Below are positions 1-64,000 of a DNA stretch of 64,000 nucleotides, piece by piece. Below the pieces are notes generated by a model, which searched no databases, was not told the DNA's origin, and saw only the letters and a program-made list of their open reading frames with translations. A program made the translations under genes and the position numbers. How positions within the stretch are numbered: position 1 is the first letter of the stretch; the number at the start of each line of letters is the position of its first letter. The stretch is from positions 1,422,022-1,486,021 of the forward strand of contig CM041202.1 of NCBI GenBank assembly GCA_023078555.1, given 5' to 3'. The DNA comes from Ulva prolifera (taxonomy: Eukaryota > Chlorophyta > Ulvophyceae > Ulvales > Ulvaceae).

Positions 1-584
1 CAGAGTGTGTGGCGCTGCAGTCTTGCGGCCATGCATGCATGCGGAATCTCTCGTGTGACCACCCCTGACTGTACACGTGATAATCTGCTCCGTGAGGCAT
101 GCATGCGCAGCGAGATGCTTGTGTGCTCGTGTCAGTGGCTGCTTCTGTTGACTTGCTGCCCCTGTCGTTTGTGTCAGACGCTGTGGGGCATGCCGCATGC
201 GCATGACCGGGCAACCGGATGCCGTACGTGCTGAGGCCGTGGTGCCTGCTGTGGCGCTATATGGCGTGGCAGCGTGTGCATCTGCATTGCAACCGGCGGC
301 ATATGCATGCCGGGTGTGCATGTAGCGACTGGCCTCATGTGCGCCGCGGATCGCTGTACACCGTCTTGCGCTGTGTCCATCCGGGTGCAGCCCATCCACT
401 AGTAGCAACAATCCTGCATTGCGAAGCTTCTGTATATGTGCTGTCAATCGGTATGTGCCGCAACGCGGAGACAGCGTTCGTGATGATGTGATCGCATGTT
501 GCAGCAGCGCGTGGCAGGGCATGTGTGTATTGCTGCAGCTTGCCGCTGTGATGCCTGACAGCGAGAGCACTGCTGTCCCCCCAG

Positions 585-3500
585 GTGACATGACCTGCGA
601 GGGCAAGCCAGGCAAAGCCCTCGAAGAGGACGGGAGCTGCCCGGAGGCCGAGTGCTTCAACGACGCACACCTCGGCCAAGTGGTACTGGCCAGCGGGTCG
701 CTAACGACCGGAGCGCACTGGACCGTCGGTATCAAGCAGTGCCTGCAGAAGGTGTGCTGCTCTTGCCCCTCAAAAACAATCTACTGCTGGGCCTGCCCCC
801 GCCTCTTGGCTCCCGATTTCCTGAGGGTCAAGGTCCTGGCACACGGGGCTGTAATCATGCATATGAAAATACCATGTGCCACTTACTATAGTATGACATC
901 TTATTTTTCATGTTTGTTCATGTTTCCATGTATTGTTATTACATATGATATGTGACAACGTGGCATGCGGACCCCCGTACGCAGGCTGGGCTTCAGAGCA
1001 AATGCGCATGCATGTGCCGGGATCCTCTCAGCACCGATTTATTGATTTTTGTTTCCAGCAGAGCTCCGAGGTGATTGTTATACGGGCTTGTTCAGCACAA
1101 GGTTTACTCGTATCTGACTTGTGTTCTTAGGCCGCACCATTTCATATGCTTTGCAGCAACGTTCAGGACAGACCGACGCGTGTGTATGAGAATGTGCCTT
1201 GCACGTACCAAGGAGGAAGAGGCGCACTCCTGTAGCATCCCCCTGCCATGCTCGACCCGCCTGCAGATTTATTCGTATGTGCAACACTGTCGCCACAACA
1301 CTGCCACAACACTGCACATGTACGGCCGTGCCACACCGACTGTCATCTAGATGCGCTTGTGTCCTGCGACGCCTGGAAACAACTGAGTCGCCGCGAGCTC
1401 GCTGCCGCTCGATCGCCACCAGCACCGGCGTGCGCAGCGTTGTGGTCGTGACTTGACACCCCATGCGGCTGCCACAGCATCACTGATGTGGCACATCATC
1501 GTGGTGCCATCGTAATCAGGACTGGCGCGCTCGTGCAGGCCGGCAAGATCGGAACAATCACCTGGGCCTACGCGGAGGATGGCATGTGCCCCGATACAGT
1601 GGACTGCGCAGGCAACAAGGCCAAGAAGGTGGAATTCCACGATACATTCATCGAAGACCTGACAGTCCCGGCTGGCATGTGCTCTGGCACGCCCATCTGC
1701 GTGTACCTGCGCGACGGCGCCTTCCGCAAGGGCGACCACGGCACCCCCCAGCCCGGGATCCCCGAGATGTGCTACTCCAAAGACGAGCACCTCTGCAAGA
1801 CGTGCGGGCCGTATTTGGTCACGGTGCGCCGTACCTCCAGCGTTTGCCGCGTGCATTGAATAAGCATCGATAGCAAATTGTCCCAACCCGTCCTGCCCTG
1901 GAATGTGGACTGCTTCAAGCAAGACGTTCTCGTGCAATCTGCGGCATCACATATCGCAGTGAATGCCACCAGTGAGGAAAGTACTTGACAGTGTACATGG
2001 ATAGCAACGTCAATTCCTGGCTGGTTGTGTATGTAGCCGTATAGTTGCGCCAGCATCAGCTCGGGTGTGCAGCTATGTGCATTAGGGCCTGGCTTCGGTG
2101 TGGCCTTCAAGGAAATATAACAGAATTCTGTTCTATGAGCCCTTGCTTTATTAAGATCTTGCCCAGTGTCTCCATGAGGACATTGATTCCCTTTGCCAGT
2201 GGCAAGGCTGAAAAGAGAAGCGGCGTGCTTAAGTCGGCATCAAACTTCCGCACCGTGAGCCCGATGACGGTGGTCCTATGGAAGATGTTTGTTGCTGCAG
2301 CCCAAGCTTCCAAAGGATGCGGAGTGCACACCTGAGGCCACCATAGCTGCTCATGAATGCGCAACGGGCACATGTGCCAAGGATGGCGAGTGCTCTGTGC
2401 TGCTCCTGGATGATAACCTATGCGATACGACCTGCGAGGAGTGCAAGTTCAACACCATGGGCGTGGCACAGTGCATACGTGCGTTCTCAATGCGGCGCTG
2501 GCCCTGTGCTACCAAGTTTTTTACTGCTGTGGTGGTGTCCGTGCTGTTGTCGCTGGCCTCGCTGTGTTGAGCTGCGCGCACCTCGCAGAGATGTTTCGGG
2601 TGAAACAGGCCCTGGTTCTGGCAGATGCATGATACATCTGCTCATGGTAGGGCATTTCACATTCAACCTTCAGCTCGCTTCTTGTAAGACGTGACTTGTG
2701 TGCAGCCAAGGCCGACGCCCCCCCTACCTGTGACGATCCGGTCTGCACTGAGCCGGAGTGCGATACGACCTGCGAGGAGTGCAAGTTCAACACCATGGGC
2801 GTGGCACAGTGCATACGTGCGTTCTCAATGCGGCGCTGGCCCTGTGCTACCAATTTTTTAACTGCTGTGGTGGTGTCCGTGCTGTTGTCGCTGGCCTCGC
2901 TGTGTTGAGCTGCGCGCACCTCGCAGAGATGTTTCGGGTGAAACAGGCCCTGGTTCTGGCTGATGCATGATACATCTGCTCATGGTAGGGCATTTCACAT
3001 TCAACCTTCAGCTCGCTTCTTGTAAGACGTGACTTGTGTGCAGCCAAGGCCGACGCCCCCCCCTACCTGTGACGATCCGGTCTGCACTGAGCCGGAGTGC
3101 GATACGACCTGCGAGGAGTGCAAGTTCAACACCATGGGCGTGGCACAGTGCATACGTGCGTTCTCAATGCGGCGCTGGCCCTGTGCTACCAATTTTTTTA
3201 CTGCTGTGGTGGTGTCCGTGCTGTTTGTCGCTGGCCTCGCTGTGTTGAGCTGCGCGCACCTCGCAGAGATGTTTCGGGTGAAACAGGCCCTGGTTCTGGC
3301 TGATGCATGATACATCTGCTCATGGTAGGGCATTTCACATTCAACCTTCAGCTCGCTTCTTGTGAGACGTGACTTGTGTGCAGCGAAGGCCGACGCCCCC
3401 CCTACCTGTGACGATCCGGTCTGCACTGAGCCGGAGTGCGATACGACCTGCGAGGAGTGCAAGTTCAACATCATGGGCGTGGCACAGTGCATACGTGCGT

Positions 3501-5961
3501 TCTCAATGCGGCGCTGGCCCTGTGCTACCAAGTTTTTTACTGCTGTGGTGGTGTCCGTGCTGTTGTCGCTGGCCTCGCTGTGTTGAGCTGCGCGCACCTC
3601 GCAGAGATGTTTCGGGTGAAACAGGCCCTGGTTCTGGCTGATGCATGATACATCTGCTCATGGTAGGGCATTTCACATTCAACCTTCAGCTCGCTTCTTG
3701 TGAGACGTGACTTGTGTGCAGCCAAGGCCGACGCCCCCCCTACCTGTGACGATCCGGTCTGCACTGAGCCGGAGTGCGATACGACCTGCGAGGAGTGCAA
3801 GTTCAACACCATGGGCGTGGCACAGTGCATACGTGCGTTCTCAATGCGGCGCTGGCCCTGTGCTACCAATTTTTTTACTGCTGTGGTGGTGTCCGTGCTG
3901 TTGTCGCTGGCCTCGCTGTGCATGAACATGTCTATGTTGAGCAACACTGAGCAACTGCGGTGTTTCAGGCCGTTTGTGGCCCCATGCTTGACCATACCCT
4001 CACACCCTGCTCATATCCGTCCACAGTACAAGAGCTTTCAGCAGTGCTGTATCTCACAGATGCAAGGGGTGTGTGCAGCTAAGCCAGACGCGCCGCTGAG
4101 CTGCAAAGACGGACCAATATGCAACCCACCATGCCAGGGCTGCACGACTTGTCGGCTCAATGGCGAAGACTTGGTGTGCATGGGTGTGGCTCACGCACTT
4201 AACCCTGATTCATCATGACTTGCGTCCTTACCGCAACTTTGCAAACTCTGCATTTGCAGCAGCAGCCATGCGCGTGCACACCCTCTCACGCACACCCACT
4301 GGTACACATGTGTGTCTGTCATGTGTGTCTGTGAGAAGTTGCTGTGTAGTCCAGTGCACTGTGTGCATGGCATGCATGTGCATGCATAGGTCTGATTAGG
4401 TCTGTGCAGAGAGTCATGGCAGTTGGGTATTTTATTGCATATAGGTAGACTGTAGCAGGTGAACACTATCGTGTTCACTGAGCTCCCGCTGTCATGACAG
4501 TGTCTCATGAGGACCAAGTTACAGAGGCAGGTAGCACCGCAGAAGACGTACACACACATGTCCGTGTCTTTGTGTGTGCTTTCAGCGTTAGGCAGCTGCC
4601 ACATTGAGCAAGCATATGTGTGGCAGAAAGGCATTCCTCTCCTTTGCTATCAGTGCACAGCTAGAGTCGGCTTTATACATGTAGCTTGTACACTTTGGAA
4701 TTGCAGGGTCAGGCACTGCTAGCAATCTAATCTTTCATGCCATCATTTGCCAATACCAGTGTGCCATGCTGGTCAAAGCTGTTTTCTGTGTGCAGACGAT
4801 GATCCCATGACTTATGATATGGTGTGCTACAAGTGCGGATTGAGCATCAACTGTGCGCTCAAGGCAGATGCTATGAAGGTCGACATTGGGAGTATCCAAA
4901 CCGCGTTCGATTCGCAATGTTTACCCAACAGCGCACAGGGGAATCAGGATCAGATATTTTCATGCGCCCAACAGCGCTGTGAAGGGACTCCTGCCATTTA
5001 CACAACAGATTGCTTCCCTTACTCGGGCCCTCCTGGCATGCTCCGTGCGCCACCCCTCTCGTGCCTCTCAGGGGCAGGTCCCCACAGAATCTTTACTGTG
5101 CTACATGCATCTGACAGAGATGCACACCTATCGTCCTGTTCACATTTATGGCCATGCCTCACAAGGCGTCTTGGCCTGGCCACAAGACGATATACACTGC
5201 GCTGAGCAGACTTTGTATGAAGGGTGTCAGCCCTTGAACCCGACATACCCTGCTCCGTGCTTGCAGAATAGACCGTGTTCATGACGTATTGCCACAACTT
5301 CTTAATGAAAGACTCTTTATCTGATCGGATCAGATTTTGATGGTCGGGAAGAACAGCTGGAATGCTTGGGTTGTTCGATTTCTTCTTTGCTGAATTCTGC
5401 TGTCGTGTGCAGAAGGCGACTGTCCGTGCAGCAGTAGCAGAATCTCCAACTTTGCCGAATACACGGTATGATCATATCGATATCTCTGCCCCGCAGCATC
5501 TGATTAATCTGAATGTCTTCATTTCTGTAATTGTGGTGATAGAAACGCGAGGGGCTATGCGGCAAAGACGAGCCACTTGCAATTGCCATTATTGCTTCCA
5601 TTGCCTTTATTGCTTTCATACAAACAAAACTGATGTTGATTGAAGCACTACTAGTAGTGACCAGTTCGAGTGCACTGGAGTACTCCTGCCTTGCTCTACC
5701 CCTACCAGTGACACTGGAAGTGTATTGCTCGCTATCCTGGACGGTTTCAGTGGATGAGACACTCCATGTTTCTTGTGTGTACAGGTCGTCGTGAGTGGTG
5801 GGACTGACTGCCCTGCCACGTTGGACATCACTGATTGTACAGAAGCGGACAAGTGTGATGCAGAAAGCAACCCACCCTGTTCTATAGGTTCTGAAAACAC
5901 TGACTCCACTGATGACTGCATTGTCCCTGCGCCTGGTACCTGTGACGCCACCATGTCATGA
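585..5961 (+). CDS. Secreted cysteine-rich modular protein, copy 1 (5' part outside window)
   Basis: This is the 3' part of the gene described in full at 13293-20548. Exons read here: 585-751, 1539-1823, 2301-2478, four module exons (2706-2816, 3044-3155, 3384-3494, 3722-3832), 4079-4183, one starting at 4796 with unresolved end, 5413-5465 and 5785-5961 (stop TGA). Splice phases agree from exon to exon except at the unresolved 4796 exon. The second module exon is 112 bp instead of 111 because its C run has 8 instead of 7 bases. This shifts the frame, so this copy is either damaged or carries a homopolymer sequencing error. The signal-peptide exon would lie to the left of the window. Function unknown. 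Confidence 0.6.
2420..3920 (+). repeat. 338-bp tandem sub-repeat, 5 copies (unit 1)
   Basis: Five near-identical ~338-bp copies start at about 2420, 2758, 3097, 3436 and 3774. Each carries the end or whole of one 111-bp exon plus its intron (donor gtgcgt, acceptor gtgtgcag). The last copy diverges after 3920, where the other copies read ttgagc. Confidence 0.93.
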
Positions 5962-6727
5962 CAGCTGACAAATCCTAGTGTTGATGATGTGGTCTGAGGT
6001 CAGAGAGGCATTGATGTGGACTGTGTTGTGTCTCTGCGCCATTGTATATGTCCAGATTGCAGTGACCTTCGAAGAGTACATGTGTTGTTGTGCTGGCTCT
6101 ATATGCCTTCGTGGAGAATGATGCTGGGTGCACTCTACTTGGGTCCCCGACTCACCATTTCTAATTTGGGTCGTACATGCTTCAGCACATAGTATTGTGT
6201 GACTTGATCCACAACCGACATCAAACCGCATGTAACCCACAACAAGCAGAGACACAATTGCGACGTGTTAGATCAGGCTGCAACAATCATATATCATATA
6301 AGAGAAATCTGTATTCTGACTCCGCGGGCAGACCGCCACACATCATGGCAGACATGCGTATGGTACAGTGCCGTCTACCCTATCCGCCTAAAGTTGCACG
6401 ACTGGTTTCTGTTGTTGCCTATGGCCGCAAGTTCAGCAGCCTGGGTTTGGTGTGAAGGCTTAAATAACCCCCAAAATTCGCCAGATGAATCAAGCCCGAA
6501 ATCACAAGCTTAAGGGTTCTTTGAGCCTTTAATCTGGGGGCGGGTCAGGGTTTTATGTTGAGGTTTTTTTCATATTTATTTTTGAAGTGTGCGCCGCTGT
6601 TGCACGCGTGATTGCGGGCACAAATCAGCTCACGTAGCACCAGAACACCAGCAAGCAAATGTATACGGCTTGTGGCTGCACATGACAAGGCGCAATGATA
6701 CATGCAGCTTGCTGAAGTGTGTGTGTG

Positions 6728-6795
6728 TGTTACAAGGACAAAGCAAGCGAGGCAGGTAGCACCGCAAGCAAGAAGCAGGGGAAACGCACACCACG
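6728..6795 (+). repeat. Dispersed ~65-bp repeat
   Basis: This stretch (ttacaaggacaaagcaagc, then ggcaggtagcaccgc at 6751-6765, ending cgcacac) recurs at high identity on the minus strand at 41809-41875, inside an intron. Its 15-base core also occurs at 4526-4540 and 51051-51065. Copies at 21315-21382 and 36239-36306 are those of the tandem units. It looks like a short interspersed element; no promoter box was identified. Confidence 0.6.
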
Positions 6796-7055
6796 CAGCA
6801 AGCTTGCTGAAGTGCATCATACTCCAATCATACCGAGGATTTAAAAATAATGTTGCGCTGTCGATGTGCCATCGGTCTGCTGTTCCTGTTCTTCTTGGCT
6901 TTAGTTTGCATATACCTTTAGAGTCTACTGTGCTAGCATTCTGTATGATATTTGCGGGAGCAGAATTGTCATCAATATTAGGAGCAGCAGCTCCCTTTGC
7001 TACGTTTGGGCTTTGAAATTCAGCTACGCTTATGCACAAAGCAAGTAGTACATAC

Positions 7056-7793
7056 CAGGGTTGGGTCGCCCCCGATCCCCCGACGTCGGGATTTGTCGGT
7101 TCGGGCTCGATAAATCGGGATGTTTTGGGCAAATCCCGACAACGAGTGTTCATCTTGGGGATGTTGCCAACCTGCAAGACTTGGGCGAGGAAAAGCCCTT
7201 CAAATACCAGGAATCCCACTTCATTGACAACAGAAAACATTAAAGTGCTACATTTAATGCATCGCGTTTGTAGTGATTAATCATGATGACAACAGAAGAA
7301 ATCCATCCAGTTGCTGCACTTTTGTGGCCGTGATCAGCTTTATGGAAGGCTGATGACACTGAAGTTCACTGCATCCGCCGCCTGAACCAACATCAAGCTT
7401 TTTCTGATATCCAAGGCAACTTGTGAACGCGATACTGCTTTCTCTCGTTGCTCACGAGCCAAGTGAGTGCGTTCGCCTGCGCGAGCTCGTCACGAGAACA
7501 CGGACAGTACTTAGATACGCCGCTACATCTCGAGCTTTGCGCTCACACATTCGATTGTAACAGAATGAGCTGTTTGATATTGCGCAATCATGCATCGCTT
7601 GGTACCTGTGGTAATGTGCCGGTCCATGGCGAGCTTTAGCCAAACATAGGAACGTCCACAGAACGAATTTTTCGACAAGAAGATGTGCCACAATCCGCAA
7701 ACATACTTCTCTATCCAATGAAACCTTTAAATGCGTCAACGGACGTCGTTTTAGCTAGAAGCCAGCCAGATCGGGGGATTAATCGGGATTTTT
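7056..7793. mobile_element. hAT-like element, right end missing
   Basis: It starts CAGGG directly after GTACATAC (7048-7055), the same left end as the complete copy at 36567. It breaks off after the T run at 7793, where the next tandem unit begins. No transposase was recognised in its 738 bp. Confidence 0.75.
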
Positions 7794-8195
7794 AAAAGCA
7801 TAAACCTGGGATCAAAAGCATAAACCTGGGATCACAGCCTGGAGGCTTTGAGGTGCATGGTGTATTAATATTGCTCCCTGACTGCTGCTGTGGTGTGCAG
7901 AGGGCGACTGCCCATGCAGCGGCCAAGGCATCTCCAACTTTGCCGGATACTTGGTGCGTTGCTCTACCTCTGTGTGGTATGAAGTATTGCTTCTCCTCGT
8001 TGACATGTGGTACACAACATTCAAGTTGGCGAGGCGGGCACTGCCACACTCGCGACAATCAAGTCATAAACACACCCAACAGCTCGCTCCAACGTTAACA
8101 CACCCGCGGCGTTGTGACATCATACCCGATCCACATGTGCATTTATGACTGAAGCCGCCATGCGCTGCAGCTGGTGCAGACATTCACACAAACAC

Positions 8196-8219
8196 ATGTA
8201 GACTGTGCACAGTCTACAT
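8196..8219. other. 24-bp perfect palindrome
   Basis: The 12 bases from 8196 (ATGTAGACTGTG) are followed directly by their reverse complement, with no spacer. The copy in unit 3 is at 22783-22806. Confidence 0.9.
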
Positions 8220-8662
8220 TTCAGCTTGGCCGTGTTGACATGTACATGGCCCTCCGGAAACTTGAACACTGTGCTTGACGAACGTGGCCGGCCATTGATG
8301 AGCATGTGCTTGATTACAGTAGAGTACAGAAGGACGGGAGGAGACACATTGTGCATGTGCAGGTTACTGTTGCTGGTGGGGTCGGAGTGTGCCGCCACCG
8401 TTGCTTGCGACACGACGCTGCCGAAGTGTGACAAAGGTGGAGGCTGCTCCTTGGGTGCCCCGAACACCTGCTCAGTCTTTGAGGGCTGTTCAGCCAAGGT
8501 GCCCCTCGGCTAGAGTTGATGTTCGTCTGACAGCCATGCTCCGCACTGGACCGATGAGATGAATCGTTAGCCACTGGCGTGAACATTCACCTGGGGATCT
8601 GGCATATGGTATCATTTCTTTGGAACTTGAAGGTGCATGTACATGTTGAGGCCTCCGGGTAT

Positions 8663-8684
8663 CTAGGGACCAGCTGGTCCCTAG
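8663..8684. other. 22-bp perfect palindrome
   Basis: CTAGGGACCAG is followed directly by its reverse complement. The copy in unit 3 is at 23249-23270. Confidence 0.9.
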
Positions 8685-9231
8685 GGCAGGACATGTCAAT
8701 GGTCGTCTGAGCATAGCGGGCAGTTGTGCTGCTGTTGTGATTCAGAGAATGTGCCGCTCCATCCATGGGTCATGGAGCTGCAGCCCATTCACAATTGTGG
8801 CTCGTGGTCGTTGTGCAAGAGCCTATACCGCCCTGTCGTAGGCAGCGCAGGCTTGGGTCCAACCCGAGTGTTTGTCACCTTCAAGCTGGGCAGGTGCAAC
8901 AGGTGCCTCTTCTGCACCGTTGGTGTGAGCGAAGGGGCAGCAGCTTGGATTGCTTTCTTTTTTGGGCTGCTGTGTGAGCAGCTGCGGTTGGTCAGCTCGC
9001 GTGCGCATGCATGTATTGTGTTTTGATGCATTGTTCTGAGTGGTCGTGATGTATCCACATCTCTGTAGGCAATGGTGCTCTCCCTTGTGATGTGTGACAC
9101 TTGTAAGCATCCGCAGATTGATGGAGGATTGGCTGTGAACATGGAAAACGAAGTTGTCACCGGTTTGCTGTTGCCACATTCCTACCTACCTTGTCATCAT
9201 GAACAATGTGGCAAATGCGGCATCTCCTGAA

Positions 9232-12200
9232 TGGTATACATTTGCATATATCGACTTGGAACACCACTGTGTGTATTAATTTAATTTCAGCCTTCTACCA
9301 ATGGCATGTCAAATGGAGGACGCATCCGTCGCAACTGACACCCACTGGCACTCGTTCTCAATGCTGTGGACTCCACCCCTCCTTACGTGCCACCTCCAAC
9401 TTGTCTGTCGTGACTGACTGTCGTGATCAAGTGTCGTGATTGACTGTTGACAACGCCCAGCACTATCGAGTACAAAATGCAGCAGCCAATCTGCCCAGGC
9501 AGACCCACAGAGAGCAAGCACTAGTCTCGCCAGACCCAAAAAGACATCTCTTAACAACCGATAATACTTCTGTGCGTGCCAGCTCCTAGGGACGCGGTCA
9601 ATGGCGTCCCAGGGAAGCAAACATGGCAGAGCATGCGCTGTACCGCCCGCAGCAACACTACAGACCATTTATAACGCATCAGGATGCAGTAGAGGCATAT
9701 TAAGGGTGTTCTGGGGCCATCAGGCATGCTTCCGGTACCGTTGGGCGCGTTTTCGTGCTCGCTGGGCACAATGGGGCTTTTTGCCCAGCCATGCACGCGG
9801 ATTTCGGGCCAAAGGTCGACTTCGCCTAGCGACTTAATACAAAGATACAGCAGCATTAAGGAAGTTGCTGCGAGTATATAGACGTTCCCAGCGCTATCTG
9901 GAGCTTCCTGAGGTGCTCGCGGTTCAATTGGACGTGCAGGAGGCCTGAGTGCCGACCAGTGTTCGAATTTTCAACTGACCGTCATTATGAGTTGTCGGAG
10001 GGCTAGCCGACAGACGAACCCCCCTTTCCCGTGCTTGCAAGCACGAGATGGCCTGTTCCAGATCGCGCATGCTATTTGGCAAGCATGTATTTTGCATGTG
10101 ATGGCAGTTGCTTTAAAGCAACCTTGAAATTTCACGTTGGCGCCGCTGAAGGGATGAAGCGGTTCACATATGCATGGGCTTTCAGAGCTGGCCCGACAAT
10201 GAAGAATGGCACGGTTGTGTGTAGGTTATGTCGTCAGATATGCAGCCCGTGGTGGTTTCCAAGTTCGATGCAGAATTTGCGATGTGCCTGGGATCTTGGA
10301 GAGCCTGCAATCAAGGATGTTGCGGCTCACGGCATTATAGCGCCAGGCGCCACTAGGGGGTCATGCACTCCCGCTACGAGGTGGTCCCAGTGAGGGCGCG
10401 CGAAATCGCGTTTGGGCGGGAAAAGCTCAGCGAATGCCACCGTTTGGGGAGAACCGCCATTATTCGCCAAAAGGGGGGCCTGGGGTGGGGAGAGTCCCCA
10501 CAGCCGAGATCGCTCACGCAGAGTCCCCAAACATTGATCACAATATTCGAAGTTGTCCCCAATTACGAAAATTCGGTCGTTTTGATGCGCGCCCACACTG
10601 GGACCACTTCGTAGCGGGAGTGCATGACCCCCTGCGCCACTGTCTCGCGAATTGCCAGACCGCATTCACGAGGCGCCGAGTCGCGCAAGTCGTGCAATAA
10701 CTCCCATTGCGACCCATTGTTGAATATGCGAAAACTCATCTACTGACGATGACTCAGGTTACCGTTCATTCCGCACGGCCCAGTACAGTCTGTCGTGCAT
10801 GCGCAGCGGTGCAGGACTCTGCGTGCCTTGCTCTTCGTAGTCCAGTACTTACTTAGCTGAGGCCCTTTGCAGTAATTCAATATTCTCGTGGCTTGCGTGG
10901 CAATGGGCGTTCCGGCAGCTGAGGATGATCTGATCACGTTGTTGCGTTCCTGCTCAGACCTAGAGTCCGGCTGTCGCTTTACGTACTGCTGAAAATTTTG
11001 CACCATGGCAATTCGTCTTCGGACGGGCTATTGCGCGAGGCGACATGCCGCTGCCACGTTCTCGCAGGTGCCATCTCAGCTAGGTACCTATTGATGACTT
11101 GATGACACTTACAGTGACCCTCTCGTGAAGTGGCGTTGGAAAAAGCACCAATGTGGAGACATTCAGTACGTCCATGGCTGCATTCAGGTGCTCATTGTCA
11201 GGGAATGTGGGGCCTCAGGCGCAGCGCTGGCAGAACATGTCGCAGAGCACCACATGCTGTCAACAGCAAACACTGAAACCCCATCTGTAGGTGGACATAC
11301 GACTTGATGACCTGTAGCTTTGGGCATCTGTTTCAGGAAGTCCTACTGGGCATTCGGAGCAAAGTCACCCACTGAGCAGATCCTGACCCCCAATTTGTTG
11401 CGAACTGTCACCAGTACTCCATTGAAGCCACTGCCCTGTCTGGAAGCAAGGCTGATAGACGTTGTCCACATAGCTAGCTTTCCACATGCTGGGTCGGAGT
11501 ATCCCATGCTGGCATGTCCACCTGACAGCATCATACAAGGCTATGCTGGCCCAACTGCTCTTAGCATCGCCTGAAGCTGAAGTGCAATGGCCTGCTGAGA
11601 GGTACATTCCATCTACTTCCATCATATCTAATAAGCTCTATGATCACTGCTGCCGCCCACTGCCTGGAGACCTGTCGGGGCCCCACTGCCAAGTTGAGAG
11701 CAGCATCGGTCTCTGGTGCTTCAGAATCATGCTCCTTCTGCAGATTCAGGAACCTGGCGGGCATCTGATGGACAATCTGTTAAGCCCGATGCCCTGGCTT
11801 GCGCCATATAGGGCAATCCTGGCATCCCGGCTCATATCATCATGGGAACTGCCTGCTCCACAGCTCTGTAAGGGTTGTAGGCATGTGCTCCTCATGGTTC
11901 CATACATTGGGCACCCCACAAGGTGCCAAGAACATGCTCCAAAGCGGAGTGTCCGTAGCAGGAGTGGTTCTTCATGTGCGCTGCCTGCCCCTCGTGCAAT
12001 GCCAGAGCCTATGTGAAGCATAGACCGGAGCGTGTGGCGTTGCAGTTCTTGTAGCTGTGCAGCCGTGATGCCCCGCTAGAGCTGGGCGCAGGCCTGAGTG
12101 AGCATGTAGGGCACCTTCAAGCCATGGTGCACACCTGTGGCCATTACACACTGCCTGCCCCACATGCACCAATGGTGAGTCGCCATTCAGCACAGCTCCG

Positions 12201-13292
12201 CATGGACAGTTGCAACGCTGACTGCAAGTAAGCGCGTTCGGCATAAGCAATTTAGACCCATAAGTATACTTGATCGACCGTCGCGTCCGCGCATCTCGAA
12301 CCCAGTCCAATATAGCATGTTCATCTTCTGCCAGGTGGCAGCTTCATTGCCGATGCATGCGCAGGCCACGTACATGCATGGGGTTTGGATTTGTGATGCA
12401 TCCGAGCATCACGGTGCATTACTGTTGCTCTTGCGACGCGTGGGCGATCAGTGCTCTGCAAGTTGGGCAGTACGTAATGACGCTTAAAGACGATCGGCGT
12501 TGCAGCAACTTGTCGGCCAAGCACAACGCCTCCTGCCACAGTACATATATAGTCGCGACGCACCACGATGACATCAAGCTAGACCGAGAATTCCATCCGT
12601 CGGTGCTGCAGACACAGCTATAGCTTGGCTTCGGACATATATAGTCATCTTTCCGTTAATTCTGTGAACTGCTTAGGCTTGCGACATCGCCAGTAGCGTT
12701 CCGGAGTCCTTCTTGCCGGTGTGCTTCCCTCATTGTTCGCCACAGGCGATGTTGCATCGTCCCAGCGACCATGGTACTTGAGAACTACATGATTGGGCGA
12801 GTCAGCTGGTGCTGGAAATATGAGAGGTCGAGATCCATCGTGCATGTGTAACTGGATCTGGCATCTCACGACGTGGCGACCACCGTGAACATTCACGCAC
12901 ATGCATGCGTATGCACCCGCCTTCATACTGTCAGCAGCTGCTTCGCGCTGTACGACCTTGTGCCTCGATGAACCTCTACCGCGAAATCAGTCCGATTGGC
13001 CCTGTCAAATACATGACAATATATGATGCATCTTAATCTGATGGCGCCGTAATCTGAAAACCTACTATCATGGCAGCATAGCTCGGCATTGTGACAGCCG
13101 AGATCGCAGTGCTGCACTTGCTATAACAAAACGGAGACCGTGTTCCTTTCATAGCATGCATGTGTCTGGGTGGGATTAAATCTCGGGAAGACAACCTTGT
13201 GTTTTTTTGTGTCTTTGCCTGTACCTGTACGCGTACGTGTTCACTCTTTGGTATGAAACGTCTTGTGGCCCCACAGCTTGAGTCGTCCAGCC
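9232..13292. other. Intergenic stretch of unit 2, no confident gene
   Basis: About 4 kb between the paralogue remnant and the signal-peptide exon. Open frames on both strands (for example 11486-12016 plus) show no recognisable domain, Cys module or consistent splice pattern. It holds the 279-bp element at 10355-10633, a 14-bp palindrome GTGCTTGCAAGCAC near 10033, and nothing else I can support. Confidence 0.5.
10355..10633. mobile_element. 279-bp inverted-repeat element (hAT-type MITE), unit 2
   Basis: The first ~47 bases (AGGGGGTCATGCAC...) recur inverted at the right end with two mismatches. The direct repeat GCGCCACT flanks it exactly at 10347-10354 and 10634-10641. An 8-bp target duplication is typical of the hAT superfamily. 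The interior has no coding capacity, so it is non-autonomous. Confidence 0.9.
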
Positions 13293-16200
13293 ATGGCTCG
13301 ACCCTCACTGTCTGCAACATGTAGGCAGCTTGGCTGGAAGATGGTGTCTCGAGTGACATCTGCGGCCTCGGTGCTAGTGGTCGTCATCGGCACCCTCTGC
13401 GCCGTTGGTGCGGATCCGCTGCCTACGTCCACCCTTTTGCCCTGCGCCCTCCCTCTGTCGTTGGCATGTCCAACCCCTGCCCACATGTTGCGCGGAATGC
13501 ATGGCCATATGGATGCTGTAGATCTACCACTGGCAGTATACTATAGTGCTGCCTTGTGCACAGTTGATCTGCCACATGCATGCAAGTGGGGCAACCCACG
13601 TACGAGCTGTCTCAGCACTACTGCGAGTAGCAGCACTGTGTACTCGGGCCCACGAGTTGCACAGATCCATCACTGCTGTGGCCCCCACATGCACGTGCAT
13701 GTTTTCCACACGTCTCCACACAGAGGAACAACTTAAATGAGCTCAAGCCGTTGCACGGCAGAAGACAACAGTAGACTTTGTACTACTAGTGCTATGTGTG
13801 TGAGACAACATGATGGTTCCGGATGATTGGGCCTGCCAGCAGCAGCCTGCCACCGCTGCGTCCTTGCAGTCGCAGGCGTGAGGCCTACATCGCCAGCTCG
13901 CCAGTGTCAATCGATGCCTTGATGTTGTAATTGTGAGCACTGCTGCAGGTGACGCGTCGGCCGCGTTTGCCTCGCGCTCCCACGACTACCCGAGCGCCTG
14001 GAGAGACCTGCCCAGGCCTGACCCCCACTACAAGCCGCACCCCGACCACGAGCGCCCCTGCGGCGAGAAGGTCTGCCACCCGAACGGCGTGTGCGAGTGG
14101 TCAGGCTGCGGGGACTGCGAGACGTGCAAGTGGGGCAAGTGCGTGGAGAAGGAGTGCCCCCCATGCCACACGTGCGACGGCGGGGAGTGCACACCCGACT
14201 GCGACGAAGGTGAGTGCGTGCGTGACCGCTGGCACGGGTACACGTGCAAGCCGGAGACTCCGGATGAGAAGGAGTGCAAGCACGACTGGCACTGCCACAA
14301 GCCCGGCGAGAAGTGCGTGGACGGCGTGTGTGTCGGTGCGCCCCTGCTGCGTGCTGCGTGCTGCGCTCCACGGTCGTGTCTGAATCCATGATCAAGAGGT
14401 GATCGACCATGTGTGCAACCGGGGTTGGGGGTTCTGCAGCGTGCCCAATGCATTGAGTGCGCCGGCCGGCTGCCCTCCGCCAGAGTTGGGTCGCTCAGCA
14501 GCAATTCCAGGGCTGCCATCCAGAAAGTGGACCTGCATATTCGGAATGGTTCTATGTAATTGGGCCCGATGACCCAACACTGCCCTCCGCAGAGTGTGTG
14601 GCGCTGCAGTCTTGCGGCCATGCATGCATGCGGAATCTCTCGTGTGACCACCCCTGACTGTACACGTGATAATCTGCTCCGTGAGGCATGCATGCGCAGC
14701 GAGATGCTTGTGTGCTCGTGTCAGTGGCTGCTTCTGTTGACTTGCTGCCCCTGTCGTTTGTGTCAGACGCTGTGGGGCATGCCGCATGCGCATGACCGGG
14801 CAACCGGATGCCGTACGTGCTGAGGCCGTGGTGCCTGCTGTGGCGCTATATGGCGTGGCAGCGTGTGCATCTGCATTGCAACCGGCGGCATATGCATGCC
14901 GGGTGTGCATGTAGCGACTGGCCTCATGTGCGCCGCGGATCGCTGTACACCGTCTTGCGCTGTGTCCATCCGGGTGCAGCCCATCCACTAGTAGCAACAA
15001 TCCTGCATTGCGAAGCTTCTGTATATGTGCTGTCAATCGGTATGTGCCGCAACGCGGAGACAGCGTTCGTGATGATGTGATCGCATGTTGCAGCAGCGCG
15101 TGGCAGGGCATGTGTGTATTGCTGCAGCTTGCCGCTGTGATGCCTGACAGCGAGAGCACTGCTGTCCCCCCAGGTGACATGACCTGCGAGGGCAAGCCAG
15201 GCAAAGCCCTCGAAGAGGACGGGAGCTGCCCGGAGGCCGAGTGCTTCAACGACGCACACCTCGGCCAAGTGGTACTGGCCAGCGGGTCGCTAACGACCGG
15301 AGCGCACTGGACCGTCGGTATCAAGCAGTGCCTGCAGAAGGTGTGCTGCTCTTGCCCCTCAAAAACAATCTACTGCTGGGCCTGCCCCCGCCTCTTGGCT
15401 CCCGATTTCCTGAGGGTCAAGGTCCTGGCACACGGGGCTGTAATCATGCATATGAAAATACCATGTGCCACTTACTATAGTATGACATCTTATTTTTCAT
15501 GTTTGTTCATGTTTCCATGTATTGTTATTACATATGATATGTGACAACGTGGCATGCGGACCCCCGTACGCAGGCTGGGCTTCAGAGCAAATGCGCATGC
15601 ATGTGCCGGGATCCTCTCAGCACCGATTTATTGATTTTTGTTTCCAGCAGAGCTCCGAGGTGATTGTTATACGGGCTTGTTCAGCACAAGGTTTACTCGT
15701 ATCTGACTTGTGTTCTTAGGCCGCACCATTTCATATGCTTTGCAGCAACGTTCAGGACAGACCGACGCGTGTGTATGAGAATGTGCCTTGCACGTACCAA
15801 GGAGGAAGAGGCGCACTCCTGTAGCATCCCCCTGCCATGCTCGACCCGCCTGCAGATTTATTCGTATGTGCAACACTGTCGCCACAACACTGCCACAACA
15901 CTGCACATGTACGGCCGTGCCACACCGACTGTCATCTAGATGCGCTTGTGTCCTGCGACGCCTGGAAACAACTGAGTCGCCGCGAGCTCGCTGCCGCTCG
16001 ATCGCCACCAGCACCGGCGTGCGCAGCGTTGTGGTCGTGACTTGACACCCCATGCGGCTGCCACAGCATCACTGATGTGGCACATCATCGTGGTGCCATC
16101 GTAATCAGGACTGGCGCGCTCGTGCAGGCCGGCAAGATCGGAACAATCACCTGGGCCTACGCGGAGGATGGCATGTGCCCCGATACAGTGGACTGCGCAG

Positions 16201-19200
16201 GCAACAAGGCCAAGAAGGTGGAATTCCACGATACATTCATCGAAGACCTGACAGTCCCGGCTGGCATGTGCTCTGGCACGCCCATCTGCGTGTACCTGCG
16301 CGACGGCGCCTTCCGCAAGGGCGACCACGGCACCCCCCAGCCCGGGATCCCCGAGATGTGCTACTCCAAAGACGAGCACCTCTGCAAGACGTGCGGGCCG
16401 TATTTGGTCACGGTGCGCCGTACCTCCAGCGTTTGCCGCGTGCATTGAATAAGCATCGATAGCAAATTGTCCCAACCCGTCCTGCCCTGGAATGTGGACT
16501 GCTTCAAGCAAGACGTTCTCGTGCAATCTGCGGCATCACATATCGCAGTGAATGCCACCAGTGAGGAAAGTACTTGACAGTGTACATGGATAGCAACGTC
16601 AATTCCTGGCTGGTTGTGTATGTAGCCGTATAGTTGCGCCAGCATCAGCTCGGGTGTGCAGCTATGTGCATTAGGGCCTGGCTTCGGTGTGGCCTTCAAG
16701 GAAATATAACAGAATTCTGTTCTATGAGCCCTTGCTTTATTAAGATCTTGCCCAGTGTCTCCATGAGGACATTGATTCCCTTTGCCAGTGGCAAGGCTGA
16801 AAAGAGAAGCGGCGTGCTTAAGTCGGCATCAAACTTCCGCACCGTGAGCCCGATGACGGTGGTCCTATGGAAGATGTTTGTTGCTGCAGCCCAAGCTTCC
16901 AAAGGATGCGGAGTGCACACCTGAGGCCACCATAGCTGCTCATGAATGCGCAACGGGCACATGTGCCAAGGATGGCGAGTGCTCTGTGCTGCTCCTGGAT
17001 GATAACCTATGCGATACGACCTGCGAGGAGTGCAAGTTCAACACCATGGGCGTGGCACAGTGCATACGTGCGTTCTCAATGCGGCGCTGGCCCTGTGCTA
17101 CCAAGTTTTTTACTGCTGTGGTGGTGTCCGTGCTGTTGTCGCTGGCCTCGCTGTGTTGAGCTGCGCGCACCTCGCAGAGATGTTTCGGGTGAAACAGGCC
17201 CTGGTTCTGGCAGATGCATGATACATCTGCTCATGGTAGGGCATTTCACATTCAACCTTCAGCTCGCTTCTTGTAAGACGTGACTTGTGTGCAGCCAAGG
17301 CCGACGCCCCCCCTACCTGTGACGATCCGGTCTGCACTGAGCCGGAGTGCGATACGACCTGCGAGGAGTGCAAGTTCAACACCATGGGCGTGGCACAGTG
17401 CATACGTGCGTTCTCAATGCGGCGCTGGCCCTGTGCTACCAATTTTTTAACTGCTGTGGTGGTGTCCGTGCTGTTGTCGCTGGCCTCGCTGTGTTGAGCT
17501 GCGCGCACCTCGCAGAGATGTTTCGGGTGAAACAGGCCCTGGTTCTGGCTGATGCATGATACATCTGCTCATGGTAGGGCATTTCACATTCAACCTTCAG
17601 CTCGCTTCTTGTAAGACGTGACTTGTGTGCAGCCAAGGCCGACGCCCCCCCTACCTGTGACGATCCGGTCTGCACTGAGCCGGAGTGCGATACGACCTGC
17701 GAGGAGTGCAAGTTCAACACCATGGGCGTGGCACAGTGCATACGTGCGTTCTCAATGCGGCGCTGGCCCTGTGCTACCAATTTTTTTACTGCTGTGGTGG
17801 TGTCCGTGCTGTTGTCGCTGGCCTCGCTGTGTTGAGCTGCGCGCACCTCGCAGAGATGTTTCGGGTGAAACAGGCCCTGGTTCTGGCTGATGCATGATAC
17901 ATCTGCTCATGGTAGGGCATTTCACATTCAACCTTCAGCTCGCTTCTTGTGAGACGTGACTTGTGTGCAGCGAAGGCCGACGCCCCCCCTACCTGTGACG
18001 ATCCGGTCTGCACTGAGCCGGAGTGCGATACGACCTGCGAGGAGTGCAAGTTCAACATCATGGGCGTGGCACAGTGCATACGTGCGTTCTCAATGCGGCG
18101 CTGGCCCTGTGCTACCAAGTTTTTTACTGCTGTGGTGGTGTCCGTGCTGTTGTCGCTGGCCTCGCTGTGTTGAGCTGCGCGCACCTCGCAGAGATGTTTC
18201 GGGTGAAACAGGCCCTGGTTCTGGCTGATGCATGATACATCTGCTCATGGTAGGGCATTTCACATTCAACCTTCAGCTCGCTTCTTGTGAGACGTGACTT
18301 GTGTGCAGCCAAGGCCGACGCCCCCCCTACCTGTGACGATCCGGTCTGCACTGAGCCGGAGTGCGATACGACCTGCGAGGAGTGCAAGTTCAACACCATG
18401 GGCGTGGCACAGTGCATACGTGCGTTCTCAATGCGGCGCTGGCCCTGTGCTACCAATTTTTTTACTGCTGTGGTGGTGTCCGTGCTGTTGTCGCTGGCCT
18501 CGCTGTGCATGAACATGTCTATGTTGAGCAACACTGAGCAACTGCGGTGTTTCAGGCCGTTTGTGGCCCCATGCTTGACCATACCCTCACACCCTGCTCA
18601 TATCCGTCCACAGTACAAGAGCTTTCAGCAGTGCTGTATCTCACAGATGCAAGGGGTGTGTGCAGCTAAGCCAGACGCGCCGCTGAGCTGCAAAGACGGA
18701 CCAATATGCAACCCACCATGCCAGGGCTGCACGACTTGTCGGCTCAATGGCGAAGACTTGGTGTGCATGGGTGTGGCTCACGCACTTAACCCTGATTCAT
18801 CATGACTTGCGTCCTTACCGCAACTTTGCAAACTCTGCATTTGCAGCAGCAGCCATGCGCGTGCACACCCTCTCACGCACACCCACTGGTACACATGTGT
18901 GTCTGTCATGTGTGTCTGTGAGAAGTTGCTGTGTAGTCCAGTGCACTGTGTGCATGGCATGCATGTGCATGCATAGGTCTGATTAGGTCTGTGCAGAGAG
19001 TCATGGCAGTTGGGTATTTTATTGCATATAGGTAGACTGTAGCAGGTGAACACTATCGTGTTCACTGAGCTCCCGCTGTCATGACAGTGTCTCATGAGGA
19101 CCAAGTTACAGAGGCAGGTAGCACCGCAGAAGACGTACACACACATGTCCGTGTCTTTGTGTGTGCTTTCAGCGTTAGGCAGCTGCCACATTGAGCAAGC

Positions 19201-20548
19201 ATATGTGTGGCAGAAAGGCATTCCTCTCCTTTGCTATCAGTGCACAGCTAGAGTCGGCTTTATACATGTAGCTTGTACACTTTGGAATTGCAGGGTCAGG
19301 CACTGCTAGCAATCTAATCTTTCATGCCATCATTTGCCAATACCAGTGTGCCATGCTGGTCAAAGCTGTTTTCTGTGTGCAGACGATGATCCCATGACTT
19401 ATGATATGGTGTGCTACAAGTGCGGATTGAGCATCAACTGTGCGCTCAAGGCAGATGCTATGAAGGTCGACATTGGGAGTATCCAAACCGCGTTCGATTC
19501 GCAATGTTTACCCAACAGCGCACAGGGGAATCAGGATCAGATATTTTCATGCGCCCAACAGCGCTGTGAAGGGACTCCTGCCATTTACACAACAGATTGC
19601 TTCCCTTACTCGGGCCCTCCTGGCATGCTCCGTGCGCCACCCCTCTCGTGCCTCTCAGGGGCAGGTCCCCACAGAATCTTTACTGTGCTACATGCATCTG
19701 ACAGAGATGCACACCTATCGTCCTGTTCACATTTATGGCCATGCCTCACAAGGCGTCTTGGCCTGGCCACAAGACGATATACACTGCGCTGAGCAGACTT
19801 TGTATGAAGGGTGTCAGCCCTTGAACCCGACATACCCTGCTCCGTGCTTGCAGAATAGACCGTGTTCATGACGTATTGCCACAACTTCTTAATGAAAGAC
19901 TCTTTATCTGATCGGATCAGATTTTGATGGTCGGGAAGAACAGCTGGAATGCTTGGGTTGTTCGATTTCTTCTTTGCTGAATTCTGCTGTCGTGTGCAGA
20001 AGGCGACTGTCCGTGCAGCAGTAGCAGAATCTCCAACTTTGCCGAATACACGGTATGATCATATCGATATCTCTGCCCCGCAGCATCTGATTAATCTGAA
20101 TGTCTTCATTTCTGTAATTGTGGTGATAGAAACGCGAGGGGCTATGCGGCAAAGACGAGCCACTTGCAATTGCCATTATTGCTTCCATTGCCTTTATTGC
20201 TTTCATACAAACAAAACTGATGTTGATTGAAGCACTACTAGTAGTGACCAGTTCGAGTGCACTGGAGTACTCCTGCCTTGCTCTACCCCTACCAGTGACA
20301 CTGGAAGTGTATTGCTCGCTATCCTGGACGGTTTCAGTGGATGAGACACTCCATGTTTCTTGTGTGTACAGGTCGTCGTGAGTGGTGGGACTGACTGCCC
20401 TGCCACGTTGGACATCACTGATTGTACAGAAGCGGACAAGTGTGATGCAGAAAGCAACCCACCCTGTTCTATAGGTTCTGAAAACACTGACTCCACTGAT
20501 GACTGCATTGTCCCTGCGCCTGGTACCTGTGACGCCACCATGTCATGA
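13293..20548 (+). CDS. Secreted cysteine-rich modular repeat protein, copy 2 (complete gene)
   Basis: Inferred exons: 13293-13407, 13949-14335, 15174-15340, 16128-16412, 16890-17067, four modules (17295-17405, 17633-17743, 17971-18081, 18309-18419), 18666-18770, one from 19383 with unresolved end, 20000-20052, 20372-20548 (TGA). Exon 1 encodes a signal peptide with hydrophobic core ASVLVVVIGTLCAVG; ATG 13341 is an alternative start. Exon 2 (129 residues) has 18 Cys. Each module exon is 111 bp, enters and leaves in phase 1, and encodes 37 residues with the pattern C-x4-C-x4-C-x3-C-x2-C-x9-C. The 18666 exon is a diverged module with 6 Cys. All phases fit except at the exit of the 19383 exon. 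About 640 residues plus that exon. Probably extracellular and disulphide-bonded, for example wall, matrix or adhesion; I do not recognise the family. Confidence 0.7.
14485..14578. mobile_element. 94-bp foldback MITE in intron 2 (unit 2)
   Basis: Starts GTTGGGTC and ends GACCCAAC. The direct repeat CTGCCCTCCGC lies at 14470-14480 and 14580-14590. A homologous 94-bp element sits in a TIC110 intron at 48216-48309; shared internal blocks include ccagggctgcca and atattcggaat. Confidence 0.8.
17009..18507 (+). repeat. 338-bp tandem sub-repeat, 5 copies (unit 2)
   Basis: Copies start at about 17009, 17347, 17685, 18023 and 18361. All module exons are intact at 111 bp, unlike unit 1. One module has ATC (Ile) where the others have ACC (Thr), at the same rank as in units 1 and 3. 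Confidence 0.93.
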
Positions 20549-21642
20549 CAGCTGACAAATCCTAGTGTTGATGATGTGGTCTGAGGTCAGAGAGGCATTG
20601 ATGTGGACTGTGTTGTGTCTCTGCGCCATTGTATATGTCCAGATTGCAGTGACCTTCGAAGAGTACATGTGTTGTTGTGCTGGCTCTATATGCCTTCGTG
20701 GAGAATGATGCTGGGTGCACTCTACTTGGGTCCCCGACTCACCATTTCTAATTTGGGTCGTACATGCTTCAGCACATAGTATTGTGTGACTTGATCCACA
20801 ACCGACATCAAACCGCATGTAACCCACAACAAGCAGAGACACAATTGCGACGTGTTAGATCAGGCTGCAACGATCATATATCATATAAGAGAAATCTGTA
20901 TTCTGACTCCGCGGGCAGACCGCCACACATCATGGCAGACATGCGTATGGTACAGTGCCGTCTACCCTATCCGCCTAAAGTTGCACGACTGGTTTCTGTT
21001 GTTGCCTATGGCCGCAAGTTCAGCAGCCTGGGTTTGGTGTGAAGGCTTAAATAACCCCCAAAATTCGCCAGATGAATCAAGCCCGAAATCACAAGCTTAA
21101 GGGTTCTTTGAGCCTTTAATCTGGGGGCGGGTCAGGGTTTTATGTTGAGGTTTTTTTCATATTTATTTTTGAAGTGTGCGCCGCTGTTGCACGCGTGATT
21201 GCGGGCACAAATCAGCTCACGTAGCACCAGAACACCAGCAAGCAAATGTATACGGCTTGTGGCTGCACATGACAAGGCGCAATGATACATGCAGCTTGCT
21301 GAAGTGTGTGTGTGTGTTACAAGGACAAAGCAAGCGAGGCAGGTAGCACCGCAAGCAAGAAGCAGGGGAAACGCACACCACGCAGCCAGCTTGCTGAAGT
21401 GCATCATACTCCAATCATACCGAGGATTTAAAAATAATGTTGCGCTGTCGATGTGCCATCGGTCTGCTGTTCCTGTTCTTCTTGGCTTTAGTTTGCATAT
21501 ACCTTTAGAGTCTACTGTGCTAGCATTCTGTATGATATTTGCGGGAGCAGAATTGTCATCAATATTAGGAGCAGCAGCTCCCTGTGCTACGTTTGGGCTT
21601 TGAAATTCAGCTACGCTTATGCACAAAGCAAGTAGTACATAC
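20549..21642. other. 3' flank of the cysteine-rich gene, unit 2
   Basis: No gene is supported here. A 231-codon minus-strand frame (21132-21827) runs into the hAT-like element and shows no domain. The dispersed ~65-bp repeat lies at about 21315-21382. Confidence 0.5.
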
Positions 21643-22380
21643 CAGGGTTGGGTCGCCCCCGATCCCCCGACGTCGGGATTTGTCGGTTCGGGCTCGATAA
21701 ATCGGGATGTTTTGGGCAAATCCCGACAACGAGTGTTCATCTTGGGGATGTTGCCAACCTGCAAGACTTGGGCGAGGAAAAGCCCTTCAAATACCAGGAA
21801 TCCCACTTCATTGACAACAGAAAACATTAAAGTGCTACATTTAATGCATCGCGTTTGTAGTGATTAATCATGATGACAACAGAAGAAATCCATCCAGTTG
21901 CTGCACTTTTGTGGCCGTGATCAGCTTTATGGAAGGCTGATGACACTGAAGTTCACTGCATCCGCCGCCTGAACCAACATCAAGCTTTTTCTGATATCCA
22001 AGGCAACTTGTGAACGCGATACTGCTTTCTCTCGTTGCTCACGAGCCAAGTGAGTGCGTTCGCCTGCGCGAGCTCGTCACGAGAACACGGACAGTACTTA
22101 GATACGCCGCTACATCTCGAGCTTTGCGCTCACACATTCGATTGTAACAGAATGAGCTGTTTGATATTGCGCAATCATGCATCGCTTGGTACCTGTGGTA
22201 ATGTGCCGGTCCATGGCGAGCTTTAGCCAAACATAGGAACGTCCACAGAACGAATTTTTCGACAAGAAGATGTGCCACAATCCGCAAACATACTTCTCTA
22301 TCCAATGAAACCTTTAAATGCGTCAACGGACGTCGTTTTAGCTAGAAGCCAGCCAGATCGGGGGATTAATCGGGATTTTT
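21643..22380. mobile_element. hAT-like element, right end missing (unit 2)
   Basis: Same left end (CAGGG after GTACATAC) and same right break as the copy at 7056-7793. Confidence 0.75.
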
Positions 22381-22782
22381 AAAAGCATAAACCTGGGATC
22401 AAAAGCATAAACCTGGGATCACAGCCTGGAGGCTTTGAGGTGCATGGTGTATTAATATTGCTCCCTGACTGCTGCTGTGGTGTGCAGAGGGCGACTGCCC
22501 ATGCAGCGGCCAAGGCATCTCCAACTTTGCCGGATACTTGGTGCGTTGCTCTACCTCTGTGTGGTATGAAGTATTGCTTCTCCTCGTTGACATGTGGTAC
22601 ACAACATTCAAGTTGGCGAGGCGGGCACTGCCACACTCGCGACAATCAAGTCATAAACACACCCAACAGCTCGCTCCAACGTTAACACACCCGCGGCGTT
22701 GTGACATCATACCCGATCCACATGTGCATTTATGACTGAAGCCGCCATGCGCTGCAGCTGGTGCAGACATTCACACAAACAC

Positions 22783-22806
22783 ATGTAGACTGTGCACAGT
22801 CTACAT
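22783..22806. other. 24-bp perfect palindrome (unit 3)
   Basis: Identical copy of the palindrome at 8196-8219, upstream of the 22950 exon. Confidence 0.9.
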
Positions 22807-23248
22807 TTCAGCTTGGCCGTGTTGACATGTACATGGCCCTCCGGAAACTTGAACACTGTGCTTGACGAACGTGGCCGGCCATTGATGAGCATGTGCTTGA
22901 TTACAGTAGAGTACAGAAGGACGGGAGGAGACACATTGTGCATGTGCAGGTTACTGTTGCTGGTGGGTCGGAGTGTGCCGCCACCGTTGCTTGCGACACG
23001 ACGCTGCCGAAGTGTGACAAAGGTGGAGGCTGCTCCTTGGGTGCCCCGAACACCTGCTCAGTCTTTGAGGGCTGTTCAGCCAAGGTGCCCCTCGGCTAGA
23101 GTTGATGTTCGTCTGACAGCCATGCTCCGCACTGGACCGATGAGATGAATCGTTAGCCACTGGCGTGAACATTCACCTGGGGATCTGGCATATGGTATCA
23201 TTTCTTTGGAACTTGAAGGTGCATGTACATGTTGAGGCCTCCGGGTAT

Positions 23249-23270
23249 CTAGGGACCAGCTGGTCCCTAG
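23249..23270. other. 22-bp perfect palindrome (unit 3)
   Basis: Identical copy of the palindrome at 8663-8684, between the 22950 exon and the next exon-like block. Confidence 0.9.
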
Positions 23271-23817
23271 GGCAGGACATGTCAATGGTCGTCTGAGCAT
23301 AGCGGGCAGTTGTGCTGCTGTTGTGATTCAGAGAATGTGCCGCTCCATCCATGGGTCATGGAGCTGCAGCCCATTCACAATTGTGGCTCGTGGTCGTTGT
23401 GCAAGAGCCTATACCGCCCTGTCGTAGGCAGCGCAGGCTTGGGTCCAACCCGAGTGTTTGTCACCTTCAAGCTGGGCAGGTGCAACAGGTGCCTCTTCTG
23501 CACCGTTGGTGTGAGCGAAGGGGCAGCAGCTTGGATTGCTTTCTTTTTTGGGCTGCTGTGTGAGCAGCTGCGGTTGGTCAGCTCGCGTGCGCATGCATGT
23601 ATTGTGTTTTGATGCATTGTTCTGAGTGGTCGTGATGTATCCACATCTCTGTAGGCAATGGTGCTCTCCCTTGTGATGTGTGACACTTGTAAGCATCCGC
23701 AGATTGATGGAGGATTGGCTGTGAACATGGAAAACGAAGTTGTCACCGGTTTGCTGTTGCCACATTCCTACCTACCTTGTCATCATGAACAATGTGGCAA
23801 ATGCGGCATCTCCTGAA

Positions 23818-26800
23818 TGGTATACATTTGCATATATCGACTTGGAACACCACTGTGTGTATTAATTTAATTTCAGCCTTCTACCAATGGCATGTCAAAT
23901 GGAGGACGCATCCGTCGCAACTGACACCCACTGGCACTCGTTCTCAATGCTGTGGACTCCACCCCTCCTTACGTGCCACCTCCAACTTGTCTGTCGTGAC
24001 TGACTGTCGTGATCAAGTGTCGTGATTGACTGTTGACAACGCCCAGCACTATCGAGTACAAAATGCAGCAGCCAATCTGCCCAGGCAGACCCACAGAGAG
24101 CAAGCACTAGTCTCGCCAGACCCAAAAAGACATCTCTTAACAACCGATAATACTTCTGTGCGTGCCAGCTCCTAGGGACGCGGTCAATGGCGTCCCAGGG
24201 AAGCAAACATGGCAGAGCATGCGCTGTACCGCCCGCAGCAACACTACAGACCATTTATAACGCATCAGGATGCAGTAGAGGCATATTAAGGGTGTTCTGG
24301 GGCCATCAGGCATGCTTCCGGTACCGTTGGGCGCGTTTTCGTGCTCGCTGGGCACAATGGGGCTTTTTGCCCAGCCATGCACGCGGATTTCGGGCCAAAG
24401 GTCGACTTCGCCTAGCGACTTAATACAAAGATACAGCAGCATTAAGGAAGTTGCTGCGAGTATATAGACGTTCCCAGCGCTATCTGGAGCTTCCTGAGGT
24501 GCTCGCGGTTCAATTGGACGTGCAGGAGGCCTGAGTGCCGACCAGTGTTCGAATTTTCAACTGACCGTCATTATGAGTTGTCGGAGGGCTAGCCGACAGA
24601 CGAACCCCCCTTTCCCGTGCTTGCAAGCACGAGATGGCCTGTTCCAGATCGCGCATGCTATTTGGCAAGCATGTATTTTGCATGTGATGGCAGTTGCTTT
24701 AAAGCAACCTTGAAATTTCACGTTGGCGCCGCTGAAGGGATGAAGCGGTTCACATATGCATGGGCTTTCAGAGCTGGCCCGACAATGAAGAATGGCACGG
24801 TTGTGTGTAGGTTATGTCGTCAGATATGCAGCCCGTGGTGGTTTCCAAGTTCGATGCAGAATTTGCGATGTGCCTGGGATCTTGGAGAGCCTGCAATCAA
24901 GGATGTTGCGGCTCACGGCATTATAGCGCCAGGCGCCACTAGGGGGTCATGCACTCCCGCTACGAGGTGGTCCCAGTGAGGGCGCGCGAAATCGCGTTTG
25001 GGCGGGAAAAGCTCAGCGAATGCCACCGTTTGGGGAGAACCGCCATTATTCGCCAAAAGGGGGGCCTGGGGTGGGGAGAGTCCCCACAGCCGAGATCGCT
25101 CACGCAGAGTCCCCAAACATTGATCACAATATTCGAAGTTGTCCCCAATTACGAAAATTCGGTCGTTTTGATGCGCGCCCACACTGGGACCACTTCGTAG
25201 CGGGAGTGCATGACCCCCTGCGCCACTGTCTCGCGAATTGCCAGACCGCATTCACGAGGCGCCGAGTCGCGCAAGTCGTGCAATAACTCCCATTGCGACC
25301 CATTGTTGAATATGCGAAAACTCATCTACTGACGATGACTCAGGTTACCGTTCATTCCGCACGGCCCAGTACAGTCTGTCGTGCATGCGCAGCGGTGCAG
25401 GACTCTGCGTGCCTTGCTCTTCGTAGTCCAGTACTTACTTAGCTGAGGCCCTTTGCAGTAATTCAATATTCTCGTGGCTTGCGTGGCAATGGGCGTTCCG
25501 GCAGCTGAGGATGATCTGATCACGTTGTTGCGTTCCTGCTCAGACCTAGAGTCCGGCTGTCGCTTTACGTACTGCTGAAAATTTTGCACCATGGCAATTC
25601 GTCTTCGGACGGGCTATTGCGCGAGGCGACATGCCGCTGCCACGTTCTCGCAGGTGCCATCTCAGCTAGGTACCTATTGATGACTTGATGACACTTACAG
25701 TGACCCTCTCGTGAAGTGGCGTTGGAAAAAGCACCAATGTGGAGACATTCAGTACGTCCATGGCTGCATTCAGGTGCTCATTGTCAGGGAATGTGGGGCC
25801 TCAGGCGCAGCGCTGGCAGAACATGTCGCAGAGCACCACATGCTGTCAACAGCAAACACTGAAACCCCATCTGTAGGTGGACATACGACTTGATGACCTG
25901 TAGCTTTGGGCATCTGTTTCAGGAAGTCCTACTGGGCATTCGGAGCAAAGTCACCCACTGAGCAGATCCTGACCCCCAATTTGTTGCGAACTGTCACCAG
26001 TACTCCATTGAAGCCACTGCCCTGTCTGGAAGCAAGGCTGATAGACGTTGTCCACATAGCTAGCTTTCCACATGCTGGGTCGGAGTATCCCATGCTGGCA
26101 TGTCCACCTGACAGCATCATACAAGGCTATGCTGGCCCAACTGCTCTTAGCATCGCCTGAAGCTGAAGTGCAATGGCCTGCTGAGAGGTACATTCCATCT
26201 ACTTCCATCATATCTAATAAGCTCTATGATCACTGCTGCCGCCCACTGCCTGGAGACCTGTCGGGGCCCCACTGCCAAGTTGAGAGCAGCATCGGTCTCT
26301 GGTGCTTCAGAATCATGCTCCTTCTGCAGATTCAGGAACCTGGCGGGCATCTGATGGACAATCTGTTAAGCCCGATGCCCTGGCTTGCGCCATATAGGGC
26401 AATCCTGGCATCCCGGCTCATATCATCATGGGAACTGCCTGCTCCACAGCTCTGTAAGGGTTGTAGGCATGTGCTCCTCATGGTTCCATACATTGGGCAC
26501 CCCACAAGGTGCCAAGAACATGCTCCAAAGCGGAGTGTCCGTAGCAGGAGTGGTTCTTCATGTGCGCTGCCTGCCCCTCGTGCAATGCCAGAGCCTATGT
26601 GAAGCATAGACCGGAGCGTGTGGCGTTGCAGTTCTTGTAGCTGTGCAGCCGTGATGCCCCGCTAGAGCTGGGCGCAGGCCTGAGTGAGCATGTAGGGCAC
26701 CTTCAAGCCATGGTGCACACCTGTGGCCATTACACACTGCCTGCCCCACATGCACCAATGGTGAGTCGCCATTCAGCACAGCTCCGCATGGACAGTTGCA

Positions 26801-27878
26801 ACGCTGACTGCAAGTAAGCGCGTTCGGCATAAGCAATTTAGACCCATAAGTATACTTGATCGACCGTCGCGTCCGCGCATCTCGAACCCAGTCCAATATA
26901 GCATGTTCATCTTCTGCCAGGTGGCAGCTTCATTGCCGATGCATGCGCAGGCCACGTACATGCATGGGGTTTGGATTTGTGATGCATCCGAGCATCACGG
27001 TGCATTACTGTTGCTCTTGCGACGCGTGGGCGATCAGTGCTCTGCAAGTTGGGCAGTACGTAATGACGCTTAAAGACGATCGGCGTTGCAGCAACTTGTC
27101 GGCCAAGCACAACGCCTCCTGCCACAGTACATATATAGTCGCGACGCACCACGATGACATCAAGCTAGACCGAGAATTCCATCCGTCGGTGCTGCAGACA
27201 CAGCTATAGCTTGGCTTCGGACATATATAGTCATCTTTCCGTTAATTCTGTGAACTGCTTAGGCTTGCGACATCGCCAGTAGCGTTCCGGAGTCCTTCTT
27301 GCCGGTGTGCTTCCCTCATTGTTCGCCACAGGCGATGTTGCATCGTCCCAGCGACCATGGTACTTGAGAACTACATGATTGGGCGAGTCAGCTGGTGCTG
27401 GAAATATGAGAGGTCGAGATCCATCGTGCATGTGTAACTGGATCTGGCATCTCACGACGTGGCGACCACCGTGAACATTCACGCACATGCATGCGTATGC
27501 ACCCGCCTTCATACTGTCAGCAGCTGCTTCGCGCTGTACGACCTTGTGCCTCGATGAACCTCTACCGCGAAATCAGTCCGATTGGCCCTGTCAAATACAT
27601 GACAATATATGATGCATCTTAATCTGATGGCGCCGTAATCTGAAAACCTACTATCATGGCAGCATAGCTCGGCATTGTGACAGCCGAGATCGCAGTGCTG
27701 CACTTGCTATAACAAAACGGAGACCGTGTTCCTTTCATAGCATGCATGTGTCTGGGTGGGATTAAATCTCGGGAAGACAACCTTGTGTTTTTTTGTGTCT
27801 TTGCCTGTACCTGTACGCGTACGTGTTCACTCTTTGGTATGAAACGTCTTGTGGCCCCACAGCTTGAGTCATCCAGCC
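23818..27878. other. Intergenic stretch of unit 3, no confident gene
   Basis: Equivalent of 9232-13292 and essentially identical. It holds the 279-bp element at 24941-25219 and no gene I can support. Confidence 0.5.
24941..25219. mobile_element. 279-bp inverted-repeat element (hAT-type MITE), unit 3
   Basis: Identical in layout to 10355-10633, including the flanking GCGCCACT repeats at 24933-24940 and 25220-25227. It was carried by the tandem duplication rather than inserted independently. Confidence 0.9.
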
Positions 27879-30800
27879 ATGGCTCGACCCTCACTGTCTG
27901 CAACATGTAGGCAGCTTGGCTGGAAGATGGTGTCTCGAGTGACATCTGCGGCCTCGGTGCTAGTGGTCGTCATCGGCACCCTCTGCGCCGTTGGTGCGGA
28001 TCCGCTGCCTACGTCCACCCTTTTGCCCTGCGCCCTCCCTCTGTCGTTGGCATGTCCAACCCCTGCCCACATGTTGCGCGGAATGCATGGCCATATGGAT
28101 GCTGTAGATCTACCACTGGCAGTATACTATAGTGCTGCCTTGTGCACAGTTGATCTGCCACATGCATGCAAGTGGGGCAACCCACGTACGAGCTGTCTCA
28201 GCACTACTGCGAGTAGCAGCACTGTGTACTCGGGCCCACGAGTTGCACAGATCCATCACTGCTGTGGCCCCCACATGCACGTGCATGTTTTCCACACGTC
28301 TCCACACAGAGGAACAACTTAAATGAGCTCAAGCCGTTGCACGGCAGAAGACAACAGTAGACTTTGTACTACTAGTGCTATGTGTGTGAGACAACATGAT
28401 GGTTCCGGATGATTGGGCCTGCCAGCAGCAGCCTGCCACCGCTGCGTCCTTGCAGTCGCAGGCGTGAGGCCTACATCGCCAGCTCGCCAGTGTCAATCGA
28501 TGCCTTGATGTTGTAATTGTGAGCACTGCTGCAGGTGACGCGTCGGCCGCGTTTGCCTCGCGCTCCCACGACTACCCGAGCGCCTGGAGAGACCTGCCCA
28601 GGCCTGACCCCCACTACAAGCCGCACCCCGACCACGAGCGCCCCTGCGGCGAGAAGGTCTGCCACCCGAACGGCGTGTGCGAGTGGTCAGGCTGCGGGGA
28701 CTGCGAGACGTGCAAGTGGGGCAAGTGCGTGGAGAAGGAGTGCCCCCCATGCCACACGTGCGACGGCGGGGAGTGCACACCCGACTGCGACGAAGGTGAG
28801 TGCGTGCGTGACCGCTGGCACGGGTACACGTGCAAGCCGGAGACTCCGGATGAGAAGGAGTGCAAGCACGACTGGCACTGCCACAAGCCCGGCGAGAAGT
28901 GCGTGGACGGCGTGTGTGTCGGTGCGCCCCTGCTGCGTGCTGCGTGCTGCGCTCCACGGTCGTGTCTGAATCCATGATCAAGAGGTGATCGACCATGTGT
29001 GCAACCGGGGTTGGGGGTTCTGCAGCGTGCCCAATGCATTGAGTGCGCCGGCCGGCTGCCCTCCGCCAGAGTTGGGTCGCTCAGCAGCAATTCCAGGGCT
29101 GCCATCCAGAAAGTGGACCTGCATATTCGGAATGGTTCTATGTAATTGGGCCCGATGACCCAACACTGCCCTCCGCAGAGTGTGTGGCGCTGCAGTCTTG
29201 CGGCCATGCATGCATGCGGAATCTCTCGTGTGACCACCCCTGACTGTACACGTGATAATCTGCTCCGTGAGGCATGCATGCGCAGCGAGATGCTTGTGTG
29301 CTCGTGTCAGTGGCTGCTTCTGTTGACTTGCTGCCCCTGTCGTTTGTGTCAGACGCTGTGGGGCATGCCGCATGCGCATGACCGGGCAACCGGATGCCGT
29401 ACGTGCTGAGGCCGTGGTGCCTGCTGTGGCGCTATATGGCGTGGCAGCGTGTGCATCTGCATTGCAACCGGCGGCATATGCATGCCGGGTGTGCATGTAG
29501 CGACTGGCCTCATGTGCGCCGCGGATCGCTGTACACCGTCTTGCGCTGTGTCCATCCGGGTGCAGCCCATCCACTAGTAGCAACAATCCTGCATTGCGAA
29601 GCTTCTGTATATGTGCTGTCAATCGGTATGTGCCGCAACGCGGAGACAGCGTTCGTGATGATGTGATCGCATGTTGCAGCAGCGCGTGGCAGGGCATGTG
29701 TGTATTGCTGCAGCTTGCCGCTGTGATGCCTGACAGCGAGAGCACTGCTGTCCCCCCAGGTGACATGACCTGCGAGGGCAAGCCAGGCAAAGCCCTCGAA
29801 GAGGACGGGAGCTGCCCGGAGGCCGAGTGCTTCAACGACGCACACCTCGGCCAAGTGGTACTGGCCAGCGGGTCGCTAACGACCGGAGCGCACTGGACCG
29901 TCGGTATCAAGCAGTGCCTGCAGAAGGTGTGCTGCTCTTGCCCCTCAAAAACAATCTACTGCTGGGCCTGCCCCCGCCTCTTGGCTCCCGATTTCCTGAG
30001 GGTCAAGGTCCTGGCACACGGGGCTGTAATCATGCATATGAAAATACCATGTGCCACTTACTATAGTATGACATCTTATTTTTCATGTTTGTTCATGTTT
30101 CCATGTATTGTTATTACATATGATATGTGACAACGTGGCATGCGGACCCCCGTACGCAGGCTGGGCTTCAGAGCAAATGCGCATGCATGTGCCGGGATCC
30201 TCTCAGCACCGATTTATTGATTTTTGTTTCCAGCAGAGCTCCGAGGTGATTGTTATACGGGCTTGTTCAGCACAAGGTTTACTCGTATCTGACTTGTGTT
30301 CTTAGGCCGCACCATTTCATATGCTTTGCAGCAACGTTCAGGACAGACCGACGCGTGTGTATGAGAATGTGCCTTGCACGTACCAAGGAGGAAGAGGCGC
30401 ACTCCTGTAGCATCCCCCTGCCATGCTCGACCCGCCTGCAGATTTATTCGTATGTGCAACACTGTCGCCACAACACTGCCACAACACTGCACATGTACGG
30501 CCGTGCCACACCGACTGTCATCTAGATGCGCTTGTGTCCTGCGACGCCTGGAAACAACTGAGTCGCCGCGAGCTCGCTGCCGCTCGATCGCCACCAGCAC
30601 CGGCGTGCGCAGCGTTGTGGTCGTGACTTGACACCCCATGCGGCTGCCACAGCATCACTGATGTGGCACATCATCGTGGTGCCATCGTAATCAGGACTGG
30701 CGCGCTCGTGCAGGCCGGCAAGATCGGAACAATCACCTGGGCCTACGCGGAGGATGGCATGTGCCCCGATACAGTGGACTGCGCAGGCAACAAGGCCAAG

Positions 30801-33800
30801 AAGGTGGAATTCCACGATACATTCATCGAAGACCTGACAGTCCCGGCTGGCATGTGCTCTGGCACGCCCATCTGCGTGTACCTGCGCGACGGCGCCTTCC
30901 GCAAGGGCGACCACGGCACCCCCCAGCCCGGGATCCCCGAGATGTGCTACTCCAAAGACGAGCACCTCTGCAAGACGTGCGGGCCGTATTTGGTCACGGT
31001 GCGCCGTACCTCCAGCGTTTGCCGCGTGCATTGAATAAGCATCGATAGCAAATTGTCCCAACCCGTCCTGCCCTGGAATGTGGACTGCTTCAAGCAAGAC
31101 GTTCTCGTGCAATCTGCGGCATCACATATCGCAGTGAATGCCACCAGTGAGGAAAGTACTTGACAGTGTACATGGATAGCAACGTCAATTCCTGGCTGGT
31201 TGTGTATGTAGCCGTATAGTTGCGCCAGCATCAGCTCGGGTGTGCAGCTATGTGCATTAGGGCCTGGCTTCGGTGTGGCCTTCAAGGAAATATAACAGAA
31301 TTCTGTTCTATGAGCCCTTGCTTTATTAAGATCTTGCCCAGTGTCTCCATGAGGACATTGATTCCCTTTGCCAGTGGCAAGGCTGAAAAGAGAAGCGGCG
31401 TGCTTAAGTCGGCATCAAACTTCCGCACCGTGAGCCCGATGACGGTGGTCCTATGGAAGATGTTTGTTGCTGCAGCCCAAGCTTCCAAAGGATGCGGAGT
31501 GCACACCTGAGGCCACCATAGCTGCTCATGAATGCGCAACGGGCACATGTGCCAAGGATGGCGAGTGCTCTGTGCTGCTCCTGGATGATAACCTATGCGA
31601 TACGACCTGCGAGGAGTGCAAGTTCAACACCATGGGCGTGGCACAGTGCATACGTGCGTTCTCAATGCGGCGCTGGCCCTGTGCTACCAAGTTTTTTACT
31701 GCTGTGGTGGTGTCCGTGCTGTTGTCGCTGGCCTCGCTGTGTTGAGCTGCGCGCACCTCGCAGAGATGTTTCGGGTGAAACAGGCCCTGGTTCTGGCAGA
31801 TGCATGATACATCTGCTCATGGTACGGCATTTCTCATTCAACCTTCAGCTCGCTTCTTGTGAGACGTGACTTGTGTGCAGCCAAGGCCGACGCCCCCCCT
31901 ACCTGTGACGATCCGGTCTGCACTGAGCCGGAGTGCGATACGACCTGCGAGGAGTGCAAGTTCAACACCATGGGCGTGGCACAGTGCATACGTGCGTTCT
32001 CAATGCGGCGCTGGTCCTGTGCTACCAAGTTTTTAACTGCTGTGGTGGTGTCCGTGCTGTTGTCGCTGGCCTCGCTGTGTTGAGCTGCGCGCACCTCGCA
32101 GAGATGTTTCGGGTGAAACAGGCCCTGGTTCTGGCTGATGCATGATACATCTGCTCATGGTAGGGCATTTCACATTCAACCTTCAGCTCGCTTCTTGTAA
32201 GACGTGACTTGTGTGCAGCCAAGGCCGACGCCCCCCCTACCTGTGACGATCCGGTCTGCACTGAGCCGGAGTGCGATACGACCTGCGAGGAGTGCAAGTT
32301 CAACACCATGGGCGTGGCACAGTGCATACGTGCGTTCTCAATGCGGCGCTGGCCCTGTGCTACCAAGTTTTTTACTGCTGTGGTGGTGTCCGTGCTGTTG
32401 TCGCTGGCCTCGCTGTGTTGAGCTGCGCGCACCTCGCAGAGATGTTTCGGGTGAAACAGGCCCTGGTTCTGGCAGATGCATGATACATCTGCTCATGGTA
32501 GGGCATTTCACATTCAACCTTCAGCTCGCTTCTTGTAAGACGTGACTTGTGTGCAGCCAAGGCCGACGCCCCCCCTACCTGTGACGATCCGGTCTGCACT
32601 GAGCCGGAGTGCGATACGACCTGCGAGGAGTGCAAGTTCAACACCATGGGCGTGGCACAGTGCATACGTGCGTTCTCAATGCGGCGCTGGCCCTGTGCTA
32701 CCAATTTTTTTACTGCTGTGGTGGTGTCCGTGCTGTTGTCGCTGGCCTCGCTGTGTTGAGCTGCGCGCACCTCGCAGAGATGTTTCGGGTGAAACAGGCC
32801 CTGGTTCTGGCTGATGCATGATACATCTGCTCATGGTAGGGCATTTCACATTCAACCTTCAGCTCGCTTCTTGTGAGACGTGACTTGTGTGCAGCGAAGG
32901 CCGACGCCCCCCCTACCTGTGACGATCCGGTCTGCACTGAGCCGGAGTGCGATACGACCTGCGAGGAGTGCAAGTTCAACATCATGGGCGTGGCACAGTG
33001 CATACGTGCGTTCTCAATGCGGCGCTGGCCCTGTGCTACCAAGTTTTTTACTGCTGTGGTGGTGTCCGTGCTGTTGTCGCTGGCCTCGCTGTGTTGAGCT
33101 GCGCGCACCTCGCAGAGATGTTTCGGGTGAAACAGGCCCTGGTTCTGGCTGATGCATGATACATCTGCTCATGGTAGGGCATTTCACATTCAACCTTCAG
33201 CTCGCTTCTTGTGAGACGTGACTTGTGTGCAGCCAAGGCCGACGCCCCCCCTACCTGTGACGATCCGGTCTGCACTGAGCCGGAGTGCGATACGACCTGC
33301 GAGGAGTGCAAGTTCAACACCATGGGCGTGGCACAGTGCATACGTGCGTTCTCAATGCGGCGCTGGCCCTGTGCTACCAATTTTTTTACTGCTGTGGTGG
33401 TGTCCGTGCTGTTGTCGCTGGCCTCGCTGTGCATGAACATGTCTATGTTGAGCAACACTGAGCAACTGCGGTGTTTCAGGCCGTTTGTGGCCCCATGCTT
33501 GACCATACCCTCACACCCTGCTCATATCCGTCCACAGTACAAGAGCTTTCAGCAGTGCTGTATCTCACAGATGCAAGGGGTGTGTGCAGCTAAGCCAGAC
33601 GCGCCGCTGAGCTGCAAAGACGGACCAATATGCAACCCACCATGCCAGGGCTGCACGACTTGTCGGCTCAATGGCGAAGACTTGGTGTGCATGGGTGTGG
33701 CTCACGCACTTAACCCTGATTCATCATGACTTGCGTCCTTACCGCAACTTTGCAAACTCTGCATTTGCAGCAGCAGCCATGCGCGTGCACACCCTCTCAC

Positions 33801-35472
33801 GCACACCCACTGGTACACATGTGTGTCTGTCATGTGTGTCTGTGAGAAGTTGCTGTGTAGTCCAGTGCACTGTGTGCATGGCATGCATGTGCATGCATAG
33901 GTCTGATTAGGTCTGTGCAGAGAGTCATGGCAGTTGGGTATTTTATTGCATATAGGTAGACTGTAGCAGGTGAACACTATCGTGTTCACTGAGCTCCCGC
34001 TGTCATGACAGTGTCTCATGAGGACCAAGTTACAGAGGCAGGTAGCACCGCAGAAGACGTACACACACATGTCCGTGTCTTTGTGTGTGCTTTCAGCGTT
34101 AGGCAGCTGCCACATTGAGCAAGCATATGTGTGGCAGAAAGGCATTCCTCTCCTTTGCTATCAGTGCACAGCTAGAGTCGGCTTTATACATGTAGCTTGT
34201 ACACTTTGGAATTGCAGGGTCAGGCACTGCTAGCAATCTAATCTTTCATGCCATCATTTGCCAATACCAGTGTGCCATGCTGGTCAAAGCTGTTTTCTGT
34301 GTGCAGACGATGATCCCATGACTTATGATATGGTGTGCTACAAGTGCGGATTGAGCATCAACTGTGCGCTCAAGGCAGATGCTATGAAGGTCGACATTGG
34401 GAGTATCCAAACCGCGTTCGATTCGCAATGTTTACCCAACAGCGCACAGGGGAATCAGGATCAGATATTTTCATGCGCCCAACAGCGCTGTGAAGGGACT
34501 CCTGCCATTTACACAACAGATTGCTTCCCTTACTCGGGCCCTCCTGGCATGCTCCGTGCGCCACCCCTCTCGTGCCTCTCAGGGGCAGGTCCCCACAGAA
34601 TCTTTACTGTGCTACATGCATCTGACAGAGATGCACACCTATCGTCCTGTTCACATTTATGGCCATGCCTCACAAGGCGTCTTGGCCTGGCCACAAGACG
34701 ATATACACTGCGCTGAGCAGACTTTGTATGAAGGGTGTCAGCCCTTGAACCCGACATACCCTGCTCCGTGCTTGCAGAATAGACCGTGTTCATGACGTAT
34801 TGCCACAACTTCTTAATGAAAGACTCTTTATCTGATCGGATCAGATTTTGATGGTCGGGAAGAACAGCTGGAATGCTTGGGTTGTTCGATTTCTTCTTTG
34901 CTGAATTCTGCTGTCGTGTGCAGAAGGCGACTGTCCGTGCAGCAGTAGCAGAATCTCCAACTTTGCCGAATACACGGTATGATCATATCGATATCTCTGC
35001 CCCGCAGCATCTGATTAATCTGAATGTCTTCATTTCTGTAATTGTGGTGATAGAAACGCGAGGGGCTATGCGGCAAAGACGAGCCACTTGCAATTGCCAT
35101 TATTGCTTCCATTGCCTTTATTGCTTTCATACAAACAAAACTGATGTTGATTGAAGCACTACTAGTAGTGACCAGTTCGAGTGCACTGGAGTACTCCTGC
35201 CTTGCTCTACCCCTACCAGTGACACTGGAAGTGTATTGCTCGCTATCCTGGACGGTTTCAGTGGATGAGACACTCCATGTTTCTTGTGTGTACAGGTCGT
35301 CGTGAGTGGTGGGACTGACTGCCCTGCCACGTTGGACATCACTGATTGTACAGAAGCGGACAAGTGTGATGCAGAAAGCAACCCACCCTGTTCTATAGGT
35401 TCTGAAAACACTGACTCCACTGATGACTGCATTGTCCCTGCGCCTGGTACCTGTGACGCCACCATGTCATGA
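27879..35472 (+). CDS. Secreted cysteine-rich modular repeat protein, copy 3 (complete gene, extra module)
   Basis: Exons by comparison with copy 2: 27879-27993, 28535-28921, 29760-29926, 30714-30998, 31476-31653, five modules (31881-31991, 32219-32329, 32557-32667, 32895-33005, 33233-33343), 33590-33694, one from 34307 with unresolved end, 34924-34976, 35296-35472 (TGA). There is one module exon more than in copy 2. Because the exon is 111 bp and phase 1 to 1, the protein simply gains 37 residues and 6 Cys. The signal peptide and 18-Cys exon are intact. Sub-repeats near 31825-32040 carry private substitutions. No damage to the frame was seen. Function unknown; secretion and disulphide bonding are inferred. 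Confidence 0.7.
29071..29164. mobile_element. 94-bp foldback MITE in intron 2 (unit 3)
   Basis: Tandem-duplicated copy of the element at 14485-14578, in the same intron. Confidence 0.8.
31595..33431 (+). repeat. 338-bp tandem sub-repeat, 6 copies (unit 3)
   Basis: Copies start at about 31595, 31933, 32271, 32609, 32947 and 33285, one more than in units 1 and 2. The third copy (32271) repeats features of the first, such as ggcagatgcatg after it, so the gain probably came from unequal exchange or replication slippage covering two neighbouring copies. Confidence 0.93.
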
Positions 35473-36566
35473 CAGCTGACAAATCCTAGTGTTGATGATG
35501 TGGTCTGAGGTCAGAGAGGCATTGATGTGGACTGTGTTGTGTCTCTGCGCCATTGTATATGTCCAGATTGCAGTGACCTTCGAAGAGTACATGTGTTGTT
35601 GTGCTGGCTCTATATGCCTTCGTGGAGAATGATGCTGGGTGCACTCTACTTGGGTCCCCGACTCACCATTTCTAATTTGGGTCGTACATGCTTCAGCACA
35701 TAGTATTGTGTGACTTGATCCACAACCGACATCAAACCGCATGTAACCCACAACAAGCAGAGACACAATTGCGACGTGTTAGATCAGGCTGCAACGATCA
35801 TATATCATATAAGAGAAATCTGTATTCTGACTCCGCGGGCAGACCGCCACACATCATGGCAGACATGCGTATGGTACAGTGCCGTCTACCCTATCCGCCT
35901 AAAGTTGCACGACTGGTTTCTGTTGTTGCCTATGGCCGCAAGTTCAGCAGCCTGGGTTTGGTGTGAAGGCTTAAATAACCCCCAAAATTCGCCAGATGAA
36001 TCAAGCCCGAAATCACAAGCTTAAGGGTTCTTTGAGCCTTTAATCTGGGGGCGGGTCAGGGTTTTATGTTGAGGTTTTTTTCATATTTATTTTTGAAGTG
36101 TGCGCCGCTGTTGCACGCGTGATTGCGGGCACAAATCAGCTCACGTAGCACCAGAACACCAGCAAGCAAATGTATACGGCTTGTGGCTGCACATGACAAG
36201 GCGCAATGATACATGCAGCTTGCTGAAGTGTGTGTGTGTGTTACAAGGACAAAGCAAGCGAGGCAGGTAGCACCGCAAGCAAGAAGCAGGGGAAACGCAC
36301 ACCACGCAGCAAGCTTGCTGAAGTGCATCATACTCCAATCATACCGAGGATTTAAAAATAATGTTGCGCTGTCGATGTGCCATCGGTCTGCTGTTCCTGT
36401 TCTTCTTGGCTTTAGTTTGCATATACCTTTAGAGTCTACTGTGCTAGCATTCTGTATGATATTTGCGGGAGCAGAATTGTCATCAATATTAGGAGCAGCA
36501 GCTCCCTGTGCTACGTTTGGGCTTTGAAATTCAGCTACGCTTATGCACAAAGCAAGTAGTACATAC
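35473..36566. other. 3' flank of the cysteine-rich gene, unit 3
   Basis: Equivalent to 20549-21642. No supported gene. The dispersed ~65-bp repeat lies at about 36239-36306. Confidence 0.5.
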
Positions 36567-37356
36567 CAGGGTTGGGTCGCCCCCGATCCCCCGACGTCGG
36601 GATTTGTCGGTTCGGGCTCGATAAATCGGGATGTTTTGGGCAAATCCCGACAACGAGTGTTCATCTTGGGGATGTTGCCAACCTGCAAGACTTGGGCGAG
36701 GAAAAGCCCTTCAAATACCAGGAATCCCACTTCATTGACAACAGAAAACATTAAAGTGCTACATTTAATGCATCGCGTTTGTAGTGATTAATCATGATGA
36801 CAACAGAAGAAATCCATCCAGTTGCTGCACTTTTGTGGCCGTGATCAGCTTTATGGAAGGCTGATGACACTGAAGTTCACTGCATCCGCCGCCTGAACCA
36901 ACATCAAGCTTTTTCTGATATCCAAGGCAACTTGTGAACGCGATACTGCTTTCTCTCGTTGCTCACGAGCCAAGTGAGTGCGTTCGCCTGCGCGAGCTCG
37001 TCACGAGAACACGGACAGTACTTAGATACGCCGCTACATCTCGAGCTTTGCGCTCACACATTCGATTGTAACAGAATGAGCTGTTTGATATTGCGCAATC
37101 ATGCATCGCTTGGTACCTGTGGTAATGTGCCGGTCCATGGCGAGCTTTAGCCAAACATAGGAACGTCCACAGAACGAATTTTTCGACAAGAAGATGTGCC
37201 ACAATCCGCAAACATACTTCTCTATCCAATGAAACCTTTAAATGCGTCAACGGACGTCGTTTTAGCTAGAAGCCAGCCAGATCGGGGGATTAATCGGGAT
37301 TTTTTGAATCGGGCCCGATTAATCGGGAATTTTCCCAATCGGGCCCGATTGCCCTG
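36567..37356. mobile_element. Complete 790-bp hAT-like element
   Basis: Begins CAGGG and ends CCCTG, with imperfect inverted ends rich in ATCGGG/CCCGAT and GATTAATCGGG motifs. The 8-bp direct repeat GTACATAC flanks it exactly at 36559-36566 and 37357-37364. CAGGG ends, subterminal repeats and an 8-bp target duplication are hAT hallmarks. No transposase domain is visible, so it is taken as non-autonomous. It spans the right edge of the tandem array (37304). Confidence 0.88.
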
Positions 37357-37364
37357 GTACATAC

Positions 37365-39252
37365 AACTAGATAGTATATATTCATATGAAGTGCCTAGGC
37401 AATTACTAATCACAGCAAGCCGCACTGTCACAGAGAAACGATAATGCAAACGTGACCAAAACAACATGATCATCATGTCGACATATAGCCTGTGGAGTGG
37501 TTGTAGCAGGCCCTGCACGTGCAGGAGGCTTCTTCTACATGCGGCCACCTGCATGGGCCGCAATCCACGTTGTGCGAGGTAAGCATGCCTGAATGCCATT
37601 TTACATGTAAACTAGACTGGTAACAAATTTAGCAATTAACTTGCTGCAAATTACATCTGAACGTAGACATGTTGATCACCGAGTTCTGACTTAAGGGTTA
37701 AATGAAAAGCATCAAAACTCCCTTAATCAATTTTGAAAATTGCTAAATTTTTAACTTGCAGCCCTAATGTCGCCAAGTCGCCTATGACAAGCACACATGT
37801 GCGATGAGGCAGCTGGACAACGGCCATGGTCTTCCGGGACTCCGAATTCTTGCGCATGGGGTGAAAGCGGCCCCACTAGATAGACAGATGTGGAGCATGC
37901 TTGCTCTCTTAGTCGGCGCTGATGTGCAAGTGTGTAAGAGGCCTTTCACACTTCAAAAATTCAATTCAGAATGGGCCTATAGCCTCACAGAGAGCAGGCT
38001 GTGCACAGCAGTGCAAATGCCTGTGATCAATTTGACCACAGTCTGCTTGCAGTTGCTTACCATGCGTCGCATGCAACAGCAAAGCCACCATCTGCCTGTA
38101 CTGTGCGAGGCACCTGTGGTGAAGTCTGCAGATGGACTGCAGTCACGGTGGAGGTGGTCTGGCGGTCTTGTGGCGCCAAGCCGGATATTCACCACACAGG
38201 AGACCAAGGTCAAGACGTGTTCTCTGATCTGCTGAATGACAACCCGAAAAACCGTATGTTACAGGCTCACATCAACAGGCCTATACATCCCTGCTTTGGG
38301 TACGGTGTGTACAGTGGCCTCATGCAGCATGAGTCATGCTGCCTTCGGAGGGCACTAAGCACGATTGCTCACACAACCCCTACTGAATAATTCCGGAAGC
38401 ACGCACAGCACTACGTCATGCTTGCCTTTGTCACCCTGGCCGCCCTGGTGACCTGTACAGGGCTGTACAGTGGCTGACTGTGTCAGACAGCAGATATCTT
38501 GCTGTGTAGATACATTGCGCTGCGCTCACTTGCAGCAGAAGAAACAATGCTAGGTAGAAGATCGAGGCACAGTGCGGTCTGGGCCTCCACCCAGGACACC
38601 GCAGGCAGGCTGACATTGCGCCCTCCCCTACCCCCAATTCTCCCCTATGCTGAAACGGCACCTGCTCGGCCAGGGGAAGCTGCAGGAGCACCAGGATGCG
38701 AACCACCGTTGGTGGCTTGCGCCCCACGCCGCTCAGACCCATAGCCACTGCACCGCAGCCACTTGCATGCATCCGTCCCATTCCAGCTGCCCCCGTCGCA
38801 CATACGCCATGAACGCCACCAACGCCAGCTGCCAGTACCTCCGACGCCTGCCGATGCCGGCAACTGCCACCGCCTCGTGGCGAAGCCCGCGGCAGGCGAC
38901 CATCTCCGCCTCCACACACTCGAATACTCCCTCAAATTCACAGTGCATTGCAGCAATCCTAGCTGTGCGTCACTTTGCACACACAATGTGACCTCAGCAT
39001 CGAATCACGCATGGCTACTACATTTTCATCAATCATGATCTACTCACGAAAACGTCAGGTATGCATGCCCCCTTCCACTCCCATCTGATGAAGCCAGCAT
39101 GCATCTTAGATGTTGAGAGGTGCCATCAGGAACCTTCAGCATTGCCACATGCACCATGGGACCAACTGCCGTGGCGGGTGCCCCCATCGCGGCTGCATGC
39201 TGCATGTCTGCGGATGCCAGATACAGCACTGCGTTACCACATGTTCTGTGCA
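37365..39252. other. Single-copy flank of the array, no confident complete gene
   Basis: Contains one possible module-like exon at 38080-38208. GC-rich open frames near 38431-38991 overlap on both strands and show no domain. Confidence 0.45.
38080..38208 (+). other. Possible diverged cysteine-module exon outside the array
   Basis: After the acceptor atgcaacag the sequence reads CA AAG CCA CCA TCT GCC TGT. This resembles the starts of the array modules (CC AAG GCC..., CT AAG CCA...). The frame gives AKPPSACTVRGTCGEVC and stays open to a possible donor gtcaag. The block is 129 bp, again phase 1 to 1. Only four Cys and no neighbouring exons, so it may be a remnant of another family member or chance. 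Confidence 0.3.
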
Positions 39253-39291
39253 TAGATGAGCAATGCTGAAGCATTCAGCATTGCTCATCTA
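39253..39291. other. Perfect hairpin, 18-bp arms, 3-base loop
   Basis: TAGATGAGCAATGCTGAA, loop GCA, then the exact reverse complement. It lies 116 bp past the stop codon of the minus-strand aminotransferase, so it could fall in its 3' UTR. Part of the arm (TTCAGCATTGC) also occurs about 135 bp to the left. Confidence 0.9.
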
Positions 39292-39407
39292 CCCGGCCTC
39301 TAAGACCGCGTGCCACGTGCAAGCTGCAGAGCCTTCTCTGCCGCCCGGCAGTGGCCGCCACACTTCGTGCCATGCCGCCTGTGGAGCGTTCCCGGCCGCA
39401 GCCGCCG

Positions 39408-42400
39408 TCACCGCATGCCGAACCCCGCGGCGAGCATGAAGCCCTGCGTGTTCCAGTTCTGGCGCTCCGTCTTGATGTTGTAGTTGTCGATGAAGTGCTG
39501 CAGCCGCGCGACAAAGTCGTGCGCGGCCTCCTCAGGGTGCGCGCAGAAGCAGATGCGGAAGCTCCCCGGCTCCGCGGCGTGGCACGTCTCCCCTGGCACG
39601 AGGAAGAGCTTCGCCTTGTCGAAGATCGCGCCCCAGAGCTCGCGCTCGCGCTCCCAGCTCGTGATGCCGAGCTTCTCGGACAGGTCCATCCAGATGAAGA
39701 AGCCGCCCTGCAGCGCCGGGGGGAACACCATTGACATGCAGAATCTGGTGTGACGTGCGGGTGTCAATCGTAGACTTGGTGCAGTTCGCAAGGCTGAATC
39801 CAGCTGAAAACTCTGTGCAACGCCACGGAGCCCGCGCGGGCTCGGCAGCTCAATACGGCGGCTGTCTATTGCATGTAAGCAGGCCCAACTTTCGGGATGC
39901 ATTCTCAGGACGCATGTCATGCATGCAGATGGTGCCCGTGTCAGGACACCACGCGTAGAAGCTGCTGTGGTGTGCGGTGAGTGCCCAGCGGGATCCCTGA
40001 CATGCAAGCAGGTGTGCTGGGCCGCAGACTTGCGTCATTGCGGCAGGCACCGCAGACGTGGGGCCAGATGCTGCGTGTTGGCCGCGAATTGCGGACATCG
40101 CAGCGCCGACGCCACAGAGGCCTTGAGTACCAGTGTCCAGCGACATCACGGCGACTCATGGCACCAAGACCGCTGTCTCACGTACGCACAGATCACACTA
40201 ACAAGTGTTCTCAACACGGCTTTGAGTACACCATGCCGGGACCACACCCAGCCGCCACACTCTCGGCCTCTCGCCACCACCGCAGCCCCACAAACTGCAG
40301 TTGTCAGTCACTGACGCCCCGGACGCAACAGTGCCGCTTAGGGGACATGCATGCAGGGCACGGCGCAGCGGGCACGCACCTGCGGCTTGATGAACTTGAC
40401 GCCCATGCCGGCGAGGCCCGTGGTGACGATATCCGCGAGCGTCTCGAGCAGCGCGCAGTTGCCCTGGATGAAGGAGTCCACCCAGTCGGCATCCTCGAGG
40501 AGGCCCCGGAGGTGCCACTGCGCGACGCTCGAGACGGTCGCGAGGTGCGCGACGCCGCCAAACGCCCGCAGCATGTCCGTGTTGTACGAGTACAGCGCGC
40601 CACAGCGGAACCCTGCACACCGCGTGGGCGCATTCAACATACAGTCAGCCACAGTAGAGGTCAGAGCGGGTGCTCGGATTGCACCCTCGGCCCCTCCACT
40701 GGCCACAAAAATTGACAATCTGTCATCTGCACACGCCCCACCCGTTTTTGTGCCTGCACAAAGCGGCCTTTTCCACAGCACGCAGCACGGAGCACGGAGC
40801 GTGCTGCGCAGTCGGTCTCTCCCGGAGTGGTCTCCCCCTGCATCACGGTGAGCGGCGGCAGTGCGCGCGGCGTGCTGCGGAGCACAGCGCGCAGCGTGCG
40901 GGGCGCACCCGACATGCAGAAGTCCTTCGACAAGCCGTAGATGACGTGGACGTGCTCCCAGAGGCGCTCGGCCTGCGCGTGCGGCAGCGACGCGGCGACG
41001 TCGGCGGCGACGGCCATGGCGCTGCGGAAGGGCGCGCTCGAGGGGAAGACGGAGAGCGCAAAGACCTCGTCGACGACGAGGTGGATGCGGTGGCGCACGC
41101 ACCACCGCATGAGGCCCGCCATGCGCTCCTCGCTCCGCACCTCGCCTGCACTGCGGCACACACCGGCGGTGAGCGTGGTTGTTTTTTTCTTCGGTTTTGT
41201 TCGCGGATACTCGGCGGCGATCTGCAGCGCCGGGTGGCCTGCCTCGGGGGGGGGGGGGGGGGGGGACACTGGGGTCAGGCTCACAACACATGCATGCATG
41301 CATGGGGTGTGCAATGTGTAGCTCCGTCAGATAGGGTTGGAAAGTTTTTCGCTCCAGGCGGTGAGTGTGGTTGTTCGGGTGTTCGGGCACTCAGCGGCGC
41401 TCTGCTACATGGGCGGTCATGTCACGTGCGGAGCTCCACCTACTGTGCCGCAGTAGGGATCAGGCTTATGCCAAGTGCATGCATGCATGCATGCGTGTAC
41501 CACGCACTTTGCAGTGGCCGGTGGTGTGGACAGCCGTGGCGGTGCCGCGCCAGAGGGATATTTGACATAGCGGGAATCGAAATGAAATCGGGCTCAGCGG
41601 GAGGGAGGGCGTAGCGACGTCTGCAGCTGTAAAGGGACTGCTGTCCCGTACGTCCTGGTTGAATGTGCTTCACTGGCAGAGGCAGATAGGCAGGGAGCAC
41701 CGGATGTGGATACATGCCCAATAGCACGCACTTGCAGCAGCAGCAGCTCGAGGTGATGGGTGGTAGCGCACAGACGTGCAGGTTATCCTTGTAACAAACA
41801 TGCAGGTAGTGTGCGGTTCCCCTGGTTGCTGCTCGCGGTGCTACCTGCCTTGCTTGCTTTGTCCTTGTAACACACATGCAGGTCGTCCTTGTAACAGATA
41901 TGCAGGTAGCGGAACATGTGGGTGGTTGGTGTGGTGACAGGGACTTCTGGGCGTATGTGACTGTCACACAGAGGGGGCTGCCCACAGCCACAGCGTACTG
42001 CGGGTCCGCAACAGTAGTGCCTAATGCGGACAGTGGGGCTGTACCGCTGTAGATTCAGCGTTGACCCGGCATCACCTGCTGTGGCTCAGTGCAGCAACTG
42101 CAGCAGTGACAAGTGATGGAGTGCTGTAAGATGCAGCTGTCAAAGATTTAGGCTGTTGTCTGCATGGCAACAGACTCCGCTGCTGCAGTGATAGGGACAA
42201 AGACATATACTACGTAGTCCCTTTTGGCATGTGGCCAGGTGGCGAGGAGGGGGTGGGGCGTGCCTGTCGGGTTGTCTGGATTCGCAATGAGGAGAAACCG
42301 AGGAGGCTGTCTCTCGCTTTCAGCTGCCCGTTTCGCCGCATCAAGGACAGCCACATCTGTGTTGTGATCGGCCTCTAGGTGAAGGGGCCGGCAAGTGACG

Positions 42401-43197
42401 TTATTCCGGACGAACGTGTCTTGGTCAAACATGGGGTAGTATGGGGCAGGAGTCAATGCGGAGCATCCTGGATCTGCAAGGAGGAAGGTGACTGCATCGA
42501 TGATCGAGCTCGCCCCGGCCGCTAGAACCATATTCTCAGGCGTTACTGTGAGGCTGCTCATGCTGTTTCGCTGGAGGACTCCACAGATCAACGCCCTGAC
42601 GTCTTCCCTGCCACTCATGTCATTGTATTTCAACTGCTCGTCCACGATGGCGTGAACCGCGCAGTGGCTATTCAGCGCATCCTACACACGGAGCAGCAAT
42701 TATACAAGTATCCATGAGAAGCATGAGCATTGAGCGTATGTAGAGTTGCGGAACGACTACAGTGTGGAGATGCGACGCAGTGACGAGACTGTGAGCCTGC
42801 AACGCCTTACAATCCATTGTACATCAGATCTGAGACAAGAGTTCACATCAGTGGTCGTACCAGCACTGCAGGTGCGGAAGCTCCGTTTTCGGCAATTGCG
42901 GAGAGAATGAAGCCGTCTGGATTGTCTGGTGACCTGGACATGAACGCTTGTCACAGTGGCCGCGACTACAGCTTGCACTCGCGGTACTTTCCAGCATGGC
43001 TTCTCCAGGTAACGATACCGGCGTAAGTGTTTGATCGAGTGTCGATGTGGTGAGCAAGCGAGTGCACACCATGCGTCTTCTAGCGCCTCGCCAACGCGAT
43101 CGAAGTAATACGCTCGTCCTTGCAGGGCTCTTTCAGCACCCATAGACAGTGTTGACATCGTGCTAGCGGCAGCCGTCAGATCAGAATTGTCAGACAC
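39408..43197 (-). CDS. ACC-synthase-like PLP aminotransferase (ACCS type)
   Basis: Six exons on the minus strand: 43070-43197 (ATG), 42861-42933, 42264-42681, 40909-41145, 40380-40612, 39408-39707 (TGA). All phases agree, giving 462 residues, close to family length. Fold-type I landmarks: NPDNPTG at 201-207, VVDEVF with Asp232, SKD with the predicted PLP lysine Lys280, and FR with the carboxylate-binding Arg414. GFFIWMDL opens the last exon. The pattern DEVF-LSVF plus SKDF-MSG resembles animal ACCS proteins more than plant ACC synthases. Position 235 is Phe where the family normally has Tyr contacting PLP. Intron 3 (42263-41146) starts with GC instead of GT. Cytosolic PLP-dependent amino-acid chemistry is likely; true ACC synthesis is not established. 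Confidence 0.85.
41246..41265. repeat. 20-base G run in intron 3 of the aminotransferase gene
   Basis: An uninterrupted run of 20 G on the plus strand (C in the transcript). Such a tract is prone to length error in assembly. Confidence 0.9.
41809..41875 (-). repeat. Dispersed ~65-bp repeat in aminotransferase intron
   Basis: Minus-strand match to 6728-6795, sharing acaaggacaaagcaagc, ggcaggtagcaccgc (41835-41849) and the following cagggga block. Nearby, ccttgtaaca...atgcaggt recurs three times between 41788 and 41910, so the region is locally repetitive. Confidence 0.6.
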
Positions 43198-43546
43198 GCA
43201 TGGATGGTCAGTCTCTCGGCACGTTCTTGCAGATGTATGTGCGACAGGGCCGATGCTGTAAGACCACTTTGATCAGCCAAGGCGACTGGCTAGAGCAGAT
43301 TGTAAGGAGTATTACCTGCATGCAACGCGCACGCAAGCGAATTCATCCAGCAGCGGGAGGACATGCTGGTGTGCTTGCGTATGCGCCCACGGTGCATGGC
43401 GATGCGCATGCATGCGCGTTGTGTCGGCTGTAAGCGCTCGTGTGCTGAAGCGCGCTGGCCTCGCCAAGGCTGCTGCGATCCCAAATTATGATGTACATCA
43501 GCACAGTTGCGCCTATCATCTCTTTCGAAATCATAGCAGTCTCGTC
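43198..43546. promoter_or_regulatory. Shared 5' region of divergent aminotransferase and TIC110 genes
   Basis: The two inferred start codons (43197 minus, 43547 plus) are 349 bp apart and face away from each other, so both promoters must lie here or overlap the first exons. No clear TATA box or other element was identified. Confidence 0.4.
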
Positions 43547-46500
43547 ATGAAACCTGTCAAGAGTGGAACACGGCAATTTTGCCCATCCGGGCGAACCATT
43601 CGCGCTCGTCTGGGGCAGAAATGGGCACTTCGAGCAGCGGAGGCAGATGCCGCCGTCCCAGAGACTCCAGAGGTGCAGTGACTGTGCAGTGGTGGTCATG
43701 TGTGCGATATGGTGCTGCGACCAGCATCAAATTCGAAGATGCGTGCAGGAGCGGGTGGCCAGATTCAAAGACCAGTTCAGCGGCACTCGTCAGCTTGATG
43801 GAGTCACGTCCGCCGCAGCAGGCCTTGCTGCACCCGTGTTCTATGCTGTGTCTGCAGCAGCTGCTGCAGGCGCAGCGCTGGGGGGGTATGCAGTTGCAAC
43901 CAAGGCTCCGCTTGAAGGTATGGGGTTCTGCACGGTATATCTGCCGTTGTGTCGCCGTTCTCCCGGCCGAAAGCCACTCAAAGCATCTATATGTGTTCTT
44001 GTTGTCACTGTGGCTCGTACTGTCGGCCTTGTTCACATTTATGGTAGGTTAATATTTCAGGCTCGCCGCAACACTGTCGAATGCATCACGCCAACAACTG
44101 TCCACGTGATTGACCGCCGTAGAGCACTTTTATCGTGATTGTTGCGTAGGCCGCAGTATAGCTGCGGCCGGTTGCATGTTTCGCCTTATCCATGCGTTCT
44201 AGTCCCCTTCGCACTCGTCATCGGAAACGCTCGGCAGGGAAGGCCTGCACTTGCCTTGGTTGCCCGCAGCATTGTTTAAATGCCTCATACACGCTTAGAT
44301 TTCGTCTAAGGCACAGAACGCTTATGTAGCGAGCTGGTGCTTCCCGCCGTTACCCAGCGACGCCCCCGTGTAACGCACCACACCGACAACAGCGCGCCAG
44401 CCACAGGCTCCACAATGATCTACCTCGCCAAACCCCGAGATACGGACTCAAGTCCTGTCGCTGTTTTGTATCATTGTTCACATGATTGACACAGCCGTGT
44501 GACGCCGATGTGGATTAGGTGAAAGTGGATGTCAAGTTTCATGTAGACTCCTCTCCAGCTAAGCTGACTCAAGGTATTCACCAGATAACGACGCCGATCA
44601 TTACTACTCTGTCAGGAAAGTCAGCTTGGGCCATCTAGTGTGTGCCTGCCATTCAGACAGAACGGCCTGCTGCACTGCCCGTCCAAGCTCTCCATGCTAA
44701 CACAGCCTCACGCAGCTACAGCCACAGCAAGCCCCATTCTCTCCACACTACCACGTCCACCCCACAGAACCTCACACGAAATCATTCATCCGTTGTAGCC
44801 TCTGCGACCGTCCAGCTCGACCTTGCTCACGCCCTCTTCTGACATCGTTCCGCACACAACGCCCGAGCATGCCTCCTCTGCGATATCGCCACAGCCCCAT
44901 CACCCACAGCGACGCGTACAGGCACAGCAGGCAAGGTCGTTCACGCCGGCGCTGCGGCCGTGGCCGGCGGCGCCGTCGCAGCCGGCGCGGCGTCCGTCAA
45001 CAAGAAGCGGGGCTCCGCGGCGGGCGTGCAGCTGTGGAACTCGATCGCCAACGCAGACGACCCGACGGTCGTGGACGCCGACGTCGCCAGCGGCATCCAG
45101 CAGCGCTTCTCAGGCAGCCAGGAGGCCCTCGCAGGCATCAAGCAGTCCTACGCAGGCTTCCTCCAGGTCTGCCCTCCCACCTGCTGCCCTCCCGTCACCT
45201 CCTTGTACCCTCTGTAACCAATGCCCTCTACCATGCAATGGCCGCAGCTCGGAAACGACCACATCGTGTGGTCGTTCCGCGATCTCTGCATCTAGCAGTG
45301 CCTCCTGGCACGGGTGACGCGGCGCACCGCGGGGCCGCCCTTCGTCTCGCAATGGCAGCGGCCCGAGTGGCGTGGAGCGCATCACTCTACGTTGCACTCT
45401 ACGTGGCAGTGCTTGCGGTCTTGCGCCCAGCCTGAGCCGGGCCGCCATGCACTGCATGCCTCTCCGATGATGTCCGCGAACATGATGTCTACACTGGCCC
45501 GAGCTGCCACAGCCCCACCCCACGGCAACAGCACGCTGCGCAGAGGGCCTGCCGGCGGCTGCCTCCACGCGCCCGGCACACGCCCCTGAGACCTCAGCGC
45601 ACCACAGCACGGTGGTTTGGGGTGGCTCGGCCGTGCGACCATGGGTACCCGCCTCGATGCGTGTGCGCCTGCCGAGGCGGCACGGGCACGCCACTGCGGC
45701 CTCCGCTTACGTTCTTCCGCATGTGTCTGCCCTGCCGCCTGGCAGTGCTGCGGCATGGAGTGCTCTACCGCCGCTGATGCGTACAAGTGACACCTCGAGC
45801 GAACGCAGCCGCCTCCGGTGACCCCCCCCCCGCGCCACAGCACAGCACAGCAGCGTTACTGCAGACCATTCAGCCAGCGCAATGCCGCATCGCGCGTGAA
45901 GGTACCGGCAGCAGAGCGTGCGAGACGACCACGTGGCTGCAGGTGCTGATCCCCCCCGGCATGACGCCGCTGCTCGGCGACGAGGCGACAAAGTGCCGCG
46001 CCTTCCTCGACGCCGTCGGCCTGCCGGACGAGGAGGCCGCGCTCGTGCACCTCGACGTCGGGCGCACCTTCTTCCGGCAGCGCCTCGAGGTCTCGGACGT
46101 CGACGAGGCCGCCGCCGGCGCGCGCACCTTCCAGAAGCTCGTCTACGTCTCGAGCCAGCTGTTCGGGGACGTGCGCAGCGGCTTCCTGACGCCGTGGGTC
46201 GCGCGCTTCGGGGTATCGCCGGAGCAGGTCGCGATCGCGAAGCGCGAGTCTGGTGCGCTGTCGGCTTGTACATGCATGCACTAGGCAGCACTGTGCCAAA
46301 CAAACGTCGACAAGCTACAAGACCACCGGACACGCATTGAGGAAATGTTGGCGAAGAGGACAAATGTGTACATGCATGCACCATGCGTGTTTTGCGGCGT
46401 GAGTTCGAGCGCAGGGTTCGAGCCGGAGGGTGACACGTCCTTCGCGTGCGTGCAGGGTCAGCGCTGCTGACGTCGCGCCTGCGGCGGGACTTTGGCGGCG

Positions 46501-49099
46501 CGATCCCGACGAGCGCGGAGGGCCTGCGCAAGGTGCGCGCCGTGCAACGAGAGCTCGGCATCACCGACGCGGCCGCCGTCAAGCAGCTGCAGGCGTTGCG
46601 CGCCAAGACGGTCGAGGCGGCGCTCGAGGAGGCAGTCACCGCGGCCAAGACGCGCGGCGCCTCGGCGGACCCGACGGTCGCGGTGCGGGCGCTCGAGGGC
46701 CTGCTGGCGCAGCGCCGCGCTGTGGCTGAGGTGTACGCGGAGGAGCGCGTCGCAGCAGAGGCCAAGGTCGAGTCGCCGGACGGTGCGGCGCCTGCTGCGT
46801 GCTGGGGTGTTCCTCGTGTGCTGTTCAAGCTCGATGTCGGCTCGCACCGTGTACATTCGGTCACGGAGTACATTCCGCACAGTATTCATCCGATGCGGGC
46901 TGCGTGCTGTGGATTTCTCCGTTGTGTTGATCGCGTCTGATTTCACCTCGCACGGTCTGCATTCCGTCGCGGGACGCGTCCATGGCCCCCTGAGCATGAG
47001 TGTGGCTGCGTGTGGGTGCAGACGTGAACGACGCGATGGAGGTCGTGCCGGGGCTGCCGGAGCTCTCGGTCGAGGGCACGCGCTTCGCGGCCTCCTCCGC
47101 GAAGAACGACCTCCTCGACGCGTACAAGCTCTTCATGCGCTCCAAGGTCGACGCCGCCGACACGGCGCTCACCCCGGAGCTCGACGCCGACCTCGGCGAG
47201 CTGCGCGCGATGCTCGCGCTGCCGGAGCGCAAGGCCGATGACACCCGCGCGGCGCTCGTCGCCGACGCGTACCAGAAGATCCTCGCCGACGCCGTCCGCT
47301 CCGGCCGCCTCGACGACGCGGAGTCCCCGGCAGGGGTCCTCAACGAGCTCATCACGCGGGTGTCGATGCCGGGGGAGCAGGCGCTCGCGCTGCACCTGAG
47401 CATGTACCGGCAGAAGCTGCGGGAGTGCCTGGAGGACGGGCGGGTGGACGATGAGGATGCGAAGGCGCTCTCGCGGACCGCGCGGCTGCTGTGTTTGAAG
47501 GCGGAGCAGGTGGCGGAGGTCGACGGGGAGCTGAAGGGCGAGGTGCTGCGGGCGAGCATCCGGAAGGCGATGGACGCGGGCGTTGAGAAGTTCTCGGACG
47601 AGCTTGCGGAGAGCGTGGAGGAGGCGAAGGCCGCTTTGCGGATGGGAGACGACGAGGCGTTTGAGGCACTCGAGGCGATCGCGCGCAGTGAGCTCGTGCG
47701 GATGGTGAATGCGGCACGCAACAAGGGTGCGCTGTTTGTAGGCTGCAGTTTGGGCCCTGCGCTCGCAAAGGCGGCGTGGGTGAGGCGAAGGTATCCGAAT
47801 GGAATGCACAGTTGGACGCGGCTGACGCAGCCTCTGCAGCATGGATGTTGCGCCGCGGGCGTTTGAGCAGAGCATGCACCTTCAGCACGTTGACAAAGAA
47901 TGCCCAGGGCGCGGAAGCGTGAGGTCAGCCGGAGGTGTGTGCAGGCAACAAGCTAGACAACGCGCGCGAGCTGCGGCAGGTCGTGTACTACAGCAACGTC
48001 GTGCTGGCGCCGCTGGTGGCCGCGACGAAGGGCAAGAGCGAGGAGGAGCGCAAGGAGGGCGCGATGAAGGAGCTCGCGGAGACGATGGCCAAGGCGCGCG
48101 AGCAGGCGGAGGCCGAGAAGAAGGAGGCCGCCGCCGCCGACGCCCCCGCCGCCTCCTCTGGTACGCCTGCTGGTGCTAGCATAAATCATTCGTGGCTGCA
48201 TACGTGCACCTTGGTGTTGGGTCGCTTTGCAGCATTTCCAGGGCTGCCACCCAGAAATTAGACCAAAATATTCGGAATTTTTACATATGATCGGGCCCGA
48301 CGACCCAACGTTGGTGCACCTCCCGCGCGGGCACCGTTGCATCTTGTGCGACGTGTTGTATTGTGATGTGGGTGCACTGTTGCTGATTGTATCACCTTGA
48401 AAGAGCAAGGCCGTGTCCAGCTGACGCGGCCGTCCGTGAGATGTGTTTGTTTCTTTCGGGGGGCTGAATTTGTTTCGGCTGGGGGTTGGAGTCATTGCGG
48501 CTTGTTCTCTGGTCCGCACGTACGCATGTTGAGTGTAGTTGGGCCGGGTGAAACATGTCGCATGTGACGCAATGCATCATCTCTCCTAACCTCGAGGCTG
48601 GGCAGGAGGTGACGGCGTGTTTGGGGTGCAGGAGACGACGCGGACACAGTCTCATCGGTGGACGGCGCGGTGCCGGATGACCTCCAGAGTGAGGAGGAGG
48701 CAGCAGCGGATGCAGCGCCCGCAGCCGACGCGGACGTGCCGGAGGACACCCCGGCGTCCCTGGCCAAGGCCGAGCGTGCCAAGGCCGAGCGCGAGGTTCG
48801 CACCTGTGCATGCACCTCCCCTCTACATTGTTTCAACAGTGTGGGGAGGGAGCGCTGAAAGTTTGCCTTGTTTGCACGGTGTGGCTACAATTGGAGAGCA
48901 CATTGCGTCCCTTACGGCATACAAACCCCTAAGTGGCATACGCACCCCTCCCCCCGCCCTAGCTCGTGTCCGTTCTGGCATCCATGTTGTCTCAAGGAAG
49001 CCGGAATGTGTTCAGCGTGTCCTGCTGCGCTTGTTTTTTGTTCATTCATGCCTCGGCTACGATTGCGCATGGTATCCATGCGTGCGCGCGCACACACGC

Positions 49100-49195
<96 letters not shown>

Positions 49196-50927
49196 TACGC
49201 GGCAGCACTGCCACAGCAGCGTGAAGCCAAGCCATCAGCAGAAGCGGCGTGGCTGAGGTGTGCGCCGTCGGGTGCAGGCGGGCGGGGACACGGTGACGAC
49301 GGCGAGCGGCAAGGAGATCAAGATGAGCGCGCAGAAGGACATCACCGTGCGCGACGACTTTGAGCTCGACGAGCGCATCGAGATCTACAAGACGTACCTC
49401 ATGTTCTGCATGACGGGCGACGTGGTGCAGCTGCCGATGGGCGGCACGATCGTCGTCGAGCGCGACGAGCAGGAGTTTGCGCGCCTCAGCCAGCTCGGCG
49501 ACGTCCTCGGCCTCGGCCCCATGGACGTCTACAGCGTGCGCCTCTATGTGCCCTTTGCCCTGGCTCCGTGGGTGCATGCGTGTGTGTCTGTCACTGTCGC
49601 TGTTTGTGTCTCTGTGTTTCTGTGTGTCTCTGAGTGTCTGTGGTACAAGGACAGAGTTGGCGATGCAGGTCGCACTGCAGGGATGGCGTGCGTGTGTGTT
49701 TGATTATGTATATGTGTTTTTCTTTTGTACTGCTGCGCCACAGAAGCGGTCCGGCGCTGGTCTGCGACGGGCCCCCCCGCATCTGCGAATCACATCTCTC
49801 TCTACTGCCAAGCACAGTGGGAGGACCACAGTGCCCCCGCGTACGACCGGCAAAGGCCACCCGTCTCTGCGGTCGCGCTCGTCCTCCGCGCGACGGTTGC
49901 GCTGTATGCATGACGGGCATGCGTTGCGTGCAGGTGCACACAGAGATGGCGGAGGACGCATACAAGGCGCAGGCGGAGGCGATCGCGCCCGGCGGCAACC
50001 TGAACCCGGAGGGCGCGGAGGAGCTGAAGGAGATGGCGGAGAAGATGGGCATCTCGGAGGAGAAGGCGCAGAAGATCGTGCGGGGGGTGACCAACAAGCG
50101 CCTCGTCGGCAACCTCCAGAGCCTCAAGGCCCAGGGCGAGCTCACCCTCGAAAAGGTGCGTTCTTCCCCACTTTCCGCGCCCCTCATCCCCTTGCTGCAG
50201 CGAGGCACGAGCGTCCAGTGTAGCTGGGTTGTATGCGGGGCATTTACTCTCGCTGTCTCATCCGCTCGTGACTCACATCCCCCCCTGGGGGCATTTCGCC
50301 AGAGTCGTGACGACAGGTGTCGTGGGGTCGCCCATACTTACTCACCCGCCCCCCTGCGCACAGGTGCTGGAGCTCAAGGAGCAGGACATCGACGTGAGCA
50401 GCGTGCTCGCGGAGAACATGCGCGCGCAGCTGTACGACTCGCACGTGTCCGACGTCCTCTCGCGCGGCGACGGCGCCGCCGTCGACGTCGGCGCGTTACT
50501 GCGCACGCTGCCGGAGGACCTCGGCCTCGACGCCGGCAAGGCTGCGGCGCGAGCGGTCGACACCGCCCGCGGCAAGGCGCGCTCCGTGATGGTACAGGCC
50601 TTCGCGTACTACCGCACGCGCGACTTTGACGCGGCGGTAAAGTACATGCGGAACCTGCTCGCGTGCGTGGCCGTCGCGGAGGAGGGCGGGAAGGCCCTCG
50701 GGGAGGACGTGAAGTGGGACGCAAAGGAGGAGATCCTGGACCTGTACGGGCTGTTCTGCGACCGGGAGGGGGATGCCGAGGTACGGACGCGCGCGGCGGG
50801 CGTGCTGCAGCTGGAGGAGGCTGAGGCGCAGGGGATCGTGGAGGCGGTGGACGCAGGGACGTTTCAGCAGGGCCTCGCGGGCCGCTCGGCGGCGAAGACG
50901 ACCGAGGGCTCGTCTTCGATCTTCTAG
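43547..50927 (+). CDS. TIC110: TIC110, chloroplast inner-envelope import protein
   Basis: Eleven inferred exons: 43547-43672, 43749-43917, 44931-45166, 45943-46252, 46456-46782, 47022-47726, 47945-48160, 48632-48795, 49278-49535, 49934-50155, 50364-50927 (TAG). Every phase agrees; total 1098 residues, near the ~1016 of Arabidopsis. The first ~40 residues are basic and Arg-rich, fitting a plastid transit peptide. Two Ala/Gly-rich hydrophobic stretches follow (about 61-92 and 100-118), as in TIC110's two N-terminal membrane helices. Landmarks shared with plant TIC110 include FFRQRLE, FQKLVYVSSQLFGD, RIEIYKTYL-FCMTG, VTNKRLVGNL and an LKE-x2-IDVSSV block near the C terminus. The protein forms a stromal scaffold at the TIC translocon and recruits chaperones. 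The start ATG is chosen by phase and composition; an upstream exon cannot be excluded. Confidence 0.92.
48216..48309. mobile_element. 94-bp foldback MITE in a TIC110 intron
   Basis: Starts GTTGGGTCG and ends CGACCCAAC. The direct repeat GTGCACCT lies at 48204-48211 and 48314-48321. It is homologous along its length to 14485-14578 and has the same core length. Confidence 0.85.
49091..49193. repeat. (CA)n microsatellite in a TIC110 intron
   Basis: About 100 bp of CA dinucleotides with a few CG steps at the left, inside the intron 48796-49277. It produces long His-Thr or Val-Cys frames that are not genes. Confidence 0.97.
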
Positions 50928-52973
50928 GGGGCTTTGGGGTCAGGGTTCTGTCAGGGTTTCGCGGTGGGGATCGTGGAGGTGGCTGAGGGGGGTGTGTGTG
51001 ATGCACGAAGCAACGGCGGGGTGTGTTGTGTTCAAAATCACAGCGAGAAAGGCAGGTAGCACCGCAGCAGGAACGCGCGCACGACCAGGAACATTGCGCA
51101 TCCAACAGGGGTGGTGAGGAACCCTGCAGGCGTGGGGGGACCATGCATGTGCCTCATGGCGGCAGGGAGTGGTGTGAAATTTGCCAGGGCGGATGAAATT
51201 TTGTGTAAGCTGTTTCATGTTGATACCCATAGATTGTCTTGGGAATGTGGCTGTTGTGGGAGAGTCACGCATGCATGCTGCTGTCACAGTGCAGATTCCA
51301 TTTGATCACTGCCGTGACATGGGCCTGCCACCATGGCAGCTTGTTGACCTGAGCGCTGGCTAGTACAAAGATTAGGCCTAGCCAGGTGCTAGGGCAACAG
51401 ACCTCGAGAGACTGGATCATTTTGCTGGCGTATTCGGATTCGATGTCTGGTGCATCGGTAGATCGAAATAACCAACTCCTCTGTTACCGGCCAGTCATAG
51501 TGGCAGCTGGTGGTGAAACACGCAGTACCAATCTCGGGCATTTCATCTGAAACACTGAGACCACATGTGACTGCAGATGTCAGGCACCCTGGATCTCGAG
51601 GTCTACACTACCAGCTCAAGGCTGGACTGGTGTGGCCAGGTGGACACGTCTCTCAGGTAAATTCAATCGGTATGCTAACACAATGCCTGGCCAGACTGCA
51701 GAGGTCGATTCTGTGTTGTGTGTCCACAAACTGTCCAACCGATGCCTGACAGTGTACAAGATCCTTTAGTGTGACACAGTTATCACAGCACAGTCTAATA
51801 TGTTCAGCACTCAGTACACAACACCCGGCGTATCGGGAGTTGCAGCAAATCTCAGTAGGTCGTGGTCTGCGATGTCAGCCTCTACACTGACTCGAGCACA
51901 CTGTCCGGAACCACATGGCGCCTGGCACAACACAGACGCCAGAGGTTGTGCTGGGCATTACCCCACGAACAAGGCAATTACTGCAGTGGCCTGCGTAGAC
52001 TATGGGTCCAGCCAAAACACAGTGTGCTGGAAGGATGATGCGATTCACTCTGCACTATGTTAGACCCGCGTTAGGTGGAGCTTCCAGCCATAGGCGGTTG
52101 CAGCGGTGAGTGATACTCTGGAGCTGTGCCCTAGCTAAATGCTGTACTGTCGTTGGATTTGATCATTGGTAAATACCATATCTTTTGTCGTCTAATCAAA
52201 CTCGTCTTGCAAAATGTCTTCAAAAGACATGCATGTGCCAGTCCAACCCGCTGAGAGTGCCCTGTGCTGCCCACTGCATACCAGGCGTCTCTGCGAGTGA
52301 AATGTCCAAACATCACCTTTTCAGGCCTGTTCGAGCCTGGTGTAAGTCACATTTTACGGACTGTGCAAACCTGTAACGACCGGGGGTTGCCATTCCCTTC
52401 CGCACGTGACGGTACTTTTGCATCAGCAGGAGCTGCACCTCCCAAAAGGCCGCACACGCCCTCAGCAGGGACCCACGGACGTATTGCATGCAATATGCTA
52501 GGCTCAGGGTGCTCGAGCAAGCACTGGCATGTCGCTGGAGCTTGTTCACTCAGCAGCGCACAAGTGTTCACCTAGCCACAGCGATCATGTGCTTGAGAAT
52601 CAGAGCCACAGCAATCGCCCGCCGGCTGCAAGATAATCAGAGCTTGGGCAAGCAACCAAGTGAGTCACAGCACGAGGGCTGGTGAACGGGGGTCAAGCAG
52701 TCCTAGAACCTGGTTACTGAAAACAAAAAGGCGGTGCCGGCTCTCACACAGCGGAAAACGCGTTGATGGTTCCATCATCTCGCCCCATGCCTCGCGAACT
52801 GCATCTAATCGAGCAGGCCCAGCATCAACTACCAACATGATGAACTAAGTACTGGCGCGCAAACAGGTGGAGCATCGTGGAGTCTTCGGCGCCCTTGCGC
52901 ACAACATCGCGCCCGCCACCCGCCATTGGCACCACCCACGATCAACACCACCTGCTGCCCATGCATGATCACC
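50928..52973. other. Intergenic stretch after TIC110, no gene recognised
   Basis: About 2 kb of mixed composition. Short open frames (for example 51510-51749, 51800-52063, 52264-52575) show no domain or consistent splice partners. The core of the dispersed repeat (ggcaggtagcaccgc) lies at 51051-51065. Confidence 0.5.
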
Positions 52974-53153
52974 CTAGAGGCGAATCACATCAACACGTAA
53001 TTCAATCATTTCAATCTGCTCCACCCTGATGCCCTGAGCTTCTGCGGCCTGTGACAGAAGCTGTCTGTCGCGGAGCACAGACTTTGCTGTTGTTTTTTGT
53101 ATGATCGCCCGGCGCGGCTGCCGGGGCGCTCCTTCGTGCCGCTGCTGCCAAAA
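52974..53153 (-). CDS. Terminal exon of an unrecognised minus-strand gene
   Basis: After a clean acceptor (ctctgcatgcag) a 59-residue frame runs from FWQQRHEG to a TAG stop, ending EMIELRVDVIRL. It is charged, helical-looking and less GC-biased than the open frames around it, which favours real coding. Upstream exons probably lie between 53.5 and 54.3 kb on the minus strand, for example a block ending SSAGVIRDLK before a gtcacc donor near 53518, but several frames compete there and I could not join them. Its stop precedes no other gene for 2 kb. Family unknown. Confidence 0.4.
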   Translation of the reverse strand, partial: FWQQRHEGAPRQPRRAIIQKTTAKSVLRDRQLLSQAAEAQGIRVEQIEMIELRVDVIRL

Positions 53154-54319
53154 CTGCATGCAGAGCGAGCCCAGCCGACCCTCAACACCCCGCAGCGCGC
53201 AAAGGAGAGCCCCGGCCGCGAGACGCCTCAGCGGCACCTACCACAGTGGCAGGGGCTCCCGCGACGAACCATGCACGGGCACCGAATTGACGGCACCCAC
53301 ACAGACACGGCCACGTCTTCATGCATGTTCATGCATGGTGCCACACCCAGCACATCCCGGCCAAAGCGGCCTTCAAAACCCCCCAACCCCCACACCAGAT
53401 CTGATGGCATACGCCTCCAGACCTGATAGCATACCACCCCAGGCGTACACCCCTAACGCAAGCATGACCGCACACCCCCAACACGGGGAGTGGGGGGCGG
53501 GCTCCGGTAGCGGGTGACCTTCAAATCTCGGATCACGCCGGCAGAGGAGGCACGGCTCAAGGCGCCGCACGTGACCGCCGAGGCCGGCTCGCGCTCGATG
53601 TGTCCTCTGTTGCCCGGACGTGCACCCCACAGCACCCCACCCCCACCCTGCGTTCTGCGTCCCACCACAGACGGCACATAAAGTATGTGACATAACCATC
53701 GCAGGCCCGGTGCACACCGGCCCTCCGATGCACAAGTCCTACACCCCTGTATCAAGACAGTTGATACAGTTGATACAGTTGATGCAGCAGACTGATCTTT
53801 TTTTTGTCTGCATATCTGCCTTTCAAGTCTGCATTTCAGACGGCAGGTGCGGCCTCCACCTGCCCCGTCTACCTCGACACCCACACAAGCACCCCCCCCT
53901 GCTGTGATTGCGCAACCTAGTACCCACGCCCTCCAACCCACACACGCGGCGGCGGCGTCCGAGACGCACACTAGTGTGCAAACACTTGCCAGCCTCCCAT
54001 GCTCTCCCACACCATTCGCAACGCCTGCCTGAAGTGTTACTTCGAACCGCACGGCTTCCCGCAGCCGCCCGCCAGGTGGTCCGGACGCCGCGCTGCGTGT
54101 TGGAGCCAGCACCCTGGGCTCCAGGGACATGCGAGAGTGCCGACATCTTCCGCGCCACCGCCCTGGATGGCGGTGCCGATATGGCAGGACCAAAGCGGAA
54201 CAGCTGCTCGACCCCGCAACTGCCCCCCCCCGCGGCGTATGCATCCGGAGTGCGCTGAGCAAGGTCGAGGGAGGCACACCGATCCCGGGGGGGACGGTGC
54301 AGTGCAGCGTGTGTGCGCC
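53154..54319. other. GC-rich stretch, probably introns and exons of the minus-strand gene
   Basis: Open frames overlap on both strands (53453-54277 minus, 53999-54919 plus) as expected from high GC. A minor direct repeat of ttgatacag lies at 53761-53780. No exon could be fixed with confidence. Confidence 0.35.
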
Positions 54320-57300
54320 TCACCGCGCGACACTCGGGCGGCCAAACATCGCGACCCGCCGCGCCATCATCGACTCAAACTCCATCATCCCGTCCTTCGT
54401 GAGGTCCGCGCCGCGGGGCGGCGACAGCTCGCGGCTGGAGCGCGCGACGATGATGTCATCGTGCGGGCGCCCGTGCGACGACCGCGGCTTGGGCGCGCCG
54501 TACACAGCCGACCCGACGCCGTAGCCCCGCAGGGTGCTCGTGCCCTGCTCGTTGTTGCGGCGGCCGAGGTCAAGTGTGCGGCTCCGCCGCACGGGCGGGA
54601 GCATGTTGTTCTGCGTCGGCGTCGTCTTGCCGCGCGCCCAGAACGTCGACCGCCGCACCGCGCTGCGGTCCTCCGTCGGGCCCACCGTCGGCCGCGTGAA
54701 GCCGTTCACCGCGAACGACGGCCGGTGCATGAAGCTCGGCCGCATCGACGTGCGCGCCGGCGGCGGGCCGCCGGGCAGGCGGCCGCCGAGCTGCGGCAAG
54801 TCGTCTGCGCCGGTGTGCACGGCCGATGCCGCCGCGGGCTGCGCCCGCTGCCGACCGGCCGGGCCGGCGGCAGCGCGGCCGCCTGGGGCGGCCGAGCCGC
54901 CAGCCGCGGGGAGCCATGATGGCTGCCCTGCTTGCTTCTTTGCCTGCCGCTCCGTCTGGAGGCCGGAGAGGTAGTGTGGCAGCAGCCGCTCCAGGCTCTT
55001 TCGACCTGCATGAGGCATGTGCGTGTCACCGGGCTGTCGACCGGGGACATTCTGCGGGTCAAATGATGCATGCATGTCTTGCATGTCCGCCGTTCCCGAA
55101 ACCACAAGACTCTGTAGACCAGCGTGGCGAGACTGCAGCCCTTGACCGACAGAGTCTGATGGAAACGAGGTCACGTGGTGCCAGGCCCGGCGGCGGGGCA
55201 CCGGTGGGGATGCCACGCACCTGATGGCGTTAGTGCAGCACTCGCGGCAGGCACCTCCAGAGCCTGCTGCGCGGACGAGGCGGCGTTCCTGCCGGGCCCC
55301 GCCTCGGGCGCCAGCTTGCCGCCCGCGTGCGCCGCCACAGAATCCCCCTTCACGGCCTCGCTATCACTGTGGCGCTTCGGCGCCGCCGCCGTCCGCACCA
55401 TTGTCGACGCCGCGGGGTCGCCGACGTGCATGCTGTGCCGCAGGAAGCGCGAAAAGACGCTGACGAGGACCGCGGACGCCTCTGACCCGACGGGCCGCGG
55501 CACCGGGTCGTGCAGCTTCTCCAGGGTCTCCTCCAGGGACCGGGGGTCGAGCGGGGGTTCCGGGACGGCCCCGGGGACGACCACGAGCGAGTTCAGGCCG
55601 ACGGGCTGGTTCTGCTGGGCGCCGTTCAGCACCGCCTTGGAGGCGCGCTCCACCTTCCCGATCTCCTCCCGGCCCGCCGCATCGATCGACCCGACCTCCT
55701 GAAGCTCCGTGTGGATCGCCCTACACACCCCGCCAACCCGTCACTGCATGCATGGCCGGCCGCCGAGAGGTCTCCATCGCGGATCCCGGGACGCGTGGTC
55801 TCGCCTCGCCGGCGTCGCCCATGTGGACACGCATGCGAGCACGGGCATCGGCGACCCCGCCGCACCGCACGATCACATCACCCCGGATCCGACGTGTGTG
55901 GCATGCCGCCAACAGGACCACAGCCGCAGACGCATGCATGGGGCCACCCTCAAGCCGCCACGCCCTCGAGCAGCATTGCCCCTGGCTGCGTGGCTCTGTT
56001 GGACGCATCGCGGAGTGAGGAGGATGCACTGTGGAGAAGATGCTGTGTGAGGAGCATGCTGTCTGAGGAGGACGCTGAGTGACGAGAATGCTGAGTGAGG
56101 AGGATGCCGAGTGAGGCTTCGGGTAGGGTATCGCGGGGTGGTGGGCGCACTTGAGGAGGGAGGAGTGGCGGAGGAGGATGCTGAGGAGCAGGAGCTGGCG
56201 CTTGGTGAACAGCGCGCCGGCGCAGTAGAGCGCGTACGCGGCATCGCAGTCCTGGCGCACGAGCGCCTGCTCGACGGGCGTGAAGCCGAGCGCGTTGGAG
56301 TCGGTGGCGCTGCACCCTGCCTTCACGAGGAACGGCACCATCTCGGCGCGCCCCTGCATGCGCGTGGTCGCTGCAACAACGCTGGCCTAAGCAAACAGAA
56401 CAGTTCCGGGAAGGTAGTTCGCTTGTCAGCGTGGTAGCCCTGGAGATGCTGCAGGGCGACCCGACGCTGCTGCCCACGCGGCCGCACGCGGCGCAGAACA
56501 GGACAGTGTGCTGGAGGCCTGCTGGCTCGGCGGGGGTTGCTGGCGGATAATTTGAAGACGGCTGTGACTGAAGTCCTGGAATTCTGAGGCTGCTTGCCAC
56601 GCCTCGGGAAGTAGGGCGACTGAGGCGCCAACTCAGGTGCCCAGACAGCAACTGTGTGCGGCGCCTCAGATGCTACTAAAATTGAGGCGTGTCCGGAGGC
56701 ATGCGTCCAAGCATGCCACCGTCTGGCCCGGGCCTGACAGCGGGCCCTGAGTGTGTCTGCGGCTGCGGAGGGATGTGGTATGTTCAGGCCGATGGCACAT
56801 GGCAGTGAAGCCCTTGATGGCACGACTACAAAAACTGGCCATGCGGAGCAGTAGGCTGAGGGGCGGCGCTGCGGACAGCAGAGCAAGCATGAGCTCGATT
56901 GGGACCGGTCGGGATCGCGCTGGCAGGCCTCGGAACGGAGGCGGGGGTGGGAGCGCACATGGTGGCAGGCGATGTGCAGAGCGTTGTTGCCCGAGAGGTC
57001 GATGGCACTGATGTTGGCACCGAGCGCGATGGCCTCTGCTGCTACAGGCACATCTGCACGGCGGCTGGCTGCATGCAGGAGAGTCTCCCCCGAGGCTGCT
57101 TTCATGTTGATCCTGACGGCGGTGGTGGTTGTGAGGTAGCGTACAACATCTGCTGACCGGCAAAAGTGGATAGCGTACAGGCCTGCAAAAGATGGCAGGT
57201 TGGAACGCTGTCGCGGCTGTCTGGCCATCTGGGGATGTGTCAAGTGCAGCAGAGACGAGGTAACGTTCGGATGGACGAACTATATTGCCGGGTGCGTATG

Positions 57301-57954
57301 GAGGTTGACTGCACCGGTGCACAGCTCGGCGCTTGACGTGTGTGCCAGTGGCGAACACCGACACCGGCCGCACAGACATACCTTCTGTTGTCCGTGCTCC
57401 CACGACGTCAGCACCGCGAGCAACAAGCACCTTGATCACGTCTACCTGGTTATTGGCAATTGCCAACATGAGGGGGGTCCTCCCGTCAGCGTCGCGGGCG
57501 TCAATGTTCGCTGCCATGTTGCGAAGCAGGTATTGCACCCCATCGCGGAATCCTACCGCTGCGGCTATGTGTATTGCAAGGCGCCCTTGCTTGTTGGGGA
57601 TCGCGTCTTTGGCGTGGAGTCCGTGAAGGACGAAAAGTGACTGCAGCCAGCCCAGCTGTCAGACAAATGCGACACAGGACCACACAGAAGCGGAGGCACG
57701 TAGCGCTCCAACATTCCTTCAGCTAGTACATCGTTCGTAATGAGCTGGGCATTGTGCACGTCTGCAGTCTGTAATAAACATTTAGGTGCTTGAAAGCGCA
57801 CATCAAGTGAACACTTCTGCGCGGCCACGTGCAGTACTGTGTTGCCGATATGTTGATCCAGTGGAGTTGACACCGAAAGGCCAAGCTTATGAGCCTGCTT
57901 CAGAAGTTGTGGGGTACCACATTGGATCCAGTCGTTTATCGCATCTTTACATGC
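54320..57954 (-). CDS. Ankyrin-repeat protein with long C-terminal tail (5' end unresolved)
   Basis: Six phase-consistent exons on the minus strand: 57802-57954, 57382-57640, 56959-57182, 56151-56353, 55221-55720, 54320-55005 (TGA), together 674 residues. About seven ankyrin repeats fill the first four exons, with landmarks NTVLHVAA, GRLAIHIAAAVG, DGRTPLMLAIANN, GETLLHAASRR, NNALHIACHHGRAEMVPFL and ALGFTPVEQAL. The last two exons encode a long, Ala/Pro/Arg/Ser-rich tail without a recognised domain. Ankyrin repeats bind other proteins; the partner is unknown. The first exon opens at an acceptor (gtgctgcag), so at least one more exon lies upstream. A block with a membrane helix near 58277-58414 is one candidate. 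Confidence 0.75.
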
Positions 57955-58276
57955 CTGCAGCACCCGCCAGCGAGGTAACCCCGTTGAGCGACAGGCAAAA
58001 AAAGCCGTCGGGATCGTCACGCAGACCGGGACTCTTTACATTTGAAAGCACGTATGATTAGAGTTCCGGGTATTGCTGCTAAAAATGGGGGCTGATACTC
58101 TGGATCTCAGCTGAATTGCACGGTGGTGTCCTTGCCCGCACTGTGGGGCGCAAAATTGTCGTGCTGTCACGCGAACTGAGGCCAGTAAATTCACCGCCGG
58201 AAACTTTCCGAGAACAAAGCTTAGCCTGGATCTGGCATTGTATGTTGATACAGAAACGATACTGTGAGCATACCTG

Positions 58277-58414
58277 CGTGTACGTGCGCTGGGTCTTCTT
58301 TTTGGTCAGCCACTTGAACATCAAGATGGATGACACAAAGACCACAACCGAAAGCCAAATCCTGCCAGACGCAGCCAGGCTTATTTTAACGTTCCAGATG
58401 GACTTCAGCTTCGA
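58277..58414 (-). other. Possible exon with a transmembrane helix
   Basis: A minus-strand frame reads SKLKSIWNVKISLAASG, then the hydrophobic WLSVVVFVSSILMF, then WLTKKKTQRTYTQ, and ends at a good donor (CAG/gtatgc) in phase 0. The next known minus-strand exon, the ankyrin exon at 57954, also begins in phase 0. It may be a 5' exon of the ankyrin gene, which would make that protein membrane-anchored, or part of a separate gene. No start codon was identified. Confidence 0.35.
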
Positions 58415-58866
58415 AACGAGTACTTTTCACCACACCGGGCCTACAGTACGCAGCAGTGCAGCAGTCATATTGCAAACTGTAATAAACACACATTCCCAGG
58501 CAGCTAGCATCAGAGGGTGTACTCAAGTTAGATGTGAACGGATACTGTGGCTTCTCCAAGGCGACGCCATGAAGCCTTTCGTCTAGTACACAGTTCGCTC
58601 CCGCGCTACGTCATCCGCTCCCAGGGAGTTCAGCAGGGAGCGCAACCGCGTCATTGCATCACCGCATGCGATCATCGATGCATTGTATCACGCAGATATT
58701 CACTTTGGACCAGCCTGATGAAAGATTTGTATGTTGATGACACAAAACTGGAGGTTGTTCTCTTGACATAACGACCGCGCTACCGTGCAATCGCCATTGC
58801 GCGTGGTACGTGCGGGAATGCTTTGACGCAGTCTAGTTGGCCGCTTTTAATTCATTACAGCTGGAG

Positions 58867-61360
58867 ATGGCTGACTCCGCACGGAATCCACACAAAGACC
58901 TCGATCAGCAGATCGAGCAGTTGATGGAATGCGAGCCTCTGGCAGAGGCTGACGTCAAAGCTCTTTGTGAGAAAGCAAAGGAAGTTCTGGGCCAAGAAAG
59001 CAATGTTCAGCCTGTTCAATGCCCAGTCAGTGTATGCGGCGACGTTCACGGACAGCACCAGGATCTGGTGGAGCTCTTCCGCATAGGTGGAAATTGCCCT
59101 GACACCAACTACCTTCTGATGGGGGACTACGTTGACAGAGGCTATCATTCTGTCGAAACTGTGACGCTGTTAGTAGCGCTCAAGGTCCGGTACAAAGACC
59201 GGATCACAATCCTTCGTGGGAACCACGAAAGTCGCCAAATCACTCAAGTGTATGTTCTTCTCATGAATTTGTAAGCCGTTTCTGCTCTGGATTCCCTTGA
59301 CTATGCCGTGGGGTCCAGGTATGGGTTTTATGATGAGTGCTTGAGGAAATACGGCAACTCCAACGTTTGGAAGTACTTCACGGATCTATTTGATTATTTC
59401 CCATTGACTGGTCTCGTTGACAATCAGGCGTGCTCCCAGGATACTGTTGAGTTTGTCCGCGACTGAGCACTGCCCTTGGTCAGTCTGCCTCAGTAAACAT
59501 CATCATATCACGATTTCGTGCAGATATTCTGTCTCCATGGAGGCTTGTCACCGACATTGGATACATTGGACCATGTCAGGGCCCTGGATCGTATACAAGA
59601 GGTGTGCTTACCTGGCTGCAGCACACAGACACAATATTCTGCACACACACCACAACCCCATGCCATCATTGTTTTTGTATGTTATTTCCTCTTTGGCAGC
59701 TCATTTTAGAATCATCGTCTAGTCGATCGATGTCACCTTGCCAGTGTCGTGCACTATTGCATGCTCTCTGCATGTGTATCGTGTGTTGCAGCCGCAGTTC
59801 TCGATTAGAACTGCGATCCAGTAGACTCTTTCTATAACATACATATTCATGTGAAGACCTGCAAAGGTCTGGCTGATACAAGCTCCTGCAGTGGGAGACT
59901 TCGTCTTATGCGGCGGGCAAGTGAGTACATGAAAGCCTGTGATGTATGCATCGGTACACATTGATACGCCCGTCCTTATTTTCATGGTATTGTAATTTCA
60001 GCACAGCAGCTTCAATTTGAATTGATAAAAATGTGTCTGCAAGTGCATTGGTGGCGCCTGCCCCATTTCCCCGCCTCAAGTGCGGAAAGGTTCCCTGCAT
60101 GCCAGCCAATGACTGATGTAGCTCCACCAAAGCTATGCACAGAATCCTGCAGCTCTGTGGCTTAGGCGAATTCCGCGTCTTCTGCATCGGTCCTGGCAAG
60201 GTCTGATGCTGTGTTGCTGGATGACCAGTAATTGTCTAGGTAGCATGGTGCAACAACAACTGCCGATTCACTTGCTGCACCATGTCGTCACAGTCCATGT
60301 CAATAGGCCACACCACAGTTTTGCGCAGTCCAGTCACCGCAGTATCGGATCGCAGGTTCCACATGAGGGCCCCATGTGTGACCTCCTCTGGAGCGACCCA
60401 GACGATCGGACTGGCTGGGGCATATCCCCACGAGGAGCCGGGTACACCTTCGGCCAGGATATCAGCGAATCCTTCACTCATACCAATCAGTTGAAGCTGA
60501 TTGCTCGGGCGCATCAGCTGGTCATGGACGGATACAACTGGAGCCATAACCAGAAGGTGGTCACCATCTTCAGTGCCCCAAACTACTGCTACCGCTGTGG
60601 AAACCAGGCTGCCATCATGGAGGTCAACGAGCAAATGGAGTATAACAGCTTTCAACAGTTCGAGCCTGCTCCCAGGCGTGGCGAGGCCCAGGTGTGACAC
60701 CTCCATTGCACACTGCCCAACGCAACCGGTGCCTGAGCCTCAGCAGTGTCGGTGTTCTGCCTGGTGTTCTGCATTGCTGCTCCTACACTTAGCGCACACG
60801 CTGATCTGTGTGCTTTGCTGCTAGCCTTATCCTGTTCCGTGTTCTTGCGTCCGTGAGGGACTGTGTGCATCCGAATGATGGTTCTAGCCGTCCGGGTGAC
60901 GCCGGCAATCACTCCATCACGCTGGTTGGTCGCTGCTGCCCCGTTGCAGCAGCCTTAAGCCGGCTAGCAACGTGAATCCATGCGCAATGTTCAACCAAAT
61001 GGGTTTGGTGCACACAGCCGTAGCATATCCTAGCAGAGTCCTTGTCCGTCCTTATGTGAGGACTCTGATCTGCTGGGGGCACCTTGTTCCGATCGCCTCC
61101 GCGAGTCTACTTTGCTAGTGAGTTCATGACCACACCGAAAATGCTGCATTCCACTGGCACAATGCAGTCACGAATGCTTGAGCACAATCTCAGGTTTGAG
61201 GATCGTGGTCTGTTCTGGGTCATGTTCTTGTCAAAGGCTCTTGTTTCATGCAGTTTCCCAATGCTTACTGCTCTGGGACACAAACATATCAGGTCATTTG
61301 AGGCTCAGCATGGTGTGGTGGATGCAGGTTCAACGCAGAACACCGGACTATTTCCTGTGA
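58867..61360 (+). CDS. PP2Ac: Serine/threonine protein phosphatase 2A catalytic subunit
   Basis: Five exons: 58867-59249, 59319-59427, 59524-59601, 60356-60691, 61328-61360, giving 312 residues (family about 309). Metal-binding phosphatase motifs are all present: GDVHG at 58-62, GDYVDRG at 86-92 and RGNHE at 117-121, followed by [41 protein letters not shown] and [11 protein letters not shown]. The last exon is only 33 bp, 636 bp downstream, and supplies the invariant tail TPDYFL, whose final Leu is carboxyl-methylated and Tyr phosphorylated in known PP2A. Without it the frame would stop at GEAQV. Intron 2 (59428-59523) has a GC donor (CAG/gcgtgc). An acceptor-like ttcattacag 15 bp before the ATG suggests a 5' UTR intron. 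Acts with A and B subunits in cytosol and nucleus. Confidence 0.95.
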
Positions 61361-62691
61361 TTGCGTATGAAGGCTGCCGCAGGCTTTGACATCGTTTTCA
61401 TCAGGTTTGCCATTGGCTACTTCCACTCCACAAGACCCAGGCCTGTCTCAGTGACCTCATCTGCTCGAACAGCCCACTGCCATGTTCTGCATTGGCGTCC
61501 TTCACCTCACTGTGGGAGCTCCGAGATCAGTACAGGCGCTACATGTGATGGTGCCTTCAAAGCACTCCTACAATTTTGAATATTCGATGTCCGACGATCA
61601 AGCAGTCTGCTGTTGGGAGTCGTGAAGGCTGTTGCACCTGGGTATTTCTTGCTCAGCAAGAAAGCGTGAAATTGTGCATTTGAGTAGCATGTGTGCTGTC
61701 TGGTGTTGCGACTTGCTTCTTGTGCTGGCTTACGCCAAGGCAAAGTTGCAGCGATGCTGAAGCTGCAGGTAACTTGAGCCTGGTGTGAGAGTTTGCGAAT
61801 GTTTTGCGGCTCCCACACGCCATGTCCAATTGCCTTCCAGGCAGGAAGGCACTGCTTGAGTGGCTGCATGGACGTTGATGGGGTGGCCTCAAACGACATT
61901 CGCGCGACCAGTGTAACTGCGTCGTCCAGATAAGAGGCGCAAGCTGCAAATTTCTTGCACACCAGCCTGTGATCCAAGGGCACATCCGAGGTCGCTGTCG
62001 CTTGGAGATTCTGGAATTCGTAGGTCAGTACCGTCGTTGTGGGACACTGGACAAAGGGCACTCCTGTGCAGCTGACACATGAGTAGGTGTTGCAAAACAT
62101 ATGTCTAAACAAGAGTACCGGTTATGCGTCATAACGTTTGACCCGCGGACAGAGCTACATAGCACAGCACGATCCGTTTCACTCGTACCGTAAGGGACAG
62201 ACAAATCACCGACACCACTGAAGTATATTTTTGAAGTTGTAGCTTTTCCCTTAAATCGTGATAGATCTAGTCCGTTCAATCTCCGCGATCGATCAATACA
62301 TACTCATAAGCAGGGAGTGCCCTTTGGCCACAGACCCACTGCGCACTACATATTCCATAACAGAGGTGCTCTGACACCAAGTCCAGGGCAGATATTGCCG
62401 CGAAGCCCTTGTTTTCTAGGGAATATGCATGCGTCAGGCGGTCGGAACGCAGCCTTCTCCAGGTGCACCGTGGTAGAGGATGTACAGGAAATTGACGCTG
62501 CAATGCATTGGCTGATAGAAATAGGAGACCACCATCCGACGCAGTAGGTGTGAACTACAAACATGCAGATCCCTGGTTACATGGGAAGGTCCATGCCACT
62601 CGATTCATCTTGAATCCACACGCCCAATCTGTCAAATTGTTGCTGTGCACAGAGCCAGATTCGAACTTGTCTAGGCTAAGGGGCGTACAAC
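61361..62691. other. Intergenic stretch, no gene recognised
   Basis: A 201-codon minus-strand frame (61507-62112) and an 84-codon one (62025-62279) show no domain. The plus strand holds only short frames. The upstream region of the next gene is included. Confidence 0.45.
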
Positions 62692-63531
62692 ATGGACGCA
62701 AGCATACTCTGGTCCCCAGTAGACGGCTATGTGGACAACTCCGATGATGAAGATGATCCTGATCAAAAGGTGCGCGGGGGGGCCCGACGACTCGTCTTCC
62801 AGGTACGCCGTGTGCAGCACGCATGTCACTCCTTGTCGTAACGCGCGATCATGGGGTGCAGGTCGAAGCTTTCTCCGAAATTGTAACATTCATTGTTGAT
62901 GCCAACTGCTTCCTAAAGGTATGGGCACATAAGCGGCTGTGTTGAATGAAATTCGACTGCGTTCTGACGCGTCGCACAAATCCGACTGGCACGTCAACTG
63001 GCGAGAAATACTGTGTACCTCTCGATTGTGGAAGCATTTAGCTGGGTGACATCAAATTGATGACTGTTCGTCGCCACTTCAGGCGTCAACGCCGGCTTCA
63101 GCTACATTCGGTGTGTTCTTGTCCAGGATGAACAGTCGTACAACGGCATTCGAAGCGCGCTACTGGACAAGATTCTTGATCTCGGCCTGTTGTCCAAGAA
63201 TAATAAAGTAGGACTCGTCTTCTATGGGACGGTGCGTTGTGTAATGAACACTCCTCTTGACAATTTGAATGAACCACTGCCTGTTTGCATGATGTGATCC
63301 AGGTCACAGATACCAAGACTTGAAGCTCAGTTGAACACGATCGCCCATTGTTCGATAGTGGTAGTGTGCTGCAAGGCTGCCTTGCAAACACCGCTTGGAA
63401 CAACGGCAACCTGCAGGAGAATTCACAGGGCCATGGCGAAAATGATCAGGGCAGGCCTGAAACAACGTGGTTCATGCCCGTCGCACCACCACAGATGCAC
63501 AAGGTCCAAGAGCTGGCCAGCACGACGTTCG
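62692..63531 (+). CDS. KU70: Ku70-like DNA end-binding protein, 5' exons (partial)
   Basis: Four exons join in phase: 62692-62769 (ATG), 62862-62918, 63127-63231 and 63417-63531, the last ending in phase 1. Together they encode about 118 residues: an acidic start (NSDDEDDPDQK), a first beta strand VTFIVDAN, a helix, the strand KVGLVFYGT, then TWFMPVAPPQMHKVQELAS. Ku70 has the same order: acidic N terminus, FLVDAS, VVFYGT, then IYVLQ-L---AKRI-EL in its vWA-like domain. Later exons could not be placed before 64000; the gene probably runs off the window. Ku70 with Ku80 binds broken DNA ends for non-homologous joining. Other vWA proteins are possible, but FYGT in this place is most like Ku70. Confidence 0.6.
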
Positions 63532-64000
63532 GTGTGCCACTGACGTGGCCTGTCAGGGCACACTGCAGACACACCGTGGGAACACATGTGATTGTTTCAA
63601 GCCTCTGCTGATTGCCTTCCCGTTCCAGCACGGCTGCTGCATGCCGCTGGCAGGAAGGCATTTTTACGGCCTGCCAACCTAGCAGAGGTTCCCAGCCAGG
63701 TCACTGCTGGCCCAGACATGCCTCTGGCATATCGAGCCTGGCACAAACGCCAACCTGGCTGGGAGATCCTTGCAGCAGTCGTGTATGGCCTGGGTAGGTC
63801 CACAAACAATCGTTTCACAGTGTGGAGTCGTAGTATCTCTGTATGGCGTCACTGCCTCCCGTGGCACTGGTCATGATCTTCAGCCGCTGTCACACCACCA
63901 CAACAGTGAGGCAGTCATGCAGCAGTGACCACCTGCAGGCCGACCTGCACATCACATACAAGCAACCAGCGATGGAACGGATCCAATGACAGTCTGGAAC

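Follow-up and report, generated by a model that had tools for sequence, protein, structure and literature searches.

The reading that we favour, at a probability of about 0.68, is that the 64,000-nt stretch of Ulva prolifera DNA analysed here (the window) lies partly in an array where one gene is repeated four times in tandem, that the product of this gene is secreted and rich in disulfides, and that the gene forms a branch of an undescribed ulvophyte modular extracellular family. The predicted protein would comprise an N-terminal family domain (exons 3-4), a tract of 6-Cys modules and a C-terminal family domain (exons 11-13), and, by analogy, its module tract may act in the cell wall or matrix as a spacer that is stiffened by disulfide staples and can vary in length.

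On contig C7 of the assembly, the 14.6-kb tandem array consists of four units (A-D), each holding one gene, with unique outer flanks and one recurring junction between units. With unit C used as the reference for identity, unit B (assembly positions 1415227-1429814) is 99.96% identical, while unit A (1401079-1415226), which adjoins the neighbouring paralogue P3, is 98.2% identical over most of its length and 90.6% over its first ~2.1 kb, a length difference separating the two stretches; unit D occupies 1444402-~1459325. The window opens within unit B and shows about two and a half units, all on the + strand, as are the features given below: the 3′ part of unit B (1..7793, its first ~6.8 kb preceding the window), the complete unit C (7794..22380; 14,587 bp), and unit D (22381..37304), the last of the array, after which unique sequence follows. 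The unit junction (22340..22420), in which the right-end sequence is joined to AAAAGCATAAACCTGGGATC (twice), recurs at all three unit borders. The ~14.6-kb repeat with a gene in each copy, as proposed in the first-pass annotation, was thus recovered both as four assembly units and as window self-matches of 99.81-99.89% identity (1-18507 against 14590-33093, 99.89%; 2421-7793 against 31934-37304, 99.81%; 17010-22380 against 31934-37304, 99.87%), and the array end that it had placed at 37304 agreed with the self-match and the unique flank. Kilobase-scale identity of this order is far above chance.

The unit C gene (13341..20548) was modelled with 13 exons and 12 introns, all GT-AG, and encodes 703 aa including 83 Cys. 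Exon 1 (13341-13407) is signal-peptide-like by hydropathy, and exon 2 (13949-14335) is a phase 1-1 exon with 18 Cys as counted by eye on the translation, corresponding to the 18-Cys exon announced earlier. Exons 3 and 4 (15174-15340 and 16128-16412) make up the family-wide N-terminal domain (15174..16412), with exon 4 as the family signature. They are followed by exon 5 (16890-17067), the 3′ half of which aligns to the module as a module-like copy; by four 111-bp module exons with a 338-bp period, exons 6-9 (17295-17405, 17633-17743, 17971-18081 and 18309-18419; together 17295..18419); by exon 10 (18666-18770), a phase 1-1 exon that aligns as a diverged module copy; and by the C-terminal domain (CYKCG...; 19383..20548) in exons 11-13 (19383-19631, 20000-20052 and 20372-20548). 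A GC donor considered for exon 11 was dropped; a GT donor lies 9 bases further on in the window and in paralogues P2, P3 and P4. Of the unit B gene, exons 3 onward are visible (585..5961), exons 1-2 preceding the window, and the unit D gene (27927..35472) has 14 exons encoding 740 aa with 89 Cys. Intron phases match throughout the unit C gene and nine of the 12 introns are in phase 1, which bears out the claim that most exons are bordered by this phase; the phase 1-1 exons are the four module exons and exons 2, 10 and 11. In a hydropathy scan of the 703-aa protein, the eight best 19-residue windows all started at residues 4-12, and this N-terminal stretch was the single hydrophobic one. From this signal-peptide-like start we infer that the array protein is secreted; the scarcity of CXC motifs, given below, likewise favours an extracellular protein. 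Both features of a modular secreted Cys-rich protein, a hydrophobic stretch at the N-terminus only and symmetric module exons, are present.

Within each gene, the 338-bp unit consists of the 111-bp phase 1-1 exon, encoding a 37-residue, 6-Cys module, plus an intron. TRF reported a period of 338 with 4.4, 4.4 and 5.4 copies in the units of the window, and the splice model gave four module exons in each of units A, B and C and five in unit D (starting at 31881, 32219, 32557, 32895 and 33233), so that the inner exon-plus-intron repeat of the first-pass annotation was reproduced by both routes. Its further statement that every added symmetric exon lengthens the protein in frame stood for units A, C and D, where the exon is 111 bp and phase 1-1, but failed for one unit B copy: the second module exon there (3044-3155) measures 112 bp, a C run in it being longer by one base, which puts the gene out of frame as assembled. 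All six Cys are retained when the end of exon 5, and likewise exon 10, is aligned with the module; with these two counted, each gene holds about six or seven module copies. The copies are near-identical within the array; among 11 aligned modules, the only invariant positions were the six Cys, spaced in the array modules as C-x4-C-x4-C-x3-C-x2-C-x9-C. Module haplotypes recur by position as 1-2-3-4 in units A, B and C, single-site changes aside, which indicates that the inner expansion preceded the outer one; in unit D the order is 1*-2*-1-3-4. Module numbers of 4/4/4/5 between near-identical units, together with eight in paralogue P1, agree with the fast copy-number evolution suggested previously.

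The exons are evidently under constraint. Between units A and C, four of 621 sites differ in exons 1-3 compared with 58 of 2166 in introns 1-3 (Fisher p 0.001), and all four exonic differences are synonymous; this comparison covers the 5′ part of the gene, the 3′ part being homogenised. Further, dN/dS for exon 4 was ~0.12-0.25 in the five paralogue pairs tried, all of them pairs without the array gene. These values bear on the strongest rival to a structural wall protein, namely that the genes encode secreted factors for defence or recognition, directed at bacteria, grazers or non-self gametes and selected for diversity and dosage. Genes for defence and recognition typically show fast copy-number change, multi-level duplication and secreted modules rich in disulfides, features that speak for this reading. 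However, because the module copies are near-identical and the A-C exon changes synonymous, nothing points to diversifying selection, and the low exon 4 dN/dS points the same way. Moreover, the marker families of the Ulva partita mating-type locus were not found on C7, RWP-RK lying on C2 and C3 and PRA1 on C5 and C6; on these positions, taken at the level of families, a location of the array within the mating-type locus was rejected. We therefore regard a role in defence or recognition as unlikely.

Part of the outer array may be an artefact of assembly, in which misassembled long reads or haplotype joining multiplied a real unit or two, and the near-identity of units B, C and D would fit this: B differs from C by three substitutions and D from C by five, and the three single-base indels among them, each a change in the length of a C, G or T run, may be read errors or real. 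Against it, unit A differs from unit C by ~3% over the first ~8 kb (substitutions counted per 500-bp bin) and sits against a paralogue, unit D carries five modules and is bounded on its right by unique sequence, and three identical junctions link the units; a junction of this kind between unit ends is not what falsely joined haplotypes should produce. We hold an artefact to be improbable, more so than a defence role. For a genuine array, the A-C differences, dense as far as 16018 and then numbering four in the remaining ~6.4 kb, the junction seen three times and the unique outer flanks are evidence that recombination among the units has taken place. A history in four steps would fit these sequences. 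The 37-residue module exon would first have been multiplied in place, which its phase 1-1 borders make easy. A junction between the penultimate intron of the neighbouring paralogue and sequence downstream of the gene would then have given rise to the 14.6-kb tandem duplication, so that the last two exons of the neighbour were carried along. Unequal crossing-over or gene conversion would subsequently have multiplied and homogenised the units, and unit D would finally have gained its fifth module.

Metallothioneins are small, CXC-rich and without a signal peptide, and metal tolerance often arises through the amplification of genes. That the array proteins bind metal in a metallothionein-like way, unit copy number raising metal tolerance, accords with the 83 Cys per 703 residues and with the metallothioneins reported in Ulva compressa (PMC9266709), but is very improbable given the signal-peptide-like start, the depletion of CXC motifs (1 in the array protein versus 9.7 +/- 2.7 in shuffles) and the fact that the six conserved module Cys form no CXC.

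The array gene is one branch of a predicted family with at least 14 loci. Exon 4 matched 14 places in the genome, of which 13 lie on C7 while the remaining one, a partial match, is on C3; exon 11 matched all four genes of the array, four more loci on C7 and two places on C1. The exon 4 alignment was built from 10 of its 14 places, leaving aside the incomplete one on C3 and three array copies that were identical, and the exon 11 alignment from five of its 10, leaving aside three array copies, P1 (which carries a stop) and one C1 place. Paralogue P1, more than 100 kb upstream of the array, contains eight copies of the 111-bp exon with the same borders, spaced at 358 bp once and at 381 bp six times, and one of its introns matched one array intron over 14 + 11 bases only; judged from these sequences, P1 has repeated the same module exon independently of the array. 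On C1, where 201 ORFs were scanned with an exon 11 profile, a frame next to an ORF rich in Pro and Cys matched at E 1e-10, and 20 x 201 shuffled ORFs gave no match. This link to C1 consists of one domain match at locus L034, one of three C1 loci read and picked for its weaker whole-genome exon 11 match (E 1.3e-4); Pro runs occur in the C1 ORFs of L034 and L035. A genome search with exon 2 returned the four array units and, weakly, Cys-rich ORFs on C1, matches that common Cys richness could inflate.

In line with the earlier remark that the family was not recognised, the array, paralogue and C1 sequences had no Pfam match above the curated cut-offs (hmmscan), NCBIfam gave no match, and phmmer against PDB sequences gave none at E up to 1 with a 589-residue form containing fewer module copies. 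A 626-residue form of the spliced protein had no match at E <= 0.001 among 3942 candidates. Of the protein searches made, only that with the exon 4 alignment reached homologues, five among 370 candidates, of which the sole named one is UM118_0001 of Ulva mutabilis, a short 125-aa gene model with the exon 4 domain; it is 57-69% identical to nine C7 paralogue sequences over 48-49 residues and 43% identical to the array gene over 54. An exon-4 protein with 93% identity was also found in another assembly, and both finds support the assignment of the family to this algal lineage. For the C1 ORF L036, 14 proteins were found among the 8000 best-sharing candidates scored; they were judged from domains, names and short coverage to be linker or low-complexity matches and were rejected as homologues, P0006 being unrelated. 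AlphaFold2 on exon 4 with 10 sequences yielded no usable fold (mean pLDDT 40.4). The literature consulted on Ulva and green-algal wall and matrix proteins and on exon duplication yielded no description of the family, which is weak evidence of absence. No described protein family among those searched matches, and the family is apparently undescribed.

Pherophorins are secreted, Cys-containing matrix families of volvocine algae with many paralogues, and they carry a central Pro-rich rod between two globular domains. The present family resembles them (PF12499) as a putatively secreted, Cys-containing green-algal matrix family with paralogues, including Pro-rich relatives on C1, whereas the array protein is without a Pro-rich rod (its 703 residues include 64 Pro, and inspection by eye showed no long run of them). 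PF12499 had no hmmscan match in the array, paralogue or C1 sequences, and a genome search with it had none either, although its control was also silent, so that absence from the genome is not demonstrated. The Chlamydomonas mastigoneme protein MST1 is secreted and has a long disulfide-rich tract and a growth-factor-receptor-type Cys-rich domain (PMC11015965). Such a tract in a secreted algal protein would be shared, whereas the Ig-like domains and Pro-rich helix of MST1 have no visible counterpart in the array protein, and phmmer against a set of PDB sequences that may or may not include the MST1 chain found no match at E up to 1. Chains of Cys-rich modules are likewise seen in animal extracellular proteins, for example in granulin chains (progranulin) and with EGF or LDL-receptor modules. 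In animal extracellular proteins, phase 1-1 exons are added in tandem; the array module is nevertheless unrelated to animal modules in sequence and matches no Pfam module.

The steps of growth at both levels can still be read here: the module haplotypes stand in order, the duplication junction and the boundary of homogenisation can be located, and the same exon has expanded in parallel, independently, in a paralogue. The array therefore offers a clean non-animal case of the lengthening of a modular extracellular protein. A macroalgal matrix review states that Ulva matrix glycoproteins 'are essentially uncharacterized' (PMC8307928), and a later review notes arabinogalactan proteins in Ulva and reports of extensin and collagen genes in Ulva genomes (PMC10762512). 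The family adds further candidates for Ulva matrix proteins, with at least 14 loci, one of them a recent array, and clear exon borders. More tentatively, and with doubt outweighing confidence, it may be an undescribed ulvophyte matrix-protein family in which the number of modules sets a molecular length that can be adjusted, with stray last-exon pairs giving two possible C-termini per gene. Independent exon amplification (4-5 and 8 copies), together with amplification and homogenisation of whole genes, would make the length and dose of a wall protein changeable within populations, as yeast flocculin genes likewise change theirs.

Each unit also holds such a stray last-exon pair, a copy of the exons that end P3, the paralogue next to the array. 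The pair at the start of unit C lies at 7901..8513 (7901-7953 and 8363-8513) and is longer by one G than its counterparts in units B and D, and that at the start of unit D lies at 22488..23099 (22488-22540 and 22950-23099). As a copy of the last exons of P3, this second 3′ pair was rejected as the gene's own alternative end. From exon 11 of the unit C gene the reading frame continues into the pair at the start of unit D, which may serve that gene as an alternative C-terminus.

Self-comparison of the window aligned positions 1-18507 with 14590-33093 at 99.89% identity and positions 31934-37304 with 2421-7793 or 17010-22380 at 99.81-99.87%, and the gene within the repeated unit contains 338-bp units of its own, which confirms the two-level expansion (tandem unit plus inner exon repeat) proposed in the first-pass annotation. 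When the sequence upstream of the window was included from the genome assembly (88.9 Mb, 44 contigs), the array was found to comprise four units, A, B, C and D, with the first base of the window falling within unit B and with unique sequence flanking the array. The left end lies inside the penultimate intron of P3, an adjoining paralogue of the array gene on contig C7, and therefore units B-D start with copies of the last two exons of P3, while the start of unit A carries P3's own. The junction of right end to left end is identical at all three unit borders, and among units B, C and D there are three single-base indels, located in a C run (in a module exon of unit B), a T run and a G run. Comparing units A and C, we found four substitutions in the last ~6.4 kb of A and a difference of ~3% over its first ~8 kb; as judged from this divergence, ~3% on the 5′ side and near nil on the 3′ side, a homogenisation boundary is located inside the gene. 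The expansion, in an undescribed and putatively secreted protein family, is recent, and there is good support for the way in which it grew.

The exon model relies on open reading frames bounded by GT-AG introns of compatible phase, together with conservation against paralogues. The unit C gene (13341-20548) has 13 exons encoding a predicted protein of 703 residues with 83 Cys and a single, N-terminal, strongly hydrophobic stretch, and the unit D gene, with five module exons, encodes 740 residues. In unit A, all exons from exon 2 onward are full length with their borders kept, and the exon 1 match ends two bases early, owing to two synonymous changes close to the exon end. In unit B as assembled, one additional C in the C run shifts the second module exon out of frame. 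Exon 11 of the unit C gene can be read in frame into the stray pair of exons at the start of unit D, and the gene, if ending there, would encode a 694-residue alternative. Within the gene, no A-C differences were found 3′ of 16018 except one at 17248, and exons 1-3 differ at 4 of 621 sites, all four changes being synonymous, versus 58 of 2166 in introns 1-3 (Fisher p 0.001); the whole-gene counts (exon 4/2103, intron 59/5077) add little information, the 3′ part being homogenised. Exon 4, the family signature, has a dN/dS of ~0.12-0.25 across five paralogue pairs, none including the array gene, and exons 3, 4, 10 and 11 are retained in paralogues P1-P4. On the evidence of few, synonymous exon changes and paralogue conservation, the predicted exons of the array gene are probably real. 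Within intron 2, a ~100-bp stretch (14480-14583) recurs at five places in the region at 77-84% identity, with both strands matched by translated search, and is probably a dispersed repeat.

Across 11 aligned modules taken from the array and from P1, P3 and P4, flanking module-like exons included, the six Cys are the sole invariant residues. The 338-bp units bear position-marking variants whose haplotype order, 1, 2, 3, 4, is repeated in units A, B and C, single-site changes aside; therefore, the inner expansion predates the outer one. The unit D order (1*, 2*, 1, 3, 4) is what would be expected if unequal crossing-over had added copies, one of which was then lost. Three of the four paralogues examined are likewise duplicated internally: P1 (C7:1.294-1.3025 Mb) carries eight copies of the 111-bp module exon with the same borders as in the array, P2 a 530-bp tandem duplication (97.9%) and P3 one of 226 bp (70.8%), while none was found in P4 at the threshold used. 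The P1 modules are spaced by 358 bp once and 381 bp six times, and units 3, 5 and 7 are identical in sequence, as are 4 and 6, so that the recently duplicated unit in P1 is a pair; when a single intron of P1 was set against a single array intron, matches were limited to stretches of 14 and 11 bases. P1 may be decaying, since its exon 11 (C7:1301575-1301796) is interrupted by a TAG in frame and does not have the GT donor present in P2, P3 and P4. P3 also contains a ~2.2-kb run (C7:1396.6-1398.8 kb) whose forward frames read CVCVCV, that is, mostly (GT)n.

Exon 4 matches at least 14 places in the genome, namely the four units, nine further sites on C7 and a partial one on C3. Copies at C7:6419409, C7:6498774 and C3:12377848 are 99.3-99.9% identical over the compared stretches, and a fourth at C7:0.929 Mb is related at ~95%; the C7:6.499 Mb and C3:12.378 Mb copies are each ~21 kb away from the end of a contig, a pattern that points to recent subtelomeric copying. 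Searching with the exon 4 alignment matched five proteins, one from Ulva mutabilis and four others matching the array exon at 93%, P4 at 99%, P1 at 93%, and all ten aligned sequences at 48-59%, respectively. The introns and homologues identify a eukaryote, and the homologues point to Ulva or a close ulvophyte as the most likely host. The family had not been recognised at first pass, and it remained so: neither the 13 sequences tested nor the ten exon 4 alignment members matched Pfam above the curated cut-off (two zinc-finger matches among the 13 fell below it, at E about 1), four sequences had no NCBIfam match, and no PDB sequence matched. A mating-type locus was rejected on the positions of the marker families of the known locus, which, matched at the family level, sit on contigs other than C7, and a metallothionein is unlikely, CXC being depleted in the array protein.

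Three loci on contig C1 (L034, L035 and L036; C1:11084001-11430000) contain long ORFs with CDDGNKCT-type Cys modules, those of L034 and L035 also with long Pro-rich repeats; without a Pfam match, these ORFs look like hydroxyproline-rich wall glycoproteins. Among 201 ORFs from the three loci, a profile of exon 11, part of the C-terminal domain, matched, in L034, a frame that overlaps a long ORF rich in Pro and Cys (E 1e-10), with no match in the other two loci or among 20 x 201 shuffled ORFs; a whole-genome search with a single exon 11 sequence gave E 1.3e-4 at L034, and the 18-Cys exon 2 matched C1 ORFs weakly. This link supports, short of proof, an extracellular role of the array protein, and we infer a role in the wall.

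Elsewhere in the window are partial matches to three other genes: an aminotransferase class I/II gene (40341-41390, minus strand), a Tic110 chloroplast-envelope protein gene (47000-47863, E 1.4e-45) and an ankyrin-repeat gene (56669-57658, minus strand). A dispersed ~80-bp repeat (21298-21390) occurs near the 3′ end of every unit, with C7 copies on both strands up to 95% identical.
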